A DNA stretch of 64,000 nucleotides from positions 62,001-126,000 of the forward strand of contig NZ_JABBND010000008.1 in assembly GCF_012933465.1 (NCBI RefSeq), written 5' to 3'. How positions within the stretch are numbered: position 1 is the stretch's first letter; every line of letters starts with the position of its first letter. The notes under the pieces were generated by a model, which worked only from the letters and a program-made list of their open reading frames with translations, had not been told where the DNA came from and ran no database searches. Shown in pieces: positions 1 through 64,000 of this stretch. This DNA comes from Actinomycetospora sp. TBRC 11914 (lineage in GTDB: Bacteria; Actinomycetota; Actinomycetes; Mycobacteriales; Pseudonocardiaceae). Position numbers and translations under genes: made by a program.

Positions 1-249
1 CGCGCGACCGCCCAGATCCTCGAGGCCGGGGTCATCCCGCTGCTCCTGCTCGTCGCGGCCGGTCTCGGGCTCCTGTCGGTCGTGCTCGCGACGTGGCTCG
101 GCATCTGGGTGCTGGTCGCGTCCATGGGGCTGATCGCCCTGCTGGCGGTCCGCCGGGCGGGCCTGCCGTGGTGGAAGGGCCTGCTGCTCATCCTCGCGCT
201 GGTCGTGCTGGCGCTGCTCGTCGTCGGGGTGAAGACGCTCGGGCACTGA
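1..249 (+). CDS. C-terminal part of a membrane protein
   Basis: The reading frame is open from the window edge to a TGA, giving 82 residues with no start inside the window. Two strongly hydrophobic stretches (about residues 10-46 and 60-77) flank a short basic loop (RRAGLPWWKG), which looks like the last two or three membrane segments of an integral membrane protein. I do not recognise the family. A run of Leu/Val/Ala codons with high third-position GC supports real coding. Function cannot be assigned from this fragment. Confidence 0.6.
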   Translation, partial: RATAQILEAGVIPLLLLVAAGLGLLSVVLATWLGIWVLVASMGLIALLAVRRAGLPWWKGLLLILALVVLALLVVGVKTLGH

Positions 250-325
250 GGTTCGGTCAGGTGACCCTCGCCCGCGGGGCTGTTCGTCCGCTTCACTGGT
301 CCGACTCCCGACGAGAGGGCACGTG

Positions 326-490
326 ATGACCGGTTCGCCGACTCCCCCGCTGTCCCCGGCGGCCGAGGTCGAGGTGGGTATGGAGGTGGGTGTCGAGGTG
401 GGTGTCGAGGCCGACGAGGCCGGCGAGCTCGCGGCGTTCCTGGCGGCCGAGAAGGTCGCCAACGACTACCACCCGGGCCTCGAGGTCTGA
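326..490 (+). CDS. small acidic protein with EVGV repeats
   Basis: A 54-residue frame starts at ATG 326 (a GTG three bases upstream is an alternative), behind a GAGAGGG-like ribosome binding site. The middle contains EVEVGMEVGVEVGVEADEAG, produced by a 12-bp DNA repeat, and the end is helical and acidic (ELAAFLAAEKVANDYHPGLEV). It lies between a membrane protein and a flavin split-barrel gene. I do not recognise it. It could be a real small protein or a chance frame over repetitive DNA; the ribosome binding site and the non-repetitive C-terminus favour the former. Confidence 0.4.
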   Translation: MTGSPTPPLSPAAEVEVGMEVGVEVGVEADEAGELAAFLAAEKVANDYHPGLEV

Positions 491-641
491 GCCGGAGGAC
501 CGCGACCCGGCATGGGTCGACTGCGAAGGCCTCCGGAGCGACCGAGTCGCCGCGACTCGGTCGCGCGGCCACGGATCCGTCCGCTGCCGCGCCACCCGGG
601 GCCGGGCCGGCGCGACCCCTCGAGGAGGCAGACTCGCGGTC

Positions 642-1076
642 ATGGAGCTCTCCGACGTGTTCGCGCTGTGCGCGGGCGAGCAGGGCCTCGTCGTCGTGGC
701 CACGGCCCGCGCCGACGGGACGATCCAGTCCTCGGTCGTCAACGGCGGCCTGATCCCGCACCCCGTCACGGGCGAGCAGGTCTTCGCCTTCGTGACCTAC
801 GGGCCCGCGAAGCTCGGGAACCTGCGCCGCCGCCCCTGGACCGCGGTCACCGCCCGCTCGGGGTGGCGCTGGGCGACGGTCGAGGGCACCGTCGAGATCG
901 TCGGGCCGGACGACCCGCTGCCGGGCGTCGCCGAGGACCGGATCCCGGGCCTGCTCCGCGACATCTTCACGTCGGCCGGCGGCACCCACGACGACTGGGA
1001 CGAGTTCGACGCCGTGATGGCCCGCGACCGCCGCGCCGCGGTCCTCGTCACGCCCACGCGGATCTACTCGAACTGA
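642..1076 (+). CDS. PPOX/F420-type flavin split-barrel protein
   Basis: This 144-residue protein starts at ATG 642 behind a clear CGAGGAGGC ribosome binding site. It has the layout of the pyridoxamine 5'-phosphate oxidase-like split barrel used by small FMN- or F420-binding oxidoreductases: an early strand with QGLVVVATARADGTIQSSVVNGG, then a loop giving FVTYGPAKLGNLRRRPWTAVTA, and a WRWATVEGTVEI strand. Members commonly reduce small molecules with F420H2. Its end overlaps the convergent ABATE gene by 13 bases. Substrate and cofactor cannot be settled from sequence alone. Confidence 0.75.
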   Translation: MELSDVFALCAGEQGLVVVATARADGTIQSSVVNGGLIPHPVTGEQVFAFVTYGPAKLGNLRRRPWTAVTARSGWRWATVEGTVEIVGPDDPLPGVAEDRIPGLLRDIFTSAGGTHDDWDEFDAVMARDRRAAVLVTPTRIYSN

Positions 1077-1666
1077 CCCCCGTGGTGGCGGCGGTAGTGC
1101 CGCGCCACCCGGGCCCGGTTCCCGCAGCCGGCCGAGCACCATTCGCGGCGCGCGTGCTGCCGCACGAAGTACAGGACGCAGCCCGGCGCCCGGCACGCCC
1201 GCAGGTCCGCCGACCCGGCGAGCAGGTCGACCGCCTGCTCCGCCACCGCGGCGACGACGGCGAGGGCCGCCGATCCATGCGACCGGGTCACCCGCACGAG
1301 CGCCCCGCCCTCGTCGCGCTCCAGCGCCGACCACGTCGGGGCGGCGGACGCCGCGTCGTTCACGACGGCGACCGCCTGGTCCGCATCGGTGACGGGTGAG
1401 GTCCAGGTCGGGCGGTCGTCGGCGGTCGCCTCGGCCGCCAGGCACCGCAGCGCGTCCCGCAGCGCCCGGAGCCGGCGCAGCGCCTCGTCGTCGACGGTCC
1501 CGTCCGGCCGGCCGAGCCCGCGAGCGGCACCGCCGAACCACGCCCGGGCCTGCTCGGGGTCGTCGAGCGTGTCGTGCACCCCCTGGCGGTCCGCCCACAC
1601 GGTGTTCATCAGCTCGACGGGCCACGGCTCGCCGCCGAGCTCGACCGCCTCCGTCGTCACCCGCAC
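1064..1666 (-). CDS. ABATE/CGNR zinc-finger regulator
   Basis: The 200-residue protein begins with the ABATE-type N-terminus (GGEPWPVELMNTVWADRQGVHDTL) and ends with a CGNR zinc finger: CRAPGCVLYFVR...RREWCSAGCGNRARVARHYRR, where four Cys can bind one zinc. Proteins of this family are predicted stress-linked DNA-binding regulators. The start at 1666 gives MRVTTEAVELGG; an AGGAGGTG-like site precedes it. A CTAATGC heptamer lies just upstream (1676-1682) and again at 1735-1741, before the next, divergent gene. The regulated target is unknown. Confidence 0.85.
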   Translation of the reverse strand: MRVTTEAVELGGEPWPVELMNTVWADRQGVHDTLDDPEQARAWFGGAARGLGRPDGTVDDEALRRLRALRDALRCLAAEATADDRPTWTSPVTDADQAVAVVNDAASAAPTWSALERDEGGALVRVTRSHGSAALAVVAAVAEQAVDLLAGSADLRACRAPGCVLYFVRQHARREWCSAGCGNRARVARHYRRHHGGQFE

Positions 1667-1777
1667 CTCCTGGATCTAATGCCTAGGCGCTCCACTGCCC
1701 GTTTGACTTTGCCACGCCGGAGGAGGACTGTCACCTAATGCGAGCACCAAAGCTCAGCCGTTAGACGAGGAGGGGCC

Positions 1778-2680
1778 ATGGAGCGCGGGTTCCACGCCGG
1801 GGAGCGGGCGGTGCAGCAGCGGGCGGGCACGCGTGCCGAGGCCGACCGGCTCGCGGGGATGCTCGACGAGCCCGACCTGCGCTCCGGCCTCGGGCAGTTC
1901 CTCGCCGAGCGCACCTTCGCCGGCCTCGCCGCCCGCGACACCGACGGCCGACTGTGGATCTCGCCCGTGACCGGTACGCCGGGCTTCCTCCGGCCGACGA
2001 GCGCGACCACGCTGCGGATCGGCACGCAGCCCGCCGCGGGCGACCCGCTGCACGGCCTGCCCGCCGACCAACCGGCCGGACTGCTCGCCATCGAGTTCGC
2101 CCGCCGGCGCCGTGCCCGGATCAACGGGACGCTCACCGCGGCCGGGCCGGACGGCCTGACGATCGCGGTGGAGCAGGCGTACGGCAACTGCCCGCAGTAC
2201 ATCCAGCAGCGCGTCCTGGCGCCCGGGACGACGGCCCGCACGTCGGGTCCAGTGGTGCGCACCGCCGCCCTCACCCCCGACGACGCCGCGCTCATCGCCG
2301 GCGCCGACACCCTGCTGCTCGGCACCACCCACCCCGACGGCGGCAACGACGCGTCCCACCGCGGCGGCCCGGCCGGCTTCGTGCGGGTGGTGGACGAGCA
2401 CCGGCTCTGGTGGCCCGACTATCCCGGCAACAACATGTTCAACAGCTTCGGCAACCTGGCGGTCGACCCGGCCGCCGCCCTGCTCTTCGTCGACTTCGCG
2501 GCCGGCCGCGCCCTGCACCTGTCCGGCAGCGCCCGGGTCGAGTGGACCACCGGCCCCGGCGACGACGGCGCGACGGGGCGGCGCGTGGTCTTCGACCTCG
2601 AGGCCGTCGTCGCCGGGGTGCCCCTCCCGCTGCGGGCGGGCGAGGTCGAGCCCTACCGGCGCAACCCGGCCCTCACGTAG
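1778..2680 (+). CDS. pyridoxamine 5'-phosphate oxidase family protein
   Basis: The 300-residue protein starts at ATG 1778 behind GACGAGGAGGGG. It resembles the larger PNPOx-like flavoproteins: GRLWISPVTGTPGFL near residue 60, LLAIEFARRRRARINGTL near 110, and a second barrel half with RGGPAGFVRVVDEHRLWWPDY and FNSFGNLAVDPAAALLFVDF. These usually bind FMN and act as oxidoreductases of unclear substrate. It is divergent from the ABATE regulator, which may control it (inference). Its end overlaps the convergent RibD-like gene by 28 bases. Confidence 0.75.
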   Translation: MERGFHAGERAVQQRAGTRAEADRLAGMLDEPDLRSGLGQFLAERTFAGLAARDTDGRLWISPVTGTPGFLRPTSATTLRIGTQPAAGDPLHGLPADQPAGLLAIEFARRRRARINGTLTAAGPDGLTIAVEQAYGNCPQYIQQRVLAPGTTARTSGPVVRTAALTPDDAALIAGADTLLLGTTHPDGGNDASHRGGPAGFVRVVDEHRLWWPDYPGNNMFNSFGNLAVDPAAALLFVDFAAGRALHLSGSARVEWTTGPGDDGATGRRVVFDLEAVVAGVPLPLRAGEVEPYRRNPALT

Positions 2681-3417
2681 CGGACCAGCAGCGTCCCGTC
2701 CTCGTCGACGAGCAGGGACGCGACCTCGAAGCCGCGGGGGGCCTCCAGCGGCTCCACGCTCGAGGCGACCCGTCCGGCCTTCCCGGCCACCGCCAGCGGC
2801 GCGATCGACAGGCGCACCTCGTCGACGAGGTCGTCGTGCAGCAGGGTCCCGACGAGGCCGGGGCCGCCCTCGCAGTCGATCCGCCGGAAGCCGTCCTCGG
2901 CGAGGCGGGCGAGCGCCGTCGGGAGGTCCACCGCGGCGTCCCCCGCGAGCAGCACCCGCGCCCCCGCCGCCCGCCACGCCTCCTGCGCCTCCGCCGACGC
3001 GGCGGTGCTGGTGACGACGATCGAGGGCACGAGGACGTCGACGAGGCTGGTGGCGTCGGCGGGCAGCGTCCCGGAGGTCACGACGGCGAGCGGGGGCGCC
3101 TCGGAAAGGCCGTGGCGGCGGCGCCGCTCGGCGGAGCGGGCGTCGGGCCGCAGCCCGGGGTAGTCCTCGGCGAGGGCGGTGCCGGAGCCGAGGAGGACGA
3201 CGTCGGCGAGGTCGTGGCCCAGGGCGAAGACGCGGCGGTCGGCCGGCGTCGAGAGCCCGGCGCTGCGGCCGTCGACCTCGATGCCGCCGTCGAGGGAGCT
3301 GACGAAGTTGACCGCGACCCAGCGCGAGCCGTCAACGTCCTCCACCGGGTAGCGGTACAGCTCCTCGAGCGCGTCCTCGTCGATCGGTCGGGCCGGCAGC
3401 GGCCAGACCTGGTGCAT
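2653..3417 (-). CDS. RibD C-terminal/DHFR-like reductase
   Basis: This 254-residue NADPH-dependent reductase has the RibD C-terminal fold, related to dihydrofolate reductase: RWVAVNFVSSLDGGIEVDGRS at the N-terminus, VFALGHDLADVVLLGSGTALAEDYPGL in the middle, and the IDCEGGPGLVGTLLHDDLVDEV motif near the end. The ATG at 3417 shares its A with the TGA of the folP2-like gene (TGATG), indicating translational coupling; a GTG at 3429 is a less likely start. The mycobacterial homologue Rv2671 has been linked to dihydrofolate reduction, so coupling to a dihydropteroate-synthase homologue is notable. Confidence 0.85.
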   Translation of the reverse strand: MHQVWPLPARPIDEDALEELYRYPVEDVDGSRWVAVNFVSSLDGGIEVDGRSAGLSTPADRRVFALGHDLADVVLLGSGTALAEDYPGLRPDARSAERRRRHGLSEAPPLAVVTSGTLPADATSLVDVLVPSIVVTSTAASAEAQEAWRAAGARVLLAGDAAVDLPTALARLAEDGFRRIDCEGGPGLVGTLLHDDLVDEVRLSIAPLAVAGKAGRVASSVEPLEAPRGFEVASLLVDEDGTLLVRYVRAGLRR

Positions 3418-4304
3418 CAGTCCATCCACCGCTCGGCGCGCGACGGCGGTCGGTGGCCCAGGACGCTCGCGACCATCTCGACGGTCTGCCGCGTCTCCTC
3501 GACCTGGTGGGCCCGCACCATCGCGACGCCCTGAGCCGCGGCCAGCGCCGTGGCCGCGAGCGTGCCGGTCAGGCGGCCCTCGAGCGGGACGTCGAGGGTC
3601 TCCCCCACCACGCCCTTGTTCGACATCGCGAGCAGCACCGGCCAGCCCGTCGCGACGAGCCGCGGCATCTCGCGGAGCACCTCGAGGCTCTGCGGGGTGT
3701 TCTTCCCGAAGTCGATCGTCGGGTCGAGCAGGATGCCCTCGGCCGGCACCCCGGCCTCGGCCGCGCGGCGGGCCAGGGCGGTGGTGACCTCGACGACGTC
3801 ACCCATGACGTCGGTGTAGCGCGGCCGGACGGGGTCGGTGCGCGGCGTGAGCCCACCGGTGTGGGCGCAGACGTAGCCGGCGCCGTGACGGGCCGTCACG
3901 GGGAGGATCTCCTCGTCCCAGCCGGCCCAGCTGTCGTTGACCAGATCGCCGCCGGCCGCCAGCAGCGCCTCGGCGACCTCGGCGCGGTAGGTGTCGATGG
4001 AGAGCGTGAGGTCGGGGAAGCGCTCCCGCGCCCACACGAGGGTGGGCCGCACCCGGTCGATCTCCTCCTCGACGGAGACCACCGGCCCGGGACTGGCCGG
4101 CACTCCCCCGAGGTCCACGACGTCGGCGCCCGCCTCGACCGCGCGTTCGACCGCGGCCTCGGCGGCCTCGGGCCGCCAGGTGGCGCCGTTGTCGTAGAAC
4201 GAGTCCGGGGTGCGGTTGACGATCGCCATGATCAGCGCCCGGTCGCGCCGCAGCCGCCGACCGTGGATGACCATGTCGATGCCCTGCTCGACCGAGACGC
4301 TCAC
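3417..4304 (-). CDS. folP2: dihydropteroate synthase homologue (FolP2 type)
   Basis: The 295-residue protein is a pterin-binding TIM barrel: IMAIVNRTPDSFYDNGATW near the N-terminus, DVVDLGGVPASPG, LSIDTYRAEVAEALLAAGGDLVNDSW, and ILLDPTIDFGKNTPQSLEVL. The NRTPDSFYD variant matches the actinobacterial FolP2 subgroup rather than FolP1 (recalled family knowledge); mycobacterial FolP2 is reported to lack normal DHPS activity. The start is taken as GTG 4304 (VSVSVEQGIDM); ATG 4274 is possible but has a poorer ribosome binding site. It is the first gene of a two-gene operon with the RibD-like reductase. Confidence 0.85.
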   Translation of the reverse strand: MSVSVEQGIDMVIHGRRLRRDRALIMAIVNRTPDSFYDNGATWRPEAAEAAVERAVEAGADVVDLGGVPASPGPVVSVEEEIDRVRPTLVWARERFPDLTLSIDTYRAEVAEALLAAGGDLVNDSWAGWDEEILPVTARHGAGYVCAHTGGLTPRTDPVRPRYTDVMGDVVEVTTALARRAAEAGVPAEGILLDPTIDFGKNTPQSLEVLREMPRLVATGWPVLLAMSNKGVVGETLDVPLEGRLTGTLAATALAAAQGVAMVRAHQVEETRQTVEMVASVLGHRPPSRAERWMD

Positions 4305-4410
4305 CGGACCCCCGTCGCACGGTCGCCGTCGATCAGCATGACCATGCCGCCTTGATACACGTCGGGTCCGACAGCGACAACGAGAGCCCCGACGGAGATC
4401 CCCGCCGCGG

Positions 4411-4437
4411 GGACAACCCCACGGCCCCACGTTGTCC
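4411..4437. promoter_or_regulatory. BMC operator 1, inverted repeat
   Basis: GGACAAC (4411-4417) and GTTGTCC (4431-4437) form a perfect 7-bp inverted repeat with a 13-base spacer, ending 45 bases before the first BMC-H start codon. The same architecture recurs at 12967-12993 and 20939-20965, the other two outward promoter regions of this locus. The binding protein is not shown; the PucR-type regulator encoded at 4792-6900 is the obvious candidate. Confidence 0.65.
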
Positions 4438-4482
4438 GTCGGGGTCGTGGTCCCCCGGCCGGCCGGGTGCGACGCTCGGTCC

Positions 4483-4785
4483 ATGACGCAGCCGGGACGG
4501 GGGAGCGCCCTCGGGATGATCGAGACGCGCGGACTCGTCGGTGCCCTCGAGGCGGCGGACGCGATGGTCAAGGCGGCCGCGGTCGAGATCGAGGGGTACC
4601 GGACGCTGCGCAACGGCCAGGTGTCGGTGCTCGTCCGCGGCGACGTCGGGGCCGTGACCGCCGCCGTCGACGCCGGCACGGTCGCCGCGGCCGCCGTCGG
4701 GGAGCTGTACGCCTCGCACGTCATCCCCCGGCCGGCCGGCGACACCGAGGGCATCGTCGACGCGGCCGTCTCCCGCTTCCGCTGA
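4483..4785 (+). CDS. BMC-H shell protein (hexamer)
   Basis: The 100-residue protein is one bacterial microcompartment domain: [30 protein letters not shown], then [21 protein letters not shown] and the ASHVIPRPAGDTEGI end typical of PduA/CcmK-like hexamers that tile the shell facets. ATG 4483 gives a short tail before the domain. The gene is alone on the plus strand, convergent with the PucR regulator, and has its own candidate operator (4411-4437). A second, longer BMC-H gene is at 12226-12567; the two share the [10 protein letters not shown] / MIETRGLVGA core but differ in N-terminal tail, so they may form mixed facets. Confidence 0.95.
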   Translation: MTQPGRGSALGMIETRGLVGALEAADAMVKAAAVEIEGYRTLRNGQVSVLVRGDVGAVTAAVDAGTVAAAAVGELYASHVIPRPAGDTEGIVDAAVSRFR

Positions 4786-4791
4786 CCCGAG

Positions 4792-6900
4792 CTACTCCCC
4801 GTTCAGCTGCAGCAACCGCAGCGCGACGTCGGCCCGCATCCGGTCATCGTGGCGGGAGAGGTCCAGCCCGGTGAGCTGCTTGATCCGCTCGAGGCGGTAG
4901 CGCAGCGTCTTGTGGTGCACGAACAGCTTCTCGGCGGCGGCACGCTGCGAGCAGTCGGCGTCGAAGAAGGCCCGCAGGGTCCGGACCAGGGCACCGTCGT
5001 TGTCCCGGTCGTAGGCGACCAGGGGCCCGGTGACGTCCTCGATGAAGGTCTGGAGGTCGGGGTCGGAGCCCGACCCGAGCAGCAGCCGCACGACGCCGAG
5101 CTCCTCGTAGAGGAAGACGTTGTCGCCGCCGAGGCGCTGGGAGGCCGACAGCGCCGTCCTGGCCTCGTTGAAGGCGCTCGGGAGACCCTCGGCGTCGTCG
5201 TGCGGCCGGCTCACCCCCCACGACGAGCGCAGCCCGGGGGCCTCCCCCCGCGTCGAGGCGACGATGTCGTGCACCAGTGACTTCGCCGCGGCCGCGTCCA
5301 GGGACTCGGCGACGGCCACGACGAGGTCGCCGCGCAGCCCGACCAGCGCGAGGCGCGGCCCGTCCTCGCGGTCGCGCAGCCCGCGGACGACGTCCCGGCG
5401 GAGCCGGTCGGTCCGCGAGGTGTCCCACCCGTGGGCGTCGGCGAGGTCCTCGACGTTCTCCAGACGCCCGTAGAGCACCCGCAGCCGGGACCCGAGGGCG
5501 ACCCCCATCTGCTGCGCCCGGGCCCGGGCCGCGGCGCGGTGCTCGGGCGGGCCCTGCAGGAGATCCCAGAGCACCTCGTTGAGGGCCTCACGGCGGGCCC
5601 GGCTGGCCGCCCGCTCGCGCAGCAGCGTCAGCGAGCACGCCATGGCGACCTGGCCCGCGACCGCGTCGAGCATCTCCTCCCCGGAGCCGTCGGCGCCCTC
5701 GGCGGGCAGGAGGCACACGCACCCGATCTCGTCGCCGTCGGCGTGGACGGGCTGGATGCGGGCCTCGGCCGGGAGGCCGGCCCGGCGCACGGTGCGCGCG
5801 GGCCGTGACCGCGGCGGCAGCGTGTCCGGGAGCCCGTCCCCGCCGTGCCCGGCGAGCCGGGTCCCGGCCGCGTCGTAGATGCCGACCTGGCAGCGCAGGT
5901 GCCCGGCCACGTGCCGCGCCACCGCCGGGAGACCGCCGCCGTCGAGCACCGTCGTGAGCAGCGCCTGCTGCAGCTCGGCGGTGCGCCCGAGCACGCTGAC
6001 CTGGTGCTCGAGGGCGGCGTGCGCGGACTCCAGGTCGGCGTTGGCGCGGACCTGCTCGTCGTGGAGCCGGGCGCTGCGCAGGGCGATCGTCGCGAAGTTC
6101 GCCAGGGTGACCATCCGGCGCACGTCCTGCTCGGAGAACACCGACGGCCGGCGCCGCCACACCTCGAGCACCCCGAGGAACTCGCCGGGCAGCTCGAGGG
6201 GCACCGCGAGCGCGGACTCGGTCTGCTCCCGCTCGGCGAGCCCGACGAAGTCGCGGCTGATGGTGCGGTCCTCGACGTAGCGGTCGACCTTGGCGGGCCT
6301 CCCGGTCTCGAACACCAGCCCTGCGACGCCCTGCCCGCGCCGCATCCGCAGCCGCGCGGTGTCGATCACGCGGTGGCCGACGCACGACCGCATCCGGACC
6401 TCGTCGCCCTCGCGCAGCAGCACCCCGCAGATGTCGGCGTCGAGCAGGCCCAGGGTGCGGTCGGCGATGGAGAGCAGGAGCTGGTCGACGTCGTGCACCG
6501 AGAGCAGTGCCTCGACCACGTCGGTGACGATCGCGGTCTCCGCGGCCGCGTCGTCGAGGTGGGTCGCAGCCTGGTCGCGCTCGACCACCAGCCGCAGCCA
6601 GACGCACGCCTGCTCGAGCCGGAGCCGCTGCTCGGGCGTCACGCGGGGGCACTCGATCGACCACGACAGCGCGACCGGGCCGCTGTGCACCGTCCGGACC
6701 CCCGTCGGGGCGTGGTCCAGGGTGACCCAGACCGGGCCGCCCACGATCTCGGCGGCGGCGCGCTCGACGTCCTCCAGCGCGCTCGCCGGGTCGTCGGGAA
6801 CCGTCGTCAGCAGATGCTGCACGGGGCACCCCGTCCGCGGCGCGGGGATCGGCACGGCCGCCGGGCCCGGTTGCTGCGTCTCGACGCCGACCGGCTCCAT
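4792..6900 (-). CDS. GAF and PucR-type transcriptional regulator
   Basis: The 702-residue protein starts at ATG 6900 behind CGGAGGTGGG. A GAF domain lies at about residues 125-280 (RGQGVAGLVFETGRPAKV, PLELPGEFLGVLEVW), followed by a coiled segment and a second sensor-like region, then a PucR/CdaR-type C-terminus with a helix-turn-helix (CSQRAAAEKLFVHHKTLRYRLERIKQLTG, about 640-680). Family members respond to small ligands and usually activate nearby catabolic genes. Sitting at the end of the BMC gene run, it is the likely pathway regulator and the likely reader of the three GGACAA-N14/TTGTC palindromes (inference). Confidence 0.85.
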   Translation of the reverse strand: MEPVGVETQQPGPAAVPIPAPRTGCPVQHLLTTVPDDPASALEDVERAAAEIVGGPVWVTLDHAPTGVRTVHSGPVALSWSIECPRVTPEQRLRLEQACVWLRLVVERDQAATHLDDAAAETAIVTDVVEALLSVHDVDQLLLSIADRTLGLLDADICGVLLREGDEVRMRSCVGHRVIDTARLRMRRGQGVAGLVFETGRPAKVDRYVEDRTISRDFVGLAEREQTESALAVPLELPGEFLGVLEVWRRRPSVFSEQDVRRMVTLANFATIALRSARLHDEQVRANADLESAHAALEHQVSVLGRTAELQQALLTTVLDGGGLPAVARHVAGHLRCQVGIYDAAGTRLAGHGGDGLPDTLPPRSRPARTVRRAGLPAEARIQPVHADGDEIGCVCLLPAEGADGSGEEMLDAVAGQVAMACSLTLLRERAASRARREALNEVLWDLLQGPPEHRAAARARAQQMGVALGSRLRVLYGRLENVEDLADAHGWDTSRTDRLRRDVVRGLRDREDGPRLALVGLRGDLVVAVAESLDAAAAKSLVHDIVASTRGEAPGLRSSWGVSRPHDDAEGLPSAFNEARTALSASQRLGGDNVFLYEELGVVRLLLGSGSDPDLQTFIEDVTGPLVAYDRDNDGALVRTLRAFFDADCSQRAAAEKLFVHHKTLRYRLERIKQLTGLDLSRHDDRMRADVALRLLQLNGE

Positions 6901-6923
6901 GAACCCACCTCCGGTCCGTTCCG

Positions 6924-7955
6924 TTACAGCCGGATCAGCGGCTTGAGCGTAAGCCGCTCGCTCATCGACCGATACGCTTCCGGCACCTCGTCGAGCGAGA
7001 TCCGATCGCTCACGACCGCCGCCGGGTCGAGCGTCCCGGCCCGCACGAGCGCGAGCAGCGGCTCGGCGTCGCGCATGACGTCGCCGACGGCGAAGGAGAC
7101 CCCGAGCTCCTCGGTGAAGGCCCTCGCCGCCGGCAGCTCCACGGTGTCCTCCGGGACCCCCACCGCCGCGACCCGGCCCCGCCGCCGCACCAGGTCGAGC
7201 GCGAGGGCGAGGCCGCGGTCGCCCCCGACCGCGTCGACGACGACGTCCGCGCCGCGCCCGTCGGTGACCCCGTCGACCACCCCGCGCGCGTCCTCCGGCG
7301 CGGCCGGCAGCGCGCCCTCGCGGGCGGCGACCTCCCGCCGGCCGGCCACCGGTTCGACCACGACGACGACGCCGGCCCCGCACGCCTGCGCGACGAGGCT
7401 CGTGACCTGCCCGACCGGCCCCCCGCCGAGCACCGCGACGGTCTCCCCCGGCTCGAGGCCCGCGCGGCGCACCGCGGCGTAGCCGGTGGCGACGGTGTCG
7501 CCGAGCAGGACGGCGGCGTCCAGGTCGACCCCGTCCGGGAGCCCCACCAGCGTGGTGTCCGCGAACGGCACGCGCACCAGCTCGGCCTGCGCGCCGGCCA
7601 GGGGTGCCCCGAAGAGCGACCCGGTGCCGAAGAACCGCCGCTCGGCGCACTGCCAGTGGTCCCCGCGCCGGCACCACCAGCAGCGTCCGCAGGCCGTGTA
7701 GTCCGCGGCGAGGACCACGTCGCCCAGCTCGTGGCCGTGGACCGCGTCGCCGCGCTCGACCACCTCACCGGCGAACTCGTGGCCGAGGACGAAGCCGCGG
7801 GGCAGTGCCTCGTGGTGGGCGAGCACGTGCAGATCCGTGCCGCACACGGCCGCCCGGCGCACCCGGACGATCGCGTCGGTGGGCGCGCACAGCCGCGGGT
7901 CGGCGACCTCGTCGACCCGCACGCGCCCGTTCCCGGCGTGCACGACGGCCCTCAC
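6924..7955 (-). CDS. zinc-dependent alcohol dehydrogenase
   Basis: This 343-residue medium-chain dehydrogenase has the catalytic-zinc segment CGTDLHVLAHHEALPRGFVLGHEFAGEV, the four-Cys structural-zinc loop (CGRCWWCRRGDHWQC) and the Rossmann motif VAVLGGGPVGQVTSLVAQ. GTG 7955 is chosen because GGGGAGGAGGGG lies just upstream. It is 14 bases after the malate/lactate-type dehydrogenase, in the shell operon. In a BMC it could oxidise an alcohol to the aldehyde used by the acylating aldehyde dehydrogenase, or reduce aldehyde to recycle NADH; no N- or C-terminal encapsulation peptide is visible. Confidence 0.9.
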   Translation of the reverse strand: MRAVVHAGNGRVRVDEVADPRLCAPTDAIVRVRRAAVCGTDLHVLAHHEALPRGFVLGHEFAGEVVERGDAVHGHELGDVVLAADYTACGRCWWCRRGDHWQCAERRFFGTGSLFGAPLAGAQAELVRVPFADTTLVGLPDGVDLDAAVLLGDTVATGYAAVRRAGLEPGETVAVLGGGPVGQVTSLVAQACGAGVVVVVEPVAGRREVAAREGALPAAPEDARGVVDGVTDGRGADVVVDAVGGDRGLALALDLVRRRGRVAAVGVPEDTVELPAARAFTEELGVSFAVGDVMRDAEPLLALVRAGTLDPAAVVSDRISLDEVPEAYRSMSERLTLKPLIRL

Positions 7956-7969
7956 GGCCCCTCCTCCCC

Positions 7970-9313
7970 TCAGGACGCCCGCGCCATCGACCCGACCCGC
8001 TTCCGGATCCGCTCCCCCGCCTCGCGCAACGCGGTGAGCTCGGCGGCGGACAGGTCGAGTGCGACGATCTCGCGCAGCCCGTGCCGTCCGAGCCGGACCG
8101 GCAGGCCGAGGTAGACGTCGGAGATGCCGTAGGTGCCGTCGGCGAGCACGGCGGCGGACATCACCTCTCCGGTCTCGCGGACCATGGCGAGCACCATGCG
8201 GGCCGCCGACGTCCCGGGCGCCAGGAAGGCGCTGCCGCTGCGCAGCAGGCCGACGACCTCCGCGCCGGACCCGCGGGCCCGGTCCACGACCGCCGATAGC
8301 CGCTCGGCCGGGACCTGCCCGGCGAGCGCGCGGCCCCCGGCCCGGGCCCGGGACAGCGGGATGACCATCTCCTCGCCGTGGCTGCCCAGCGCGATCGCCT
8401 CCACCGCGCCGGCCCGACCGGTCCCCTCGAGGGCCACCAACGCCTGGAACCGGGCGGTGTCGAGCACCCCGGCCATCCCGACGACCCGGCCGGACGGGAA
8501 CCCGGAGCACACCCAGGCGTGCTGGGTCATCTCGTCGAGCGGGTTGGTGACCACGACGACGACGGCGTGCGGCGAGGTCGCGGCCACGCTGCGGGCGAGG
8601 CCGCCGACGATCTCGGCGTTGGTGCTGACCAGGTCGGCGCGGCTCATCCCCGGTCGGCGTGGCCGCCCGGCGGTGATCACGACGTAGTCGGCTGGTCCGG
8701 CCTCCGCGACGGTCGCCACTCCCCGGACCCGGGTGGCGAAGTCGGCCAGGGCCGCGGTGTGCTGCAGGTCCAGCGCGATCCCGGCGGCGCGGCCCTCGTC
8801 GACGTCGACCAGAACCAGCTCGTCGAACACGTCGGCGTCGGCCAGCCGCATCGCGGCGATCATCCCGACGTGGCCGGCGCCGACGACGACGACGCGGCCC
8901 GTCGCGCCGCCACCGTGCGGGGCCGGGCTGGCGAGCCCGGACGGGAGCGGCGCACCGCGCCGGAAGAGCGCTCCCGACGGCGGGTGCATGCTGCGGACCG
9001 GACCGCCGGTGCCGGTGGGGAGGGCCGGCACCGGCGGCGTCGCCGGGGAGGGTCTCGGGTGACCGCGGCCGGGGCGGCGGGTGGCCGGGGTCGTCGCGGA
9101 CGTGCTGCCCGGCGGGGTGCGGTCGGTGGTCCCGGACGACGGCGGGGGTGGTGCGGCCGGCCGGTCGGCGGCGTCCGCGGACGCGATGGTGACGCCGAGC
9201 TCCCGGGCCCGGTCGCGGGCGAGCGGCGTGAGGACGTCGCCCGGGCCGAGCCGCAGCGTCGCGCCCCGCTGGGCCGCGGCCTCCACGTCGCGGGTGCCCC
9301 ACACGGTGCTCAT
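7970..9313 (-). CDS. malate/lactate-type dehydrogenase with BMC-targeting N-terminus
   Basis: The 447-residue protein has three parts. Residues 1-45 form a small domain ending LGPGDVLTPLARDRARELGV, a pattern seen at the ends of BMC cargo proteins. Residues 46-137 are a Pro/Gly/Ser-rich linker. Residues 138-447 are an NAD-dependent LDH/MDH fold: GAGHVG (145-150), substrate-loop RPRRPGMSR (217-225), NPLD, and catalytic His312 in GSHGEEM. The Arg-rich RPGMSR loop is typical of malate-type enzymes rather than lactate-type. It sits between BMC-T and alcohol dehydrogenase. Likely a luminal enzyme that makes or uses a hydroxyacid, or recycles NAD inside the shell (inference). Confidence 0.85.
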   Translation of the reverse strand: MSTVWGTRDVEAAAQRGATLRLGPGDVLTPLARDRARELGVTIASADAADRPAAPPPPSSGTTDRTPPGSTSATTPATRRPGRGHPRPSPATPPVPALPTGTGGPVRSMHPPSGALFRRGAPLPSGLASPAPHGGGATGRVVVVGAGHVGMIAAMRLADADVFDELVLVDVDEGRAAGIALDLQHTAALADFATRVRGVATVAEAGPADYVVITAGRPRRPGMSRADLVSTNAEIVGGLARSVAATSPHAVVVVVTNPLDEMTQHAWVCSGFPSGRVVGMAGVLDTARFQALVALEGTGRAGAVEAIALGSHGEEMVIPLSRARAGGRALAGQVPAERLSAVVDRARGSGAEVVGLLRSGSAFLAPGTSAARMVLAMVRETGEVMSAAVLADGTYGISDVYLGLPVRLGRHGLREIVALDLSAAELTALREAGERIRKRVGSMARAS

Positions 9314-9341
9314 GGCCGAGCTCCGCGCGCCTTCTGCGGGC

Positions 9342-9965
9342 TCACGCGTCCTGCCCCTTCAGCTCCTGGAGCGCGCCGACCGCCGCGTCGCGCGCGGACT
9401 GGACCTCGCTCTCGGTGCCGGAGAGGAACATCCGGCCGAAGCGCCCGACCGCGCGGAGCTCGATGACCGTGATGGACGCGGCCTTCTCGGCCTCGTTGGC
9501 CGCGATCGAGATGTAGGCCGCGGGGGCGACCTCCATGATGAACAGGCTCTGACCGGGCATGAGCATGCTGCCCTTGCGCCACTTGTTGAGCAGCTGCGCC
9601 TGGTAGGGGTGCACGTTGGTGATGAACTGCGTCGAGGCGATCGCCGGGCGGATCCGGTCGGTCTCGACGAGGCCGAACTCGTCGAGCACGGCCTGCCCGG
9701 ACGCGAGCACCTCGGCCTGCTGCTCGGAGTGGATCTCGAGCAGCCCGAACTCGCGCTCGATGATCTGCAGCGCCGGCCGGACCCCGGCGGCCTTGAGCGC
9801 GATGTCGGCGGCGCGGAAGACCTCGTTGCCCGGCGCCATCTCGATGTAGAGCTCGGCCATCCCGGCGATCGGGACGTCGCCGGGGCTCGTCGCGGCGATG
9901 TGCGCCGCGCACTGCGGCTGCATCCGGTCGACGAAGGCGTACGTGCGCAGGCTGGGTGTGCTCAC
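9342..9965 (-). CDS. BMC-T tandem-domain shell protein
   Basis: At 207 residues the protein contains two BMC-like halves (about 7-95 and 105-203), as in trimeric pseudohexamers such as PduT or CsoS1D. Half two reads MPGQSLFIMEVAPAAYISIAANEAEKA. Half one, IAGMAELYIEMAPGNEVFRAADIALKAAG, is followed by EFGLLEIHS. Its GTG start at 9965 overlaps the TGA of the EutJ-like gene by four bases (GTGA), so the two are co-translated. BMC-T trimers often provide larger, sometimes gated or metal-binding pores; no Cys ligand for a central cluster is obvious here. Confidence 0.88.
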   Translation of the reverse strand: MSTPSLRTYAFVDRMQPQCAAHIAATSPGDVPIAGMAELYIEMAPGNEVFRAADIALKAAGVRPALQIIEREFGLLEIHSEQQAEVLASGQAVLDEFGLVETDRIRPAIASTQFITNVHPYQAQLLNKWRKGSMLMPGQSLFIMEVAPAAYISIAANEAEKAASITVIELRAVGRFGRMFLSGTESEVQSARDAAVGALQELKGQDA

Positions 9966-10810
9966 GGGGCGGACCTCGCGATCCCGAGCGGGGTGATGAG
10001 CAGGGCGTGCGGGTGGGTCACGACGGTCCTATGCAGGTACGTGGCCAGGACGTCCCCCGCGAGCGGCAGCATCAGCGCGCCGCCGGCGAGGTGGAGGGGC
10101 AGGTCGGTGGCATCGGCCGGCTCCTCCAGCGGCTCGAGCATGGCCCGGACCGACTCGGCGATGCGGTGCAGGCCAGGGGTGAGGATCGGGAGGGCCTCGG
10201 CGGGCCGCTCCCGCTTGACCCGCTCGGCGTCCTCGAGCCCGATCCCGAGCGCCCCGGCCAGGACGAGGTCGAGGTGGTGCCCGCCGCCGGGGCGGTCGTC
10301 GAGGCGCACCAGCTCACCGCCGCGGAAGACCCCGACGCCGGTGGACCCGCCGCCGACGTCGACGAGCACACCGTCGGTGACGCCGAGCGTCCGCTGCGCC
10401 GCGCTGACCTCGTCGACCAGCGCCACCTCGTCGAACCCGGCCGCCTCGCAGACGTAGGTGCAGGCCCGGGCATCGGCGACCGGGATGCACGGCGGGTAGG
10501 CGGTCGCCGCCCGCGGCAGCTCCACCCCGAGCGCCTCCTGCGCCCGCTCCCGCAGCCCGCGCACCGTCGCGACCGCGCGGGCGAAGTCGACGACGACGCC
10601 GTCGTGCAGCGCGCCCGAGCCCGCCGACGCGACCCACACCGGCCGGTCCTCGCCGTCGTCGTCGCGGTCGAGGACGACGAGCACGCAGCTCGCCGTCCCG
10701 AGGTCGACGCCGACGCGGGGCCGCGCCGGGGGCGTCGTGACCGGGTCGTCCCGCCGGGCGGCCGCCGCGGCGAGCAGGGCGTGCGCGGCGTCCCACCCGC
10801 CGCCGGCCAC
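9962..10810 (-). CDS. EutJ-like actin/Hsp70-fold ATPase
   Basis: The 282-residue protein has the ASKHA nucleotide-binding motifs: phosphate-1 RVGVDLGTASCVLVVLD, phosphate-2 GVLVDVGGGSTGVGVF and adenosine motif LHLAGGALMLPLAGDVL. EutJ proteins are found in ethanolamine and other BMC operons and are thought to be chaperone-like; their exact role is unsettled. GTG 10810 overlaps the TAG stop of the aldehyde dehydrogenase gene by one base, and its own stop overlaps the BMC-T start, so all three are translationally coupled. Its presence supports this being a catabolic metabolosome. Confidence 0.85.
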   Translation of the reverse strand: MAGGGWDAAHALLAAAAARRDDPVTTPPARPRVGVDLGTASCVLVVLDRDDDGEDRPVWVASAGSGALHDGVVVDFARAVATVRGLRERAQEALGVELPRAATAYPPCIPVADARACTYVCEAAGFDEVALVDEVSAAQRTLGVTDGVLVDVGGGSTGVGVFRGGELVRLDDRPGGGHHLDLVLAGALGIGLEDAERVKRERPAEALPILTPGLHRIAESVRAMLEPLEEPADATDLPLHLAGGALMLPLAGDVLATYLHRTVVTHPHALLITPLGIARSAP

Positions 10811-12222
10811 TAGACCTCGACGCTGTCGTAGACGCTGCGCCATGGCCGGACCTCGTGGGCGACTCGTTTGATGTTGATCAGGTGCAGGGGGGTGACGTTG
10901 TCCGAGCAGATCGAGCCGCTCCACGTCCCGGTGCCGAGCTGGAAGGACGGGTCGACGTCCGTGGAGTAGCCCATGCCGCCGAAGAGCGCCGGGGTGTTGA
11001 CGACGATGCGTCCGGCGGGCAGCGAGGCGAACAGCGCGATCTCGCCGGGGTCGGTCGCGTGGACCGCCGTGGTGTGCCCCTCGCCGCCGAGCGCGAGGAT
11101 CTCCCGGCAGCGCGCGAGCCCGGCGCGCGGGTCGCGGGCCCGGTACACCGAGAGGACCGGGCCGAGGATCTCCCGCGACAGCGGGACGTCGGCGCCGACG
11201 GTGACGAGCTCGCAGGCGAGCACCCGCGTGTCGTCGGGCACCCGGAACCCGGCGAGCTCGGCGAGCCGGCGGGCGCTCTGCCCGACGGCGGCCGGCCGCA
11301 GCCCACCGCGGTCGTCGAAGAGCACACCGGTCAGGGCCGCCTGCTGCGCGGCGTCCATCCAGTGCGCGCCGCGGTCGGCGAACGCGCGCAGGAACTCGTC
11401 GGCGACGGCGTCGACGACCACCACGGACTGCTCGGCGACACAGGCCGTGCCGTTGTCGAACGACTTCGAGGTGATGATCATCTCGGCGGCCTCGGCCGCG
11501 TCGGGGACGCTCGGGCCGACGTAGGCGGGCACGTTGCCCGCGCCGACCGCGATCGTCGGCTTCCCGCTGGAGTAGGCCGCGCGCACCATCCCCGGGCCGC
11601 CGGTCGCGAGGACCAGCGCGACCTCGTCGCGGCGCATCAGCTCGGCGGTCGCGGCCAGCGTCGGGCTCTCCAGGCACGACACGACCCCCGCGGGCGCGCC
11701 GGCGTCGACGGCCGCCTCGGCCATGACCTGTGCGGCCCGCAGGGTGCAGCGGGCGGCCCGGGGGTGCGGCGCGTGGACGACGGCGTTGCCGGACTTCACC
11801 GCGGCGAGGCTCTTGAACAGCGCCGTCGAGGTCGGGTTGGTGACCGGGATGATCGCCGCGATGACGCCCATCGGGCTGCCGATGGCGGTCACGCGCGAGG
11901 CCTCGTCGGTCCAGAGCACGCCGACCGCGCGGCGCTCGAGCATCCACCGGGCGACGAACCCGGTGTTGTACCGGTTCTTGTGGATCTTGTGCTCGTAGAC
12001 GCCGTAGCCGGTCTCGTCGACGGCGAGCCGCGCGAGCTCCTCGGCGGCCGTCGTCCCCGCGCGCGCCATCGCCCGCACCCAGCCGTCCAGGGTCTCCTGG
12101 TCGACGCCCTCGAGCGCCCGGACGGCCTCCCGGGCGGCCCGGGCCTTGGCCCGGACGTCGGCCAGTCCGGCGAGGTCCGCGTCGAGCCCGCCCCCCGTCC
12201 CGTCGGTGAGGGTCGCGGTCAT
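10810..12222 (-). CDS. CoA-acylating aldehyde dehydrogenase
   Basis: The 470-residue protein is a CoA-acylating aldehyde dehydrogenase, the core enzyme of catabolic BMCs. The catalytic Cys261 lies in SKSFDNGTACVAEQSVVV, and VLATGGPGMVRAAYSSGKPTIAVGAGNVP is the AdhE/acetaldehyde-dehydrogenase type of cofactor loop. It should turn an aldehyde, NAD and CoA into acyl-CoA and NADH. No clear encapsulation helix is seen at either end, unlike many PduP proteins. It lies three bases after the second BMC-H gene. No phosphotransacylase is found in the window, so the acyl-CoA probably leaves directly, as proposed for the mycobacterial RMM type. Confidence 0.92.
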   Translation of the reverse strand: MTATLTDGTGGGLDADLAGLADVRAKARAAREAVRALEGVDQETLDGWVRAMARAGTTAAEELARLAVDETGYGVYEHKIHKNRYNTGFVARWMLERRAVGVLWTDEASRVTAIGSPMGVIAAIIPVTNPTSTALFKSLAAVKSGNAVVHAPHPRAARCTLRAAQVMAEAAVDAGAPAGVVSCLESPTLAATAELMRRDEVALVLATGGPGMVRAAYSSGKPTIAVGAGNVPAYVGPSVPDAAEAAEMIITSKSFDNGTACVAEQSVVVVDAVADEFLRAFADRGAHWMDAAQQAALTGVLFDDRGGLRPAAVGQSARRLAELAGFRVPDDTRVLACELVTVGADVPLSREILGPVLSVYRARDPRAGLARCREILALGGEGHTTAVHATDPGEIALFASLPAGRIVVNTPALFGGMGYSTDVDPSFQLGTGTWSGSICSDNVTPLHLINIKRVAHEVRPWRSVYDSVEV

Positions 12223-12225
12223 CGC

Positions 12226-12567
12226 CTACGCCTTCGGGCGGGCGAGGATGGCGAGGATGCCCTCGGTCTCGTCGTGCGGGCGCGGGATGACGTGGACGGA
12301 CACGACCTCGCCGGCCTTGCCCGCGGCGACCGCCCCGGCGTCCGTCGCGGCCTTCACCGCGCCGACGTCGCCGCGGACCATCACGGTCACCAGCCCGCCG
12401 CCGATCTCGCGGTGGCCGAGCACCTGGACGTTGGCGGCCTTGACCATCGCGTCGGCGGCCTCGATGGCCCCGACGAGGCCCTTCGTCTCGATGAGCCCGA
12501 GCGCCCCGCGCATCGGGACCGCGCCGTTGGTCGACGCTCCGGTCGTCGCCGTCGCCGTGGTGGTCAT
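12226..12567 (-). CDS. BMC-H shell protein with N-terminal tail
   Basis: The 113-residue protein holds one BMC domain from about residue 19: [53 protein letters not shown], then [16 protein letters not shown] flexible Thr/Ala-rich tail ([16 protein letters not shown]) precedes it. It is the major hexameric facet protein candidate because it is second in the shell operon, 30 bases after the pentamer gene. Start ATG 12567 follows a CACTGGAGGACTGTC ribosome binding site. Confidence 0.95.
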
Positions 12568-12597
12568 GACAGTCCTCCAGTGGTCCTCGCCCGGCCC

Positions 12598-12885
12598 TCA
12601 CGCCGTGCGGTAGGTGACGGTCCCGTGGCGGATGACCGAGTCGGCGATCGCGACGACGGCCCGGTCGGTCGGTGTCCGGTCCCCGGCGGCCACGCGCGCC
12701 GCGCTCCCGGTGGTCATGAGCACGACGTCGCCGTTGCCGGCCCCGACGAGGTCGACCGCGACGAAGGTCTCCGGCTCGGGGTCGGACTCGGCAGTGGCGT
12801 CCTGCACGAGCAGCAGCGACACGTTCTCGAAGCCGGGCGAGCGGACGGTCGCCACGACCTGGCCCAGCACCCGCCCCAGCTGCAT
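12598..12885 (-). CDS. BMC-P pentameric vertex protein (EutN/CcmL)
   Basis: The 95-residue protein begins MQLGRVLGQVVATVRSPGF and contains FVAVDLVGAGNGDVVLMTTGSAARV, the EutN/CcmL pattern that closes the icosahedral vertices of a shell. The start at 12885 follows CAGGGAGGCGCGGCG; a longer upstream reading frame is rejected because it lacks a ribosome binding site and family similarity. It is the first gene of the operon BMC-P, BMC-H, aldehyde dehydrogenase, EutJ-like, BMC-T, MDH-like, alcohol dehydrogenase and perhaps PucR, all on the minus strand with short gaps or overlaps. Confidence 0.93.
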   Translation of the reverse strand: MQLGRVLGQVVATVRSPGFENVSLLLVQDATAESDPEPETFVAVDLVGAGNGDVVLMTTGSAARVAAGDRTPTDRAVVAIADSVIRHGTVTYRTA

Positions 12886-12966
12886 CGCCGCGCCTCCCTG
12901 TGACCCAGGTCTCGTCGTCGCAGCGGACGGTAGGGCCGGGGCGAGCGGTCGGGCGCTATCCCGGAC

Positions 12967-12993
12967 GGACAACGTCACCCGGTCCCGCTGTCC
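12967..12993. promoter_or_regulatory. BMC operator 2, inverted repeat
   Basis: GGACAAC (12967-12973) and GCTGTCC (12987-12993) form an inverted repeat with the same 13-base spacer as operator 1. It sits between the divergent shell operon (start 12885) and the CrtC-like gene (start about 13040), so one site could serve both. On the minus strand a TACCGT hexamer (12932-12927) could be the -10 of the shell promoter, placing the operator about 60 bases upstream of transcription, an activator-like position (inference). Confidence 0.65.
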
Positions 12994-13039
12994 ACACGTG
13001 CACTGGCTCGCCCGGGTCGGCGCGCGGACCCTCTGCGGT

Positions 13040-14020
13040 GTGATCCGCGACGAGGACGCGCAGTTCCACCCGCCGACCAGCGACGACCCCCTGTGGGCCG
13101 AGACGAACTACTTCGGGCTGTACGCGGGTCAGGACACCGACCGGCCCGTCAACATCGGCCTGTACGCGCTGCACCGGAAGACGATCGGGATGGTCGGGAC
13201 CACGGTGTCGATCAACTCGCGGCGGGTGCGCGAGCCCTGGGCCGCCGAGTACTGGGACGCCCAGAACCTGCCGGCGCCGGAGAGCCTGCTCGACTACGAG
13301 CTGGGCAACGGGCTCAAGGTGGTGTGCACCAAGCCGAACCAGGTCTGGGACGTCGACTACTCGGACCCGGCGGCCGACGTCGGGATCCGCTTCCGGTACA
13401 CGGCGATCATGCCCGCGTACGACATCAACGACCCCGACCAGGACCCGCTCGCCGCGGACCGGGACATGGCCAAGACCTGGGGCCACGCCTACGCCGGGCA
13501 CTTCGACCAGTCCGGGCACTACGAGGGCGAGGTGTCGGTCCGCGGGCGCACGCTGCCGATCGACTGCGTCGCGACGATGGACCACAGCTGGGGGGTGCGC
13601 GCCGAGCGGCAGACCTCGCGGCTGTCGTGGATGCACGCCCACTTCGGCGAGGACCTCGTCGTGCACGGCCTGTTCGACTTCGACACCAGAGGAGGTCCCG
13701 ACGGCGAGTCCCCGCTGCGGCTCACGCACGGCTACCTGGTGGAGGACGGCTCGGTCCACGGGCTCTCGGCCGGCCACGGGGTGACGCAGCGGCGCGGGCT
13801 CTACCCGGAGCGGATCGACATCGAGGTGACGGCGGGTTCGCGGACGGTGGCGGTGAGCGGGGAGGGGCTGACGACCTTCCCGTGGCAGTCGCAGCCCGGC
13901 GTCGTCGGGCACGACGTGCTGCTGCGCTGGACGTCCCCGCAGGCCGAGGGCCGCGTCGGGTACGGCGAGTGCATGGACTTCATCGGGCTCGGCGAGCTCG
14001 GCGAGGTCCACAGCCGATGA
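13040..14020 (+). CDS. CrtC/AttH-like (DUF7064/7065-type) protein
   Basis: The 326-residue protein resembles the hydroxyneurosporene synthase/AttH-like lipocalin group: DDPLWAETNYFGLY near the N-terminus, the conserved DHSWGVR motif at 181-187 and a following SRLSWMHAHFGEDLVVHG. CrtC members add water across an isoprenoid double bond, but many homologues have no known reaction. GTG 13040 matches where relatives begin; GTG 12998 is an in-frame alternative. It is the first gene of a plus-strand operon, overlapping the HAD gene by four bases (ATGA), and shares operator 2 with the shell operon. A role in preparing or hydrating the BMC substrate is inference. Confidence 0.6.
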   Translation: MIRDEDAQFHPPTSDDPLWAETNYFGLYAGQDTDRPVNIGLYALHRKTIGMVGTTVSINSRRVREPWAAEYWDAQNLPAPESLLDYELGNGLKVVCTKPNQVWDVDYSDPAADVGIRFRYTAIMPAYDINDPDQDPLAADRDMAKTWGHAYAGHFDQSGHYEGEVSVRGRTLPIDCVATMDHSWGVRAERQTSRLSWMHAHFGEDLVVHGLFDFDTRGGPDGESPLRLTHGYLVEDGSVHGLSAGHGVTQRRGLYPERIDIEVTAGSRTVAVSGEGLTTFPWQSQPGVVGHDVLLRWTSPQAEGRVGYGECMDFIGLGELGEVHSR

Positions 14021-15027
14021 CCTCGGTGCGGGCCGTCGTCTTCGACCTCGACGGGACGCTGGTACAGACCCGCGTCGCGTCCTGGGAGGTCTTCGAGCCG
14101 ATCAGCCGGCGGCACGGGCTCGGGGTGGAGACCCCCGGCCAGTACTTCGACCTGTTCCGGGGCAACGTCTTCACCTCGATCCGCGGGCTGTGCGCCACGG
14201 AGGAGCAGGCCCGGGCCGCGACCGGGGACTTCCTCGCGGCGCTGCGCTCGCACTACTCGCCGCCGCTGGTCCCGGGGATGCAGGCGGTGGTCCGGCGGCT
14301 GGCGTCGGAGTGCACGCTCGCGGTGATGTCGTCCAACGCGATGGAGGTGCTGCGGCGGGTCCTCGTCGACCACGGCCTGGCCTACTGCTTCGCGCACGTC
14401 TTCGGCGGTGACGTCGCCCCGGACAAGCGCACCGCGCTGCGGACCTTCCTCGCCGAGCCCGGCAGCGGGTACGGCCGGCGCTGCTCGGCCGACTACGACG
14501 AGGGCGGCGAGGCGCCCCGGCCGGACCCGGCGACGACGGTGCTCGTCACCGACACCGCGGGCGACGTGCGGGACGCCCGCGAGGTGGGGGTGCGCGTCGT
14601 CGGGGTGGCCTGGGGGATGCACGAGGCGGCGGAGCTCACGGCGGCCGGCGCCGAGTTCGTGGCGCTCTGGCCCCAGGAGGTGCTCTCCCACCTGCTCGGC
14701 GACGAGGCGGCCCGTGAGCCGACCGGGGCGTGCGCGATCCCGGGGGCGGCGCCGGCGGCGGGCGGCTGTGGGTGCGGGTGCAGTGTCAGCGGTGTCGCAT
14801 CGCAGACGTTCAGTGTCCGAAAAGCCACACCGTCGGCCGAGTCGGAGGCCCCCGGCGACCGGCGGCGACGCCGACGCCGCGAGGCCGCCGCCGCACTGCG
14901 CCCCGACGACGCCGTCGTGGTCGACCCGCCGCGGCCCTCGAACGGCCACCGGCCCGCGAACGGGCACCGCCCCGCGCACCACGACGAGCTCCGCGACGCG
15001 ATGCGCCGGATCCTCCGTGCGGGCTGA
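14017..15027 (+). CDS. HAD phosphatase-like protein with Cys-rich, EP-like C-terminus
   Basis: Residues 1-230 form a HAD hydrolase: DLDGT (10-14), MSSNAME around Ser105, K137, and TDTAGDVRDAREVG (178-191), as in phosphoglycolate phosphatase-like enzymes. Unusually, residues 231-336 add a tail: GGCGCGCSVSG (249-259), basic RRRRRRR, a Pro/Asn-rich linker with NGHRPANGHRPAH, and a final amphipathic helix HDELRDAMRRILRAG. A linker followed by a terminal amphipathic helix is the hallmark of a BMC encapsulation peptide. The tail therefore suggests a luminal phosphatase; the Cys cluster may bind metal. It overlaps both neighbouring genes. Confidence 0.78.
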   Translation: MTSVRAVVFDLDGTLVQTRVASWEVFEPISRRHGLGVETPGQYFDLFRGNVFTSIRGLCATEEQARAATGDFLAALRSHYSPPLVPGMQAVVRRLASECTLAVMSSNAMEVLRRVLVDHGLAYCFAHVFGGDVAPDKRTALRTFLAEPGSGYGRRCSADYDEGGEAPRPDPATTVLVTDTAGDVRDAREVGVRVVGVAWGMHEAAELTAAGAEFVALWPQEVLSHLLGDEAAREPTGACAIPGAAPAAGGCGCGCSVSGVASQTFSVRKATPSAESEAPGDRRRRRRREAAAALRPDDAVVVDPPRPSNGHRPANGHRPAHHDELRDAMRRILRAG

Positions 15028-15751
15028 GCCGGTCTCCCCCGCCGGCACGCTGAACTTCCGCGACCTCGGGGGCCTGCCGGCCGGTCCCGGCCGCCGCACC
15101 CGGTCCGGGGTGCTCTTCCGCAGCGACACCCTCCAGGCGCTCTCCGACGCCGACGTCGCGCTGCTGGTCGAGGAGCTCGGCCTCGAGGTGGTGATCGACC
15201 TGCGCGTCGGGCCCGAGGCGATCGAGGAGGGCCGCGGCCCCCTCGTCGCCCACGACGTCACCTACCTCAACGCGCCGCTGCGCGGGGCCGAGCCGAACGA
15301 CGAGCCACCGGACCGTCAGGCGCTGCTGTTCTCGCTGGGGCACCTCGAGGCGCCGACCTCGGTGCTCGGGTCGGTCGTGCGGGCGGCGGCCGCGTTCGCC
15401 GGCCGCCCGACCGTCGTCCACTGCGCCGCGGGCAAGGACCGCACCGGCCTCGTCGTGAGCCTGCTGCTCGCGCTCGCCGGGGTCGACCGCGAGGCGATCG
15501 TCGCCGACTACCTGGCCAGCGGGCCCAACATGGCCGCGGTGGTCGAGCGGTTCCACACGTGGCCGCGCTACGCCGCGCACATGGCCTCGGTCGCCCCGGA
15601 GCTCTACCAGGCGCACGAGGAGACGGTCCGCGGCCTGCTCGACGCCCTCGACGAGCGCTACGGCGGTGCTCGGGGCTGGGCGCGCGCCCGTGGGCTCGAC
15701 GACGACCTCCTCGACCGCTTCCCGGCTCTGCTCACCGAGCCGGCCGGCTGA
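15017..15751 (+). CDS. tyrosine-phosphatase-like Cys-based phosphatase
   Basis: The 244-residue protein is of the bacterial protein-tyrosine/serine phosphatase family (PtpB-like): NFRDLGGLPAG near the N-terminus, LFRSD, and the active-site loop HCAAGKDRTG (Cys136, Arg142). It starts at GTG 15017, overlapping the HAD gene by 11 bases in another frame, so the pair is co-expressed. Such enzymes hydrolyse phosphotyrosine, phosphoinositides or other small phosphates. Two phosphatases next to a dikinase-like operon in a BMC locus is unusual and hints at a phosphorylated intermediate (inference). Confidence 0.85.
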   Translation: MRAEPVSPAGTLNFRDLGGLPAGPGRRTRSGVLFRSDTLQALSDADVALLVEELGLEVVIDLRVGPEAIEEGRGPLVAHDVTYLNAPLRGAEPNDEPPDRQALLFSLGHLEAPTSVLGSVVRAAAAFAGRPTVVHCAAGKDRTGLVVSLLLALAGVDREAIVADYLASGPNMAAVVERFHTWPRYAAHMASVAPELYQAHEETVRGLLDALDERYGGARGWARARGLDDDLLDRFPALLTEPAG

Positions 15752-15766
15752 CCCGGTAGGTCAGCG

Positions 15767-18259
15767 TCACTGCGCCAGCGCCGCGCGTCCCAGGCCGAGC
15801 AGGAGCGGGCGCACCTCCGGCAGGTCCACCGCGAACCGGCGGAACCCGAGTGCGTACAGCTGCGCTGCGACCGCGTCGGAGACCGTCCCCGAGAGCCGCA
15901 CCCCCACCGGGACGTCCGGGTGCGCCCGCGCCACCTCGGCCAGCCCGGCCAGCAGCGGCTCGACCGACGGGTCGATCGCGTGTCGCGGGTCGGTCGAGAG
16001 CAGCCCGCGCGCCACGTAGGAGTCCAGCGGCGCCGCGGTGAGGAACTGCCGCGCCGGAATGCCGAACATCGCCGCCTGCAGCGCCCGGACCTCCAGCCAC
16101 ACGACGGCGCTGTGCGCGGCCAGGGCGTCGGCGTTCAGCACGGCCCGCGGGCTGGTGAGGTAGGTGCCCATCCCGGGCCCCGCGCCGTCGGCCTCCGCCA
16201 GGGCACGCACCTCGGCGGGGTCGGAGACGTGGCGCACCGCGAGCCGCATCCGCCCGCCGTAGCCGGACTCGGCGGCGGCGAGGGCGAGACCCGCCCGCTG
16301 GGCGGCGACGAGCGCCGGCACCCCGAGCGGCAGGGCGAGCTCCGGGTGCCGCGTGGTCACCGCCGTCTGCTGGAGCAGCTCCCGGGACTCGTCGGCGAGC
16401 AGGTCGATGGCGCGCACGTCGACGTCGGCGCCGCCCGCCTCCGCGAGCAGCCCGGAGACCTGCCGCGCGACGGCCTGCCGGACCTCGTCGAGCGCGGTCC
16501 CCGACCCGCCGCCGTCCCACCCCTTCTCCAGCAGGGTCTCGACGAGGTGGTTGAGGTCGCCGGACGCGGCCAGCACGTCGTCGACGGCGGTGACGATCCC
16601 GGTGGCGCCCGCCTCCCGTGCCGCCACCACGTCCGCGGGCACCGTGACGCGGGCGAGCACCGCCGCGCCGGAGGCCTGCGTCGCCGCCGTCAGCAGCGCG
16701 TCCATCGCCTCGGTGGCCGCGGCCGGCGTCGTCGTCGGGAGCGCCCCGGCCACCAGCTCGCCCGAGGCGCCGTCGAGCGAGACCGGGTCGCCCTCGGCGA
16801 GCACCCGCTCCCCCACCCGGACCGTCCGCGCCGCCGCGTCGATCTCCAGCTCACCCGCGCCGACGACGCACGCCGTCCCGAGGGCGCGCGCGACGACGGC
16901 GGCGTGGCTCGTCGAGCCGCCGGTGGCGGTGACGATGCCGCGGGCGGCGATCATGCCGTGCAGGTCGGCCGGGCTGGTCACCGCGCGGGCGAGGACGACG
17001 TCGGCGCCCGCGTCGGCCCGGTCCTTGGCGCGGTCGGGGTCGAGGACGAGCTCCCCGCTCACCTGTCCCGGGCACGCCCCGATGCCGGTCACGACCACCC
17101 GCCCCGCCGCGCGCGCCTCGTCGAGCGCGTCGCCGTCGAAGCCCGGCCGCGCCGCCGCCCGGAGCTGCTCGGCCGTCACCAGGGACAGCGCGCGCGACGG
17201 CGAGGCGGTGCCGTCGCGGAGCAGGTCGGCGGCGATCCGCACCGCGGCCTCGGGGGTGCGCTTCGCGCTGCGGACCTGCAGGAACCAGACGACGCCGCGC
17301 TCGACGGTGAACTCGACGTCGAGCACGTCGCCGTGCCGGGCCTCGAGCCCGGCGCACGCCCCCTCGAGCTCGCGCAGCAGCGGGGCCGGCAGCGCCCGCG
17401 CCACCGGGTCCGGGGTCCGCGTCCCGGCGACGACGTCCTCCCCCTGGCTGTGCGCGAGGTACTCGCCGTAGAGGCCGGGCTCGCCGGTCACCGGGTTGCG
17501 GGTGAACACGACCCCGGAGCCCGACGAGTCGTCCAGGTTGCCGAACACCATCGCCTGTACGACGACGGCCGTGCCCATGTCGTGCGGGATGCCGTGGTGC
17601 TCGCGGTAGGTGCGGGCGCGGCGGGTGTTCCACGAGCGGAACACCGCCTCGACCGCGTGGCGGAGCTGCTCGTCGGGCACCGCCGGGACGCTCTCGGCGA
17701 GCTCCTCGTCGAGCGCCGCCTCGGCGGCGGCCCAGACGCGCTCGTAGGCGTCGGCGGGGTCGTCGTCGGGACGGATCCGCGCGACGACGGCGTCGACCGC
17801 GTCGCGCTCGTCCAGCGCGCCGAGCACGATCTCGGAGTACATCGCGTGGAAGCGGGCCACGAGGTCGGCCATGAACGCGGTGTCTCCCGCGCGCTCCGCG
17901 ATCGCGATCGCCGCCTCGCGGGAGAGCCCCAGGTTGAGGACGGTGTCCATCATCCCGGGCATCGAGACCGGTGCCCCCGAGCGCACGGAGACGAGCAGTG
18001 GCTCCGGGCCGGTCCCGAAGGTCCTGCCGGTCGCGGCCTCCATCGCCGACAGCCGGTCGCGGAGCTCGTCGACCAGCCCGTCGGGCAGCGCCCCGCGGTC
18101 GAGGTAGAGGTGGCAGGCGGTCGTGACGACCACGCAGCCCGGCGGGACGCGGAGCCCGTCGCGGGTCATGCGCACGAGCCCGGCGCCCTTGCCGCCGAGG
18201 AGCTCGACGTCGACCTCGCCGTCGTCGGTGAACGCCCTGGTCCAGCCGGGTGCGCTCAC
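15767..18259 (-). CDS. PPDK-like phosphotransferase with degenerate C-terminal barrel
   Basis: The 830-residue protein has a pyruvate-phosphate-dikinase ATP-grasp region (1-340): LGGKGAGLVRM, SVRSGAPVSMPGMMDTVLNLGL (91-112), SGSGVVFTRNPVTGEPGLYGEYL and WFLQVRSAKRT. A swivel domain follows, with the phospho-histidine His452 in GGSTSHAAVVAR. The C-terminal 330 residues sit where PEP/pyruvate binds but lack the GTNDLTQ-type and ICGE/Cys motifs that the canonical PEP synthase at 28264-30657 retains. The ATP half looks active; the acceptor half does not look able to use pyruvate. GTG 18259 overlaps the 205-aa gene's stop by four bases. Likely transfers phosphate to another acceptor (inference). 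Confidence 0.82.
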   Translation of the reverse strand: MSAPGWTRAFTDDGEVDVELLGGKGAGLVRMTRDGLRVPPGCVVVTTACHLYLDRGALPDGLVDELRDRLSAMEAATGRTFGTGPEPLLVSVRSGAPVSMPGMMDTVLNLGLSREAAIAIAERAGDTAFMADLVARFHAMYSEIVLGALDERDAVDAVVARIRPDDDPADAYERVWAAAEAALDEELAESVPAVPDEQLRHAVEAVFRSWNTRRARTYREHHGIPHDMGTAVVVQAMVFGNLDDSSGSGVVFTRNPVTGEPGLYGEYLAHSQGEDVVAGTRTPDPVARALPAPLLRELEGACAGLEARHGDVLDVEFTVERGVVWFLQVRSAKRTPEAAVRIAADLLRDGTASPSRALSLVTAEQLRAAARPGFDGDALDEARAAGRVVVTGIGACPGQVSGELVLDPDRAKDRADAGADVVLARAVTSPADLHGMIAARGIVTATGGSTSHAAVVARALGTACVVGAGELEIDAAARTVRVGERVLAEGDPVSLDGASGELVAGALPTTTPAAATEAMDALLTAATQASGAAVLARVTVPADVVAAREAGATGIVTAVDDVLAASGDLNHLVETLLEKGWDGGGSGTALDEVRQAVARQVSGLLAEAGGADVDVRAIDLLADESRELLQQTAVTTRHPELALPLGVPALVAAQRAGLALAAAESGYGGRMRLAVRHVSDPAEVRALAEADGAGPGMGTYLTSPRAVLNADALAAHSAVVWLEVRALQAAMFGIPARQFLTAAPLDSYVARGLLSTDPRHAIDPSVEPLLAGLAEVARAHPDVPVGVRLSGTVSDAVAAQLYALGFRRFAVDLPEVRPLLLGLGRAALAQ

Positions 18260-18873
18260 TCGGCCCGCTCCCGGCCGAGCGTGCGCAGCAGGTCCTCGTG
18301 GAACTCGAACCAGACGGTGTGGATCGAGTCGCGGGTCGGGGACGACACGAGGTCGTGGTCGCCGTCGTCGATGCCGGCCAGGGCGGTCGCGAAGCGCGTC
18401 GCGTAGGTGGCGAAGCGCGCGTCGTGGCGGGCGAGCGCCGCGATCAGCCCGTCGAGCCGCCCGACCAGGCGCTCCAGCCGGCTGATGACCTTCCCGTCGT
18501 AGGCGGCGTCGGTGTGGTCGTTCGCGACCTTGCGCCCGCCCACGTCGACCTGCTGCCAGGAGGACATCGTCGTGAGCAGCGCGGCGTTGGTCTTCTCGAA
18601 CTGCTCGACGAGCGCGAGGACGTCGTCGTCGCCCCGGACCCCCGCGTAGATCTCGGCGGCGGTCGCGGCCAGCCGGGGCTCGGCCTCGTCGGTCGGCAGG
18701 GCGGCGCCGCCGGCCACCACCGCGAGGCCGCCCGCCGCCAGGGACGCGAGGCGCTCCTCGACGTCGTCCGGGGACAGCTCCACGACCGCCGCGATCGCCG
18801 GAGCGCCGGCCATCTTCTTCAGGGCGAGGACGTTGAGGACGTCGTAGTCGGGCTTGGCCAGGGTCGTCGTCAT
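18256..18873 (-). CDS. helical protein of the dikinase-like operon, winged-helix-like N-terminus
   Basis: The 205-residue protein is unrecognised. Residues 8-65 (DYDVLNVLALKKMAGAPAI ... DDVEERLASLAAGGLAVVAG) have the spacing of a winged helix, and the remainder is helical, with LVEQFEKTNAALLTTMSSWQQ and paired helices around KVISRLERLVGRLDGLIAAL. It starts at ATG 18873 behind CCCAGGAGGAGCTCC and is coupled to the PPDK-like gene by a GTGA overlap, so it is probably a subunit or partner of that enzyme rather than a separate regulator. No catalytic motif is visible. Confidence 0.6.
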   Translation of the reverse strand: MTTTLAKPDYDVLNVLALKKMAGAPAIAAVVELSPDDVEERLASLAAGGLAVVAGGAALPTDEAEPRLAATAAEIYAGVRGDDDVLALVEQFEKTNAALLTTMSSWQQVDVGGRKVANDHTDAAYDGKVISRLERLVGRLDGLIAALARHDARFATYATRFATALAGIDDGDHDLVSSPTRDSIHTVWFEFHEDLLRTLGRERAE

Positions 18874-18965
18874 GGAGCTCCTCCTGGGAAGTCGACGGCC
18901 GGGTGCGGCGCCCACGCGGGGCCGCACCCGGCCGGGGACCGGCCGCCGTCACCGGCGGTGGCGGC

Positions 18966-20399
18966 TCAGAGCCAGCGGTACTTCGACCGGGTCGGGCTGA
19001 TGCCGTCCGGGAAGGGCAGGTAACCGGCACCGGAGAAGATCTTCGACGGCACCGTCTCCTGGGCGAATCCCCGTTTGGTGATGTCGTAGTAGTAGTTCGC
19101 GACGCGCTGGTCGATCTCCCACAGGTCGTAGTCGCGGCACGCCTTCTCGTACGTCCCGGCCTTGCGCATGTGCGGGAGGATCATGTCGATGTAGTAGACG
19201 TACTGACCGTTCCAGATGAGGTCGCGGCGGCACATCTTCGACGTCTTCGTGTACAGCTTCAGCGTCGCCTGCTGCACCCGACCCAGGTGGTCGCCCAGGT
19301 CGGAGATCGGGATGTTGTAGACCTCGCCCATCGGCGTGTCCCACTTCTCCCGCGCGAACACCGCGCCGCCGACGACGGCCTGCAGGTAGTTCTTGGGCCG
19401 CGTGAACGTGGTCGAGATGTCGTTCACCCGGATCTCCTCCAGGTTCATGATGTCCGGGTCGAGGACGAGCGCGAGCGTGTAGACGTGCGGGAGCTTCGCG
19501 TCCTCGCAGACGTCGCTCCAGTGGAAGACCTCCTCGTTGACGAAGAGGTCGCGCAGGATCAGCAGCTTGCCGTCGGGCAGCTCGTACGGGCCGGTGTCAC
19601 CCAGGCCGAGCCGGCAGTCGTAGTGGTCGAGGAACGCGAGCAGTTCGGCGGCCGCGTTGAACTGGGTGAACGCGCCGTGCTCGGGTCCGTCCGGGTCGAG
19701 CGGCTCGACCTGGTTCACGATCGAGTCCAGGAAGTCCTGGTCGTGGATCCGGCAGCGGTACCGGTCCTGGGAGTTGAGGATGTAGCCGTCCTGGCGCTTG
19801 CCCCACAGCACCCGCTGCATGAACTTGAGGATCTCGTTGGACTCCTCGACGTACTCGTCGGGCTTGATCACCTCGAGGGCGAGCAGGCCGCAGCGGCCCA
19901 TGCCGAACCCGACCGCGCCGATGCACCAGTCGTGCACCGCGTTGACCTTGGTGCCGATCTCGCGGCGGGCCGACGCGCCGATGTCCATGATCCCCTGAGC
20001 GCCGCCGACGGCCTCGGTCGTCATGGCCATGAGCTCGGGCCACCGGTAGAACTCGTGCATGAAGGCCAGGATCTCGTACTCCTGGCGGGGGATCATGCCG
20101 GAGACGCCCTCGGTGGCCCGCATGACGAGCACGTCCCAGATGTTCCAGGCGAGGTAGTTGTTGAGGTCGTTCAGCTCGTCGATCGTGAAGTGGTCGCGGA
20201 GGACGTCCTCCTTTGTGACCTTCTCCAGCACCCCGCTCCTGGCGCGGGAGCGCATCATCTTGTCGCCGAGGATGCCGTCGGTGACGGGGTCCATCCCGAC
20301 GAAGTTCCCGGTGTAGGTCAGGTCCTGGAAGCGCAGGCCGTCGTCGGCCTGTTCGTAGCGCTGCCGGAACGTGGCCCTCTTGCCCTCGGTCGTGGTCAT
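18966..20399 (-). CDS. unrecognised 477-aa protein of the dikinase-like operon
   Basis: I do not recognise this 477-residue protein. It is rich in aromatic and acidic residues, has little low complexity, and starts at ATG 20399 after CCAGGAGAGGACC. Noticeable segments are YNYL-like LNDLNNYLAWNIWDVLVMRA, the Gly-rich GGAQGIMDIGASARREIG, VHDWCIGAVGFGMGRCG, and a basic C-terminus SPTRSKYRWL. There is no signal peptide or membrane span. Its place between a swivel-domain gene and the PPDK-like gene resembles the central substrate-binding part of multidomain phosphotransferases such as rifampin phosphotransferase, so it may be the acceptor-binding or catalytic subunit. That is inference. Confidence 0.7.
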   Translation of the reverse strand: MTTTEGKRATFRQRYEQADDGLRFQDLTYTGNFVGMDPVTDGILGDKMMRSRARSGVLEKVTKEDVLRDHFTIDELNDLNNYLAWNIWDVLVMRATEGVSGMIPRQEYEILAFMHEFYRWPELMAMTTEAVGGAQGIMDIGASARREIGTKVNAVHDWCIGAVGFGMGRCGLLALEVIKPDEYVEESNEILKFMQRVLWGKRQDGYILNSQDRYRCRIHDQDFLDSIVNQVEPLDPDGPEHGAFTQFNAAAELLAFLDHYDCRLGLGDTGPYELPDGKLLILRDLFVNEEVFHWSDVCEDAKLPHVYTLALVLDPDIMNLEEIRVNDISTTFTRPKNYLQAVVGGAVFAREKWDTPMGEVYNIPISDLGDHLGRVQQATLKLYTKTSKMCRRDLIWNGQYVYYIDMILPHMRKAGTYEKACRDYDLWEIDQRVANYYYDITKRGFAQETVPSKIFSGAGYLPFPDGISPTRSKYRWL

Positions 20400-20445
20400 T
20401 GACTGCCGGTCCTCTCCTGGCTCGTGTGCTCGGCCGTGCCCTGCG

Positions 20446-20862
20446 TCAGTCGGCGACGACCCGCCCGACCTCGTCGTCGGTGCAGTCCAGGCGGACTTTC
20501 TTGCCGTCGAGCTCGCGGGCGATCTCGACGAAGTGCGCCTCGTCGGTGGAGCCCACGACGTAGCGCGAGTCGCTGTTCGTCAGGTGCGCGGTCATCACGC
20601 ACGGCGTCTGGAACTCGCGCGAGAGGATGCCGAGGTGCGACTCCGGCGCCCCCGACATCGTGATCACGCCGATGGCGCCCATCGAGAGGGCGGGCGCGAG
20701 GAAGGTGGTCGTCCCGCCGCGGACGAGCAGGATGTGCTCGGCGAGCTTGCCCGACTGGATCAGGCCGATGACGTCGGCCGGGGATTCCAGGTACTTCACC
20801 GTCCCCGACGGGGACTTCTTCGTGTCGAAGACGTTGTAGCCCTCGGCGAGGACGTCGGCCAT
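20446..20862 (-). CDS. stand-alone PEP-utilising swivel (phosphohistidine) domain
   Basis: The whole 138-residue protein is one mobile domain of the PEP-utilising enzyme family. GGTTTFLAPALSMGAIGVI is followed by SGAPESHLGILSREFQTPCVM; His76 aligns with the phospho-histidine of GGRTSHAAIVSRELGVPAIV in the canonical PEP synthase of this window. A free swivel could shuttle phosphate between the ATP-grasp partner and an acceptor site on another subunit. ATG 20862 is preceded by CGAGGAGGAACTCC. It is the first gene of the minus-strand operon that ends with the PPDK-like protein, 77 bases downstream of operator 3. Confidence 0.82.
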   Translation of the reverse strand: MADVLAEGYNVFDTKKSPSGTVKYLESPADVIGLIQSGKLAEHILLVRGGTTTFLAPALSMGAIGVITMSGAPESHLGILSREFQTPCVMTAHLTNSDSRYVVGSTDEAHFVEIARELDGKKVRLDCTDDEVGRVVAD

Positions 20863-20938
20863 GGAGTTCCTCCTCGTGTGCCGCAGCGTTGCCCAGGTCA
20901 CAGTGCCCTGGATCACGTTTCCCGCCGATGGCGGGCAC

Positions 20939-20965
20939 GGACAAAGAACTCCGGCGTGCTTGTCT
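20939..20965. promoter_or_regulatory. BMC operator 3, inverted repeat
   Basis: GGACAAA (20939-20945) and CTTGTCT (20959-20965) repeat the operator architecture with the identical 13-base spacer, upstream of the swivel-domain operon (start 20862). The arms differ from the other two sites at the outer or inner base, as expected for a bound consensus rather than a copied repeat. It lies in the divergent region shared with the sulfonate leader peptide at 21036. Confidence 0.6.
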
Positions 20966-21035
20966 CCCCCAGATAGGCCCGTGACGCGGGTCCCGCCCGG
21001 TTGTCGAGCGGGCCGCACGGACGGAGGATCGGGCC

Positions 21036-21122
21036 GTGACCCCCGTCGACGTCGGCCGTCTGCTCACGCGGCGCCGTCACGTCGACCTGGGGCGCGTCAC
21101 CTCGCACGGCTGTCGACCCTGA
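21036..21122 (+). CDS. Cys-containing leader peptide upstream of ssuD
   Basis: A 28-residue frame begins at GTG 21036 behind ACGGAGGATCGGG and contains LLTRRRHVDLGRVTSHGCRP. This matches the actinobacterial leader-peptide pattern (LTRRxHVDLxR...C) found before sulfur-assimilation genes, where slow translation at the Cys codon is thought to report sulfur supply. Here the single Cys is the third-last residue. The alkanesulfonate monooxygenase gene begins 45 bases after its stop. Regulation by attenuation is inferred from the pattern and context. Confidence 0.75.
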   Translation: MTPVDVGRLLTRRRHVDLGRVTSHGCRP

Positions 21123-21167
21123 CCGCGTCCCCGTAGCACCCGACGTCGTCAGAAGGGCCCACCCACG

Positions 21168-22409
21168 ATGGCCACCCCCACGATCACCGCCACCCCCGAC
21201 ACCGCGGGCCCCGGCGGCGGCCCCGTCCCGCCGCTGACCGCGCACTGGTTCCTGCCCACCTACGGCGACTCCCGGGGGCTCGTCGGCGGCGGGCACGGCA
21301 TGGAGGCCCGGGCCGCGGGGACGCCGCGGGAGGCGTCGCTCGGCTACCTCGCGCAGATCACGCGGGCGGCCGAGACGGTCGGCTTCGAGGGCGCGCTCAC
21401 CCCGACCGGTGCCTGGTGCGAGGACGCGTGGCTGACGACGGCGATGCTCGCGGCCGAGAGCGAGCGGCTGAAGTTCCTCGTCGCGTTCCGGCCCGGCGGG
21501 GTGTCCCCGACCCTCGCCGCGCAGATGGGCGCCACGTTCCAGCGCCACTCCGGCGGGCGGCTGCTGGTCAACGTCGTCACCGGCGGCGAGCCCTCCGAGC
21601 AGCGCGCCTACGGCGACTTCCTCGACAAGGACGAGCGCTACACCCGCACCGGCGAGTTCCTCGACGTCGTGCGCCGGCTGTGGGCGGGCGAGCAGGTCAC
21701 CCTCGACGGCGAGCAGGTCCACGTCGAGGGCGCCCAGCTCCAGCGCGTGCCCGACCCGGTGCCGCCGATCTACTTCGGCGGCTCCTCCCCCGCCGCGGGG
21801 GACGTGGCCGCGAAGCACGTCGACGTCTACCTCACATGGGGCGAGCCGCCGGCCCAGGTCGCGGAGAAGATCCAGTGGATCCGCGGTCTGGCCGCCGCCC
21901 AGGGCCGCGAGGTGCGCTTCGGGATTCGGCTGCACGTGATCACCCGCGACACCGCCGACGCGGCGTGGGCGCAGGCCGAGGAGCTGTTGCGCGGCATCCC
22001 GCAGAACATGATCGACGAGGTGCAGGCCGGGCTGTCGCGGAGCGAGTCGGTCGGCCAGCAGCGGATGCGCGCCCTGCACTCCGGGGGCTCGGCGACCGCG
22101 GCCGACCTCGAGGTCTCCCCCAACCTCTGGGCCGGGGTGGGCCTCGTGCGCGGCGGCGCGGGTACCGCGCTCGTCGGGAGCCACGCCGAGGTCGCCGACC
22201 GCATCGCCGAGTACCACGCGCTGGGCATCACCGAGTTCGTCCTGTCCGGCCACCCGCACCTCGAGGAGGCCTACTGGGTGGGCGAGGGACCGCTGGCGGA
22301 GCTCGGCCGGCGGGGCCTCTGGCACCCCGCCGTCGGCTCCGAGGCCGCCCGCGCGGCGGACGCCCCGGCCGCCTCGGTGCCCTTCGCCGTGGCCGGGTCC
22401 GCGCGGTAG
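21168..22409 (+). CDS. ssuD: alkanesulfonate monooxygenase-like LLM flavoprotein
   Basis: The 413-residue protein is a luciferase-like FMNH2-dependent monooxygenase of the SsuD type: LTAHWFLPTYGDSRGLVGG, GFEGALTPTGAWCEDAWL, FLVAFRPGGVSPTLAAQMGATFQRHSGGRLLVNVVTGG and a final GITEFVLSGHPHLEEAYWVGEG. SsuD releases sulfite from alkanesulfonates as a sulfur source using reduced flavin from a partner reductase; none is adjacent. The Cys leader peptide upstream supports sulfur control. ATG 21168 is chosen for its fit to family length; the first 25 residues are poorly conserved. Confidence 0.85.
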   Translation: MATPTITATPDTAGPGGGPVPPLTAHWFLPTYGDSRGLVGGGHGMEARAAGTPREASLGYLAQITRAAETVGFEGALTPTGAWCEDAWLTTAMLAAESERLKFLVAFRPGGVSPTLAAQMGATFQRHSGGRLLVNVVTGGEPSEQRAYGDFLDKDERYTRTGEFLDVVRRLWAGEQVTLDGEQVHVEGAQLQRVPDPVPPIYFGGSSPAAGDVAAKHVDVYLTWGEPPAQVAEKIQWIRGLAAAQGREVRFGIRLHVITRDTADAAWAQAEELLRGIPQNMIDEVQAGLSRSESVGQQRMRALHSGGSATAADLEVSPNLWAGVGLVRGGAGTALVGSHAEVADRIAEYHALGITEFVLSGHPHLEEAYWVGEGPLAELGRRGLWHPAVGSEAARAADAPAASVPFAVAGSAR

Positions 22410-22423
22410 GTAACCTCCGGCCT

Positions 22424-22465
22424 CGTGAGCAGAAAGTGCCGGTATAGCGACACTTTGTGCTCACG
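22424..22465. terminator. 42-bp palindromic element, likely two-way terminator
   Basis: An imperfect palindrome opens with CGTGAGCAGAAAGTG and closes with CACTTTGTGCTCACG. It lies between the ends of ssuD (plus) and the anti-sigma gene (minus), so it could terminate both. A second copy, identical at 35 of 42 positions, lies at 39199-39240 in the same kind of convergent gap, marking a dispersed repeat family. Confidence 0.7.
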
Positions 22466-22479
22466 GGCGCGCAGCGCAC

Positions 22480-23184
22480 CTATGAGCGCATGACGACCGC
22501 ACCCGCCGTCGTCCGGACCTCCAGCCCCGAGACCCGGTCGGGCGGCAGGTCGGTGGCGGCGGCCACCCGGACGTCCTGGCCGGGCGGCGGGCTCCAGCTG
22601 GCGATCTGCTCGAGCCGGCCGTCCACGGCGTGCACGACCAGCACGTAGGTCGTCCGCGGCGCGTCGGCCGGCGCCGGGGCGTGCGGCTCGCCCTCGTAGA
22701 GGCAGGTCAGCGACACCTGGGTGCCCCAGGGCCGGGCGGCCAGCCCGGCGAGCCCGGAGGACTCCGAGCCGGCGACGGCGGGCAGCGCGATCTCCCGCGC
22801 CGGTCCCGCCGCGACCGTGTCGGGGTCGGCGGACGGAGCGCCCGCCGGCGACGCCGTCCAGGTCGCCACCCCGGCGCCCGTCACCAGCGCGAGCACGACG
22901 GCGGCCGCGGCGGTGAGCAGCGCGACGCGGCGTCGGCGGCGGACCCGGCGCACGGTTCCCGGGAGCAGGTCGGGCGGCTCCGGCCCGGTGTCGGGAGCGG
23001 CGTCCGGCGAGCCCGGCGCGGGAGTGGCCGCGCGGGCGAGCAGGCCGGGCAGCCCGGCGACCGACGTCAGCTCCGCCCCGCACGCCGGGCACCCGTCGAG
23101 GTGCGCCTCGAAGGTCTCGCGCTCGGGCGGGTCGAGGGCCCCGAGGACGTAGACCCCCACGTCGAAGCGATGCGAGCAGCTCAC
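22480..23184 (-). CDS. zinc-finger anti-sigma factor (RskA-like)
   Basis: The 234-residue protein has an N-terminal zinc anti-sigma domain with HLDGCPAC (H-x3-C-x2-C) after SHRFDVGVYVLGALDPPE, a Pro-rich linker, one membrane span (VALLTAAAAVVLALVTGAGVATW, about 90-112) and an extracytoplasmic domain with the RskA-like ending (YVLVVHAVDGRLEQIASW). It should hold the ECF sigma factor encoded just upstream until an envelope signal causes proteolysis. The GTG start at 23184 overlaps the sigma gene stop by four bases. Confidence 0.88.
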   Translation of the reverse strand: MSCSHRFDVGVYVLGALDPPERETFEAHLDGCPACGAELTSVAGLPGLLARAATPAPGSPDAAPDTGPEPPDLLPGTVRRVRRRRRVALLTAAAAVVLALVTGAGVATWTASPAGAPSADPDTVAAGPAREIALPAVAGSESSGLAGLAARPWGTQVSLTCLYEGEPHAPAPADAPRTTYVLVVHAVDGRLEQIASWSPPPGQDVRVAAATDLPPDRVSGLEVRTTAGAVVMRS

Positions 23185-23717
23185 GACCCCACCCCCATCT
23201 CCTCGAGCGCGAGGCGCAGCGCGCGCAGCGCGTAGTGCACGCGCGACTTCACGGTGCCGGCCGGGACGCCCAGCACCGACGCGGCCTCGCTGACCGTGCG
23301 GCCCCGGTAGTAGCACTCCACCAGCACGCGCCGGTGCTCGGGCGAGAGCCGGTCCAGCGCGGCGGCGACCGTCCAGGACTGGACGGCGGCCTCCGCGTGG
23401 TCGGTGACCGTGCGCCGGTCGGACGCGGCACCGACGCCGTCGGGATCGTCGGACAGCAGCTCCGGGCGCGCGGAGCGCGACCGCCACTCGTCGATGAGCA
23501 CGTTCCGCAGGGTGCGCAGCAGCCACGGCCGCGGGTCGCCGCGGCTCGGGTCGAGGGCGGCCGGGTGCCGCCAGGCCCGCAGCAGCGTCTCCTGGACGGC
23601 GTCCTGCGCCCGCCCGCGGTCGGCGGTCGTGCGCAGCGCGACCGCCCACAGCGCGGCGCCGTGCCGCTCGTGAAGCAGACGGATCAGCTCCGCGTCGCCG
23701 GGCCGGCCTTCCTCCAC
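23181..23717 (-). CDS. ECF RNA polymerase sigma factor
   Basis: This 178-residue ECF sigma factor has region 2 (QDAVQETLLRAWRHPAAL, WLLRTLRNVLIDEWRSR) and region 4 (LDRLSPEHRRVLVECYYRGRTVSEAASVLGVPAGTVKSRVHYALRALR). GTG 23717 (VEEGRPGDAELIRLL) is the likely start, five bases after the stop of a membrane-protein gene and overlapping its anti-sigma partner at the other end. The context, sigma followed by RskA-like anti-sigma, resembles the SigK or SigL groups. The target promoters are unknown. Confidence 0.9.
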   Translation of the reverse strand: MEEGRPGDAELIRLLHERHGAALWAVALRTTADRGRAQDAVQETLLRAWRHPAALDPSRGDPRPWLLRTLRNVLIDEWRSRSARPELLSDDPDGVGAASDRRTVTDHAEAAVQSWTVAAALDRLSPEHRRVLVECYYRGRTVSEAASVLGVPAGTVKSRVHYALRALRLALEEMGVGS

Positions 23718-23722
23718 CCGGG

Positions 23723-24154
23723 TCAGGGTCGCACGCCGCGGCTGAACGACCAGGCCGTGACCCAGACGATCCCGACGGTGACCAGGAGCGCCCCCGGCAC
23801 GTGGACGGAGAGGATGCCGTGGTCGCCGGCGTACGCCTGGACGAAGCTCAGGACGAAGACGACCGCCGCGACGACGGCCGGCCACCACGGTCCGCGGTGT
23901 GTGCGGGCGTACAGGGCCGCGGCCACGGTGAGCAGGCCGGTGAGGACGTGCATCACGATCGCGCCGGTCGCATGGAGGCCGAGGGCGGTGTGCCCGCCCC
24001 GCGGCAGGAGCTGCCCCGCGGTCACGTACTGGCAGACCAGGTTGAGCACCGAGAGCACGGCCAGGACCTGGACCGCGCGCAGCGTGGCCGGGCCGGCGCC
24101 GGCCGACCGGGACGCGCGGTTGGTCGTGCCCCCGGTCTGCGTGCTGTGGGTCAT
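23723..24154 (-). CDS. four-span membrane protein preceding the sigma gene
   Basis: The protein (143 residues from ATG 24154; GTG 24160 possible) has four hydrophobic segments: VLAVLSVLNLVCQYVTAGQL, ATGAIVMHVLTGLLTVAAALY, WPAVVAAVVFVLSFVQAY and ALLVTVGIVWVTAWSF. I do not recognise the family. It precedes the ECF sigma and anti-sigma genes with a five-base gap, suggesting a three-gene operon in which it may be part of the sensed membrane function (inference). Confidence 0.7.
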   Translation of the reverse strand: MTHSTQTGGTTNRASRSAGAGPATLRAVQVLAVLSVLNLVCQYVTAGQLLPRGGHTALGLHATGAIVMHVLTGLLTVAAALYARTHRGPWWPAVVAAVVFVLSFVQAYAGDHGILSVHVPGALLVTVGIVWVTAWSFSRGVRP

Positions 24155-24255
24155 CGCCACGTCCTTCCCTCGGGGTACCTGCCCGGGTACACGGATCGCG
24201 GGTCCCGACGGTTCACCCCTCGCCGTCGTCGTCGGCGCGCGGCAGGATCACGGGC

Positions 24256-25326
24256 GTGACCGCCCGGGTGGACAGCGAGCTGCTGCTGGTGGGGAGCCTC
24301 CCCACGTCGTCGGCGGAGGAGGCGTTCCGCGCCGGCGCCGGCCTCGTCGGGGACCTCGTCCCGTCGCTGCCCGACGGCGAGTCGGGACCGCTCGGGGCGT
24401 GGGTCGCGTTCGACCGGACGCAGCTGCTCGAGCCGCATCCCGACGTCGAGGTGCTCGTCCCGAGCGCCTCGCCGACCGGCCGCGCACGGCACGCGTACGA
24501 GACGGCGCGGCTCACGGTGCGCCCGGGTGTGGAGACGCTGCGGTTCGACCGCTGGCCCCGGGTGCCGGTGATGCTCGAGTCGTACGCGCTGTTCCGCCGC
24601 CTGCGCGACGAGGGCGTCATCCCGCCCGGGCAGCGGTTCCAGGTGAACTTCCCGGGCCCGTCGAGCGTCTTCACCGGCGCCTTCAAGGACCACTACGCCC
24701 GCGACTGGGACATCGTCGGGCCGGCGCTCGAGGACCTCACGCTCCGCTCGCTCGACGAGGTGCTCGCGGCGATCCCGGCGCAGGACCTGGCGGTGCAGTT
24801 CGACCTCGCCTACGAGGTGCTCGACAACGAGCAGGTCCTCGGCTGGACCGAGGGCGGGGTGGAGGGCGCCTGGGACCGGTTCGCCGGACCCTGGTCGCGG
24901 CTGGCCCCGCACGTGCCGGAGGACGTCCTGCTCGGGCTCCACCTCTGCTACGGCACCTTCCCGGAGTGGCCGATGTTCGAGGCCCGCGACATGGGGCTGC
25001 TCGTGCACATGGCCAACCACGCGGCCGCCCACTCCGGGCGGGTGCTCGACTGGCTGCACCTGGCCGGCCCGCGCTACCTGCGCAGCGAGGACGAGGCGTT
25101 CTTCGCGCCGCTCGCGGGCCTGCACGCCCCGCACACGCGGGTGTTCCTCGGGATCGTGCTCCCGCTCGACGGCGAGGACGGGCTGCGGCGGCGGCACCGG
25201 ACGGCGTCGCGCTACCTCGCCGACTTCGGGGTGGCGATGTACTGCGGGTTCGGGCGCCAGCCCGGGCAGGACCCGGCGGAGACGCTGCGCGAGCACGCGG
25301 GCGTCGTCAGGGCCCTGCTCCGGTGA
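24256..25326 (+). CDS. UROD/MetE-like superfamily protein
   Basis: The 356-residue protein starts at GTG 24256. LLLVGSLPTSSAEEAFRAGAGLVGDLVPSLPDGE at the start, PVMLESYALFRRLRDEGVIP, FQVNFPGPSSVF, LAVQFDLAYEVLD and LLGLHLCYGTFPEWPMFEARDM fit the TIM-barrel superfamily that includes uroporphyrinogen decarboxylase and cobalamin-independent methionine synthase. The usual Cys/His zinc set of MetE is not complete (one H-x-C-Y-G and one HMANH), so methyl transfer to homocysteine is doubtful. It overlaps the convergent GntR gene by 20 bases. Confidence 0.6.
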   Translation: MTARVDSELLLVGSLPTSSAEEAFRAGAGLVGDLVPSLPDGESGPLGAWVAFDRTQLLEPHPDVEVLVPSASPTGRARHAYETARLTVRPGVETLRFDRWPRVPVMLESYALFRRLRDEGVIPPGQRFQVNFPGPSSVFTGAFKDHYARDWDIVGPALEDLTLRSLDEVLAAIPAQDLAVQFDLAYEVLDNEQVLGWTEGGVEGAWDRFAGPWSRLAPHVPEDVLLGLHLCYGTFPEWPMFEARDMGLLVHMANHAAAHSGRVLDWLHLAGPRYLRSEDEAFFAPLAGLHAPHTRVFLGIVLPLDGEDGLRRRHRTASRYLADFGVAMYCGFGRQPGQDPAETLREHAGVVRALLR

Positions 25327-26020
25327 GCGAGGCGACGATCCGGGCCTCGGCGTCGGCCAGGTAGTCGGCCACCTCGAGGGCGGCCTTCTCCAGTTCGCCC
25401 TGCTCGACGAGCGCCGCGACGGCGTCGTTGCGCTCCAGGTAGGGCTCGTGGAAGTCGCGGTGCGTGCCCACCCGGTGGAACGCCAGCCGCATCTCGGCGA
25501 GCAGGAGGTCCATCTGCTGGTCGAGGCGGGTGCTGCCGGCGAGGGAGACCAGGGCGCGGTGGAAGTGCTGGTTGGCGTCGGCGACCCCCGCCCAGTCCTC
25601 GGCGGCCGCGGCGCTCCGGCCCTCGTCGACGGCGTCGCGCACCCGGGCGATCGCGGCCTCGTCGCGGGCGCGCTCACCGTGGCGGACGGCGGCGGGCTCG
25701 ACGATGCGCCGGCTGCGGTAGACGTCGTGCACGTCGGTGACGCCCGGCGTCGCCACGAACACCCCGCGGTGGGCCTCCCGCACCAGGATGCGCTCGGCGA
25801 CGAGCTGGCTGAACGCCTCGCGGAGGGTGTTCCGCGAGACCCGCATCGCCTCGCAGAACGCCGGCTCCCCCAGCCGCACCCCGGGCAGCAGGCGCCCCTC
25901 GACGACCTGCTCGCGCAGCGCGTCCGCGACCCGCTCGGCCGTCGACGACGTCTGGGCCACGCGCGTCGAGGACAGGGCCGCCAGGGCGGCCTGGGCGGCC
26001 CGGTCGGGGTCAGCGGTCAC
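25307..26020 (-). CDS. GntR-family regulator, FadR/FCD type
   Basis: The 237-residue protein has a winged helix (RVADALREQVVEGRLLPGVRLGE, MRVSRNTLREAFSQLVAERILVREAHRGVFVA) and an FCD ligand domain with conserved Asp/His positions (DANQHFHRALVSLAGSTRLDQQ, MRLAFHR). Such repressors respond to small carboxylic acids and act on nearby catabolic genes. GTG 26020 is the start. The adjacent UROD/MetE-like gene is a possible target, but nothing in the sequence proves it. Confidence 0.88.
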   Translation of the reverse strand: MTADPDRAAQAALAALSSTRVAQTSSTAERVADALREQVVEGRLLPGVRLGEPAFCEAMRVSRNTLREAFSQLVAERILVREAHRGVFVATPGVTDVHDVYRSRRIVEPAAVRHGERARDEAAIARVRDAVDEGRSAAAAEDWAGVADANQHFHRALVSLAGSTRLDQQMDLLLAEMRLAFHRVGTHRDFHEPYLERNDAVAALVEQGELEKAALEVADYLADAEARIVASLTGAGP

Positions 26021-26071
26021 GGGCGGGGAGTCTACGTGTCGGATCGTTGAACGACGTGTGGTGACGCGGCA

Positions 26072-26097
26072 CCCTGTGCCCCTCGAGGGGCACAGGG
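26072..26097. repeat. perfect 26-bp palindrome
   Basis: Positions 26072-26097 form an uninterrupted palindrome centred on CCCTCGAGGG; a half copy, GTGCCCCTCGAG, recurs about 50 bases on (26130-26141). It lies about 50 bases upstream of the GntR gene and downstream of a small minus-strand gene. It could be the operator of the GntR regulator or a terminator stem; a loop-free stem of this kind fits protein binding better. Confidence 0.55.
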
Positions 26098-26149
26098 CGC
26101 AGGTGCGCGGCCCTGCCGGCCTGCCTGACGTGCCCCTCGAGACCGGCCG

Positions 26150-26395
26150 TCAGACCTCGTCGAGGTCGAACGCGTCCTCGCCGACCCAGACCCGCAGGCC
26201 CTCGCCGTCCTCGGTGATCGCGCCGTCCTCCTCCTCGGAGAGCTCGCGGGCGGCGCCGAGGGCCCGTTTCGAGTAGTGGATCCGGCCGTCGCCGAGGTCC
26301 TTGGGGCGGTACTCCGAGGCCAGTACGGCGGTGCGGCTGCGCGTCGCGAGGAGTTCGGCGTTCTCCGGCCCGACCTCGGCGATCCACTCGTCCAT
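26150..26395 (-). CDS. small acidic hypothetical protein
   Basis: The 81-residue protein (ATG 26395; GTG 26407 possible) reads MDEWIAEVGPENAELLATRS ... YRPKDLGDGRIHYSKRALG ... GLRVWVGEDAFDLDEV. It is acidic and has no motif I recognise. It stands alone between the GntR gene and the MceG-like ATPase, on the same strand as both. Coding looks plausible from composition and frame length. Confidence 0.55.
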   Translation of the reverse strand: MDEWIAEVGPENAELLATRSRTAVLASEYRPKDLGDGRIHYSKRALGAARELSEEEDGAITEDGEGLRVWVGEDAFDLDEV

Positions 26396-26474
26396 GGCGT
26401 GGATCACACCGCCGCCGGGGCCGGACCTCCAAGATCCGGACCCGGCGTGCAGGATGTGCGCGCCGCCCCCGCCC

Positions 26475-28082
26475 TCACCCGCGGTGGAACAGCCGCCGCA
26501 GGCCGCCCTCGCGGTGCGACGAGCCCTGCCCGTTCCCCTGCTCCTCGCCGTCGGTCTCCCGCTGCGACGACGTCGGGATCTCCTCGGTGTGCTGGTCGGC
26601 GTCGTCCCGGGACTGCTGCGCCTGCCCGTCCTGCCGGTCCCGGTCCCCGTCCTGCTGGTCCCGGTCCCCGTCCTGCTGGTCCCGGTCCCCGTCCTGCCGG
26701 TCCCGGTCCCCGTCCGACTGCTGGTCCTGGGTCTGGTCCCCGTCGGTGCTGCCCGAGGCGCCGGTCTTCTCGTCCTCGGACTTGGTGTGCTCCCCGGCCT
26801 GGGGCAGGACCACGGTGCCGCCGGCGTAGTCGTCGACGGGCACCCCGACCAGCGGCTCGTCGGACTCCGGCGGGTCCGGCGGGGCCTTGCGGGCCTCGGC
26901 GTCGGCGTTCGGATCCCCGGAGCCGGCCTGGGAGCCCTCGCCCTCGCCCTCGCCGGCGGGAGAGCCCTCGACCATCGACTCCGACTGGCTCTCCTGCATC
27001 GCCTGGTAGCCGAACGGGTCCGCGTCCTCGGGCGGGTTGTCGCGGGTGACCTCGATCAGCTCGGTGCGGTCCTGGTCCTTGGAGATGCCATAGCGCGCCA
27101 TGTCCTCCTCGGTCAGCGACTCCAGGATCGCGGTCTGCGCCTTCTCCGGGAGCGTGTGCAGGATCTGCATCACCCGGTCCTTGCGCCGCTGCACCGCCTT
27201 GCGCTCCCCGAGCCCCTCGGTCGGCAGCAACTGCGGATCGATGAACGACTCCTCGGACTCCGCGCTGCCGCCCTGCTTCTTGAGCTCCTCGAGCTCGGCC
27301 TCCATCTGGGCGGTGTCCTTCTCCTCACTCATCCCGATGGGCCCGACGCGGCGGCCCTGCAGGAACTGCTGCACCACCGGCTCCTCGGAGGTCAACAGCA
27401 CCTCGCGGGGCCCGAACATCACCAGATTCCGGCGGAACAGCATCCCGATGTTGTCCGGCAACGACCGCGCCGTGCCCAGGTGGTGGGTCACGATCAGGAT
27501 CGTCGCGTCCAGCTGCGTGTTCAGATCCACGATCAACTGGTTCAGGTACGCCGTGCGCACCGGGTCCAGCCCGGAGTCCGGCTCGTCGACCAGGATGATC
27601 TCCGGGTCCAGCACCAGCGCCCGCGCCAACCCGGCCCGCTTCTTCATCCCCCCCGAGATCTCCCCCGGGAGCTTGTCCTCCGCGCCGCCGAGCCCGACCA
27701 GGTCGAGCTTCTCCATGACGATGTCCTTGATCTCGGACTCGCCCTTGCGGGTGTGCTCACGCAGCGGGAACGCGATGTTGTCGAACAGGTTCATCGACCC
27801 GAACAACGCGCCGTCCTGGAACAGCACCCCGAACAACTTGCGGATCTCGTAGAGCTTCGACTCCGAACACCGCACCAGGTCGGTGTCGTGGATGAAGATC
27901 GACCCCTTCTCCGGCTTGAGCAGCCCGATGATCGACTTCAACAGCACCGACTTGCCCGTCCCCGACGGGCCCAGCAGCACGCTGACCTCACCCGCCGGCA
28001 GCGTCAACGTCACGTCGGACCAGATGTTCGAACTCCCGAACGACTTCGAGAGATTCTTGATCCCGACCTCGACGCCACCCAT
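26475..28082 (-). CDS. MceG/Mkl-like ABC ATPase with long repetitive acidic tail
   Basis: Residues 1-250 form an ABC ATPase of the MlaF/MceG lipid-transport type: Walker A GPSGTGKS, signature PGEISGGMKKRAGLARAL, Walker B ILVDEPDSGLDP. In mycobacteria MceG powers Mce lipid importers. The 535-residue length is unusual: from about residue 330 there is an MgtE-N-like helical stretch (VMQILHTLPEKAQTAILESLTEEDMARYG) and then a Gln/Asp-rich low-complexity tail with several copies of GDRDQQD encoded by a 21-bp DNA repeat (about 26635-26715). No mce genes are in the window. Confidence 0.88.
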   Translation of the reverse strand: MGGVEVGIKNLSKSFGSSNIWSDVTLTLPAGEVSVLLGPSGTGKSVLLKSIIGLLKPEKGSIFIHDTDLVRCSESKLYEIRKLFGVLFQDGALFGSMNLFDNIAFPLREHTRKGESEIKDIVMEKLDLVGLGGAEDKLPGEISGGMKKRAGLARALVLDPEIILVDEPDSGLDPVRTAYLNQLIVDLNTQLDATILIVTHHLGTARSLPDNIGMLFRRNLVMFGPREVLLTSEEPVVQQFLQGRRVGPIGMSEEKDTAQMEAELEELKKQGGSAESEESFIDPQLLPTEGLGERKAVQRRKDRVMQILHTLPEKAQTAILESLTEEDMARYGISKDQDRTELIEVTRDNPPEDADPFGYQAMQESQSESMVEGSPAGEGEGEGSQAGSGDPNADAEARKAPPDPPESDEPLVGVPVDDYAGGTVVLPQAGEHTKSEDEKTGASGSTDGDQTQDQQSDGDRDRQDGDRDQQDGDRDQQDGDRDRQDGQAQQSRDDADQHTEEIPTSSQRETDGEEQGNGQGSSHREGGLRRLFHRG

Positions 28083-28263
28083 GGACCGCCTCCTGCCTCG
28101 TCGCCCCTCCCCAGAGTCCGTCGCCGTGGTGACCTGGCGCAACCCGGACGGCCGGTCAGCCGGTGAGCCCAGCGCGAACGGCGGCGGAGACGGAGGATCG
28201 GCGGGTCCTCGGCGAGGTCGAGCGGAGCAACGGGTTCGGGCTTTGGACGGGCCCTCGACCCGG

Positions 28264-30657
<2,394 letters not shown>

Positions 30658-30748
30658 TCCCTCGGGAGTTCCAGCGGAAAACCGCCGGACGGTCCAGGAC
30701 CGGTTCCGCTACACGCTCCCCGACGGCGGGTGGGGGCAGCATGGAGCG

Positions 30749-31561
30749 ATGGACACGTCGCGCGACGCCGTGGCCCGCCGCTACGGCGAGCACCTCACCG
30801 ACCGCGACCTACTGGCCCTCACCGACGACCATCCGGACCAGGTCGACGCCCTCCGGCGGCGTCCGGAGCTGGTGCTCGACCTCCTGGACCGGCCCGCCGT
30901 CGCCGACGCCGTGCTCACCGCCGCGCACGACGAGGGCGAGCGCTTCCGCTACGTCTCGCCCTTCCTCGTCTTCGCCGCCGCGGTGCACCGGGCGAGCGGC
31001 TCGCTCGTCGGGCAGGCGGCGGTGGTCGACCGCACGGCACCGCGCTCGCGGCTGCCGATCCTCGACGGGCCGGTCATCGCCGCCTTCGCCGCCGAGCCCG
31101 CCCACCGGCTCTTCCTCGCCGAGCTCCTCGCCTCCTACGCCCGGCTGGCCTCGGGGGTGGTGTGGCGCCGCGGCGAGCGGGGCTGGCAGCGCCGGCGCTG
31201 GGACGAGCTGGACCTCCCGCGCCTCGCCGAGCTGCTCGCCGAGGTGCCGCCGGAGTCGCAGCCCGGGGTGTGGCGGCGGATCGGCGACGGCGCGCTCTTC
31301 CTGGCGGGCGTCTACCCGGAGTACGCCGAGCGCACCTACGGCGACCGCGGCACCGCACGCCTGCAGCGAGCGACCGGGCTCCACCTTCGGGGCGAGGGGC
31401 CGGTCGGCGAGCTCCTCGAGGACCTCGCCGGCCGCGCCTACCGGCAGACCCGGGGCGCCGTGCCGCCCCGCGTCGTGGAGTCACCGCAATCGGCCCGCCG
31501 TCTACTCACGATCGTCGCCGACCGCTACCTGCACCGCGACGCCGTCGTCGGCCCGTCCTGA
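30749..31561 (+). CDS. hypothetical 270-aa protein
   Basis: I do not recognise this 270-residue protein, which starts at ATG 30749. It is mainly alpha-helical and Arg/Leu-rich (DRDLLALTDDHPDQVDALRRR, PAHRLFLAELLASYARLASGV, YRQTRGAVPPRVV), without signal peptide, membrane span or catalytic motif. Coding is supported by length and codon pattern. It is divergent from ppsA and followed by a pair of inverted palindromic elements. Confidence 0.65.
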   Translation: MDTSRDAVARRYGEHLTDRDLLALTDDHPDQVDALRRRPELVLDLLDRPAVADAVLTAAHDEGERFRYVSPFLVFAAAVHRASGSLVGQAAVVDRTAPRSRLPILDGPVIAAFAAEPAHRLFLAELLASYARLASGVVWRRGERGWQRRRWDELDLPRLAELLAEVPPESQPGVWRRIGDGALFLAGVYPEYAERTYGDRGTARLQRATGLHLRGEGPVGELLEDLAGRAYRQTRGAVPPRVVESPQSARRLLTIVADRYLHRDAVVGPS

Positions 31562-31576
31562 GACCGTCCTCCCCCG

Positions 31577-31700
31577 CGCGAGGGGACCCTTCGTGCGGCT
31601 AGAGCGACCGGATCGTCCCCTCGCGACCGGGCGAGCGATCGCGACGCCGTCCGCGAGGGGAAGATGCGGCCGCTCTAGTGGGACGAGGGTTCCCCTCGCG
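31577..31700. repeat. inverted pair of 49-bp palindromic elements
   Basis: Elements at 31577-31625 and 31652-31700 each begin CGCGAGGGGA and end TCCCCTCGCG. The second is an inverted copy of the first, matching at 41 of 49 positions after reverse-complementing. They fill the 255-base gap after the hypothetical gene and before the FAD oxidoreductase. They can form individual hairpins or one long stem, so a terminator or a small mobile palindromic repeat is possible. Confidence 0.7.
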
Positions 31701-31816
31701 CCGGAGAGCCGGACGGCCGTCGGCGGTGTGCCCCACGTCACGCCCGGACCTGTCACGACCGTGCCGTCACGCCGGTCTTCTCCCGCGACGAGATCCTGCG
31801 AGGAGAGGACGGGGCC

Positions 31817-32929
31817 ATGACGGCGACACGGGAGCGGGCGCGCGTGGTGGTGCTCGGCGGGGGCTACGGCGGACAGCTCGCGGCGCAGGCGCTCGCCCGG
31901 CGCACCGACGCGGCGGTGACGCTGGTGAACGACGGCGACCGTTTCGTCCAGCGGATCCGGCTCCACCAGCTCGCGAGCGGGCAGCCGGTCGACGCGCCCC
32001 GCTACACCGACCTGCTCGACGGCACCGGGGTGGCGTTCGTCGACGACCGCGTGGTCGACCTCGACCTCGCCGCGCACAAGGTCCACCTGCGCGACGGCGC
32101 CCCGCTCGACCACGACGTCCTCGTGTACGCCCTCGGCAGCCACGCCGTGGTCCCCGAGCACGCCCACGACGTGTCCACGCCCGACGGCGCGGCCCGGCTC
32201 GCCGCGCGGCTGGCGGACGACGGGGTACGCCGCGTCGCCGTCGTCGGCGCCGGGCTGACCGGGATCGAGACGGCTACCGAGCTCGCCGAGACCCGCCCGG
32301 ACCTCACGACGACGATGCTCACGGCCGGTTCCCTCGACGACGACCTCTCCCCGCGCGGCGCCGCCCACGTCCGGCGCGTCGCGGCCCGGCTGGGGCTGCG
32401 CATCGTCGAGCACGCCCCAGTGGGTGCCGTGCGCGACGGCGGCCTCGTCCTCGCCGACGGCACCGTGGAGCCCGCGAACGCCGTCGTCTGGACCACGGGC
32501 TTCGTCGTCGGCGACCTCGCGGGTCGGGCGGGGCTCGCCGTCGACACGGCGGGCCGCATCGCGGTCGACGCCGCGCTGCGCTCGACGTCGCACCCCGACG
32601 TCGTCGCCGTCGGCGACGCCGCGGCCCCCGTCGCGACGAGCGGCGACGTCGTGCGGATGGCCTGCGCGACCGCGCTGCCGGCCGCCCAGCACGCCGCGCG
32701 CACCGTCGCCGCGCTGCTCGCAGGGCGGGAGCCGCGGCCGTGGCGCTTCCGCTACGCGATCCGGTGCGTCAGCCTGGGACGCCGCGACGGACTGGTCCAG
32801 GTGGTCCACTCCGACGACCGGCCCCGCGACCTCGTGGTGACGGGGCGCGCCGCGGCCCGGATCAAGGAGGCGATCTGCGTGAACGCGCTGCGGGTGCAGA
32901 CCCACCCCCGGATCCCGACGAGCGCGTGA
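31817..32929 (+). CDS. NAD(P)/FAD-dependent oxidoreductase (NDH-2-like)
   Basis: The 370-residue flavoprotein has the FAD motif VVVLGGGYGGQLAAQALARR, a second Rossmann motif VAVVGAGLTGIETATELAE, and the C-terminal FAD contact VVAVGDAAAP. The layout is that of type II NADH dehydrogenases or related disulphide-free oxidoreductases. It overlaps the start of an ECF41 sigma gene by four bases (GTGA). Oxidoreductases of this kind are a recognised neighbour of ECF41 sigma factors, and are probably regulated by them. Confidence 0.85.
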   Translation: MTATRERARVVVLGGGYGGQLAAQALARRTDAAVTLVNDGDRFVQRIRLHQLASGQPVDAPRYTDLLDGTGVAFVDDRVVDLDLAAHKVHLRDGAPLDHDVLVYALGSHAVVPEHAHDVSTPDGAARLAARLADDGVRRVAVVGAGLTGIETATELAETRPDLTTTMLTAGSLDDDLSPRGAAHVRRVAARLGLRIVEHAPVGAVRDGGLVLADGTVEPANAVVWTTGFVVGDLAGRAGLAVDTAGRIAVDAALRSTSHPDVVAVGDAAAPVATSGDVVRMACATALPAAQHAARTVAALLAGREPRPWRFRYAIRCVSLGRRDGLVQVVHSDDRPRDLVVTGRAAARIKEAICVNALRVQTHPRIPTSA

Positions 32930-33834
32930 CGCGGCCGCCGGGGACCGACGCGGCCACGGCCCGGTTCGAGACGAACCGGGCCCGGCTCACCGGGCTCGCC
33001 TACCGCATGCTCGGCGCGCTGCACGAGGCCCAGGACGTCGTGCAGGACGCCTGGCTGCGCTGGTCGGTGCACGAGGAGGAGGTGCACGACCCGGAGGCGT
33101 GGCTGACCCGCGTGGTCGTCAACCTGTGCCGCACGCGGCTCGCGGCGCTGCGCGAGGGGCGCACCGACTACGTCGGTCCCTGGCTGCCCGAGCCGGTGCC
33201 GACCGGGCCCGGGGGCGTCGACCTCGGGCCGTCGGAGACGGTGGCCCAGCGGGAGACGCTGTCGCTGGGGATGCTGCGGCTGCTGGAGACCCTCTCCCCC
33301 GCCGAGCGGGCGGTCTTCGTCCTCCACGAGGCGTTCGGGCATCCCCACGCCGAGGTCGCGGAGCTGCTGGAGCTCCCGGAACCGACGGTGCGCCAGCACC
33401 TGCACCGCGCCCGCGAGCGGGTCGGCGCGGGCCGTCGCCGGTTCGAGGCCGACCCGGAGCGGGCGGCCGCGCTGACCGCCCGCTTCCTGTCCGCGGCCGG
33501 CGGCGACGACCTCGACGCCCTCGAGCGGCTGCTGGCCGCCGACGCGGTCGCGCTCTCCGACGGCGGCGGGGTGGTCACCGCCGCACGCCGGCCCGTCGAG
33601 GGCCGCGCGAAGGTGGCGCGGTTCGTGGCGGGCCAGGCGCGGCAGGCCGCCGGGGTGACCATCGCGGTCGAGGAGGTCAACGCCGGCGTCGGCGTGGTGG
33701 TGCGCGCGGGCGAGCAGGTGATCGTCGTGATGACGCCGGAGTTCGACGCGGACACCGGCGAGCTGGTGCTGCTGTCGTCGGTGCTGAACCCGGCGAAGGT
33801 GGCCGCGGTGCCGGCTCAGCCGCCGGCGCGGTAG
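32926..33834 (+). CDS. ECF41-type sigma factor (SigJ-like)
   Basis: The 302-residue protein has ECF sigma regions 2 (LAYRMLGALHEAQDVVQDAWLRW) and 4 (LETLSPAERAVFVLHEAFGHPHAEVAELL), the ECF41 signature WLPEP (86-90) in the linker, and a C-terminal SnoaL-like domain with ALSDGGGVVTAARRPVEG. In ECF41 proteins this tail replaces a separate anti-sigma factor and modulates activity. GTG 32926 overlaps the stop of the FAD oxidoreductase. Its 3' end overlaps the convergent dehydrogenase gene by 19 bases. Confidence 0.92.
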   Translation: MTRPPGTDAATARFETNRARLTGLAYRMLGALHEAQDVVQDAWLRWSVHEEEVHDPEAWLTRVVVNLCRTRLAALREGRTDYVGPWLPEPVPTGPGGVDLGPSETVAQRETLSLGMLRLLETLSPAERAVFVLHEAFGHPHAEVAELLELPEPTVRQHLHRARERVGAGRRRFEADPERAAALTARFLSAAGGDDLDALERLLAADAVALSDGGGVVTAARRPVEGRAKVARFVAGQARQAAGVTIAVEEVNAGVGVVVRAGEQVIVVMTPEFDADTGELVLLSSVLNPAKVAAVPAQPPAR

Positions 33835-34682
33835 GCGCTCACGACGGCGGCCGTGTCCTGCGACCCCAGGCCCGCCCGGTCCGCGGCGGCGAGCCGGTCC
33901 GCGAGCATCGCCAGCAGCCCGGTGTGGGTGCCCGCGGAGTGCGCGGCGTCGAGGATCAGCTGGGTGTCCTTGAGGACGCCGTCGAGGGCGAACGAGGGCT
34001 CGAAGTCGCCCGACACCATCGCGCCGCCCTTGAGCTGCGCGTAGGCGCTGTCGAGGGCCTGCCCCGAGATGGTGTCGAGGAAGAGCCGCGGGTCGAGCCC
34101 GAGGTCCCCGGCCAGCGCGACCGACTGGGCCACGCCGCCGACCACCGTCGCGAGCCACGCGTTCACCACCAGCTTGAGCTGGCTGCCCGCGCCGACCTCG
34201 TCGCCGGCCCAGATCGTCCTCGACCCGATCGCGTCGAACACCGGCCGGACCCGCTCCTCCAGGTCACGGTCGCCGGAGGGCAGCACGACGAGCGCGCCCT
34301 GCTCGGCCGGGTCCTTGGTCCCGACGACGGGCGTGTCCAGGAAGGCGACGCCGGCGTCACGCGCCTGTGCGGCCAGGCGGTCGGTGCCGTCGATCCCGAC
34401 CGTCGAGGTCTGCACCCACACCGTCCGCTCCCCGAACGACGGCAGCGCGTCGGCCATCGTCGAGGCCACGGCGTCGGTGTCGAACAGCATCGTCAGCACC
34501 GCGTCGGCGTCCTCGACCGCGGCCGCGGCCGAGTCGACCACCGTCGCGCCGTCGTCGGCCAGGGGCTCGGCCTTGTCCCGGGTGCGGTTCCACACCCGGA
34601 CGTCGTGCCCGTCGCGCAGCAGGCTGCGCGCCATCCCCGAGCCCATGAGCCCGGTCCCGAGCACCGCCACCGTCAGCGCCAC
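33816..34682 (-). CDS. beta-hydroxyacid dehydrogenase (3-hydroxyisobutyrate DH family)
   Basis: The 288-residue protein has the Rossmann motif VAVLGTGLMGSGMARSLL, the substrate motif region DTPVVGTKDPAEQGALVV, and the catalytic-lysine segment GAGSQLKLVVNAWL. The family reduces or oxidises small beta-hydroxyacids or imines with NAD(P). GTG 34682 is preferred because CGGAGGACG precedes it; GTG 34670 would also keep the whole fold. The substrate is not evident from context. Confidence 0.88.
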   Translation of the reverse strand: MALTVAVLGTGLMGSGMARSLLRDGHDVRVWNRTRDKAEPLADDGATVVDSAAAAVEDADAVLTMLFDTDAVASTMADALPSFGERTVWVQTSTVGIDGTDRLAAQARDAGVAFLDTPVVGTKDPAEQGALVVLPSGDRDLEERVRPVFDAIGSRTIWAGDEVGAGSQLKLVVNAWLATVVGGVAQSVALAGDLGLDPRLFLDTISGQALDSAYAQLKGGAMVSGDFEPSFALDGVLKDTQLILDAAHSAGTHTGLLAMLADRLAAADRAGLGSQDTAAVVSAYRAGG

Positions 34683-34756
34683 CGCGTCCTCCGTTGTTCT
34701 CGTGGTCCCGAACGCCCCGGCTACCCGGCACGCGGCGACGACGTACCGCCTGGGAT

Positions 34757-34966
34757 CTAGCCGGTCAGCTGACCGGCATCGGTGCCGGTGCCGGCCTCGT
34801 GCCCGGCGGGACCCTGCTTGCGCCCGACGGTACGTCCGACGAAGAAGCCGATGAGCAGGCCGACCAGTCCGCCGAGGATGAAGACGATCGCGAAGATCCA
34901 GAAGATGGTCTTGCCGATGGTGCGCTGGACACTCGCCGCGAGGACCGGGTCGCTGCCGGCGAGCAG
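34757..34966 (-). CDS. small single-span membrane protein, start uncertain
   Basis: The frame contains one strong membrane span (TIFWIFAIVFILGGLVGLLIGFF) followed by a short basic tail (GRTVGRKQGPAGHEAG). No ATG, GTG or TTG is in frame close to the span: CTG 34966 is well placed behind AGGGGAG, while the nearest in-frame GTG (35083) would add a long, unconvincing N-terminus. I annotate the CTG option. The function is unknown. Confidence 0.4.
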   Translation of the reverse strand: MLAGSDPVLAASVQRTIGKTIFWIFAIVFILGGLVGLLIGFFVGRTVGRKQGPAGHEAGTGTDAGQLTG

Positions 34967-35138
34967 ACCACGCTCCCCTGACGTGAACGCCGGGGGGCGC
35001 AGCCGGAGCGACGGCGGCGTCCGAACGGCCCAACCCCGCGCGAACCACCGCGCGTGATCGCCCGCTGACCGTGCGGTGATCACCGGGGTTCTCAGATTCG
35101 GGTGGTCGTCGGTCCCCGGACACCTAGCGTCCCGGCCC

Positions 35139-36473
35139 GTGCAGCAGGCGACCCAGCCAGGATCGAGACGACGAACGGTCTGGACGGCCCTCACGGTGCT
35201 CGTGCTCGCGGCGCCCGTGGCTCTCACTGTGTGGCGCACCGGCGAGGGCAAGCTCCTCTCGACGGTGCTCGTCGCCGTCGGGGTGGTCGCCCTGGTCGCG
35301 ATGGGGGTGGCGACGGTCGCGCCGTCGCGGGTGCGGGGGCTGACGGCCGCCTTCGGCATCGACCGCGTGATCACGGTGCACCGGTGGCTGGGCATCCTCG
35401 CGATCGCCGCGGCCCTGACCCACCTGGTGCTCGCGGTGGTGCGCTCCCCCAAGCTGCTCAACCCCCTCGCCGCGTCGCTGTCGATCCAGTGGGGGTGGGC
35501 GGCGACGGTCGCGATGGTCGGGGTGGGCCTGGTCGCCGCCCTGGGCCGTCGCTCCGGACGCCGCTACGAGGTGTGGGCCCGGGTCCACGTCCTGCTCGCG
35601 GCCGCGTCGCTCGTGCTCGCCGCCCTGCACGTGTTCTGGCTGGGGCACCTGATCTCCGACCCGGTGCTGCGGGTCGTGCTCTCGGCGCTGGCGCTGGGCT
35701 TCCTCGCGGTGCTCTTCCTGCGCTGGGTGTGGCGACCGTTGTTCTCCCGCGACGGCGCCTACGTCGTCTACGGCGTCCGCCCCGAGGGCCCGTCGACCGC
35801 GACGCTCGTGCTCGCCCCCGTCCACATGCACCGCGGGCTGCGGTTCCACCCCGGCCAGTTCGTCTGGCTGCGGCTGCGCCGCTCGGTGCTCGGCACCGAG
35901 GAGCACCCCTTCACGATCGCGTCCTCGGCGCGGGTCACCGGGCGGCTCGAGCTCACCGTCCGCGACGCCGGCGACTTCTCGGCGACCCTCGCCTCGCTGC
36001 CCACCGGATCCCGCGTCTGGCTCGACGGCCCGCACGGCGCGTTCACCTCGGCGCCCGAGGCGCCCGGGCTGGTGCTGATCGCGGGCGGTGTCGGGATCAC
36101 GCCGATGATGTCGATGCTGCGCACCCTCGCCGAGGGCGAGGACCGCCGCACGCACCACCTCGTCGTCGCACAGCGGCCCGACGAGCCGCTCTTCGAGCCC
36201 GAACTGGCCTCGCTCGCCCGCCGGCTCGACCTGCGGGTGACCCGGACCGCGGGCCGCCGTGTCGACGCCGCCCTGCTGGGCTCGGTGCTGCCGCCCGAGC
36301 CGTGGCGCGGGGAGCTCGACTACTTCGTCTGCGGCTCCCCGTCGCTGCTCGCCGGGTCGCTCGCGGCGCTGGAGCAGCTCGGCGTGCCGGCCGAGCGGGT
36401 CAACACCGAGCAGTTCGGCTGGTCGGGTCCGCTGCCGGTGCCCGACCGCGACCGGAGCCGCAACGCGGGCTGA
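35139..36473 (+). CDS. ferric-reductase-like transmembrane flavocytochrome
   Basis: The 444-residue protein has about six N-terminal membrane spans with paired histidines for heme (VHRWLGILA ... THLVLAV; WARVHVLLAA ... LHVFWLG), then a soluble FAD/NAD(P)-reductase half: HPGQFVWLRL, EHPFTIASSA (FAD) and IAGGVGITPMMSMLRTL (NAD(P)). It probably moves electrons from NAD(P)H across the membrane to a ferric or other acceptor. GTG 35139 is the first start in frame with a credible N-terminus. Confidence 0.87.
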   Translation: MQQATQPGSRRRTVWTALTVLVLAAPVALTVWRTGEGKLLSTVLVAVGVVALVAMGVATVAPSRVRGLTAAFGIDRVITVHRWLGILAIAAALTHLVLAVVRSPKLLNPLAASLSIQWGWAATVAMVGVGLVAALGRRSGRRYEVWARVHVLLAAASLVLAALHVFWLGHLISDPVLRVVLSALALGFLAVLFLRWVWRPLFSRDGAYVVYGVRPEGPSTATLVLAPVHMHRGLRFHPGQFVWLRLRRSVLGTEEHPFTIASSARVTGRLELTVRDAGDFSATLASLPTGSRVWLDGPHGAFTSAPEAPGLVLIAGGVGITPMMSMLRTLAEGEDRRTHHLVVAQRPDEPLFEPELASLARRLDLRVTRTAGRRVDAALLGSVLPPEPWRGELDYFVCGSPSLLAGSLAALEQLGVPAERVNTEQFGWSGPLPVPDRDRSRNAG

Positions 36474-36498
36474 GCGGGGGGCACGCCACCCTGGTGGA

Positions 36499-37128
36499 GT
36501 GATCGCGACGGCGGGTGCCGGCCTCCGGCGCTACGTCGTCGCCGGGCGCTGGACCGTGGCCTACCTCGTCGTCCTGCTGGGGGTGCACGCGTGGATGGCG
36601 GCGGCGCCGGACGCCGCGGCCGCGTTCGTCGCCTGGGCCAGCACGAACCTGGTGAACCTGGGGACGCACCCCGTCGGCTCCCTCGCCGCCAGCGCCCTGA
36701 TCGTCAACGGTCCCCTGCTCGACGGCGGCACCGTGATCACGTTCTGGGTCGGGATCGGGGTGGCGCTGTGGTGGGTGGAGGCTCACCACGGCGCCCGGCG
36801 GGCCGCCGCGGTGTTCGTGACCGGGCACGTGGGCGCGACGCTGCTCACCGTGCCGGTGATCCTCGCGGCGGTCCGCGCCGGCCGGTACCCGGAGGACGTC
36901 GCGACCACGGTCGACGTCGGGATCAGCTACGGCGCGCAGGCCGCCCTGGCCGCCGTCGTCGTGGCGCTGCCGCGCTGGGCGTGGGCGCCGTGGGCGGTGT
37001 TCGTGCTGGGCTGGCCGCTGCTGGACGCGGACTGGTCGGGGCTGCTGCCCGACTTCACCACCGTCGGGCACCTGCTGGCCGCGGGTCTCGGGTTCCTGCT
37101 CGCCGGGACGGCGCTGACGCGCATGTGA
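36499..37128 (+). CDS. rhomboid-like membrane protein
   Basis: The 209-residue protein has about six membrane segments and the motif DVGISYGAQAAL, which matches the GxSYG segment of actinobacterial rhomboid-like proteins; NGPLLDGGTVITFWVG lies earlier. A His in TVGHLLAAGLGFLLAG near the C-terminus could pair with the Ser as in rhomboid serine proteases, but the loop Asn set is not obvious, so activity is uncertain. Its stop codon lies inside the left arm of a strong terminator hairpin. Confidence 0.7.
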   Translation: MIATAGAGLRRYVVAGRWTVAYLVVLLGVHAWMAAAPDAAAAFVAWASTNLVNLGTHPVGSLAASALIVNGPLLDGGTVITFWVGIGVALWWVEAHHGARRAAAVFVTGHVGATLLTVPVILAAVRAGRYPEDVATTVDVGISYGAQAALAAVVVALPRWAWAPWAVFVLGWPLLDADWSGLLPDFTTVGHLLAAGLGFLLAGTALTRM

Positions 37129-37164
37129 ACGGATGTGGTCGCCGGGGCGACCACATCCGTTCAC
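37125..37164. terminator. perfect 19-bp stem, two-way terminator
   Basis: Arms at 37125-37143 and 37146-37164 are fully complementary with a two-base gap. The left arm contains the TGA of the rhomboid-like gene and the right arm contains the minus-strand TGA of the small gene at 37161-37313, so the hairpin is placed to end transcription from both sides. Confidence 0.85.
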
Positions 37165-37313
37165 GTGGTCGGGACGACCTTGTCGGCCGCCAGCCGGGAC
37201 CGGGTCATGTCGGTGACGCACTCGATGTCGCGGCCCAGGTCGCCGTCGGTGTGCCAGAAGGACGCGACCCGGTCCTGAACCCCGACGACGAGGGGGCGGG
37301 ACAGGGCGTGCAC
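37161..37313 (-). CDS. small hypothetical protein
   Basis: From GTG 37313 the frame gives about 50 residues: VHALSRPLVVGVQDRVASFW, then HTDGDLGRDIECVTDMTRSR. An upstream in-frame start (37430) would run into the poxB start and is unlikely. Support comes from the natural-looking sequence and from its stop codon falling in a hairpin that terminates it symmetrically with the opposite gene. No family is recognised. Confidence 0.4.
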   Translation of the reverse strand: MHALSRPLVVGVQDRVASFWHTDGDLGRDIECVTDMTRSRLAADKVVPTT

Positions 37314-37423
37314 GAGCGGCTCCTTCTCGGCGGTGACCGGGCCGGGTGCCGGTGTCCGCCGGCCGCGACCGCCGGGTGATGGGTGGCGCGCAGCACCGCG
37401 TCGCCCCTGCCAGGCTGATCGCC

Positions 37424-39184
37424 ATGGCAACGAGCGTGGCCGACCAGCTGATCGAGGTCCTCGTCCAGGCGGGGGTCGAGCGGATCTACGGCCTGGTGGG
37501 CGACAGCCTCAACCCGATCGTCGACGCGGTGCGGCGCTCCGGCGGCTCCGCGCAGGGCGGCATCGACTGGATCCACGTGCACAACGAGGAGGCCGGCGCG
37601 CTGGCGGCCTCGGCGGAGGCCCAGCTCACCGGCCGGCTCGCGGTGTGCGCCGGCAGCTGCGGGCCCGGCAACACCCACCTCGTCAACGGGCTCTACGACG
37701 CCCACCGCTCCGGCGCCCCGGTGCTCGCGATCGCCTCGCACATCCCCTCGGTCCAGATCGGCACGGGCTACTTCCAGGAGACCCACCCGACCGCGCTGTT
37801 CGCTGAGTGCTCCTCCTGGGTCGAGCTCGTCTCGGCCGCCGCGCAGATGCCCCGGCTGCAGCGGATCGCGATGCAGACCGCCCTGGCCGACGGCGGGGTC
37901 TCGGTGCTCGTGCTCCCCGGCGACGTCTCGGCCGAGCCCGCGGCGCACCCGACCGGCACCGGCGACCTCGTCGCGCCCTCGTCCGCCGTCGTGCCCGCCC
38001 GCGACCGCGTCGAGGCGCTCGCCGAGCACGTGGACCGCGCGCGGACGGTCACGCTGTTCGTCGGCGCCGGGGCGCGCGACGCCCGCCCCGAGGTGCTGCA
38101 GCTCGCCGAGAAGGTGAAGTCACCGGTCGGGCACTCCCTCGGCGGCAAGGAGTGGATCCAGTACGACAACCCCTACGACGTCGGGATGAGCGGCCTGCTC
38201 GGGTACGGCGCCTGCTACGAGGCGTCCCACGAGGCCGAGCTGCTGGTGCTGCTCGGCACGGACTTCCCGTACGACGGGTTCCTGCCGCAGGCCCACACGG
38301 TGCAGGTGGACCGCGACGGGCGGCACCTCGGCCGGCGGACCGTGCTGGACCTCGGCGTCGAGGGCGACGTCGGTGAGACGCTGCGGATGCTGCTGCCGCT
38401 GGTCACCGAGAAGACCGACCGCGGCTTCCTCGACCGGATGCTGCGCCACCACGCCGACGCCCTCGAGCACGTCGTCGAGGCCTACACCTCACGGGTCGAG
38501 CACCACCGGCCGGTGCACCCGGAGTACGTCGCCGACGTGCTCGACGACGAGCTCGCCGACGACGCCGTCGTCACCGTCGACACCGGCATGTGCAACGTCT
38601 GGGCCGCGCGCTACATCAGTCCCACGGGGCGCCGGCGCATCATCGGGTCGTTCCGCCACGGGACGATGGCCAACGCGCTCCCCCACGCGATCGGCGCGGC
38701 CACCGCGTTCCCCGGCCGGCAGGTGGTGTCGATGTCCGGCGACGGCGGCCTGACGATGCTGATGGGCGAGCTGCTCACCGCGGCCGAGCACGACCTCGAC
38801 CTCACCGTGGTCGCGTTCAACAACGGCGCCCTCGGGATGATCCGCCTCGAGATGATGGTGGCGGGCTACCCGTCGTTCCAGACCGACCACGGGCCGGCGG
38901 ACCTCGGGGCGATCGCCCGCGCCGCCGGGCTGCACGCGGTGACCGTCGCCGACCCGGCCGAGCTGCGGGGGGCGCTGCGCGACGCGCTGGCCCACCGCGG
39001 CCCGTCGCTGGTCGACGTCCGCACCGACCCCGACGCGCTCTCCATCCCGCCGCACGTCACCGCGGAACAGCTCCGCGGGTTCGCGCTGGCCGGGATGCGG
39101 ACCGTGCTCTCCGGTGGGGTCGGGAAGATGGTCACGCTGGCCCGGTCGAACCTGCGCTCCATCCCCCGGCACCCGCTGCGGTAG
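37424..39184 (+). CDS. poxB: pyruvate dehydrogenase (quinone), PoxB type
   Basis: The 586-residue protein is a thiamine-diphosphate enzyme: GVERIYGLVGDSLNPIVDA, catalytic Glu in HNEEAGALAAS, CAGSCGPGNTHLVNGLYDAH, and the TPP motif SGDGGLTMLMGELLTAAEHD ... NNGALG. The C-terminus (RTVLSGGVGKMVTLARSNLR) resembles the lipid-binding tail of E. coli PoxB, so oxidative decarboxylation of pyruvate to acetate with electrons passed to quinone is the best call. A 42-bp palindrome follows it. Confidence 0.87.
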   Translation: MATSVADQLIEVLVQAGVERIYGLVGDSLNPIVDAVRRSGGSAQGGIDWIHVHNEEAGALAASAEAQLTGRLAVCAGSCGPGNTHLVNGLYDAHRSGAPVLAIASHIPSVQIGTGYFQETHPTALFAECSSWVELVSAAAQMPRLQRIAMQTALADGGVSVLVLPGDVSAEPAAHPTGTGDLVAPSSAVVPARDRVEALAEHVDRARTVTLFVGAGARDARPEVLQLAEKVKSPVGHSLGGKEWIQYDNPYDVGMSGLLGYGACYEASHEAELLVLLGTDFPYDGFLPQAHTVQVDRDGRHLGRRTVLDLGVEGDVGETLRMLLPLVTEKTDRGFLDRMLRHHADALEHVVEAYTSRVEHHRPVHPEYVADVLDDELADDAVVTVDTGMCNVWAARYISPTGRRRIIGSFRHGTMANALPHAIGAATAFPGRQVVSMSGDGGLTMLMGELLTAAEHDLDLTVVAFNNGALGMIRLEMMVAGYPSFQTDHGPADLGAIARAAGLHAVTVADPAELRGALRDALAHRGPSLVDVRTDPDALSIPPHVTAEQLRGFALAGMRTVLSGGVGKMVTLARSNLRSIPRHPLR

Positions 39185-39198
39185 GTGCGCTCCGCGCT

Positions 39199-39240
39199 CG
39201 TGAGCAGAAAGTGTCGCCATACCGACACCTTCTGCGCACG
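39199..39240. terminator. second copy of the 42-bp palindromic element
   Basis: This element opens with the same CGTGAGCAGAAAGTG as the copy at 22424-22465 and closes with GCGCACG. It lies 14 bases after poxB and just before the end of a convergent gene, so it can act on both strands. Arm mismatches differ between the copies, suggesting they diverged independently while keeping the fold. Confidence 0.7.
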
Positions 39241-39254
39241 AGGCCGCGGGCCAC

Positions 39255-40331
39255 CTACGAGCTCTCGGCCCCCAGCCACTTGTGCAGCTTGGGCTTCGTG
39301 TAGGCGGTGACGGCGGCCGCGAGAGCCTGGTCGGCGGCGACCCGGCGGGCGCGCGCCTCGGCGTGCAGCACTCCGTACGAGAAGCTCGGCTCCCCGGCGC
39401 GGTGGGCGAGGTCGGCGAGGTCGACCAGCCAGTGGGCGACGGCCTCGCTGCGACGCCGCTCCTCCAGCGCCCCGGCGAGCGCGTCCGCGGCGTCGGCGAG
39501 CTTGCGGGCCTGCTTGCCCAGCGCACCCCGGACCACCCGGGCCGTCGTCGCCACCGTGTGCGCGGCGGCCGCGACCGGCGCCAGGCGCGGCTCGGCCGCC
39601 CGGTCCGAGCCCTGGGCCTCGGCGATGGCGGCGTCGGCCGCCTCCCGGGCCGCGGCATCCGCGTCGGCGAGCGCCCGGGCGAGCACCTTGTCGGTGTGCT
39701 TCGCCTTGCGGCCGCCGATCGGGGCGGTGAGGACGAGCTGGTCGGCGTGCGCGAGCAGGCTCGTCCACTCGGGCTGGGCCAGCATCGAGGTGACGGCGTC
39801 GCGGCGCTCGGCGGTACGGGACGCGACGACGATGCCGACCCGCGCCTCGACCGGCCCCTGCCGCAGCGTCGGGTCCAGGTCCTCGACGAGCTCCTCGAGG
39901 ACGTCGACGGTGCCGTCCAGCGCGCGCGCCTCCTCGACGGTCGAGCGCGCCCACGCCAGCTCCGCCCGCAGTGCCGCCAGCTCCCCGCCCTCGATCAGCG
40001 ACGCGAAGCCGGTAACCACGGCCTCCAGGTCCGAGAGGGCCTCCGCCAGCCGCTCGACGTCGGGACCGTCGGGATCCCCGGAGGGGGCGTCGGGCTCGTC
40101 GTCGGGGACCTCGTCCTCCGCGGCGGGCACCGTCACCGACGTGCCGCCGTCCGCGCCGACGTCGCCCGCCGGAGCGCCCTCGTCGTCGGTGCCGAGGTCG
40201 CGGTCGCCGAGGTCGCGGTCGTCGAGGACGGGCACGGGGTCGGTCCCGGGCTCGACCGCGGCGTGGAGGGCGGCGACCCGTTCGCGGATCGCGGCGAGGA
40301 CGAGGGTGGAGGCGGTGACTGTCTTCGGCAC
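39255..40331 (-). CDS. hypothetical protein, helical, acidic N-terminal linker
   Basis: I do not recognise this 358-residue protein. After a short helix it has an acidic, Pro/Gly-rich linker (about 35-95), then an Ala/Leu-rich helical body (ARVGIVVASRTAERRDAVTSM, LVLTAPIGGRKAKHTDKVLARAL) and a C-terminus KPKLHKWLGAESS. There is no signal peptide or membrane span. GTG 40331 (VPKTVTASTLVLAAIRERV) is the likely start. It is divergent from the DUF2267 gene. Confidence 0.6.
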   Translation of the reverse strand: MPKTVTASTLVLAAIRERVAALHAAVEPGTDPVPVLDDRDLGDRDLGTDDEGAPAGDVGADGGTSVTVPAAEDEVPDDEPDAPSGDPDGPDVERLAEALSDLEAVVTGFASLIEGGELAALRAELAWARSTVEEARALDGTVDVLEELVEDLDPTLRQGPVEARVGIVVASRTAERRDAVTSMLAQPEWTSLLAHADQLVLTAPIGGRKAKHTDKVLARALADADAAAREAADAAIAEAQGSDRAAEPRLAPVAAAAHTVATTARVVRGALGKQARKLADAADALAGALEERRRSEAVAHWLVDLADLAHRAGEPSFSYGVLHAEARARRVAADQALAAAVTAYTKPKLHKWLGAESS

Positions 40332-40506
40332 GTGTGCGGGTGTACCCCACCCGCGGTCCGCGTGATCGGGAGGGGCCGCACCGATCCGACAACGTTCACG
40401 GCGTCTCCACCTGCAGGCCGGGTGAGCTGGCCGTTTCGGGGTCGCGGGAGCTCGGGGACCCGCCTCCGCGCCCGGGACAGCCCTGGGCGGCATCGGAAGG
40501 AGCAGG

Positions 40507-40911
40507 ATGCAGGAGCAGGAGTTCATCACCGCGGTCCGGGAGTCCCTCGACCTGCCCGACAACGCGAGCGCGGGCACGGCCGTGCGGGCGACGCTCGCAG
40601 TGCTGGGTCGGCGGCTCTCCGGCGGGGAGGGCAAGGACCTCGCGTCGCAGCTGCCGGGCAGCCTCGCCCAGCAGATCCCCGACGATGCTCCCGGTGAGCG
40701 CTTCGACGTGACGACCTTCTACCAGCGCATCGCCGAGGCCGAGCGCGCGGAGGGCCGCGAGGTCACCGACGCCCAGGCCCGCCAGCACGCACGCGCCATC
40801 GCCAAGGGCCTCGAGACGGCCCTGTCCAACGGCGAGTGGCGGAACTTCACCAGCCAGCTGCCGAAGGACTACGCCGACTTCCTCGGCACCGAGCCCGTCG
40901 AGAAGCACTGA
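40507..40911 (+). CDS. DUF2267 family protein
   Basis: The 134-residue protein matches the DUF2267 pattern: EFITAVRESLDLPDNASAGTAVRATLAVLGRRLSGGEGKDLASQLP, then FDVTTFYQRIAEAE and a repeat-like second half ending FTSQLPKDYADFLG. DUF2267 proteins are small helical proteins of unknown biochemical role, often linked to stress. ATG 40507 follows GGAAGGAGCAGG, a clear ribosome binding site. Confidence 0.88.
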   Translation: MQEQEFITAVRESLDLPDNASAGTAVRATLAVLGRRLSGGEGKDLASQLPGSLAQQIPDDAPGERFDVTTFYQRIAEAERAEGREVTDAQARQHARAIAKGLETALSNGEWRNFTSQLPKDYADFLGTEPVEKH

Positions 40912-41014
40912 GGGGCGGAGCCCGCGGCGGTCGTCGTCGAACCCCGTCGGTGAGCCTACGCAACCATCCCGGGCGGGCGGCCCTCGCGCGACGAGCGCCA
41001 CGCGTGACCGGACA

Positions 41015-41764
41015 ATGATCGGCATGCGCAGCCTGCTCGTCACCGGAGGCTCCCGCGGCATCGGCGCCGCCACCGCCCGGCGGGCGGCCGCGGCCGGCTG
41101 GGCCGTCTGCCTGACCTACCGCAGCGACCAGGCCGCCGCGGCGGCCGTCGTCGCCGCCATCGAGCGCGACGGCGGGCGCGCCGCGGCCGTCCGCGCCGAC
41201 GTCGCGGTCGAGGCCGACGTGGTGGCCGCCGTCGAGGCCGCGGCGACGCTCGGACCGCTGGGGGCCGTCGTCGCGAACGCCGGGATCGTCGGGGAGAAGA
41301 CCCGGGTGGACGAGCTGACCGTCGACCGCGTCCAGCGGATGCTCACCACCAACGTCACCGGCACGATCGTCACCTGCCGCGAGGCCGTCCGGCGGCTCTC
41401 GACCGCCCACGGCGGCCCGGGCGGGGCGATCGTGCTGATCTCCTCCGCGGCGGCGCGGCTGGGCTCGCCGGGCGAGTACGTCGACTACGCCGCCTCCAAG
41501 GCCGCCGTCGACACCCTGGGGCTCGGCCTGGCCAAGGAGGTCGCCGCGGAGGGCGTCCGGGTGACCGTGGTGCGGCCCGGGATCATCGACACCGAGCTGC
41601 ACGCCTCCGGGGGCCAGCCGGACCGGGTCGCGCGCCTCGGCCCGGGCCTGCCCACCGGCCGGGCGGGGACGGCGGACGAGGTCGCGGCGGCCGTCGTGTG
41701 GCTGGTCTCCGACGAGGCGTCCTACGTCACCGGCAGCGTCCTCGACGTCGCGGGCGCCCGCTAG
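41015..41764 (+). CDS. SDR family oxidoreductase
   Basis: This classical short-chain dehydrogenase (249 residues) has the cofactor motif LVTGGSRGIGAA, NAG at AVVANAGIVG, and the catalytic Ser plus YAASK (YVDYAASKAAV), ending with VTGSVLDVAGAR. ATG 41015 or 41024 could start it. It lies just before the mannitol-type dehydrogenase, so a role in polyol or sugar oxidation is possible, but the operator at 41787 sits after it, so the two are not clearly one operon. Confidence 0.9.
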   Translation: MIGMRSLLVTGGSRGIGAATARRAAAAGWAVCLTYRSDQAAAAAVVAAIERDGGRAAAVRADVAVEADVVAAVEAAATLGPLGAVVANAGIVGEKTRVDELTVDRVQRMLTTNVTGTIVTCREAVRRLSTAHGGPGGAIVLISSAAARLGSPGEYVDYAASKAAVDTLGLGLAKEVAAEGVRVTVVRPGIIDTELHASGGQPDRVARLGPGLPTGRAGTADEVAAAVVWLVSDEASYVTGSVLDVAGAR

Positions 41765-41786
41765 GCGGGCCCGCCACACCTATCCG

Positions 41787-41798
41787 GCAAGCGCTTGC
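41787..41798. promoter_or_regulatory. LacI-type operator upstream of the polyol dehydrogenase
   Basis: GCAAGCGCTTGC is a perfect 12-bp palindrome ending 17 bases before the ATG of the mannitol-type dehydrogenase. GCAAGCGCTTG recurs at 49583-49593 between the transporter and the LacI gene. CG-centred palindromes of this form are typical LacI-family operators, so the LacI protein at 49681 probably binds both. Confidence 0.75.
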
Positions 41799-41815
41799 GC
41801 TCCTACCCTGGGCCG

Positions 41816-43336
41816 ATGAGCGCCGACGCCGCCGCCCAGAACGCCACGGCCCTCGGTCGCGCCACGGTGGGCGACCTGCCGATCCCCGTGCCGTCCTACG
41901 ACCGCGACGCGCTGCGGGTGGGCATCGTGCACATCGGCGTCGGCGGCTTCCACCGCGCCCACCAGGCGATGTACCTCGACCGCCTGTTCACCGCGGGCCA
42001 CGACGGCGACTGGGCGCTGTGCGGGGTCGGGGTCCTCGACGCCGACCGCGCGATGGGCGAGGTCCTGCACCGCCAGGACGAGCTCTACACCCTCGTCGAG
42101 AAGCACGCCGACGGGTCCCGCGAGCCCCGCGTCATCGGCTCGATGGTCGAGTACCTGGTCGCGCCGGACGACCCGGAGGCGGTGCTCGCCCGCCTGACCG
42201 ACCCGGCCGTGCGCATCGTCAGCCTGACCGTCACCGAGGGCGGCTACCACGTCAACACCGCCACCGGCGAGTTCGACCCGTCGGAGGCCTCCGTCGCCCA
42301 CGACCTCGCCGCACCCCTCGACGCCGAGCCCACGAGCGCCTTCGGCTACCTCGTCGAGGCCCTGCGCCGCCGTCGCGCGGACGGCAACCCGCCCTTCACC
42401 GTCATGAGCTGCGACAACATCGCCGGCAACGGCGACGTCGCCCACCGCATGATCACCGCCTTCGCCCGCCTGCGCGACGAGTCCCTCGGCACCGACCTCG
42501 CCGACTGGATCGAGCGCGAGGTGCCCTTCCCCAACTCGATGGTCGACCGCATCACCCCGCGCACCACCGACGACGACCGCGCCGAGCTCGCGGAGCGGTT
42601 CGGGGTCGACGACGGCTGGCCGGTGGTCTGTGAACCGTTCTGTCAGTGGGTGCTCGAGGACCGCTTCGTGTCCGGGCGGCCGGCGTTCGACGAGGCCGGG
42701 GTCCAGGTCGTCGCCGACGTCGAGCCCTACGAGCTGATGAAGCTCCGCCTGCTCAACGCCTCCCACCAGGCCCTGGCCTACCTCGGCTACCTCGCCGGGT
42801 TCCGCTACGCCCACGAGGTGGCGGCCGACGACGAGTTCGTGCGGTTCGTCCGCGGCTATATGGACGACGAGGCGACGCCGACCCTGCTCCCGGTCCCGGG
42901 CGTCGACCTCGACGACTACAAGGCCACGCTCATCGAACGGTTCGCCAACCCCGAGATCCGCGACACGCTCGCCCGGCTCGCGGCCGAGTCGTCCGACCGC
43001 ATCCCGCCGTGGCTGGTCCCGGTCATCCGGGCGAACCTCGAGCAGGGCGGCGAGATCGAGCGGTCGGCCCTGATCGTCGCGGCCTGGGCGCGCTACGCCG
43101 AGGGCGTCGACGAGGAGGGCGAGCCCATCGAGGTCGTCGACACCGGCCGCGCCGACGACCGGATCGCCGCCGCCCGCCGCTACCCCGACGAGCCCCTGGC
43201 CTTCCTCGAGGACCGGTCGCTCTTCGGCGACCTCGTCGACGACGCCCGCTTCACCGACGCCTACCGGCGCCACCTCGACCGGCTGCACGCCGACGGCGCC
43301 CGCGCCGCGCTGCGGGCGGTCCTCGACGGGTCCTGA
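41816..43336 (+). CDS. mannitol dehydrogenase family protein
   Basis: The 506-residue protein is a long-chain polyol dehydrogenase: VGIVHIGVGGFHRAHQAMYLDRL (cofactor), IVSLTVTEGGYHVN, SCDNIAGNGDVAHRM, and the catalytic-lysine region PYELMKLRLLNASHQALAYLG. It oxidises a sugar alcohol such as mannitol, arabinitol or sorbitol to the ketose with NAD. ATG 41816 fits family length. The LacI-type operator just upstream links it to the ABC transporter and kinase some 3-9 kb away. Confidence 0.93.
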   Translation: MSADAAAQNATALGRATVGDLPIPVPSYDRDALRVGIVHIGVGGFHRAHQAMYLDRLFTAGHDGDWALCGVGVLDADRAMGEVLHRQDELYTLVEKHADGSREPRVIGSMVEYLVAPDDPEAVLARLTDPAVRIVSLTVTEGGYHVNTATGEFDPSEASVAHDLAAPLDAEPTSAFGYLVEALRRRRADGNPPFTVMSCDNIAGNGDVAHRMITAFARLRDESLGTDLADWIEREVPFPNSMVDRITPRTTDDDRAELAERFGVDDGWPVVCEPFCQWVLEDRFVSGRPAFDEAGVQVVADVEPYELMKLRLLNASHQALAYLGYLAGFRYAHEVAADDEFVRFVRGYMDDEATPTLLPVPGVDLDDYKATLIERFANPEIRDTLARLAAESSDRIPPWLVPVIRANLEQGGEIERSALIVAAWARYAEGVDEEGEPIEVVDTGRADDRIAAARRYPDEPLAFLEDRSLFGDLVDDARFTDAYRRHLDRLHADGARAALRAVLDGS

Positions 43337-43390
43337 CGGCGGGTCCCGCCGGCTGTGCGGGAGGCCACCCCAGCAGCGCGAACAGGGTGC

Positions 43391-43418
43391 TTGCACGAGC
43401 TAGCACAGGTGTTAGCGT
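43391..43418 (+). promoter_or_regulatory. promoter and inverted repeat before the XRE gene
   Basis: TTGCAC (43391-43396) and TAGCGT (43413-43418) are spaced by 16 bases and fit an actinobacterial sigma-70-type promoter. An inverted repeat with arms GCTAGCA and TGTTAGC (43399-43416) lies inside the spacer and could be the autoregulatory operator of the XRE protein (inference). Confidence 0.5.
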
Positions 43419-43449
43419 GGGTGGCGAGCACACCGGAGGAGGTGCACGG

Positions 43450-43947
43450 ATGTCCGGGGTCGAGAGCGTCGACAAGGCGCTCGGGCAGGCCGTCGAGGAC
43501 ATCGGGGGCTACATCCGCCGCCAGCGCGAGTCGGCGCAGGTCTCGCTGCGCCAGCTCGCCAAGGTCGCCGGGATCTCCAACCCCTACCTGAGCCAGATCG
43601 AGCGGGGTCTGCGGAAGCCCTCCGCCGAGATCCTGGCGCAGATCGCGACGGGCCTGCGGATCTCCGCGGAGGCGCTGTACATCCGGGCCGGGCTGCTCGA
43701 GGAGCGCCAGGGGTCCGCGGTGCTCGACGCCCTCGCGACGGACCCGCAGCTCACCGAGCGCCAGAAGCAGGTCCTCCACGACATCTACGAGTCCTTCCGC
43801 CGCGAGAACCGTGCGGGTCCCGACGCCGGGACCTCGACCGAGCCGACGCCGCCGTCGGCCCCCGGCACCGCGTCCGGTGCCACGGACGGGACGGCCGCGC
43901 TGGCCGTCGCGCCCGACCTGACCGGCGTCAGCCACCAAGAGGAGTGA
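43450..43947 (+). CDS. XRE-family regulator (Rv0474-like)
   Basis: The 165-residue protein has an N-terminal helix-turn-helix (VSLRQLAKVAGISNPYLSQIERGLRKPSAEILAQIATGL) and a disordered Pro/Thr/Ala-rich C-terminus. ATG 43450 follows CACCGGAGGAGGTG. It directly precedes an HbhA-like gene with its stop two bases before that start, the same gene order as Rv0474-Rv0475 in Mycobacterium tuberculosis, so it probably controls itself and that gene. Confidence 0.85.
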   Translation: MSGVESVDKALGQAVEDIGGYIRRQRESAQVSLRQLAKVAGISNPYLSQIERGLRKPSAEILAQIATGLRISAEALYIRAGLLEERQGSAVLDALATDPQLTERQKQVLHDIYESFRRENRAGPDAGTSTEPTPPSAPGTASGATDGTAALAVAPDLTGVSHQEE

Positions 43948-43949
43948 AC

Positions 43950-44669
43950 ATGGCTGTCACGTTCCCGACCAAGTTCGACGTCCGCGAGGCCCGCGACCAG
44001 GCCACCAAGGCCGTGTCGGACGCCGTCGACCCGCTGCGCGCGCCGTCGCTGGCGCTGCTGGGCCTCGGCGACTACGCCGTCGCCGGCGCCCAGGAGGCGT
44101 TCTCCCGCGTGCAGGCCGGCGCCACCGAGGTCCAGGCCCGCGTCGAGGACCTGCCCTCGGAGCTGCAGGAGCTGCGCCACAAGCTCACCGCCGAGGACTT
44201 CCGTCGGCTGGCCGACTCCTACGTCGCCGCGGTGCGCAGCGTCTACGAGGACCTCGTGGCGCGCGGCACCGGCGCCTACACGAAGATCAAGGCGCAGCCG
44301 CAGGTCAAGCAGGCGCTCGACACGGTCGACTCGGTGTCCTCCGAGGTCGAGAGCCGGCTCGAGGACACCGTCGAGGAGGTCCGGGTGCGGGGCGAGGGCG
44401 TCCTGGCCGGGGTCACCAGGCAGACCCGCTCGGTCGGCGAGCGCGCCGCCCGCTACACCCAGACCATCACCGGGCAGGCCGCCGAGACGGTGGCCGAGAC
44501 CGGTGCGGCCGTCGCCGCCGAGATCTCCGAGGCCGGTGACGAGATCGCGTCGGAGACCCGCAGCGCCGCCCGCAGGACCGCGGCGCGGACCGCCCCGAAG
44601 AAGCAGGGCCCGAAGAACGCGCCGACCTCCGCGGCCACCACCCCGGCCGACAAGCGCGCGAAGAGCTGA
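43950..44669 (+). CDS. heparin-binding hemagglutinin (HbhA)-like protein
   Basis: The 239-residue protein follows the HbhA pattern: an N-terminal region near PLRAPSLALLGLGDYAVAGAQEAFS, a long coiled coil with YVAAVRSVYEDLVARGTGAY, and a Lys/Ala/Pro-rich C-terminus (TAPKKQGPKNAPTSAATTPADKRAKS) like the heparin-binding tail. In mycobacteria HbhA is a surface adhesin also tied to lipid inclusions; in this organism a cell-envelope or membrane role is more likely than virulence. ATG 43950 follows AAGAGGAGTG. Confidence 0.8.
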   Translation: MAVTFPTKFDVREARDQATKAVSDAVDPLRAPSLALLGLGDYAVAGAQEAFSRVQAGATEVQARVEDLPSELQELRHKLTAEDFRRLADSYVAAVRSVYEDLVARGTGAYTKIKAQPQVKQALDTVDSVSSEVESRLEDTVEEVRVRGEGVLAGVTRQTRSVGERAARYTQTITGQAAETVAETGAAVAAEISEAGDEIASETRSAARRTAARTAPKKQGPKNAPTSAATTPADKRAKS

Positions 44670-44875
44670 CGCTCCCCACGCCGGCCCCGTCGCCACCGGG
44701 CTCCCCACGGTGGTGACGGGGCCGACGCGCGTCGGCGCACCCCCGAGGGGACACGCCCGCACCGGGGTGCGGAATGATGGCCGACGACGCCTTGTTGATC
44801 GGTACAGTGACCGCGGCCTCCTCCTCCCCGGAGCGCCGGTCATCACGCCGCCGTACGACACCGAGAAGGAGAGCT

Positions 44876-45091
44876 GTGGCCGTCACCGACGCCGGCAGCA
44901 CCACCCGTCCGTCCTCGCGGGACCTCGACCCCGAGCAGGCCCGTGACGAGCTGATCGACCGCGAGACCGCGGAGCTGAACCAACTGCTCGACCGCATCGA
45001 CGGGCTCACCTACGAGGCCCGTCGCCGCCTGCGGCGCCTCGAGCACCACCGCCGCGGGGTCGCCCCCGAGTGGACGTCCCGCCACCACTGA
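44876..45091 (+). CDS. small coiled-coil protein
   Basis: From GTG 44876, behind GAGAAGGAGAGCT, the frame gives 71 residues: VAVTDAGSTTRPSSRDLDP followed by a charged helix (ELIDRETAELNQLLDRIDGL, ARRRLRRLEHHRRG). I do not recognise it. The upstream in-frame ATG (44774) would add a low-complexity stretch and is less likely. It stands alone before the convergent transporter operon; the gap 44670-44875 shows no other gene. Confidence 0.6.
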   Translation: MAVTDAGSTTRPSSRDLDPEQARDELIDRETAELNQLLDRIDGLTYEARRRLRRLEHHRRGVAPEWTSRHH

Positions 45092-45111
45092 GTGCGGACC
45101 GCCGGCCGCGG

Positions 45112-46212
<1,101 letters not shown>

Positions 46213-46225
46213 GTCGGTGTCTCCT

Positions 46226-47107
46226 TTACTTCACAGCGCCGAACGACAGGCCCTGCACCAGCTTGTTCTGGGCGAACCAGCCCGCCAGGACCACCGGCAG
46301 GGCCGCGAGCGTCGCCGCGGCCGACAGCCGGGCCCAGTACAGGCCCTCGGAGCTGATGAACCCGACGAGGAACACCGGGACGGTCCCGGCGTTCGCCGCG
46401 GTCAGGTTCACCGCGAAGAAGAACTCGTTCCACGCGAAGATCACGCAGATCAGCGCCGTGGCGAAGATGCCGGGCGAGATGATGGGCAGCACCACCTCGC
46501 GCAGCGTGCGCCCGAGCGAGGCCCCGTCGATCGAGGCCGCCTCGAGCAGCTCCTTCGGCACCTCGAGGAAGAACGAGCGCATCATCCACACCGCGATCGG
46601 CAGGTTCATCGCGGTGTAGAGGACGATCAGCGTCCAGATGTTGTCCAGTGCGCCGATCTCGTTGACCACGACGTAGATCGGGACGATCGCCGCGACGACC
46701 GGCAGCATCTTCGTGGAGATGAAGAAGAACAGGACGTCCTGGGTCTTCTCCACCGGGCGCAGCGAGACCGCGAACGCCGCCGGCGTGGCGAGGACGAGCA
46801 CCAGCAACGTCGAGACGACCGTCGCGAACAGCGAGTTCGCGAGGTAGGGACCGATGCCCGCGTCGAACACCGCCCGGAACTGCTCCAGGGTCGGGGTGAA
46901 GACCAGCGTGGGCGGGTCGGTGTAGGCCGCGGCCTCCGTCTTGAAGGCCGTCAGCACCATCCACAGCACCGGGAAGAAGAAGCCGACCGCCACGATCCAC
47001 GTGAGCGTCGTCAGCAGCAGCGGGCCGATCCCGGAGCGCCGCCGCGGTCCCTCCGCGCGGGCCGCGGTGGACGTCGTCGTCGCGGTGTCCTCGATCGTCG
47101 CGGCCAT
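46226..47107 (-). CDS. sugar ABC transporter permease (MalG type)
   Basis: The 293-residue permease has about six membrane spans and the EAA loop contacting the ATPase (LEAASIDGASLGRTLREVVLPIISPGI). It belongs to the carbohydrate-uptake 1 family (MalG, SmoG, MtlG). Its start overlaps the stop of the partner permease by one base (TGATG). It pairs with that gene to form the membrane channel of a sugar or polyol importer. Confidence 0.92.
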   Translation of the reverse strand: MAATIEDTATTTSTAARAEGPRRRSGIGPLLLTTLTWIVAVGFFFPVLWMVLTAFKTEAAAYTDPPTLVFTPTLEQFRAVFDAGIGPYLANSLFATVVSTLLVLVLATPAAFAVSLRPVEKTQDVLFFFISTKMLPVVAAIVPIYVVVNEIGALDNIWTLIVLYTAMNLPIAVWMMRSFFLEVPKELLEAASIDGASLGRTLREVVLPIISPGIFATALICVIFAWNEFFFAVNLTAANAGTVPVFLVGFISSEGLYWARLSAAATLAALPVVLAGWFAQNKLVQGLSFGAVK

Positions 47108-48048
47108 CAGCTCTCACCCCCCGCCGCACCGAAGGACCGGAACACCAACCGCAGCGCGAAGGTGGCCACGATGATCGTCAGGATCACCACGACGACGCCC
47201 ATCGCGGCCGACTGCCCGATGTCGAAGCCGAGGAACGCCCGCTGGTAGATGTAGAAGGGCAGGTTCGCCGACGCGGTGCCGGGCCCGCCCTGGGTGATCA
47301 TGTAGACCGCGTCGAACGTGTTGACCAGGTAGATCGCGCCGAGCACGATCCCCAGCTCCAGGAAGCGCCGCAGGTGCGGCAGCGTCAGCTCCACGAAGAT
47401 CGACCAGGCGCCGGCCCCGTCGACCCGCGCCGCCTCGACCTGGTCGCCCGGCATGGACTGCAGGCCCGCGAGCAGCAGCAGCATCATGAACGGCGTCCAC
47501 TGCCACACCAGCGCTGCCATGACCGACGCCAGCGGGAACTGCGAGACCCAGTCGAACGTCTGGCCGCCGAGCACGAAGTTGATGAGGCCGTAGGTCGGGT
47601 CGAGCAGCGTGGTCTTCCACAGCAGCGCCGCGGCGACCGGGGTGATCAGGAAGGGTGTGACGAGCAGCGTCCGCACCACGCCGCGACCGATGAAGTGCCG
47701 GTCGAGCAGCAGCGCGAGCAGCAGTCCCAGGACCACTGCGATGAGCACGGAGCCGAGCGTCATGACGATCGTGTTGAGCGCCACCGTGCGGAACTGCGAG
47801 TCGGCGAACACGGCCACGTAGTTCTGGAACCACACGAAGTGCTGCGAGCCGGGCCGCACGAGGTTCCAGGACTGCAGCGAGTACCAGAGCGTCAGCAGGA
47901 ACGGGATCTGCGTGACGACGATCGTGAAGACCAGGGCCGGCAGCAGTGGCGCCCGGCGCACCCAGCCCTCGGTCCGGGCGGAGCGGGACGACGTGGTGTT
48001 CGGCGACGCGGGTGGGGGCGCCGCGGGTCGTTCCAGGGTCGTGGTCAT
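47107..48048 (-). CDS. sugar ABC transporter permease (MalF type)
   Basis: The 313-residue permease has a cytoplasmic N-terminus, six membrane spans (for example PLLPALVFTIVVTQIPFLL, VLIAVVLGLLLALLL) and the EAA motif VEAARVDGAGAWSIFVELTLPHLR. It is of the MalF/SmoF/MtlF type. Together with the next gene it forms the channel; the specificity comes from the solute-binding lipoprotein encoded upstream. Confidence 0.92.
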   Translation of the reverse strand: MTTTLERPAAPPPASPNTTSSRSARTEGWVRRAPLLPALVFTIVVTQIPFLLTLWYSLQSWNLVRPGSQHFVWFQNYVAVFADSQFRTVALNTIVMTLGSVLIAVVLGLLLALLLDRHFIGRGVVRTLLVTPFLITPVAAALLWKTTLLDPTYGLINFVLGGQTFDWVSQFPLASVMAALVWQWTPFMMLLLLAGLQSMPGDQVEAARVDGAGAWSIFVELTLPHLRRFLELGIVLGAIYLVNTFDAVYMITQGGPGTASANLPFYIYQRAFLGFDIGQSAAMGVVVVILTIIVATFALRLVFRSFGAAGGES

Positions 48049-48082
48049 CTGGTCGAGCTCCGCTTCGCTTCGTCTCCCGTGG

Positions 48083-49483
48083 TCACTGGTAGCTCTCCCC
48101 CACCGTCGACGCGTACTGCTGGGACTGCTCGAGCGCCTGCTGCACGGTCTCCCGTCCGGCGATCGCGGCGGACAGCTGCTGGCTGACCCGGGTCCCGAGG
48201 TCCTGGAACTCCGGGATCCGCACGAACTGGACGCCCTGATAGGGCACGGGCCCGACGGTGGGCTGCTGCGGGTTCGCCGTCCGGATCGCGTTGACCACCG
48301 TCGGCGCGAACGCGGCGGCCGCCTGCTGGTACTGCGGAATCTGGTAGGTCGACAGCCGCGACCCCGGCGGCAGCGACGTCCACCCGAGCTGGGTGCCGAC
48401 CCGCTGCATGTACTGCTTCGACGTCATCCAGCTCATGAACTTCCAGGCGGCGTCGGGGTGCTCGGAGGTCTTCGGGATCGCGAGCGACCACGCGTACAGC
48501 CAGCCCGAGCTCGGGGTCGCGACGACGGGTGCCGGGGCGTAGCCGACCTTCCCGACGACGGTGGACTTGTCGGGGTTCTCGACGGTGCCGGCCGCCGACG
48601 TGGCGTCGTACCACATCGCTGCGTTGCCCTGGCCGAACTGCGTGGCGCACTCGGAGAAGCCGGCCTGCGCGGCCCCGGGCTCGCCGTAGTTGCGCACGGT
48701 GTCGACGTAGAACTGCGCCGCCTGCTCGACCTGCGGGCTGGTGAGCTGCGCGTGCCACTGCGGGTCGTACCACCGGCCCCCGAAGGTGTTCAGCACGGTG
48801 TCGAACGGCGCGAGCATCTCGCCCCAGCCGGGCTTGCCGCGCAGGCAGATGCCGGCCCGGCCATGTGCGCGGTCGGTGAGCTTCGCCGCCATGTCGGCGA
48901 CCTGCGGCCACGTCGGGTTGGGCGGCATCGTCAGCCCGGCCTGGGCGAACAGGTCCTTGCGGTACATGAGGAACGACGACTCGCCGTAGAACGGCACCGA
49001 GTACATGTGGCCCTGGTACGACAGCGAGTCACGGACCGTGGGGATGAAGTCGTTCCCGTCGTAGCCGGGCGTGCCGTCGATCCGCGGCTGGAGGTCGGTC
49101 AGCCACCCGTTCTGCGCCCACTGCGGGGTCTCGTAGTTCGAGATCATGACGACGTCGAACTCGCCACCGCCGGTGGCGACGCTCGCGGTGATCTTGGCCC
49201 GGGCCTCGTTCTCCGACAGCGAGACGAACCGCATCCGGATGCCGGGGTTCTCCGCCTCGAACTGCGGCGACAGCGTGATCGCGTCCTTCATCTGGTCGTT
49301 GGACACGATGGCGACGGTGACGGTCTGCGTGCCCGGCTCCCCGCCCAGCGCCCCGGCGCCCGAGCAGCCCGCGACGACGCCGAGCAGAACGACACCGAGG
49401 AGCGCGAGCAGCGGGAGCCGTGCCCGTCGGCGGGGGTGCGGAGCGGGCGGCCCCGTCGTTCCGTCAGCTGCGCTGCGTCGCAC
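48083..49483 (-). CDS. ABC sugar/polyol-binding lipoprotein
   Basis: The 466-residue protein begins with a signal peptide and lipobox (LLALLGVVLLGVVAGCSG), followed by a family-1 solute-binding fold: VTVAIVSNDQMKDAITLSPQFEAENPGIRMRFVSL, MISNYETPQWAQNGWLTDLQP and YAWSLAIPKTSEHPDAAWKFMSWM. It captures the substrate outside the cell. GTG 49483 follows CTCGGGGAGGCGGC. Similarity in style to sorbitol/mannitol-binding proteins and the neighbouring polyol dehydrogenase favour a polyol ligand (inference). Confidence 0.9.
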   Translation of the reverse strand: MRRSAADGTTGPPAPHPRRRARLPLLALLGVVLLGVVAGCSGAGALGGEPGTQTVTVAIVSNDQMKDAITLSPQFEAENPGIRMRFVSLSENEARAKITASVATGGGEFDVVMISNYETPQWAQNGWLTDLQPRIDGTPGYDGNDFIPTVRDSLSYQGHMYSVPFYGESSFLMYRKDLFAQAGLTMPPNPTWPQVADMAAKLTDRAHGRAGICLRGKPGWGEMLAPFDTVLNTFGGRWYDPQWHAQLTSPQVEQAAQFYVDTVRNYGEPGAAQAGFSECATQFGQGNAAMWYDATSAAGTVENPDKSTVVGKVGYAPAPVVATPSSGWLYAWSLAIPKTSEHPDAAWKFMSWMTSKQYMQRVGTQLGWTSLPPGSRLSTYQIPQYQQAAAAFAPTVVNAIRTANPQQPTVGPVPYQGVQFVRIPEFQDLGTRVSQQLSAAIAGRETVQQALEQSQQYASTVGESYQ

Positions 49484-49556
49484 GCCGCCTCCCCGAGCCG
49501 TGGTGTACGGACTCCGTGAACGAGTGACGTGGTTCACGCCGTCGTCACGTCGGGCG

Positions 49557-49586
49557 ACCGTAGAGCGGCGGACCGTATGCACGCAA
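49557..49586 (-). promoter_or_regulatory. promoter of the transporter operon
   Basis: On the minus strand TTGCGT (49586-49581) and TACGGT (49562-49557) are separated by 18 bases and lie about 75 bases upstream of the binding-protein start. The -35 element overlaps the LacI-type operator, as expected for repression. Confidence 0.5.
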
Positions 49587-49593
49587 GCGCTTG
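49583..49593. promoter_or_regulatory. LacI-type operator in the transporter/LacI divergent region
   Basis: GCAAGCGCTTG matches the palindrome at 41787-41798. It overlaps the minus-strand -35 of the transporter promoter and a plus-strand TTGACA (49591-49596), so one bound repressor could control both the importer and the lacI gene itself. Confidence 0.75.
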
Positions 49594-49680
49594 ACACACA
49601 TCTGCGCGACGATTCCGGCACCGGGCGCGAACGCGCCGTCCGGCGATCTTCCGGCGCCGGAAGGCCCGCACAGGAGCATC

Positions 49681-50745
49681 ATGCGACGGCGGGTAGCGGC
49701 GCGAACGGGTGCGGGAGGTCCAGCGGTGGTCACCATGGCCGATGTCGCTCGACGGGCCGGCGTCTCCACCGCGACCGTCTCGCACGTCCTCAACAACACC
49801 CGCGCGGTCAGCGACGACACCCGGGCCGCGGTCCTCGCCGCCGTCGAGGAGACCGCCTACACCCCGAACACCGTCGCGCGCTCGCTCGCCACCTCCCGCA
49901 CGACCACCCTCGGCCTCGTCCTCTCCGCGATCTCCAACCCCTACTTCGGCGAGCTGCTCTCGGCCGCCGAGCGGGCCGCGGCCGCCGCGGGCTACACGCT
50001 GCTGCTGGTCGACCCGCACGAGGACCCGGGCTACGAGCGCACGGTCGTCGCGCGGCTGCACCACCACCGCGTCGACGGGGTGGTCCTCGCGCCGTCGGCG
50101 CACCCCGAGGCGGCGCTGGAGTACCTCGCGCGCCACGCCGTCCCCACGGTGCTGCTCGACCGGCTGCTCTCCGGCGGGCTCGCGGCCCGGCTCGACCAGG
50201 TCGGCAGCGAGAACTCGCAGGCCACCGCGACGCTCACCCGCCACCTCGTCGAGGCGCACGGCCACCGGCGGATCGCCCTCGTGGCGGGCCTGGCCGGGCT
50301 CGCGACCACCGACGAGCGCCGCGCCGGGTTCGTCGCGGCGCTCGGGGCCGCCGGTCTCCCGCGCGACCCCGCGCTGGAGGTCTCCGGGGAGTCCGCGACC
50401 GAGCCGGCGCGGGCCGCCATGGCCGGCCTGCTGGCGCTGCCCGAGCCGCCCACGGCCGTCGTCGTCGGGAACAACAGCATGACGATCGGCGTGATCGCGG
50501 CGCTGCGCGACGCCGGGGCGAAGGTGCCCGACGACGTGGCCGTGGTCGCCTTCGACGACTTCGCCTGGGCGGACCTGTTCGCGCCCCGGCTGACGGTGAT
50601 GGCGCAGCCGTTCGCGCAGATCGCCTCGGAGGCGGTGCGGCTGCTGCTGCGCCGCCGCGACCAGGCCGACGCGCCGGTCGAGGTGCTGCGACTGCCGCCG
50701 TCGTTCGTGGTGCGGGAGTCGTGTGGCTGCGCCGCGGCGCCCTGA
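49681..50745 (+). CDS. LacI-family repressor of the polyol genes
   Basis: The 354-residue protein has the LacI helix-turn-helix (TMADVARRAGVSTATVSHVLNNTRAVSDDTRAAV) and a periplasmic-binding-like sensor domain (GLVLSAISNPYFGELLSAAE ... VVVGNNSMTIGVIAALRDAG ... VAVVAFDDFAWADLF). ATG 49681 follows CACAGGAGCATC. It is divergent from the importer and upstream of the kinase. The two GCAAGCGCTTG palindromes are its likely operators, and a polyol or derived ketose its likely inducer (inference). Confidence 0.92.
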   Translation: MRRRVAARTGAGGPAVVTMADVARRAGVSTATVSHVLNNTRAVSDDTRAAVLAAVEETAYTPNTVARSLATSRTTTLGLVLSAISNPYFGELLSAAERAAAAAGYTLLLVDPHEDPGYERTVVARLHHHRVDGVVLAPSAHPEAALEYLARHAVPTVLLDRLLSGGLAARLDQVGSENSQATATLTRHLVEAHGHRRIALVAGLAGLATTDERRAGFVAALGAAGLPRDPALEVSGESATEPARAAMAGLLALPEPPTAVVVGNNSMTIGVIAALRDAGAKVPDDVAVVAFDDFAWADLFAPRLTVMAQPFAQIASEAVRLLLRRRDQADAPVEVLRLPPSFVVRESCGCAAAP

Positions 50746-50763
50746 GCGCACATGATGGGCGGC

Positions 50764-52161
50764 ATGCCCTCCCACGTCGTCGGCGTCGACTCCTCCACCC
50801 AGGCCACCAAGGTCGTGGTCGTCGACCCGGCCGACGGGCGTGTCGTCCGGGAGGCCCGCCGCCCGCACCCCGAGGGCACCGAGGTCGACCCGCGGGCCTG
50901 GTGGACCGCGCTGTGCGAGGCGCTGGGCGAGGTGGGCACCGACGACGTCGCGGCGATCGCGGTCGCCGGCCAGCAGCACGGGATGGTGCTCTGCGGCGAG
51001 GACGGCGAGCCGGTCCGCGACGCGCTGCTGTGGAACGACACCCGTTCCGCCGACGCGGCCACGGACCTGATCACCGAGCTCGGCGGACCGCAGGCCTGGG
51101 CCGACGCCGTGGGCACCGTCCCCGTCGCGAGCATCACGGCCACCAAGCTGCGCTGGACCGCGCGCCACGAGCCCGAGGTCGCCGACCGGGCCCGCTCGGT
51201 GCTGCTGCCCCACGACTGGCTGACCTGCAAGCTCCGCGGGGACGGCGCCGGCCCGGTGACCGACCGGGGTGACGCGTCGGGCACCGGGTACTGGTCGCCG
51301 CGCGAGGGGCGCTACCGGCCCGACCTGCTCGAGCTCGCCTTCGGGCGCACCCCGGACCTCCCGCGCGTGGCCGCCCCCGGGGAGGCGCTCGGGCCGGGCA
51401 CGGGTCCCGCCGAGGGCCTCGTCGTCGGGCCGGGCACCGGCGACAACATGGCCGCCGCCCTCGCGATCGGGGCCGGCCCGGGCGAGCTGATCGTCTCCAT
51501 CGGCACCTCGGGCACGGTGTTCGTCGCCGCCGACGAGCCCACCGCAGACGCGTCCGGGCTGGTCGCGGGGTTCGCCGACGCCCGCGGGCACTACCTGCCG
51601 CTGGTGTGCACGCTCAACGCCGCCCGGGTCCTGGGCGTCGGGGCTAGCCTGCTCGGCGTGGCCCCCGACGGGTTCGACGACCTGGCGCTGGCGGCCGCGC
51701 CGGGCGCGGGCGGGCTGGTGCTCGTGCCCTACCTCGAGGGCGAGCGGACGCCGGACCGGCCGGACGCGACGGGGCACCTGGCCGGGCTGACCGGTGCGAA
51801 CGGGACCCGGGAGAACCTGGCCCGGGCGACCGTCGAGGGCATGCTCTGCGGGCTCGCGGCGGGGGTCGACGCGCTGGCCGACGTCGGGGTGACCGGCGAG
51901 CGGGTGCTGCTCATCGGCGGCGGCAGCCGGTCCCGCGCGGTCGCCGGGATCGCGCCCGCGGTGTTCGGCACCGACGTCGAGGTGCTGGCGCCCGCGGAGT
52001 ACGTGGCGCTCGGCGCCGCCCGGCAGGCGGCCTGGGCCCTGCACGACGAGGAACCGGCGTGGCGGATCGAGCGCGAGGCCGTCGTCGAGGCGGACGACGA
52101 GGCCCGGGAGGCCGCGCGGGCGGTCCGGGCGGCCTACGCGACGGCGAGCCGGGCCGCCTGA
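50764..52161 (+). CDS. xylB: xylulokinase-like FGGY carbohydrate kinase
   Basis: The 465-residue kinase has the FGGY features: [17 protein letters not shown] (phosphate loop), [50 protein letters not shown] and the adenosine motif [22 protein letters not shown]. It would phosphorylate the ketose formed by the polyol dehydrogenase, most likely D-xylulose from arabinitol or xylitol, or a related ketose. ATG 50764 is preferred; ATG 50752 is possible. It follows lacI by 18 bases. Confidence 0.9.
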
Positions 52162-52175
52162 TCCAGGATGGGCGG

Positions 52176-52937
52176 GTGACCCTCCCCCTCGCCGAGGACG
52201 ACCTCGCCGACCCCGGGCTGATCGCGCCGGGCGCCATGCGCACGCACGGATCGGTCCCGCCGGACGTCGTGCTGTGCTTCTTCCCCGAGGTCGTGGCCGG
52301 GCTCGCGGAGCACGCCCGGGAGGCCGCGGTCCTGCACTCGGAGAACGGCCGCTCGCCGGTGCTGGTCCTGGACCGCCCCGACGGCACCGAGATCGGCGTC
52401 GTGCACCCCGGCGTCGGCGCCCCGATGGCCGCGGTGACGCTGGAGGAGCTGATCGTGCTCGGCGGGCGGCGCTTCACCGCCGTCGGCGGCGCGGGCGTCC
52501 TGGTGCCCGAGCTCGTCCTCGGGCACGCCGTCGTCGTCGACTCCGCGCTGCGCGACGAGGGCACGTCGTTCCACTACCTGCCGGCCGGCCGGATCGTGGC
52601 GGCCGACCCGGACGGGGTCTCGGCCCTCGTCACCCGGCTGCACGCGGCGGACGTCGCCCACACGGTCGGGCGCACCTGGACCACCGACGCCGTCTACCGC
52701 GAGACCCGGGGGCGCACCGACCGGCGCCGCGACGAGGGCTGCCTGACCGTCGAGATGGAGGCCGCGGCGCTGATCGCCGTGGCCCGCTACCGCGGGGTCG
52801 CGTTCGCCCAGGTGCTCTTCGCCGGCGACTCGCTCGCCGGCGAGGAGTGGGACCACCGCCGCTGGACCACGGCGCGCGAGGCCCGCCGCGCGCTCGTCGA
52901 CGTGGTGCTGGGGGTCAGTCCCCCGTCACCAGCGTGA
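52176..52937 (+). CDS. nucleoside phosphorylase family protein
   Basis: The 253-residue protein has the purine/uridine phosphorylase fold: VVLCFFPEVV near the start, IGVVHPGVGAPMAAVTLEELIVLGGRRF, and the conserved CLTVEMEAAALIAVARYRGV near the nucleoside-binding Glu-Met-Glu. Members cleave nucleosides with phosphate or hydrolyse nucleosides such as MTA. GTG 52176 lies 14 bases after the kinase stop, so it may be in the same transcript. Its end overlaps the convergent protease gene by 23 bases. Confidence 0.82.
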   Translation: MTLPLAEDDLADPGLIAPGAMRTHGSVPPDVVLCFFPEVVAGLAEHAREAAVLHSENGRSPVLVLDRPDGTEIGVVHPGVGAPMAAVTLEELIVLGGRRFTAVGGAGVLVPELVLGHAVVVDSALRDEGTSFHYLPAGRIVAADPDGVSALVTRLHAADVAHTVGRTWTTDAVYRETRGRTDRRRDEGCLTVEMEAAALIAVARYRGVAFAQVLFAGDSLAGEEWDHRRWTTAREARRALVDVVLGVSPPSPA

Positions 52938-53898
52938 GGCCCATGGCGTCCAGGACCGGCCCGAGCGGCTGGAAGTAGGTCGTGCCGCCGAGGGTGCAGT
53001 CCCCGGTGCCGCCGGAGAGAGTGCCCTGGGCCTGGGCGGAGTCGGGGGTGACGAACGGGCCGCCGGAGTCCCCGGGCTCGGCGCAGACGGTGGTCTGGGT
53101 GAGGCCGGTGATGACGGTGCCGCTGCCGTAGTTGACGGTGACGTCCGTGGCCGTCACCACGCCGCAGTGGTAGCCGGACGTGGACCCGGAGCGGCACACC
53201 TGACTGCCGGTGGGTGCCGCGGTGTCGCCCGCGACGGTCGGCCCGCCCTGGACGCGCCCGCTCCCCCGCCAGGCGGTGGCGTCGGTGACCTGGACGATCC
53301 CGAAGTCCTCGCCGGGGTACGCGGTCCGCACGGCGGTGCCGATCGGCCGCCGGTCCGGCCCGGTCCACGTCCGGCCCTCGGCGGTGCAGTGCCCGGCGGT
53401 GAGCAGGTAGGTCGTGGCGCCCCGCCGCGCCGAGAAGCCGTCGGAGCAGCGGGTGCCGGTGGTGGTGATCGCGGTGCCCCCCACGAGTGGCCCGGGGGTG
53501 CCGGCGAGGGGCCGGACCGGGGCGGACATCGGCTGGAGGCGCACCGCCGTGGGGTCCTGGTCGGCGGCGAAGGCCCGGGCCTCGCGGGAGGCCGGGCCGA
53601 CGACGGCGACCACGGTCTGGTGGGTGGCCGGGTCCAGCCACCAGGCGCTCACGTCGTCCGGCACCGCCGCCCGGCGGTCGTCGAGACGGTCCTTGGCGGC
53701 CCGGCCGGCCCGGGGGTCGACGGTGGCCGACCGGGTCGTCGACCCGGGGCCGGACGGGGGTGGCGGGGTCGGGGTCGCCGCGAGGGCGGGGACGCCCAGC
53801 ACGAGGACCAGCACGAGGACGCCCAGCACGACGACGCCGGCCAGCGCCGCGAGCACGGCGGCGAGCGCGCGGCTCCGGGCACGACGAGGGGGACGCAC
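52915..53898 (-). CDS. secreted S1-family serine protease
   Basis: The 327-residue protein has an N-terminal hydrophobic export signal (VLAALAGVVVLGVLVLVLVLG), a propeptide-like segment, and a chymotrypsin-fold domain with His170 (TAGHC), Asp198 (GEDFGIV) and Ser278 (EPGDSGGPF). The Cys pattern fits streptogrisin-like proteases of actinobacteria. It is exported and probably degrades extracellular protein. GTG 53898 gives a basic n-region (MRPPRRARSR). Confidence 0.88.
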   Translation of the reverse strand: MRPPRRARSRALAAVLAALAGVVVLGVLVLVLVLGVPALAATPTPPPPSGPGSTTRSATVDPRAGRAAKDRLDDRRAAVPDDVSAWWLDPATHQTVVAVVGPASREARAFAADQDPTAVRLQPMSAPVRPLAGTPGPLVGGTAITTTGTRCSDGFSARRGATTYLLTAGHCTAEGRTWTGPDRRPIGTAVRTAYPGEDFGIVQVTDATAWRGSGRVQGGPTVAGDTAAPTGSQVCRSGSTSGYHCGVVTATDVTVNYGSGTVITGLTQTTVCAEPGDSGGPFVTPDSAQAQGTLSGGTGDCTLGGTTYFQPLGPVLDAMGLTLVTGD

Positions 53899-53998
53899 GC
53901 GCGGGCTCCGTAAGTCATGTGTCTCAAACGGTTAGCCCGTGCAGCCTAGGAGCGCGAGGAGTGATCGACCGGGGCGACGACCCGGAAGGATGACGGCA

Positions 53999-54454
53999 TT
54001 ACTTGGCGGGCCCCGCGTCGCGCAGCCTGGTCACGGTCAGCCCCTGCGGGTCCTTCGTGGCGACCACGCCGACGCGGTCGTTGACGGCCACCGCCGAGGG
54101 CCGGCTCGCCGCCTTCTGCTTGCGGACCTTCGAGCTGGGGCCGAAGCCGTAGGTCGCGGTGTAGCCGTCGGCGCTGCGCACGGTCACCGAGCTCGGCGAG
54201 GCGGCGGTGACGACCCCGCGCTGGACGTCGACGGTCCGGTCGCCGCCCCTGCCGCGGAGGACGACCTCGCCGTGCTCGGCGCGGGCGGCGAGCGCCCGCC
54301 GGGCCTTCCCCGCGGGGTGCTTCGCCGCCGGGGCCGGGGCGGAGGTGGTGGTCGGCGGGGCGCTGGTGTCCGCGAGCGCGACGGCCGTCCCGCCGCCGGC
54401 GAGGGCGACGACGACGGCCGCGACGAGCGCGGGACGGGCCCAGGAGGTGCGCAT
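53999..54454 (-). CDS. exported DUF5666-like small protein
   Basis: The 151-residue protein has a signal peptide (ALVAAVVVALAGGGTAVALA), a Thr/Pro/Ala linker and a small beta domain: GEVVLRGRGGDRTVDVQRGVVTAASPSSVTVRSADGYTATYGF, followed by VNDRVGVVATKDPQGLTVTRL. The repeating 'G-V-V-T-x-A-S-x-x-x-x-T-V-x-x-x-D-G' pattern resembles DUF5666 domains. The role is unknown. ATG 54454 fits the signal peptide; an upstream ATG would add 25 residues. Confidence 0.7.
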   Translation of the reverse strand: MRTSWARPALVAAVVVALAGGGTAVALADTSAPPTTTSAPAPAAKHPAGKARRALAARAEHGEVVLRGRGGDRTVDVQRGVVTAASPSSVTVRSADGYTATYGFGPSSKVRKQKAASRPSAVAVNDRVGVVATKDPQGLTVTRLRDAGPAK

Positions 54455-54662
54455 GGTGGGGTTCCGGTTCCTCTCGACGACGATGCGCGGCGGGAGTGGG
54501 CTCCGGCCGTTTTCCGCCGCGCCGGACACCGACCAGGCAACCGCGGCCGGGACGAATGCGCGGGTCCGCCGGCGCGCTGTTCAGGGAATCGTCAGGATCG
54601 CGGGGAAATAGTTCCCGCGACGCCGCCGAGGGCCCCGGTGGGCGCTCGGCTATCGTGTCGCC

Positions 54663-55286
54663 GTGTCCGACCGCTGGGACCCGCGACCGCGTGGGCGAGG
54701 GCCGTCGCGGTCCGCCGCGCCCCCGCCCCCGGCGGCACGCCCGCCGTCGGGACCCGACCGGTCCGGGCGCGGACCGTCCCGCTGGTCGAGCGGCTCGTGG
54801 GGGCGCGGGCCGGGTCGCGCCGACGGCGGCGGCTCCTCGCGGTCCCCGCGACCTCGGCAGACGGGGACGTTCGCGGTCGGGCCGGGCTACCCATGGCCCG
54901 TCGTCGCCATCGGCGCCGTCGTGGTGACCGGGCTGCTCGCGTGGTTGCTGCTGCACCGCGCGGGGCTGCTCGGGCTGATGTTCCCGGTCGGCTACCTCGT
55001 GGTGTCGATGCTGGGCGTGGCGATGGTGCGCGCCGAGGCCGTCGTCGTGCCCGCCCTCGCACCGCCGGTCGTCGCGTTCCTCGGACTCGTCATCGCGGCC
55101 GTCATCACCGGCGACACCGCGAGCACGACGCTGTTCCTGATCGGTGTGCTCGCACCCCTCGCGGAATTGTTCTGGTGGATGCTCGTGGCGACGCTCGCGT
55201 GCGTCGTCGTCGGATTCCTACGATTCCGGCAGATCCGCCCCGGGTGGTCACCGCTCGGTGCCCTGCGCGGGTCGGGGGCGGCCTGA
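54663..55286 (+). CDS. DUF6542-like membrane protein
   Basis: The 207-residue protein has a Pro/Arg/Gly-rich cytoplasmic N-terminus (about 1-75) and four membrane segments (VVAIGAVVVTGLLAWLLL, GLLGLMFPVGYLVVSMLGVA, PVVAFLGLVIAAVITG, LFWWMLVATLACVVVGFLRF). The C-terminal layout fits the actinobacterial DUF6542 family. GTG 54663 starts it, and its TGA overlaps the ATG of the LCP gene, so the two are co-translated and may act together in envelope assembly (inference). Confidence 0.72.
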   Translation: MSDRWDPRPRGRGPSRSAAPPPPAARPPSGPDRSGRGPSRWSSGSWGRGPGRADGGGSSRSPRPRQTGTFAVGPGYPWPVVAIGAVVVTGLLAWLLLHRAGLLGLMFPVGYLVVSMLGVAMVRAEAVVVPALAPPVVAFLGLVIAAVITGDTASTTLFLIGVLAPLAELFWWMLVATLACVVVGFLRFRQIRPGWSPLGALRGSGAA

Positions 55287-56860
55287 TGCCGCCCGGGGAC
55301 GACCGCCCGGGCGGGTTCCGGATGCCGCGCCGGGGCGACACCCGCCCCGATGCCGGGCGGTCGCCCGCACCCGGTCCGCGCCCCGGTCCCCCGCCCGCCG
55401 CACCCCGCCCGGCCGCGCCGCCGCCCGGGCGCCGGCCCGCGCCGCGGCCGGGACCCCCCGCCGGTCCGCCACCCCCCGACGGCGGGCGGCCGGCGCCGCC
55501 GCGGCCGCCGTCGGGCCCCCCGCCCGGTGGGCGCCCGGCCCCGAACCCGACCAAGGTCGCGCCCGCCGTCGAGCCCGAGGAGGCGCCGGCGCGGGCCCCC
55601 GACCCGGGACCGTCCGGTGGCGCGGGCGCCCGGGCGTTCCTCGACCGCGTCCGGGCGTCGGTGACGACGCGGGTGCTCGTCCTGGTCCTCGCCGCCGCCT
55701 CGGTGCTCCTGCTGCTCATCAGCGGGGGCACGGTCCTCGCGGCCCGGTCCATCGACTCCGGGCTGAGCCGGGTCGACGTCATCGGGACCTCGTTCGGCTC
55801 GGTGTTCGGCACCGACCAGAACATCCTGCTCGTCGGCCTCGACAGCCGCACCGACAGCTTCGGCAACCCGCTCCCGAAAGACCAGCTCGCGGCCCTGCAC
55901 GCGGGCGCCAGCGACTCCGGCGGCGACTCGACCGACACGATCATCGTGCTGCACATCCCGGGCGGGGGCGGCCCCGCGACGGGCTTCTCCATCCCGCGCG
56001 ACTCCTTCGTCGACCTGCCCGGCGGCTTCGGCCAGCACAAGATCAACTCGGCGTACGCGTACGGGTCCAACGCGGCACGCCCCGAGCTGGCCAAGCAGGG
56101 GGTCACCGGGAACGACCTCACGGTCCAGGCCGGGGCGGCCGGGGCGAAGACCACCATCGGCGCCGTCGAGTCGCTGACCGGGCTGACCATCACCCACTAC
56201 GGCGCGGTCAACCTCGCCGGGTTCGCCGACATCAGCCAGGCCATCGGTGGCGTGCCGGTCTGTCTCAACGCGAAGGTGAACGACCCGTTCTCCGGGGCCA
56301 AGTTCCCCGCCGGCCAGCAGACGGTCGCCGGCGCGCAGGCGCTCGCGTTCGTGCGCCAGCGCCACGGCCTGCCCGGCGGCGACCTCGACCGCGCCCGCCG
56401 GCAGCAGGTGTTCCTCTCGAGCATGGCCCACACCGTGCTGTCCGGGAACACGCTCACCGACTCGACCAAGCGCGACGCGCTCGTGGCCGCGGTGGACAAG
56501 GCGATCACGGTCGACCGCTCGCTCGACATCCTGAGCCTGGCCTCGCAGCTGCAGGGCGTGAGCTCCGGGTCGATCGGCTTCCACACCATCCCGATCGTCA
56601 CCGCGAGCTACGACTCCCCCGACGACGGCGAGGCGGTGAAGGTCGACCCGAAGGCCGTGCAGAAGTACATCTCCGACACGGTGTCCGGGAAGACCGCCTC
56701 CACGTCGTCCGGGTCGGGCTCGTCGCAGGCCGCGGGCAGCTCCTCCGGGTCGTCCTCGTCGTCGGCCGCGGCGGCGCCGGCGGCCACGAAGAGCCCCACC
56801 CCCGCCGTCCCGGCGTCCGACGCCGGCACCGCCGCCCCGACGGTGCCCTGCGTGAACTGA
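55286..56860 (+). CDS. LytR-CpsA-Psr (LCP) family envelope protein
   Basis: The 524-residue protein has a very Pro-rich cytoplasmic N-terminus (1-115), one membrane span (VLVLVLAAASVLLLLISGGTVL) and an LCP domain: NILLVGLDSR, DTIIVLHIP, GFSIPRDSFVDLPG, KINSAYAYG, and LAFVRQRHGLPGGDLDRARRQQVFL. The Asp and Arg residues in these motifs bind the polyprenyl-pyrophosphate substrate. LCP enzymes attach cell-wall polymers such as arabinogalactan to peptidoglycan. A Ser/Ala-rich tail follows. Confidence 0.93.
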   Translation: MPPGDDRPGGFRMPRRGDTRPDAGRSPAPGPRPGPPPAAPRPAAPPPGRRPAPRPGPPAGPPPPDGGRPAPPRPPSGPPPGGRPAPNPTKVAPAVEPEEAPARAPDPGPSGGAGARAFLDRVRASVTTRVLVLVLAAASVLLLLISGGTVLAARSIDSGLSRVDVIGTSFGSVFGTDQNILLVGLDSRTDSFGNPLPKDQLAALHAGASDSGGDSTDTIIVLHIPGGGGPATGFSIPRDSFVDLPGGFGQHKINSAYAYGSNAARPELAKQGVTGNDLTVQAGAAGAKTTIGAVESLTGLTITHYGAVNLAGFADISQAIGGVPVCLNAKVNDPFSGAKFPAGQQTVAGAQALAFVRQRHGLPGGDLDRARRQQVFLSSMAHTVLSGNTLTDSTKRDALVAAVDKAITVDRSLDILSLASQLQGVSSGSIGFHTIPIVTASYDSPDDGEAVKVDPKAVQKYISDTVSGKTASTSSGSGSSQAAGSSSGSSSSSAAAAPAATKSPTPAVPASDAGTAAPTVPCVN

Positions 56861-56865
56861 GGACC

Positions 56866-57540
56866 TCAGCGCAGCACGTTCACCGCCCTGGCGACGACGA
56901 GCGCGACCGTCGCGAGCGACACCGCGGACTGCACGAGCATCGTCAGCTTGGTCCAGCGGGAGAGCGGCATGGTGTCGGTGGGGCTGAAGGCCGTGGCGTT
57001 GGTGAACGACACGTAGAGGTAGTCGACGAACGTCGGCTCCCACTCCGGGTCGATGTCCGGGGACTGCATCTGCGGGAAGAGGAGGTCGGGGACGGCGCGG
57101 TCGCCCCGGGCCCGGGCGGAGGGCCCGCCGCGGTCGAACTGCCAGTACCAGAGCGCGAACCCGATGACGTTGGTCGCCCAGATCGCGGCGCCGGTCGCGA
57201 GCAGCGTGCCGGCGTCGTCGCCGCCCCGCCCGGCGACGAGGTGGTCGATCAGGCGCACCACCGCCGCGCCGTTGGCGACGCTGACGAGGGCGGTCAGGGC
57301 CAGGCTCACCGTCCGGCGCCAGCCCGGCTCGTGCTCGAACCGGCCGGGGTTGGCGACCAGGAGGACCGCGAGCACGGCGATCTCCAGCAGCGGCAGCAGC
57401 CAGCGCGAGCCGAGCACGACGTCGTCGGGCAGGCTCAGCTGCAGCCCCGCGGCCCCGAGGATCGCGAGCGCCACCGGCCAGCGCCGCTCCTCGGTGGTGG
57501 CGCGGCGCCAGGCGGGGAGGGCGGGGTCGATCGAGGTCAC
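56866..57540 (-). CDS. DUF1345-like membrane protein
   Basis: The 224-residue protein has about six membrane segments and the segment VDYLYVSFTNATAFSPTDTM, reminiscent of DUF1345 proteins. It starts at GTG 57540, 19 bases after the end of the MFS transporter gene on the same strand. No transport or catalytic role can be assigned. Confidence 0.65.
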   Translation of the reverse strand: MTSIDPALPAWRRATTEERRWPVALAILGAAGLQLSLPDDVVLGSRWLLPLLEIAVLAVLLVANPGRFEHEPGWRRTVSLALTALVSVANGAAVVRLIDHLVAGRGGDDAGTLLATGAAIWATNVIGFALWYWQFDRGGPSARARGDRAVPDLLFPQMQSPDIDPEWEPTFVDYLYVSFTNATAFSPTDTMPLSRWTKLTMLVQSAVSLATVALVVARAVNVLR

Positions 57541-57559
57541 GCCCGCCGATCCTGCCCGG

Positions 57560-58948
57560 TCAGTGGATCTCCTCCAGGACCAGGCCGGTCGAGCGCGGGC
57601 CGAGGAGCCCGACGTCGAGACAGAGGACCACGATCAGCACGGCGGACCCGCCGAACACCCAGACCGGCCCCGCGCTCGCGAGCAGCGGCACCGCGATGAA
57701 CGGCAGCACCGCGGACGTCGCGCGGGACAGCGAGTAGGCCACGCCGCTGGCCGTCGAGCGGATCGCCGTCGGGAAGATCTCGGCCTGGTAGATGTGGAAC
57801 CCGTTGGAGAAGACGTTGCTCGCGCTGGTGAGCAGGAAGCCCGCGAGGACGATGAGCCACGGCGAGGACGCGGCGGCGAACACGATGCCGAACACGGCGA
57901 TGGCGAGCGCGGCGGCGATGATCAGGTACTTCCGCTCGAAGCGCTCCACCAGGGGCACGGAGATCAGCGAGCCGATCGGGTAGCCGGCGAAGCTCAGCGC
58001 GGCGTAGCCCAGCGAGTCGGTGATGGTGAAGCCCTTGGCGACGAGCACCAGCGGCGCGAGGGTGCCGAAGCCGTAGTAGGCCACCGTCTGGAGGACCTGG
58101 AAGACGAACAGCATGATCGTCCGGGTGCGGTAGACGCCGGTGAAGGCGATCTTGAGCACCTCGCCGGTGGTCCTCGCCCGCGGCCCCGTGGTCGGCGGGG
58201 CGGCGGCCTGCTCCGGGATGTGGTCGGCGGCCTCCGGCGCCCCGGCCTTCGCGGCGACGCCGCGCACCACCTGCTCGGCCTCCTCGCGGCGTCCCCGGGA
58301 CTCGAGCCAGCGGGGCGACTCGGGCAGGACCCGCCGCATCCACAGCACGAACAGCGCGCCGAGCGACCCGGCGACCAGCAACCAGCGCCACCCGTCGACG
58401 CCGGCGATCGTCTGGGCAGCCACCAGCTTCCCGCCGAGCAGCGCCGCGACCGGCACCCCGAGGAACCCGACGGTGTACGCCCAGGCGATGTAGCGGCCGC
58501 GGACCCGGGCCGGGAGGAACTCGGCGAGGTAGGTGTCGACGAGGACCAGCTCGCAGCCCAGCCCGATGCCCGCGAGGAAGCGCAGCACGAGGAAGACCTC
58601 GATGTTCGGGGAGAACGCGGCGAGCAGGCTGAACAGCGAGTAGGTCAGCAGGTTGAGGATGAACACCCGGCGCCGGCCGAGCCGATCGGCGGCGATCGAG
58701 AGCAGGTTGGCCCCGACGAACATGCCGAGGAACCCGCTCCCGACGACGGCCGCCTTGCCGAGGGAGCCGAGCGCGAACTCCTTGGCGAGGATCGGGGCGA
58801 GCACGCCGCCGAGGAACACCTCGTAGAGGTCGAAGAACGACCCGATCCCCACCAGCACGACGATCAGCCGGTGCCAGCGGGAGAGCGGCAGGGTCTCGAG
58901 GACCGCGCTCGCGCCCCCGGTGGTCGGTGCTCCCGCGTCGGTCGCCAT
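57560..58948 (-). CDS. MFS transporter, sugar/metabolite porter type
   Basis: The 462-residue protein is a twelve-span major facilitator: SFFDLYEVFLGGVLAPIL in helix 1, AADRLGRRRVF in loop 2-3, FLAGIGLGCELVLVDTYLAEFLPARVRGR around helices 4-5, and the second-half motif VERFERKY. The pattern fits metabolite:proton symporters. A soluble, Pro/Ala-rich central loop (about 200-240) contains a vestigial GREG-like ESRGRREEAEQVVRG. The substrate is unknown; no catabolic gene is adjacent. Confidence 0.88.
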   Translation of the reverse strand: MATDAGAPTTGGASAVLETLPLSRWHRLIVVLVGIGSFFDLYEVFLGGVLAPILAKEFALGSLGKAAVVGSGFLGMFVGANLLSIAADRLGRRRVFILNLLTYSLFSLLAAFSPNIEVFLVLRFLAGIGLGCELVLVDTYLAEFLPARVRGRYIAWAYTVGFLGVPVAALLGGKLVAAQTIAGVDGWRWLLVAGSLGALFVLWMRRVLPESPRWLESRGRREEAEQVVRGVAAKAGAPEAADHIPEQAAAPPTTGPRARTTGEVLKIAFTGVYRTRTIMLFVFQVLQTVAYYGFGTLAPLVLVAKGFTITDSLGYAALSFAGYPIGSLISVPLVERFERKYLIIAAALAIAVFGIVFAAASSPWLIVLAGFLLTSASNVFSNGFHIYQAEIFPTAIRSTASGVAYSLSRATSAVLPFIAVPLLASAGPVWVFGGSAVLIVVLCLDVGLLGPRSTGLVLEEIH

Positions 58949-59296
58949 GGTCCCGCCTCCCGCGCTCGTCCGACTCCGATGTCGTGAGCACGAGAAACTA
59001 CCCCGGACGTGTGCCCCGCGTCAGCAGGCGACCACGCTCGGTGCTCCGCAGGCCGGGTCTCGGGGCGGGGTCATCTCGTCGAGTGGGCGTGGAGGGCTGT
59101 CGGGCCCGCCGTGGGAGCCCACTCGGCGGCCGCGCGGGCCAGTCGGGATCACCGAGTGGGCGTGGAGGGCTGTCGGGCGAGCCATAGGAGCCCACTCGGC
59201 GGCCGCGCGGGCCAGTCGGGATCACCGAGTGGGCGCGGAGGGCTGTCGGGCGAGCCATGTGAGCCCACTCGGCGGGCGGGCCGGGCCGGACGTCGG
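58949..59296. other. 348-bp gene-free region with repeats
   Basis: Between the MFS start and the end of the acetyltransferase gene I see no credible gene. Most of the stretch is the three-copy 73-bp repeat (59081 on); the first 130 bases hold the MFS promoter region, including TCGTGAGCACGAGAAA, a short inverted-repeat-like sequence. Confidence 0.6.
59081..59275. repeat. 73-bp direct repeat, three copies
   Basis: Units start at 59081, 59154 and 59227, exactly 73 bases apart, the third incomplete. Each begins GAGTGGGCGTGGAGGGCTGT and carries GAGCCCACTCGGC about 40 bases later, so GAGTGGGC and GCCCACTC form an internal inverted repeat. Copies two and three are nearly identical; copy one differs mainly around GCCCGCCGTGG. 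The region lies behind the MFS promoter and after the acetyltransferase gene. Confidence 0.9.
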
Positions 59297-59644
59297 TCAG
59301 AGCTCGAACTCGGCCCGTCGGTCCTCGGGCACCAGGTCGACGTACTCCGGGTGCTTGCCGATCCAGCCGCGGATGTACGGGCAGTACGGCAGGACGGCGA
59401 GGCCTCGCTCGCGGGCGTCGTCGAGGGCGGCCCGGGCGAGGCGGCCGGCGAGCCCCTGTCCGGCATGGGCGTCGTCGACCACGGTGTGGGTGAACGAGAT
59501 CGTCGGGCCGCCCGCGCGCCGGTGGTACTCCGCGTAGCCGACCGTCTCCCCCTGGAGGCGGATCTCGTAGCGCTGCCGGCCCTCGACGTCGACGACGTCC
59601 GGGTCGCCGGTGCGGCGCTCCGCCTCGGTCGTCTGCTCGGCCAT
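59297..59644 (-). CDS. GNAT-like N-acetyltransferase (YidJ/NATD1 type)
   Basis: The 115-residue protein is a minimal GNAT domain: YEIRLQGETVGYAEYHRR, TISFTHTVVDDAHAGQGLAGRLARAALDDARERGLAVLPYCPYIRGWIGKHPEY. AGQGLAGRL is the acetyl-CoA loop and the CPYIRGWIGKHPEY end is typical of the small YjdJ/NATD1 group. The substrate is unknown. ATG 59644 follows GAGGAGGAGTCG. Confidence 0.88.
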   Translation of the reverse strand: MAEQTTEAERRTGDPDVVDVEGRQRYEIRLQGETVGYAEYHRRAGGPTISFTHTVVDDAHAGQGLAGRLARAALDDARERGLAVLPYCPYIRGWIGKHPEYVDLVPEDRRAEFEL

Positions 59645-59680
59645 CGACTCCTCCTCGCGTGCGGACGTGCTGCCGGCTCC

Positions 59681-60295
59681 ATGATGCTCGCCGTGGGACC
59701 CGACATCCGCCTCTACGCCGACCCGGTCTGCCCGTTCGCGCACCTCGCGCTGCGCTGGCTCGACGAGGTGGCACGGCAGCGGCCGGTCGCGGTCGAGGTC
59801 CGCCTCATGAGCCTTGCGATCCTCGGCGAGTCCGATCCGGCCCGCCCCCCGGAGTCGAGCCGTGGGACCGAGAGCGCCTGGCGGCCGGTCCGGGTCGGCG
59901 CCGCGGTCGCCCGTCGCGAGGGCCCGGAGGGACTGCGGGCCTTCGTCACCGACTTCGGGACCCGCTACCACCGGGACGGGGTCCGGGGTCGCGACGAGGT
60001 CCTCCGGCGCACGCTGGCCGCGCTCGGCCTGGGCGACCTGCACGCCGCGGCGGACTCCGACGAGCTCGACGCGGAGATCCGGCGCGGCCACGCCGAGGGC
60101 ACGGGACCGGTCGGGCTCGACGTCGGGACCCCCGTGGTCCACGTCGACGACGTCGCCTTCTTCGGACCCGTCCTCGGCGCGGTGCCACGGGGAGGGGACG
60201 CCCTCGACGTCCTCGACGGCGCGGTGGCGCTCGCCCGCGAGCCCGCGTTCTGCGAGCTCAAGCGCACCCGGACCGGAGACCTGTCGTTCGACTGA
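59681..60295 (+). CDS. DsbA-like thioredoxin-fold protein, single active-site Cys
   Basis: The 204-residue protein has a DsbA-type fold: IRLYADPVCPFAHLALRWLDEV at the N-terminus and TPVVHVDDVAFFGPVLGAVP with the cis-Pro strand near the end. It resembles mycothiol-dependent reductases such as Rv2466c, but its active-site motif is CPFA (Cys17, Ala20) rather than CPxC, so it would work by a monothiol mechanism. ATG 59681 or 59684 starts it. Confidence 0.75.
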   Translation: MMLAVGPDIRLYADPVCPFAHLALRWLDEVARQRPVAVEVRLMSLAILGESDPARPPESSRGTESAWRPVRVGAAVARREGPEGLRAFVTDFGTRYHRDGVRGRDEVLRRTLAALGLGDLHAAADSDELDAEIRRGHAEGTGPVGLDVGTPVVHVDDVAFFGPVLGAVPRGGDALDVLDGAVALAREPAFCELKRTRTGDLSFD

Positions 60296-60337
60296 CCCCC
60301 GCGGTCGCCGCGCGGGTCCGTCCGGGAGGCTGCCGGG

Positions 60338-61078
60338 GTGACGGCGGCCGGGGACGAGCAGGCACCGCGGGCGGTGCGTGCCCGGTCGTTCGGACGCCTC
60401 GCGGCCGACTATGACCGCGTCCGCCCCGGCTACCCGCCCGCTGCCCTGGCAGGCCTGCCCCCGGGCCCGGTCGCCGACGTCGGCGCGGGTACGGGGAAGC
60501 TGACCTCCGTGCTGGTGGGGGCGGGCCGGCCGGTCGTCGCGGTGGAGCCCGACCCGGAGATGCGGGCGGTCCTCGAAGGCCGCGCCCTCCCCGGTGTCGA
60601 GGTCCGCGCGGGTAGCGGCGAGCGGCTCCCGGTGGCGGACGACACGGTGGCGGCCGTCGTCTACGGCCAGGCGTGGCACTGGGTCGAACCGGTCGCCGCG
60701 GCCCGGGAGGCCCGGCGGGTCCTGGCGCCCGGTGGCGCGCTCGCCCTGCTGTGGAACCGGCCCGACTTCTCGGTCGGTTGGGTCGCGGAGCTCAACCGCC
60801 TCTCGGGGCAGCCGGACACGACGACGACCGGGCCGCTCCCGGACCTCGACGGCTTCCCCGCACCGACGGTCTTCGAGACGCGGTGGACGCAGGAGCTGCC
60901 GCCGGAGGACCTGGTGCTGCTCTTCTCGACCTTCAGCCGCGTGAGCACCCTCCCCCCGCGCCGACGCACCGAGGTCCTCGACATCCTGCGCGACCACCTC
61001 GCGCAGGATCCGGCTACGGCGGGCCGGGAGACCGTGGCCTACCCCTACGTCTGCCTGACGCTGCTGACCCGGGCCTGA
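60338..61078 (+). CDS. class I SAM-dependent methyltransferase
   Basis: The 246-residue protein has motif I VADVGAGTGKLTSVLVGAG, motif II VVAVEPDPEMRAVLE, RLPVADDTVAAVVYGQAWHW and ARRVLAPGGALALLWNRPD, the UbiE/MenG-like small-molecule methyltransferase layout. The N-terminus (FGRLAADYDRVRPGYP) matches this group. The substrate is not evident. GTG 60338 is the likely start. Confidence 0.9.
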   Translation: MTAAGDEQAPRAVRARSFGRLAADYDRVRPGYPPAALAGLPPGPVADVGAGTGKLTSVLVGAGRPVVAVEPDPEMRAVLEGRALPGVEVRAGSGERLPVADDTVAAVVYGQAWHWVEPVAAAREARRVLAPGGALALLWNRPDFSVGWVAELNRLSGQPDTTTTGPLPDLDGFPAPTVFETRWTQELPPEDLVLLFSTFSRVSTLPPRRRTEVLDILRDHLAQDPATAGRETVAYPYVCLTLLTRA

Positions 61079-61250
61079 CCGGCGCGGACCCGTCGGGAAC
61101 ACCCCCGCCCGAACCCGTCCACCGACGGGTGACGACCGCTCGGCCGCGTGTGCCCGTCCGGCGGCGTGGGTGCCACCGTCCAGCGGTATTCGAGCGCCGT
61201 CGGATCTCGGTCTGCTGGACGCGCCCGACCGGGCTCGAGGGAGGTCAGTC

Positions 61251-62720
61251 GTGGAAGGTCCGTTGACCCACGCCGCCCGGACGCGTGCCGAGCACGCCTT
61301 CGTCGCGACCCTGGGCGACACCACGCGGGTCGCGCAGGACCGGGCCGCCGGGTCGCGCCCGGAGCGGCTGTCCAAGCGCCTGCTCGTCGACATCTCGCAC
61401 GCGGTGGAGAAGGCCGTGATGGCGGGCCGGGTCGAGCCCCCGACGGTCGTGGTCGCCCTCTTCCAGCGCCTCGCCCACTTCGACCGGGAGCGGGCCGTCT
61501 ACGAGCGGATGGCACAGGCGGGGGTCACCGTCGTCGTCGGGTTCGTCACCGGGGAGGACCACGAACCGCCCCGCGGGGTCGACGTCGTCGAGCTGACACC
61601 CGACGAGCCCATGGCCGACGAGTGGACGGTCGTCGCGCTCGGGCCGCAGGCGGGCGCCTTCCTCGTCGCGACCGACCAGCACGCCTACGACCCGGCGGAC
61701 CGCGCGGTCGAGCTCAGCCGGGTGTTCGACGGCCGCTGGGGCTTCTCCCGCACCCAGGCGGCGTCCGAGCTCGCCCGCCTGCGGTTCGCGCTCGGCTCCC
61801 GCCTCGACCCGGCGGTGGCCCGCACCGTCGACGACCTGCTGGCCCGGACGATGCCCTCGGGCGGCCAGCAGGCCAGCTCGGCCGGCACCCCCGGCGAGAC
61901 GTGGGCGACGACGTCGCTCTACCACATGATCGACCGTATGCGGGACGCGCACGCGGGCACCCGGGAGCTCCGGGACCAGCTCGCGGACGCCCACGCCGCG
62001 GCGGGCACCCGCGCGACGGTGCCGACCGACCCGGCGAGCGGGCTCCCCACCGCCGAGTTCCTCCAGCGCTGGACGCCGCGGGGCGGCCCGGGGGCGCTGC
62101 AGGTCGGGCTGGCCCTGTTCGACGTCCCCGCCTTCGACGAGCCCGCCCTGCAGGACCCGCGCGCCGCCTACCACGCCGGGCACCGGGTGGCGGCCGCGCT
62201 GAGCGAGCCCCTCGGCCCGGTCGACGTCGCGGTACGTCTGGACGAGCGGACGTTCGTGGTCGTGGTGCCGGGGGCCTCGTCGCGGCACCTCGCCGAGCTG
62301 GCGGACCGGATCACCGAGGGGCTCGTGCTCGCCTCCGAGGGCTACCCCGGGGTGCCGCTGGAGGCGCGCATCGCGACGACCACCACGCGCGCCCGGCCCT
62401 TCCCGATCGGGGACCTGCACGCGGCCCTGGCCCACGCCGACGACGCCGACGGCCCGGTCGACGCCGGGCCGACGCCCTCGGGCGGGCGCATCGTCGTCGC
62501 CCTCGCCGCCGCGGGCCCGGACGACGCCGGCCCGGACGGCGACGGCCCGGACGGCGACGGCCGCCACGTCCGGGCCGTCCCGGAGCCCGCCGCCGATGCG
62601 GGCTGGTTCTCGCTCCACGACGACGGCGAGGCCACCGGTCCGCTCCCCCGCCGGGTCGCGCAGGAGACGCTCGGACGCCTCACCGCGTCCTCGGACATCG
62701 ACGTCTTCGACGAGCGCTGA
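61251..62720 (+). CDS. DICT-domain sensor protein with GGDEF-like C-terminus
   Basis: The 489-residue protein has a DICT sensory domain (about 40-175: LLVDISHAVEKAVMAGRVEPPTVVVALFQRLAHFDRER ... WTVVALGPQAGAFLVA ... FDGRWGFSR). A coil follows, then a GGDEF-like fold (about 260-400) in which LDERTFVVVVPGASSRHLAELADRI stands where GGDEF is normally found, so cyclase activity is probably lost. GTG 61251 follows GAGGGAGGTCAGTC. A signalling or light/redox-sensing role is inferred. Its stop codon lies in the first unit of a 13-bp repeat. Confidence 0.8.
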   Translation: MEGPLTHAARTRAEHAFVATLGDTTRVAQDRAAGSRPERLSKRLLVDISHAVEKAVMAGRVEPPTVVVALFQRLAHFDRERAVYERMAQAGVTVVVGFVTGEDHEPPRGVDVVELTPDEPMADEWTVVALGPQAGAFLVATDQHAYDPADRAVELSRVFDGRWGFSRTQAASELARLRFALGSRLDPAVARTVDDLLARTMPSGGQQASSAGTPGETWATTSLYHMIDRMRDAHAGTRELRDQLADAHAAAGTRATVPTDPASGLPTAEFLQRWTPRGGPGALQVGLALFDVPAFDEPALQDPRAAYHAGHRVAAALSEPLGPVDVAVRLDERTFVVVVPGASSRHLAELADRITEGLVLASEGYPGVPLEARIATTTTRARPFPIGDLHAALAHADDADGPVDAGPTPSGGRIVVALAAAGPDDAGPDGDGPDGDGRHVRAVPEPAADAGWFSLHDDGEATGPLPRRVAQETLGRLTASSDIDVFDER

Positions 62721-62772
62721 GGGCGAGCGCTGAGGGCGAGCGCTGAGGGCGAGCGCTGAGGGTGAGCGCTGA
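62712..62772. repeat. 13-bp tandem repeat, five copies, over a stop codon
   Basis: GAGCGCTGA recurs at 62712, 62725, 62738, 62751 and 62764 in a 13-bp unit GAGCGCTGAGGGC. The first copy holds the TGA of the DICT gene. Because 13 is not a multiple of three, the TGAs fall in successive frames, so any frameshifted or read-through ribosome meets a stop. Confidence 0.95.
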
Positions 62773-62800
62773 ACAGGACGCCGGGCCCGGGCCGCCGGCG

Positions 62801-63859
62801 TCAGGCCGGCTCGAGGCGCCAGTCCCCCGCCGCCGCGTCCCAGGCCATCCGCACCACGCCGCGGGCGCGGGCGGCCTTGGCGAAGCTGAGGAACGAGGCG
62901 AACCCGTAGGTCTTCTCCGAGAAGTCCGGGCGCCGCTTGCGGACCCGGTCCTTGAGCCCGGACAGCGGCACCCCGCCGCCCGCCCGGGACTCGTCGCCGA
63001 CGACCTGGGCGAGCAGCCGGAACGCGTCGTCCTCGGCGGGCTCGTTCTCCGGGAACGAGACCTCGGGGTCCCCGCTCGCCGACCCCGCCGCGAGCTCGAC
63101 GATCCGCTGGTCCTGCAGGTGGCGCAGCAGCTCCCCGAACCCGCGGAACCCGTGCTCGGCCTCGTCGAACGTCGGGTCCTGCCGCAGGATCGCCCGCTTG
63201 AGCCGGGACGCCAGCACCGGCCCGTCGCCGCGCCGGGCCAGCCCGGACAGCGTCCGGGTCACCAGGCGCCCCACGGCCTCGTCGTCGGGGGTGTCCGGGC
63301 CCGCCGCGGTCTCCTCGTCGGCGGCCGGCTCCGGCTGCGTGGCCGGCGCCGGCTCGGCGGGCGGCGCCGCGGCGTCGAGGAGCCGGTCGTAGTAGAGGAA
63401 CTCGTCGCAGGCCGGCGGCAGGAGCCGTGACGTCGACGAGGCGACCCCGATCCCGATGACCCGCTTGTCGAGCTCGCGCAGCTTGTGCACGAGCGGGGTG
63501 AAGTCGGAGTCGCCGGTCCCGATGGCGAAGGTCGTGACCCAGGACCGTTCGTAGGCGATCTCGACGGCGTCGACGGCCATCTTGATGTCCGCGGCGTTCT
63601 TGCGGGAGCCGCCGAGGCGCTGGGGGATGTCGATCAGCTCGACCTGGGCCCGGGCGAGCAGGCGGCGGTCGTCGTCGAACGACGACCAGTCCGCGTACGC
63701 GCGCCGCGCGACCACCCGCCCGCGGACCGCCAGGGCGTCGGCCACCGGCGTCAGGTCGAACGGGCTGACGCCGAGGCCCTCCCGGGCCCCGATCGCGAGG
63801 TTCTCGTAGTCGAGCAGGAGCGCGATGCGCTCGTCGCCCTCGTCGGGGTTGCCTGGCAT
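62801..63859 (-). CDS. NYN-domain nuclease-like protein with OST-HTH/LOTUS repeats
   Basis: The 352-residue protein has an N-terminal NYN (LabA/DUF88, PIN-like) domain with the acidic set Asp17 (LLLDYENL), Asp91 (NAADIKMAVDAVE) and Asp117/Asp119 (GTGDSDFTPLV), then two OST-HTH-like modules (RGDGPVLASRLKRAILRQDPTFDEAEHGFRGFGELL; GGGVPLSGLKDRVRKRRPDFSEKTYGFASFLSF). Such proteins are predicted RNases with RNA-binding modules. ATG 63859 is followed by a typical start. Confidence 0.9.
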   Translation of the reverse strand: MPGNPDEGDERIALLLDYENLAIGAREGLGVSPFDLTPVADALAVRGRVVARRAYADWSSFDDDRRLLARAQVELIDIPQRLGGSRKNAADIKMAVDAVEIAYERSWVTTFAIGTGDSDFTPLVHKLRELDKRVIGIGVASSTSRLLPPACDEFLYYDRLLDAAAPPAEPAPATQPEPAADEETAAGPDTPDDEAVGRLVTRTLSGLARRGDGPVLASRLKRAILRQDPTFDEAEHGFRGFGELLRHLQDQRIVELAAGSASGDPEVSFPENEPAEDDAFRLLAQVVGDESRAGGGVPLSGLKDRVRKRRPDFSEKTYGFASFLSFAKAARARGVVRMAWDAAAGDWRLEPA

Positions 63860-63885
63860 GGCGGAGAGCCTCCCAGGCCCGTCGA

Positions 63886-64000
63886 TCAGCGGAGGATCTG
63901 CACCTGGTCGTAGACGTTGAGGTTGTCGAAGAACTTCTCCGAGTCGGCGGCCGAGAGGTGCACGCAGCCGGCGGAGTTCTTCTGCAGGCTGCCCTCGTGG
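63886..64000 (-). CDS. C-terminal end of an L,D-transpeptidase
   Basis: The frame runs in from the window edge and ends at TGA 63888-63886. It reads HEGSLQKNSAGCVHLSAADS, then EKFFDNLNVYDQVQILR. SAGCVHLS contains the catalytic Cys of the YkuD domain (S-x-G-C-x-x-L). L,D-transpeptidases make 3-3 cross-links in actinobacterial peptidoglycan. The N-terminal part lies beyond position 64000. Confidence 0.85.
   Translation of the reverse strand, partial: HEGSLQKNSAGCVHLSAADSEKFFDNLNVYDQVQILR

Follow-up and report, generated by a model that had tools for sequence, protein, structure and literature searches.

Which substrate does a bacterial microcompartment (BMC) process when none of the known signature enzymes is found beside its shell? 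This question is raised by a locus of Actinomycetospora sp. TBRC 11914 that lies in the 64,000-nucleotide stretch of DNA analysed here (the window).

Gene content and type of the locus

The locus starts with a BMC-H shell protein on the plus strand (shell protein 2, 4432–4785, alternative start 4516; PF00936, 93.7 bits). The minus strand then encodes a GAF/PucR-type regulator (4792–6900; PF01590, PF17853, PF13556), a zinc alcohol dehydrogenase (ADH, 6924–7943), a malate-dehydrogenase-like protein of 447 aa (MDH, 7970–9313; malate dehydrogenase in NCBIfam), a BMC-T shell protein (9342–9965; PF00936, 40.1 bits over residues 143–201), an EutJ-like ATPase (9962–10810; NCBIfam EutJ, 257 and 194 bits against cut-offs of 182 and 152), an acylating aldehyde dehydrogenase of the AdhE/TIGR02518 type (ALDH, 10810–12222; Pfam Aldedh, NCBIfam), BMC-H shell protein 1 (12226–12567; PF00936, 97.5 bits) and a BMC-P (EutN/CcmL) vertex protein (12598–12978; PF03319, 91.5 bits). 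Pfam and NCBIfam thereby confirmed the shell set, the EutJ-like ATPase and the two dehydrogenases, ALDH and ADH, named in an initial annotation made from the letters alone. In the 20 scanned proteins, of which 16 belong to the locus and 4 flank it, Pfam found neither a B12 nor a glycyl-radical dehydratase, and no EutBC, aldolase or aminotransferase/kinase pair, which bears out the absence of known signature enzymes that had been noted.

By gene description, the content of the locus agrees with MIC1, an orphan type of the microcompartment catalogue. In the passages cited here, MIC1 is a metabolosome without signature enzyme whose cofactor recycling is unresolved (Axen et al. 2014, PMC4207490). 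The locus shares with that description an aldehyde dehydrogenase (PF00171), a dehydrogenase of the LDH/MDH families (PF00056/PF02866), a zinc-binding alcohol dehydrogenase (PF08240/PF00107) and a hydrolase, a phosphatase and an MreB-like gene (HAD_2, Y_phosphatase3 and MreB_Mbl), together with the absence of a phosphotransacylase, none being found among the 20 proteins scanned. The initial annotation mentioned neither MDH nor any agreement with a type of the catalogue. Four further genomes of the genus contain the block in synteny; in one of them (G006) the swivel and p477 genes described below are broken, and in another (G017) the tyrosine phosphatase is reduced to a fragment. This tyrosine-phosphatase-like protein (15017–15751, plus strand; PF13350, 168.6 bits) is variably present, at 11 of 44 shell loci among the matches listed, and has no step in the route proposed below.

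A probable split dikinase and its predicted partners

Four genes on the minus strand encode what is very probably a single alcohol dikinase: a PPDK-like phosphohistidine generator (PPDKl, 15767–18259), a partner protein p205 (18256–18873), p477 (18966–20399), the proposed alcohol-binding phosphotransfer subunit, and a lone swivel (PEP-utilisers mobile domain) with a conserved His (20446–20862; PF00391, 32.1 bits). Swivel, p477 and p205 form one polypeptide, in gene order, in at least eight distant loci by match, and in at least 11 when three more (L086, L098 and L106), accepted from the alignment, are included; this count leaves aside L097:12878-15247, which loses frame after about residue 520. 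A swivel–p477 fusion alone occurs in three further distant loci. The fusions suggest that the parts of the split dikinase probably form a single machine. Domain matches agreed with the PPDK-like ATP-grasp protein, lone swivel and two phosphatases of the initial annotation (PPDK_N plus mobile domain, lone mobile domain, HAD_2, Y_phosphatase3). It had also called the system PEP-synthase-like, and here the split phosphotransfer parts stood, but the type is that of PPDK.

PPDKl carries its own swivel and an eroded PEP barrel. Its ATP-grasp and swivel match TIGR01828 with 541 bits over residues 9–619, below the full-length cut-off of 843 bits, solved PPDKs align over residues 6–556, and PRK05878, a 534-residue model named PPDK, is passed (499 against 456 bits). 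The PEP-binding barrel PF02896 gave no match in PPDKl at E ≤ 0.05, in contrast to the PEP synthase at 28264–30630 of the window (218 bits). His452 of the PPDKl swivel is invariant in all 24 sequences, and 114 positions are invariant among the first 505 as against 7 among the last 325. A pattern search detected the His motif of the lone swivel in 65 of 66 called copies; in the remaining one it was recognised by eye. p477 has 25 invariant residues in an alignment of eight sequences and an AF2 model of pLDDT 89.9. No relative of p477 was found by Pfam, NCBIfam, PDB sequence or fold search (PDB, viral), which is not taken as evidence of a new fold; with Foldseek no entry, rifampin phosphotransferase among them, matched at E ≤ 0.001. 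Neither p477 nor p205 matched Pfam at E ≤ 0.05, and a weak NCBIfam match of p205 to YoaA (0.026) was discarded.

On the plus strand, the gene formerly read as 'CrtC-like' (13040–14020) encodes a DUF7064/7065 protein instead (PF23212), a putative phospho-alcohol isomerase/lyase. Foldseek placed 25-phosphosteroid lyase (25-PSL) first for its AF2 model (pLDDT 92.6), and the predicted overall fold is 25-PSL-like; AttH and 25-PSL are tied in Z (22.7 and 23.4), and identity to 25-PSL, itself a lyase, is 14%. The next gene encodes a HAD phosphatase with a C-terminal tail of about 100 aa (14017–15027; PF13419). Among the matches listed, the 44 called copies of this phosphatase are long-tailed in 37 of 37 cases outside seven shell-less genomes (L068 being one of the 37) and in none of the seven inside; L053 and L056 have the gene by tblastn, outside these 44. 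Since the tail tracks the shell, the tailed phosphatase is very probably lumen cargo. MDH may be cargo as well. It passes NCBIfam PRK06223 (296 bits, cut-off 283), carries a conserved N-terminal segment, a Pro-rich linker and an SGALFRRGAP motif, and occurs, among the matches listed, at 24 of 44 shell loci (reach unchecked for the other 20) and at none of the seven shell-less ones. The motif pattern also matches one unrelated ABC-protein frame in the window.

Shell association, shell-less relatives and a proposed pathway

A search matched 180 stretches, 155 of them relatives, and our counts refer to the 79 loci listed of those 155. Of the 57 close loci among the matches listed, 44 have shell genes next to the module, and the other 13 have no shell gene in the stretch. 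Seven of these 13 are the shell-less genomes; two, L068 and L072, have BMC matches in another part of the genome; for the last four, L040, L041, L048 and L079, shell absence refers to the stretch alone. Together with the synteny in the genus, this frequency makes the association more than chance. When 298 genomes were drawn evenly from the order, 20 had a BMC match of any kind; the three other genomes with a close p477 (78–84%) all carried BMC genes no more than 25 kb away on that contig, upholding the earlier claim that the four genes are one phosphotransfer system tied to the shell, and the five with a remote p477 only (24–28%) had none. Two incomplete genomes of the genus (G008, G013) have this shell and no p477 match; their contigs end inside the locus.

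Wide occurrence of the module without BMC genes had been named as breaking its link to the shell. This is half borne out: seven genomes among the matches listed, of unstated completeness, hold the close module with no PF00936/BMC match, which points to a machine independent of the shell. They occupy two distinct positions within the close clade of a tree of 78 loci plus the window (quick search, SH-aLRT only; L081, with p477 pieces below 400 aa, was left out), in which the label 'BMC' is the default for 50 rows, including the six loci other than the seven genomes named above. Among the matches listed, the module is flanked in all seven by genes for a benzyl-alcohol-dehydrogenase-like ADH (ADHx), a non-acylating ALDH (ALDHna) and a CoA ligase (in Endobacter, ADHx and the ligase are on the next stretch), and five shell loci have also kept ALDHna and the ligase. 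Two of the seven loci adjoin genes of the methylcrotonyl-CoA-carboxylase (MCC) type without an acyl-CoA dehydrogenase, and no carboxylase genes adjoin any of the 44 shell loci, among the matches listed. The Pseudomonas NFACC02 and Endobacter runs combine a carboxylase with two mutually unrelated hydratase/lyase pairs. A second MCC beta of NFACC02 (91%) lies at another place in the genome, next to an acyl-CoA dehydrogenase, a gene that is missing from the module run; the Endobacter run holds the sole MCC beta found in its genome and so may serve leucine. An MCC beta homologue (70%) also occurs in the genome from which the window comes. MaoC and CitE near distant Gordonia copies were dropped as support because no carboxylase matched with them, and an HMGL-like gene of Xanthobacter, on the opposite strand beside a CoA-transferase, was not counted.

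The shell-less operons suggest breakdown of a five-carbon plant alcohol, and hence a job for the organelle class; the rarity of carboxylase genes beside the module speaks against this. Their carboxyltransferases score 1024 (NFACC02) and 762 bits (Endobacter) against MCC beta; for Endobacter, a solved carboxyl transferase and propionyl-CoA carboxylase entries score equally high (772.5, 762.6). We regard 3-methylcrotonyl-CoA as the product with slightly better than even confidence, which was lowered because the NFACC02 hydratase passes the model of gamma-carboxygeranoyl-CoA hydratase (526 bits, cut-off 426). That match would suit a C10 version in which linalool, likewise a tertiary allylic alcohol, or a similar terpenoid is turned into geraniol and degraded via geranyl-CoA. 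We consider this very improbable, since the two carboxyltransferases score only about half as high against geranyl-CoA carboxylase (471 and 447 bits) as against MCC; the host's other copy of the hydratase is 81% identical, so the family name probably covers the leucine enzyme too.

The RMM microcompartment follows a kinase/phospho-lyase logic. By analogy, an alcohol or enol might be phosphorylated and cleaved by a phospho-lyase directly to a short (C2–C3) aldehyde for the acylating ALDH. The locus ALDH is nearest to acetaldehyde dehydrogenases in NCBIfam, a hint of an aldehyde shorter than 3-methyl-2-butenal, and the top match for the fold of DUF7064 is a lyase that eliminates phosphate. Against this, HAD and DUF7064 each accompany the module in 7/7 shell-less and 38/44 shell loci among the matches listed, so that the substrate probably keeps its phosphate through the DUF7064 step; an ADH is encoded separately in the shell-less operons; and the NFACC02 carboxyltransferase is nearer to MCC than to propionyl-CoA carboxylase (835 bits). 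A short aldehyde is unlikely. For the initial annotation this means that phosphorylation followed by phosphate loss is supported by the gene content, but that an aldehyde arising from phosphate loss itself is not supported. A further alternative, that phosphorylation traps or activates a phenol or hydroxyphenyl ketone before carboxylation by a biotin enzyme, draws on HpeHI, PpsAB and CreHI, which are two-component dikinases of phenols in the cited part of PMC12167813, on biotin carboxylases beside the more remote sets L018 and L019, and on PF13557, an outer-membrane family named for phenol degradation, beside the module in L084 and L064. It appears improbable given that the NFACC02 carboxylase comes with a leucine-type hydratase and an HMG-CoA lyase of its own, that the flanking genes scanned (some of the flanks) include no aromatic-ring enzyme, and that p477 lacks the Foldseek match mentioned above.

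We tentatively propose, somewhat short of even confidence, that the locus may encode a metabolosome in which a tertiary allylic alcohol is degraded, and that this alcohol is most likely 2-methyl-3-buten-2-ol (MBO), a hemiterpene of plants; MBO taken by itself as the substrate is held slightly more cautiously. The machine and its cargo are well supported; we infer the substrate, and with it every chemical step, its direction and its compartment. Outside the shell, PPDKl would charge its swivel His from ATP and pass the phosphate to the lone swivel, from which p477, with p205, would hand it to the alcohol. DUF7064 would then ionise the tertiary phosphate, and phosphate would return at the primary carbon to give dimethylallyl phosphate. 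Inside, the tailed HAD phosphatase would free prenol, which ADH and the acylating ALDH would convert via 3-methyl-2-butenal to 3-methylcrotonyl-CoA; the shell would retain the reactive enal, encapsulated MDH would re-oxidise NADH, and the cell's leucine route (carboxylase, hydratase, lyase) would complete the breakdown. Isoprenol (3-methyl-3-buten-1-ol) would fit the MCC-type lower pathway and the order of kinase, isomerase and phosphatase equally well, with DUF7064 moving the double bond of isopentenyl phosphate, HAD freeing prenol and the rest unchanged. We think it quite unlikely, because a primary alcohol needs merely an ordinary kinase or direct oxidation and the 25-PSL-like fold hints at a phosphate on a tertiary carbon.

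It is a more doubtful extension that the whole orphan class might be a hemiterpene-alcohol organelle, with a PPDK-derived two-swivel phosphorelay that produces the tertiary phosphate, an unstable ester, outside the shell, a shift by DUF7064, an encapsulated phosphatase regenerating the alcohol only inside and encapsulated MDH recycling NAD+. Phosphorylation would then serve as the ticket of entry into the organelle. The proposal connects the shell with a plant alcohol that is volatile; if right, it would bring phosphorylation-driven isomerisation of tertiary alcohols, and a malate dehydrogenase that recycles NAD+, into organelle biochemistry, in genera of soil bacteria including Pseudonocardia, Amycolatopsis and Bradyrhizobium. 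Among the open-licence papers listed by our searches, we recognised none that connects a microcompartment with this dikinase or these genes with MBO.

Comparison with known systems

The two-component dikinases HpeHI, PpsAB and CreHI likewise consist, in the cited part of PMC12167813, of an ATP-grasp part, a swivel with catalytic His and an acceptor-binding part, and there too phosphorylation of a small-molecule hydroxyl starts a catabolic pathway. However, their ATP-grasp resembles PEP synthase whereas ours is of the PPDK type, their swivel sits on the acceptor component whereas PPDKl has its own swivel and a second, lone one is present, and p477 has no recognised fold relative. The HpeHI type is further characterised by an acceptor part with the RPH-like substrate-domain fold and by the use of ATP to AMP with formation of a phosphorylated product. 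The swivel–p477 fusions and the His motif fit a swivel joined to an acceptor part, with p477 as the presumed acceptor-binding subunit.

In the 25-hydroxysteroid kinase/25-PSL pair, as in our proposal, a tertiary alcohol is phosphorylated before phosphate departs (PMC8449060, as cited here), and 25-PSL is the best fold match of DUF7064 (PDB titles 9FZN, 9G2I, 9G4C). According to the same passages, that kinase is a different kind of phosphotransferase and makes ADP, and tertiary phosphoesters lie slightly above the beta,gamma bond of ATP; in our view the latter would favour a dikinase. The 25-PSL product is an alkene, whereas here a HAD phosphatase comes next; for this reason a phosphate shift is proposed and not an elimination. 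Linalool isomerase and linalool dehydratase-isomerase bring about the same net change, a 1,3 shift that takes a tertiary allylic hydroxyl to the primary carbon; they are membrane-bound or periplasmic, and the paper on them (PMC4791888) does not use the word ATP.

Among microcompartments, the ARO metabolosome has a ring-opening oxygenase pair in the cited part of PMC8217296; no such Pfam occurs in the window's scanned proteins, and BMC-T is present at this locus. RMM is likewise an actinobacterial metabolosome of the general kind (PMC4207490, in part), and none of the 20 proteins scanned here is an RMM-type aminotransferase or small-molecule phosphotransferase. MIC1 is described without a signature enzyme in the cited passages of PMC4207490, whereas we propose the split dikinase, DUF7064 and HAD as its signature module and MDH for its cofactor recycling.

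Locus layout and distribution of the p477 module

The window belongs to an Actinomycetospora-like genome. In it the locus occupies 4432..20862 on both strands and falls into three gene blocks. The first (minus strand) comprises the shell and enzyme genes BMC-P, BMC-H, ALDH, EutJ, BMC-T, MDH, ADH and a PucR regulator, accompanied by another BMC-H gene that is read from the plus strand. The second block (plus strand) encodes DUF7064, a HAD phosphatase and a tyrosine-type phosphatase. The third (minus strand) is the module, consisting of a lone swivel, the 477-aa p477 (18966..20399), its 205-aa partner p205 (18256..18873) and a PPDK-like protein, PPDKl (15767..18259). The initial annotation, which had described a microcompartment (BMC) locus built around a split PEP-synthase-like phosphotransfer system, holds as to the locus, except that it had overlooked the malate-dehydrogenase-like gene.

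Scanning the species-genome collection with a p477 alignment gave 155 relatives, and the locus counts below refer to the 79 loci listed of these. They divide into 57 close (69-97% identity) and 22 distant ones (35-39%); the closest among the matches listed is from A. endophytica (97%). Shell genes were present in the fetched stretch at 44 of the 57 close loci and at none of the 22 distant loci, their carriers including Actinomycetota, Bradyrhizobium, Roseiarcus and an Eremiobacterota bin. Seven listed close-p477 genomes (Methylocella, Xanthobacter, Endobacter, two Paraburkholderia, Caballeronia and Pseudomonas sp. NFACC02) gave no match to the shell family PF00936, in assemblies of unstated completeness. 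Since these seven sit at two separate positions inside the close clade of the p477 tree, the shell has probably been lost or replaced at least twice among close-p477 lineages.

An even draw of 298 genomes from the order (Mycobacteriales) was also searched for p477 and BMC genes. Any BMC match was found in 20 of them, and all three other genomes with a close p477 carried BMC genes on the same contig within 25 kb. Contrary cases were genus genome G012, with a remote p477 alongside a different BMC pair, and G008 and G013, with this shell and no p477 match on contigs that stop inside the locus. At L015 and L081 (A. cinnamomea) the module appears disrupted: the swivel is divided between frames, and ~1.3 kb separates the pieces of p477. 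At L072 (Pseudonocardia sp. CNS-139) a close module adjoins a fatty-acid-desaturase-family gene, and BMC matches lie elsewhere in the genome.

A predicted four-protein phosphotransfer machine

Residues 6-556 of the 830 in PPDKl align with solved pyruvate phosphate dikinases. The protein reaches 541 bits with TIGR01828, short of that model's cut-off of 843, but does clear the cut-off of the shorter PRK05878. Across 24 sequences, the window's included, 114 invariant positions, among them swivel His452, fall within the first 505 residues and only 7 within the last 325. A PEP-binding barrel gave no Pfam match at E <= 0.05; as an internal control, the barrel of the canonical PEP synthase ~7 kb from the module (28264-30630, minus strand) is intact and scored 218 bits. 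Given the conserved N-terminal part with its swivel histidine and the unmatched barrel, PPDKl can probably form phosphohistidine and has probably lost pyruvate as acceptor.

The lone swivel retains its histidine. At distant loci swivel, p477 and p205 form a single polypeptide of ~766-795 aa in the same gene order (eight listed loci by match, 11 with three judged on alignment), and three further listed loci have a swivel-p477 fusion without p205. Hence it is likely that swivel, p477, p205 and PPDKl form one complex, and our confidence in a four-protein machine is high. PPDKl at the distant fused loci is shorter and lacks the barrel (514 aa in L094). We compared the module with the two-component dikinases HpeHI, PpsAB and CreHI, as described in passages of PMC12167813; by this analogy p477 should be the acceptor-holding part. 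Its structure is predicted with confidence (pLDDT 89.9), and fold searches with the model found no match.

Distant fused swivel-p477 genes (L089, L094, L097, L099, L106, L107 and similar) adjoin cytochrome P450, ALDH and ADH genes, with no shells in the stretch; they make up a family of unexplored clusters that possibly phosphorylate alcohols. More remote sets at L018 and L019 adjoin biotin carboxylase genes and possibly resemble the Hpe pathway.

Putative cargo, shell-less operons and the proposed lower pathway

In MDH a conserved N-terminal segment, which may resemble the EutT N-terminus, occurs together with a Pro-rich linker and a motif like SGALYRRGAP. A strict pattern recovered the motif from the window and 16 listed loci, and variants of it occur at five others (L051, L055, L060, L061, L063). 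HAD measures 298-390 aa in all 37 called copies outside the shell-less seven and 231-268 aa within them. Its tails are low-complexity, and many end with a short amphipathic stretch, e.g. DELLEAMRRICRA, which those of L070, L074 and L077 lack. Passages of PMC8217296 describe an encapsulation peptide as an amphipathic helix attached to a terminus through a linker. Judged by sequence, HAD and MDH look like putative lumen cargo, with high confidence for the predicted role of HAD.

All seven shell-less loci retain DUF7064, HAD, swivel, p477, p205 and PPDKl, and all have a zinc ADH, a non-acylating ALDH and an AMP-binding CoA ligase (in Endobacter, ADH and ligase sit on neighbouring stretch L111). 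MDH, EutJ and acylating ALDH were matched in none of the seven stretches. The nearest solved entries to the Xanthobacter ADH are ADH 5tnx and benzyl alcohol dehydrogenase 1f8f. Shell loci L051, L052, L055, L060 and L080 also retain non-acylating ALDH and CoA ligase, so that both fates coexist.

The same-strand run of NFACC02 adds a PF13557 outer-membrane protein, carboxyltransferase, crotonase-type hydratase, biotin carboxylase and HMG-CoA lyase; that of Endobacter holds carboxyltransferase, BioB, biotin carboxylase, MaoC, CitE and 3-oxoacid CoA-transferase. Against methylcrotonyl-CoA carboxylase (MCC) the carboxyltransferases score 1024 (NFACC02) and 762 bits (Endobacter), against geranyl-CoA carboxylase 471 and 447 bits; the Endobacter assignment is less certain because two other solved entries score equally high (772.5 and 762.6 bits). 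The hydratase in the NFACC02 run scores above the cut-off of a model called gamma-carboxygeranoyl-CoA hydratase, which favours a C10 route unless that name also covers the leucine enzyme. As a second NFACC02 MCC beta (91%) lies elsewhere beside an acyl-CoA dehydrogenase, the copy in the run is an extra set that seems to be entered at 3-methylcrotonyl-CoA and not at isovaleryl-CoA. This entry point gains strength from the hydratase/lyase pairs of the two genomes, which are unrelated to each other. We favour 3-methylcrotonyl-CoA as the product with moderate confidence, slightly better than even, and 2-methyl-3-buten-2-ol (MBO) as substrate with less. The hydratase's family name lowers our confidence in the product, in the explanation as a whole and in its extension to the whole orphan class. 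The whole explanation, a metabolosome for a tertiary allylic alcohol, most likely MBO, is tentative and falls somewhat short of an even chance. That the whole orphan class is a hemiterpene-alcohol organelle with phosphorylation as entry ticket appears rather doubtful.

Comparison with known microcompartment types

Genus genomes G002, G004, G005, G006, G008 (partial), G010, G011, G012 and G017 have another BMC arrangement, in which two BMC-H matches lie side by side; it resembles the published ARO layout. For the orphan type MIC1, passages of the 2021 catalogue (PMC8217296) give no function, and a CcmP-like shell protein is mentioned in a passage of PMC5853799. MIC1 is described in passages of PMC4207490 as having AldDH, MDH-pfam and zinc dehydrogenases, a hydrolase, a phosphatase and an MreB-like protein, without phosphotransacylase or signature enzyme. 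The window's gene list, set against this published description only, fits MIC1, and the locus is a probable MIC1 member carrying a proposed signature module.
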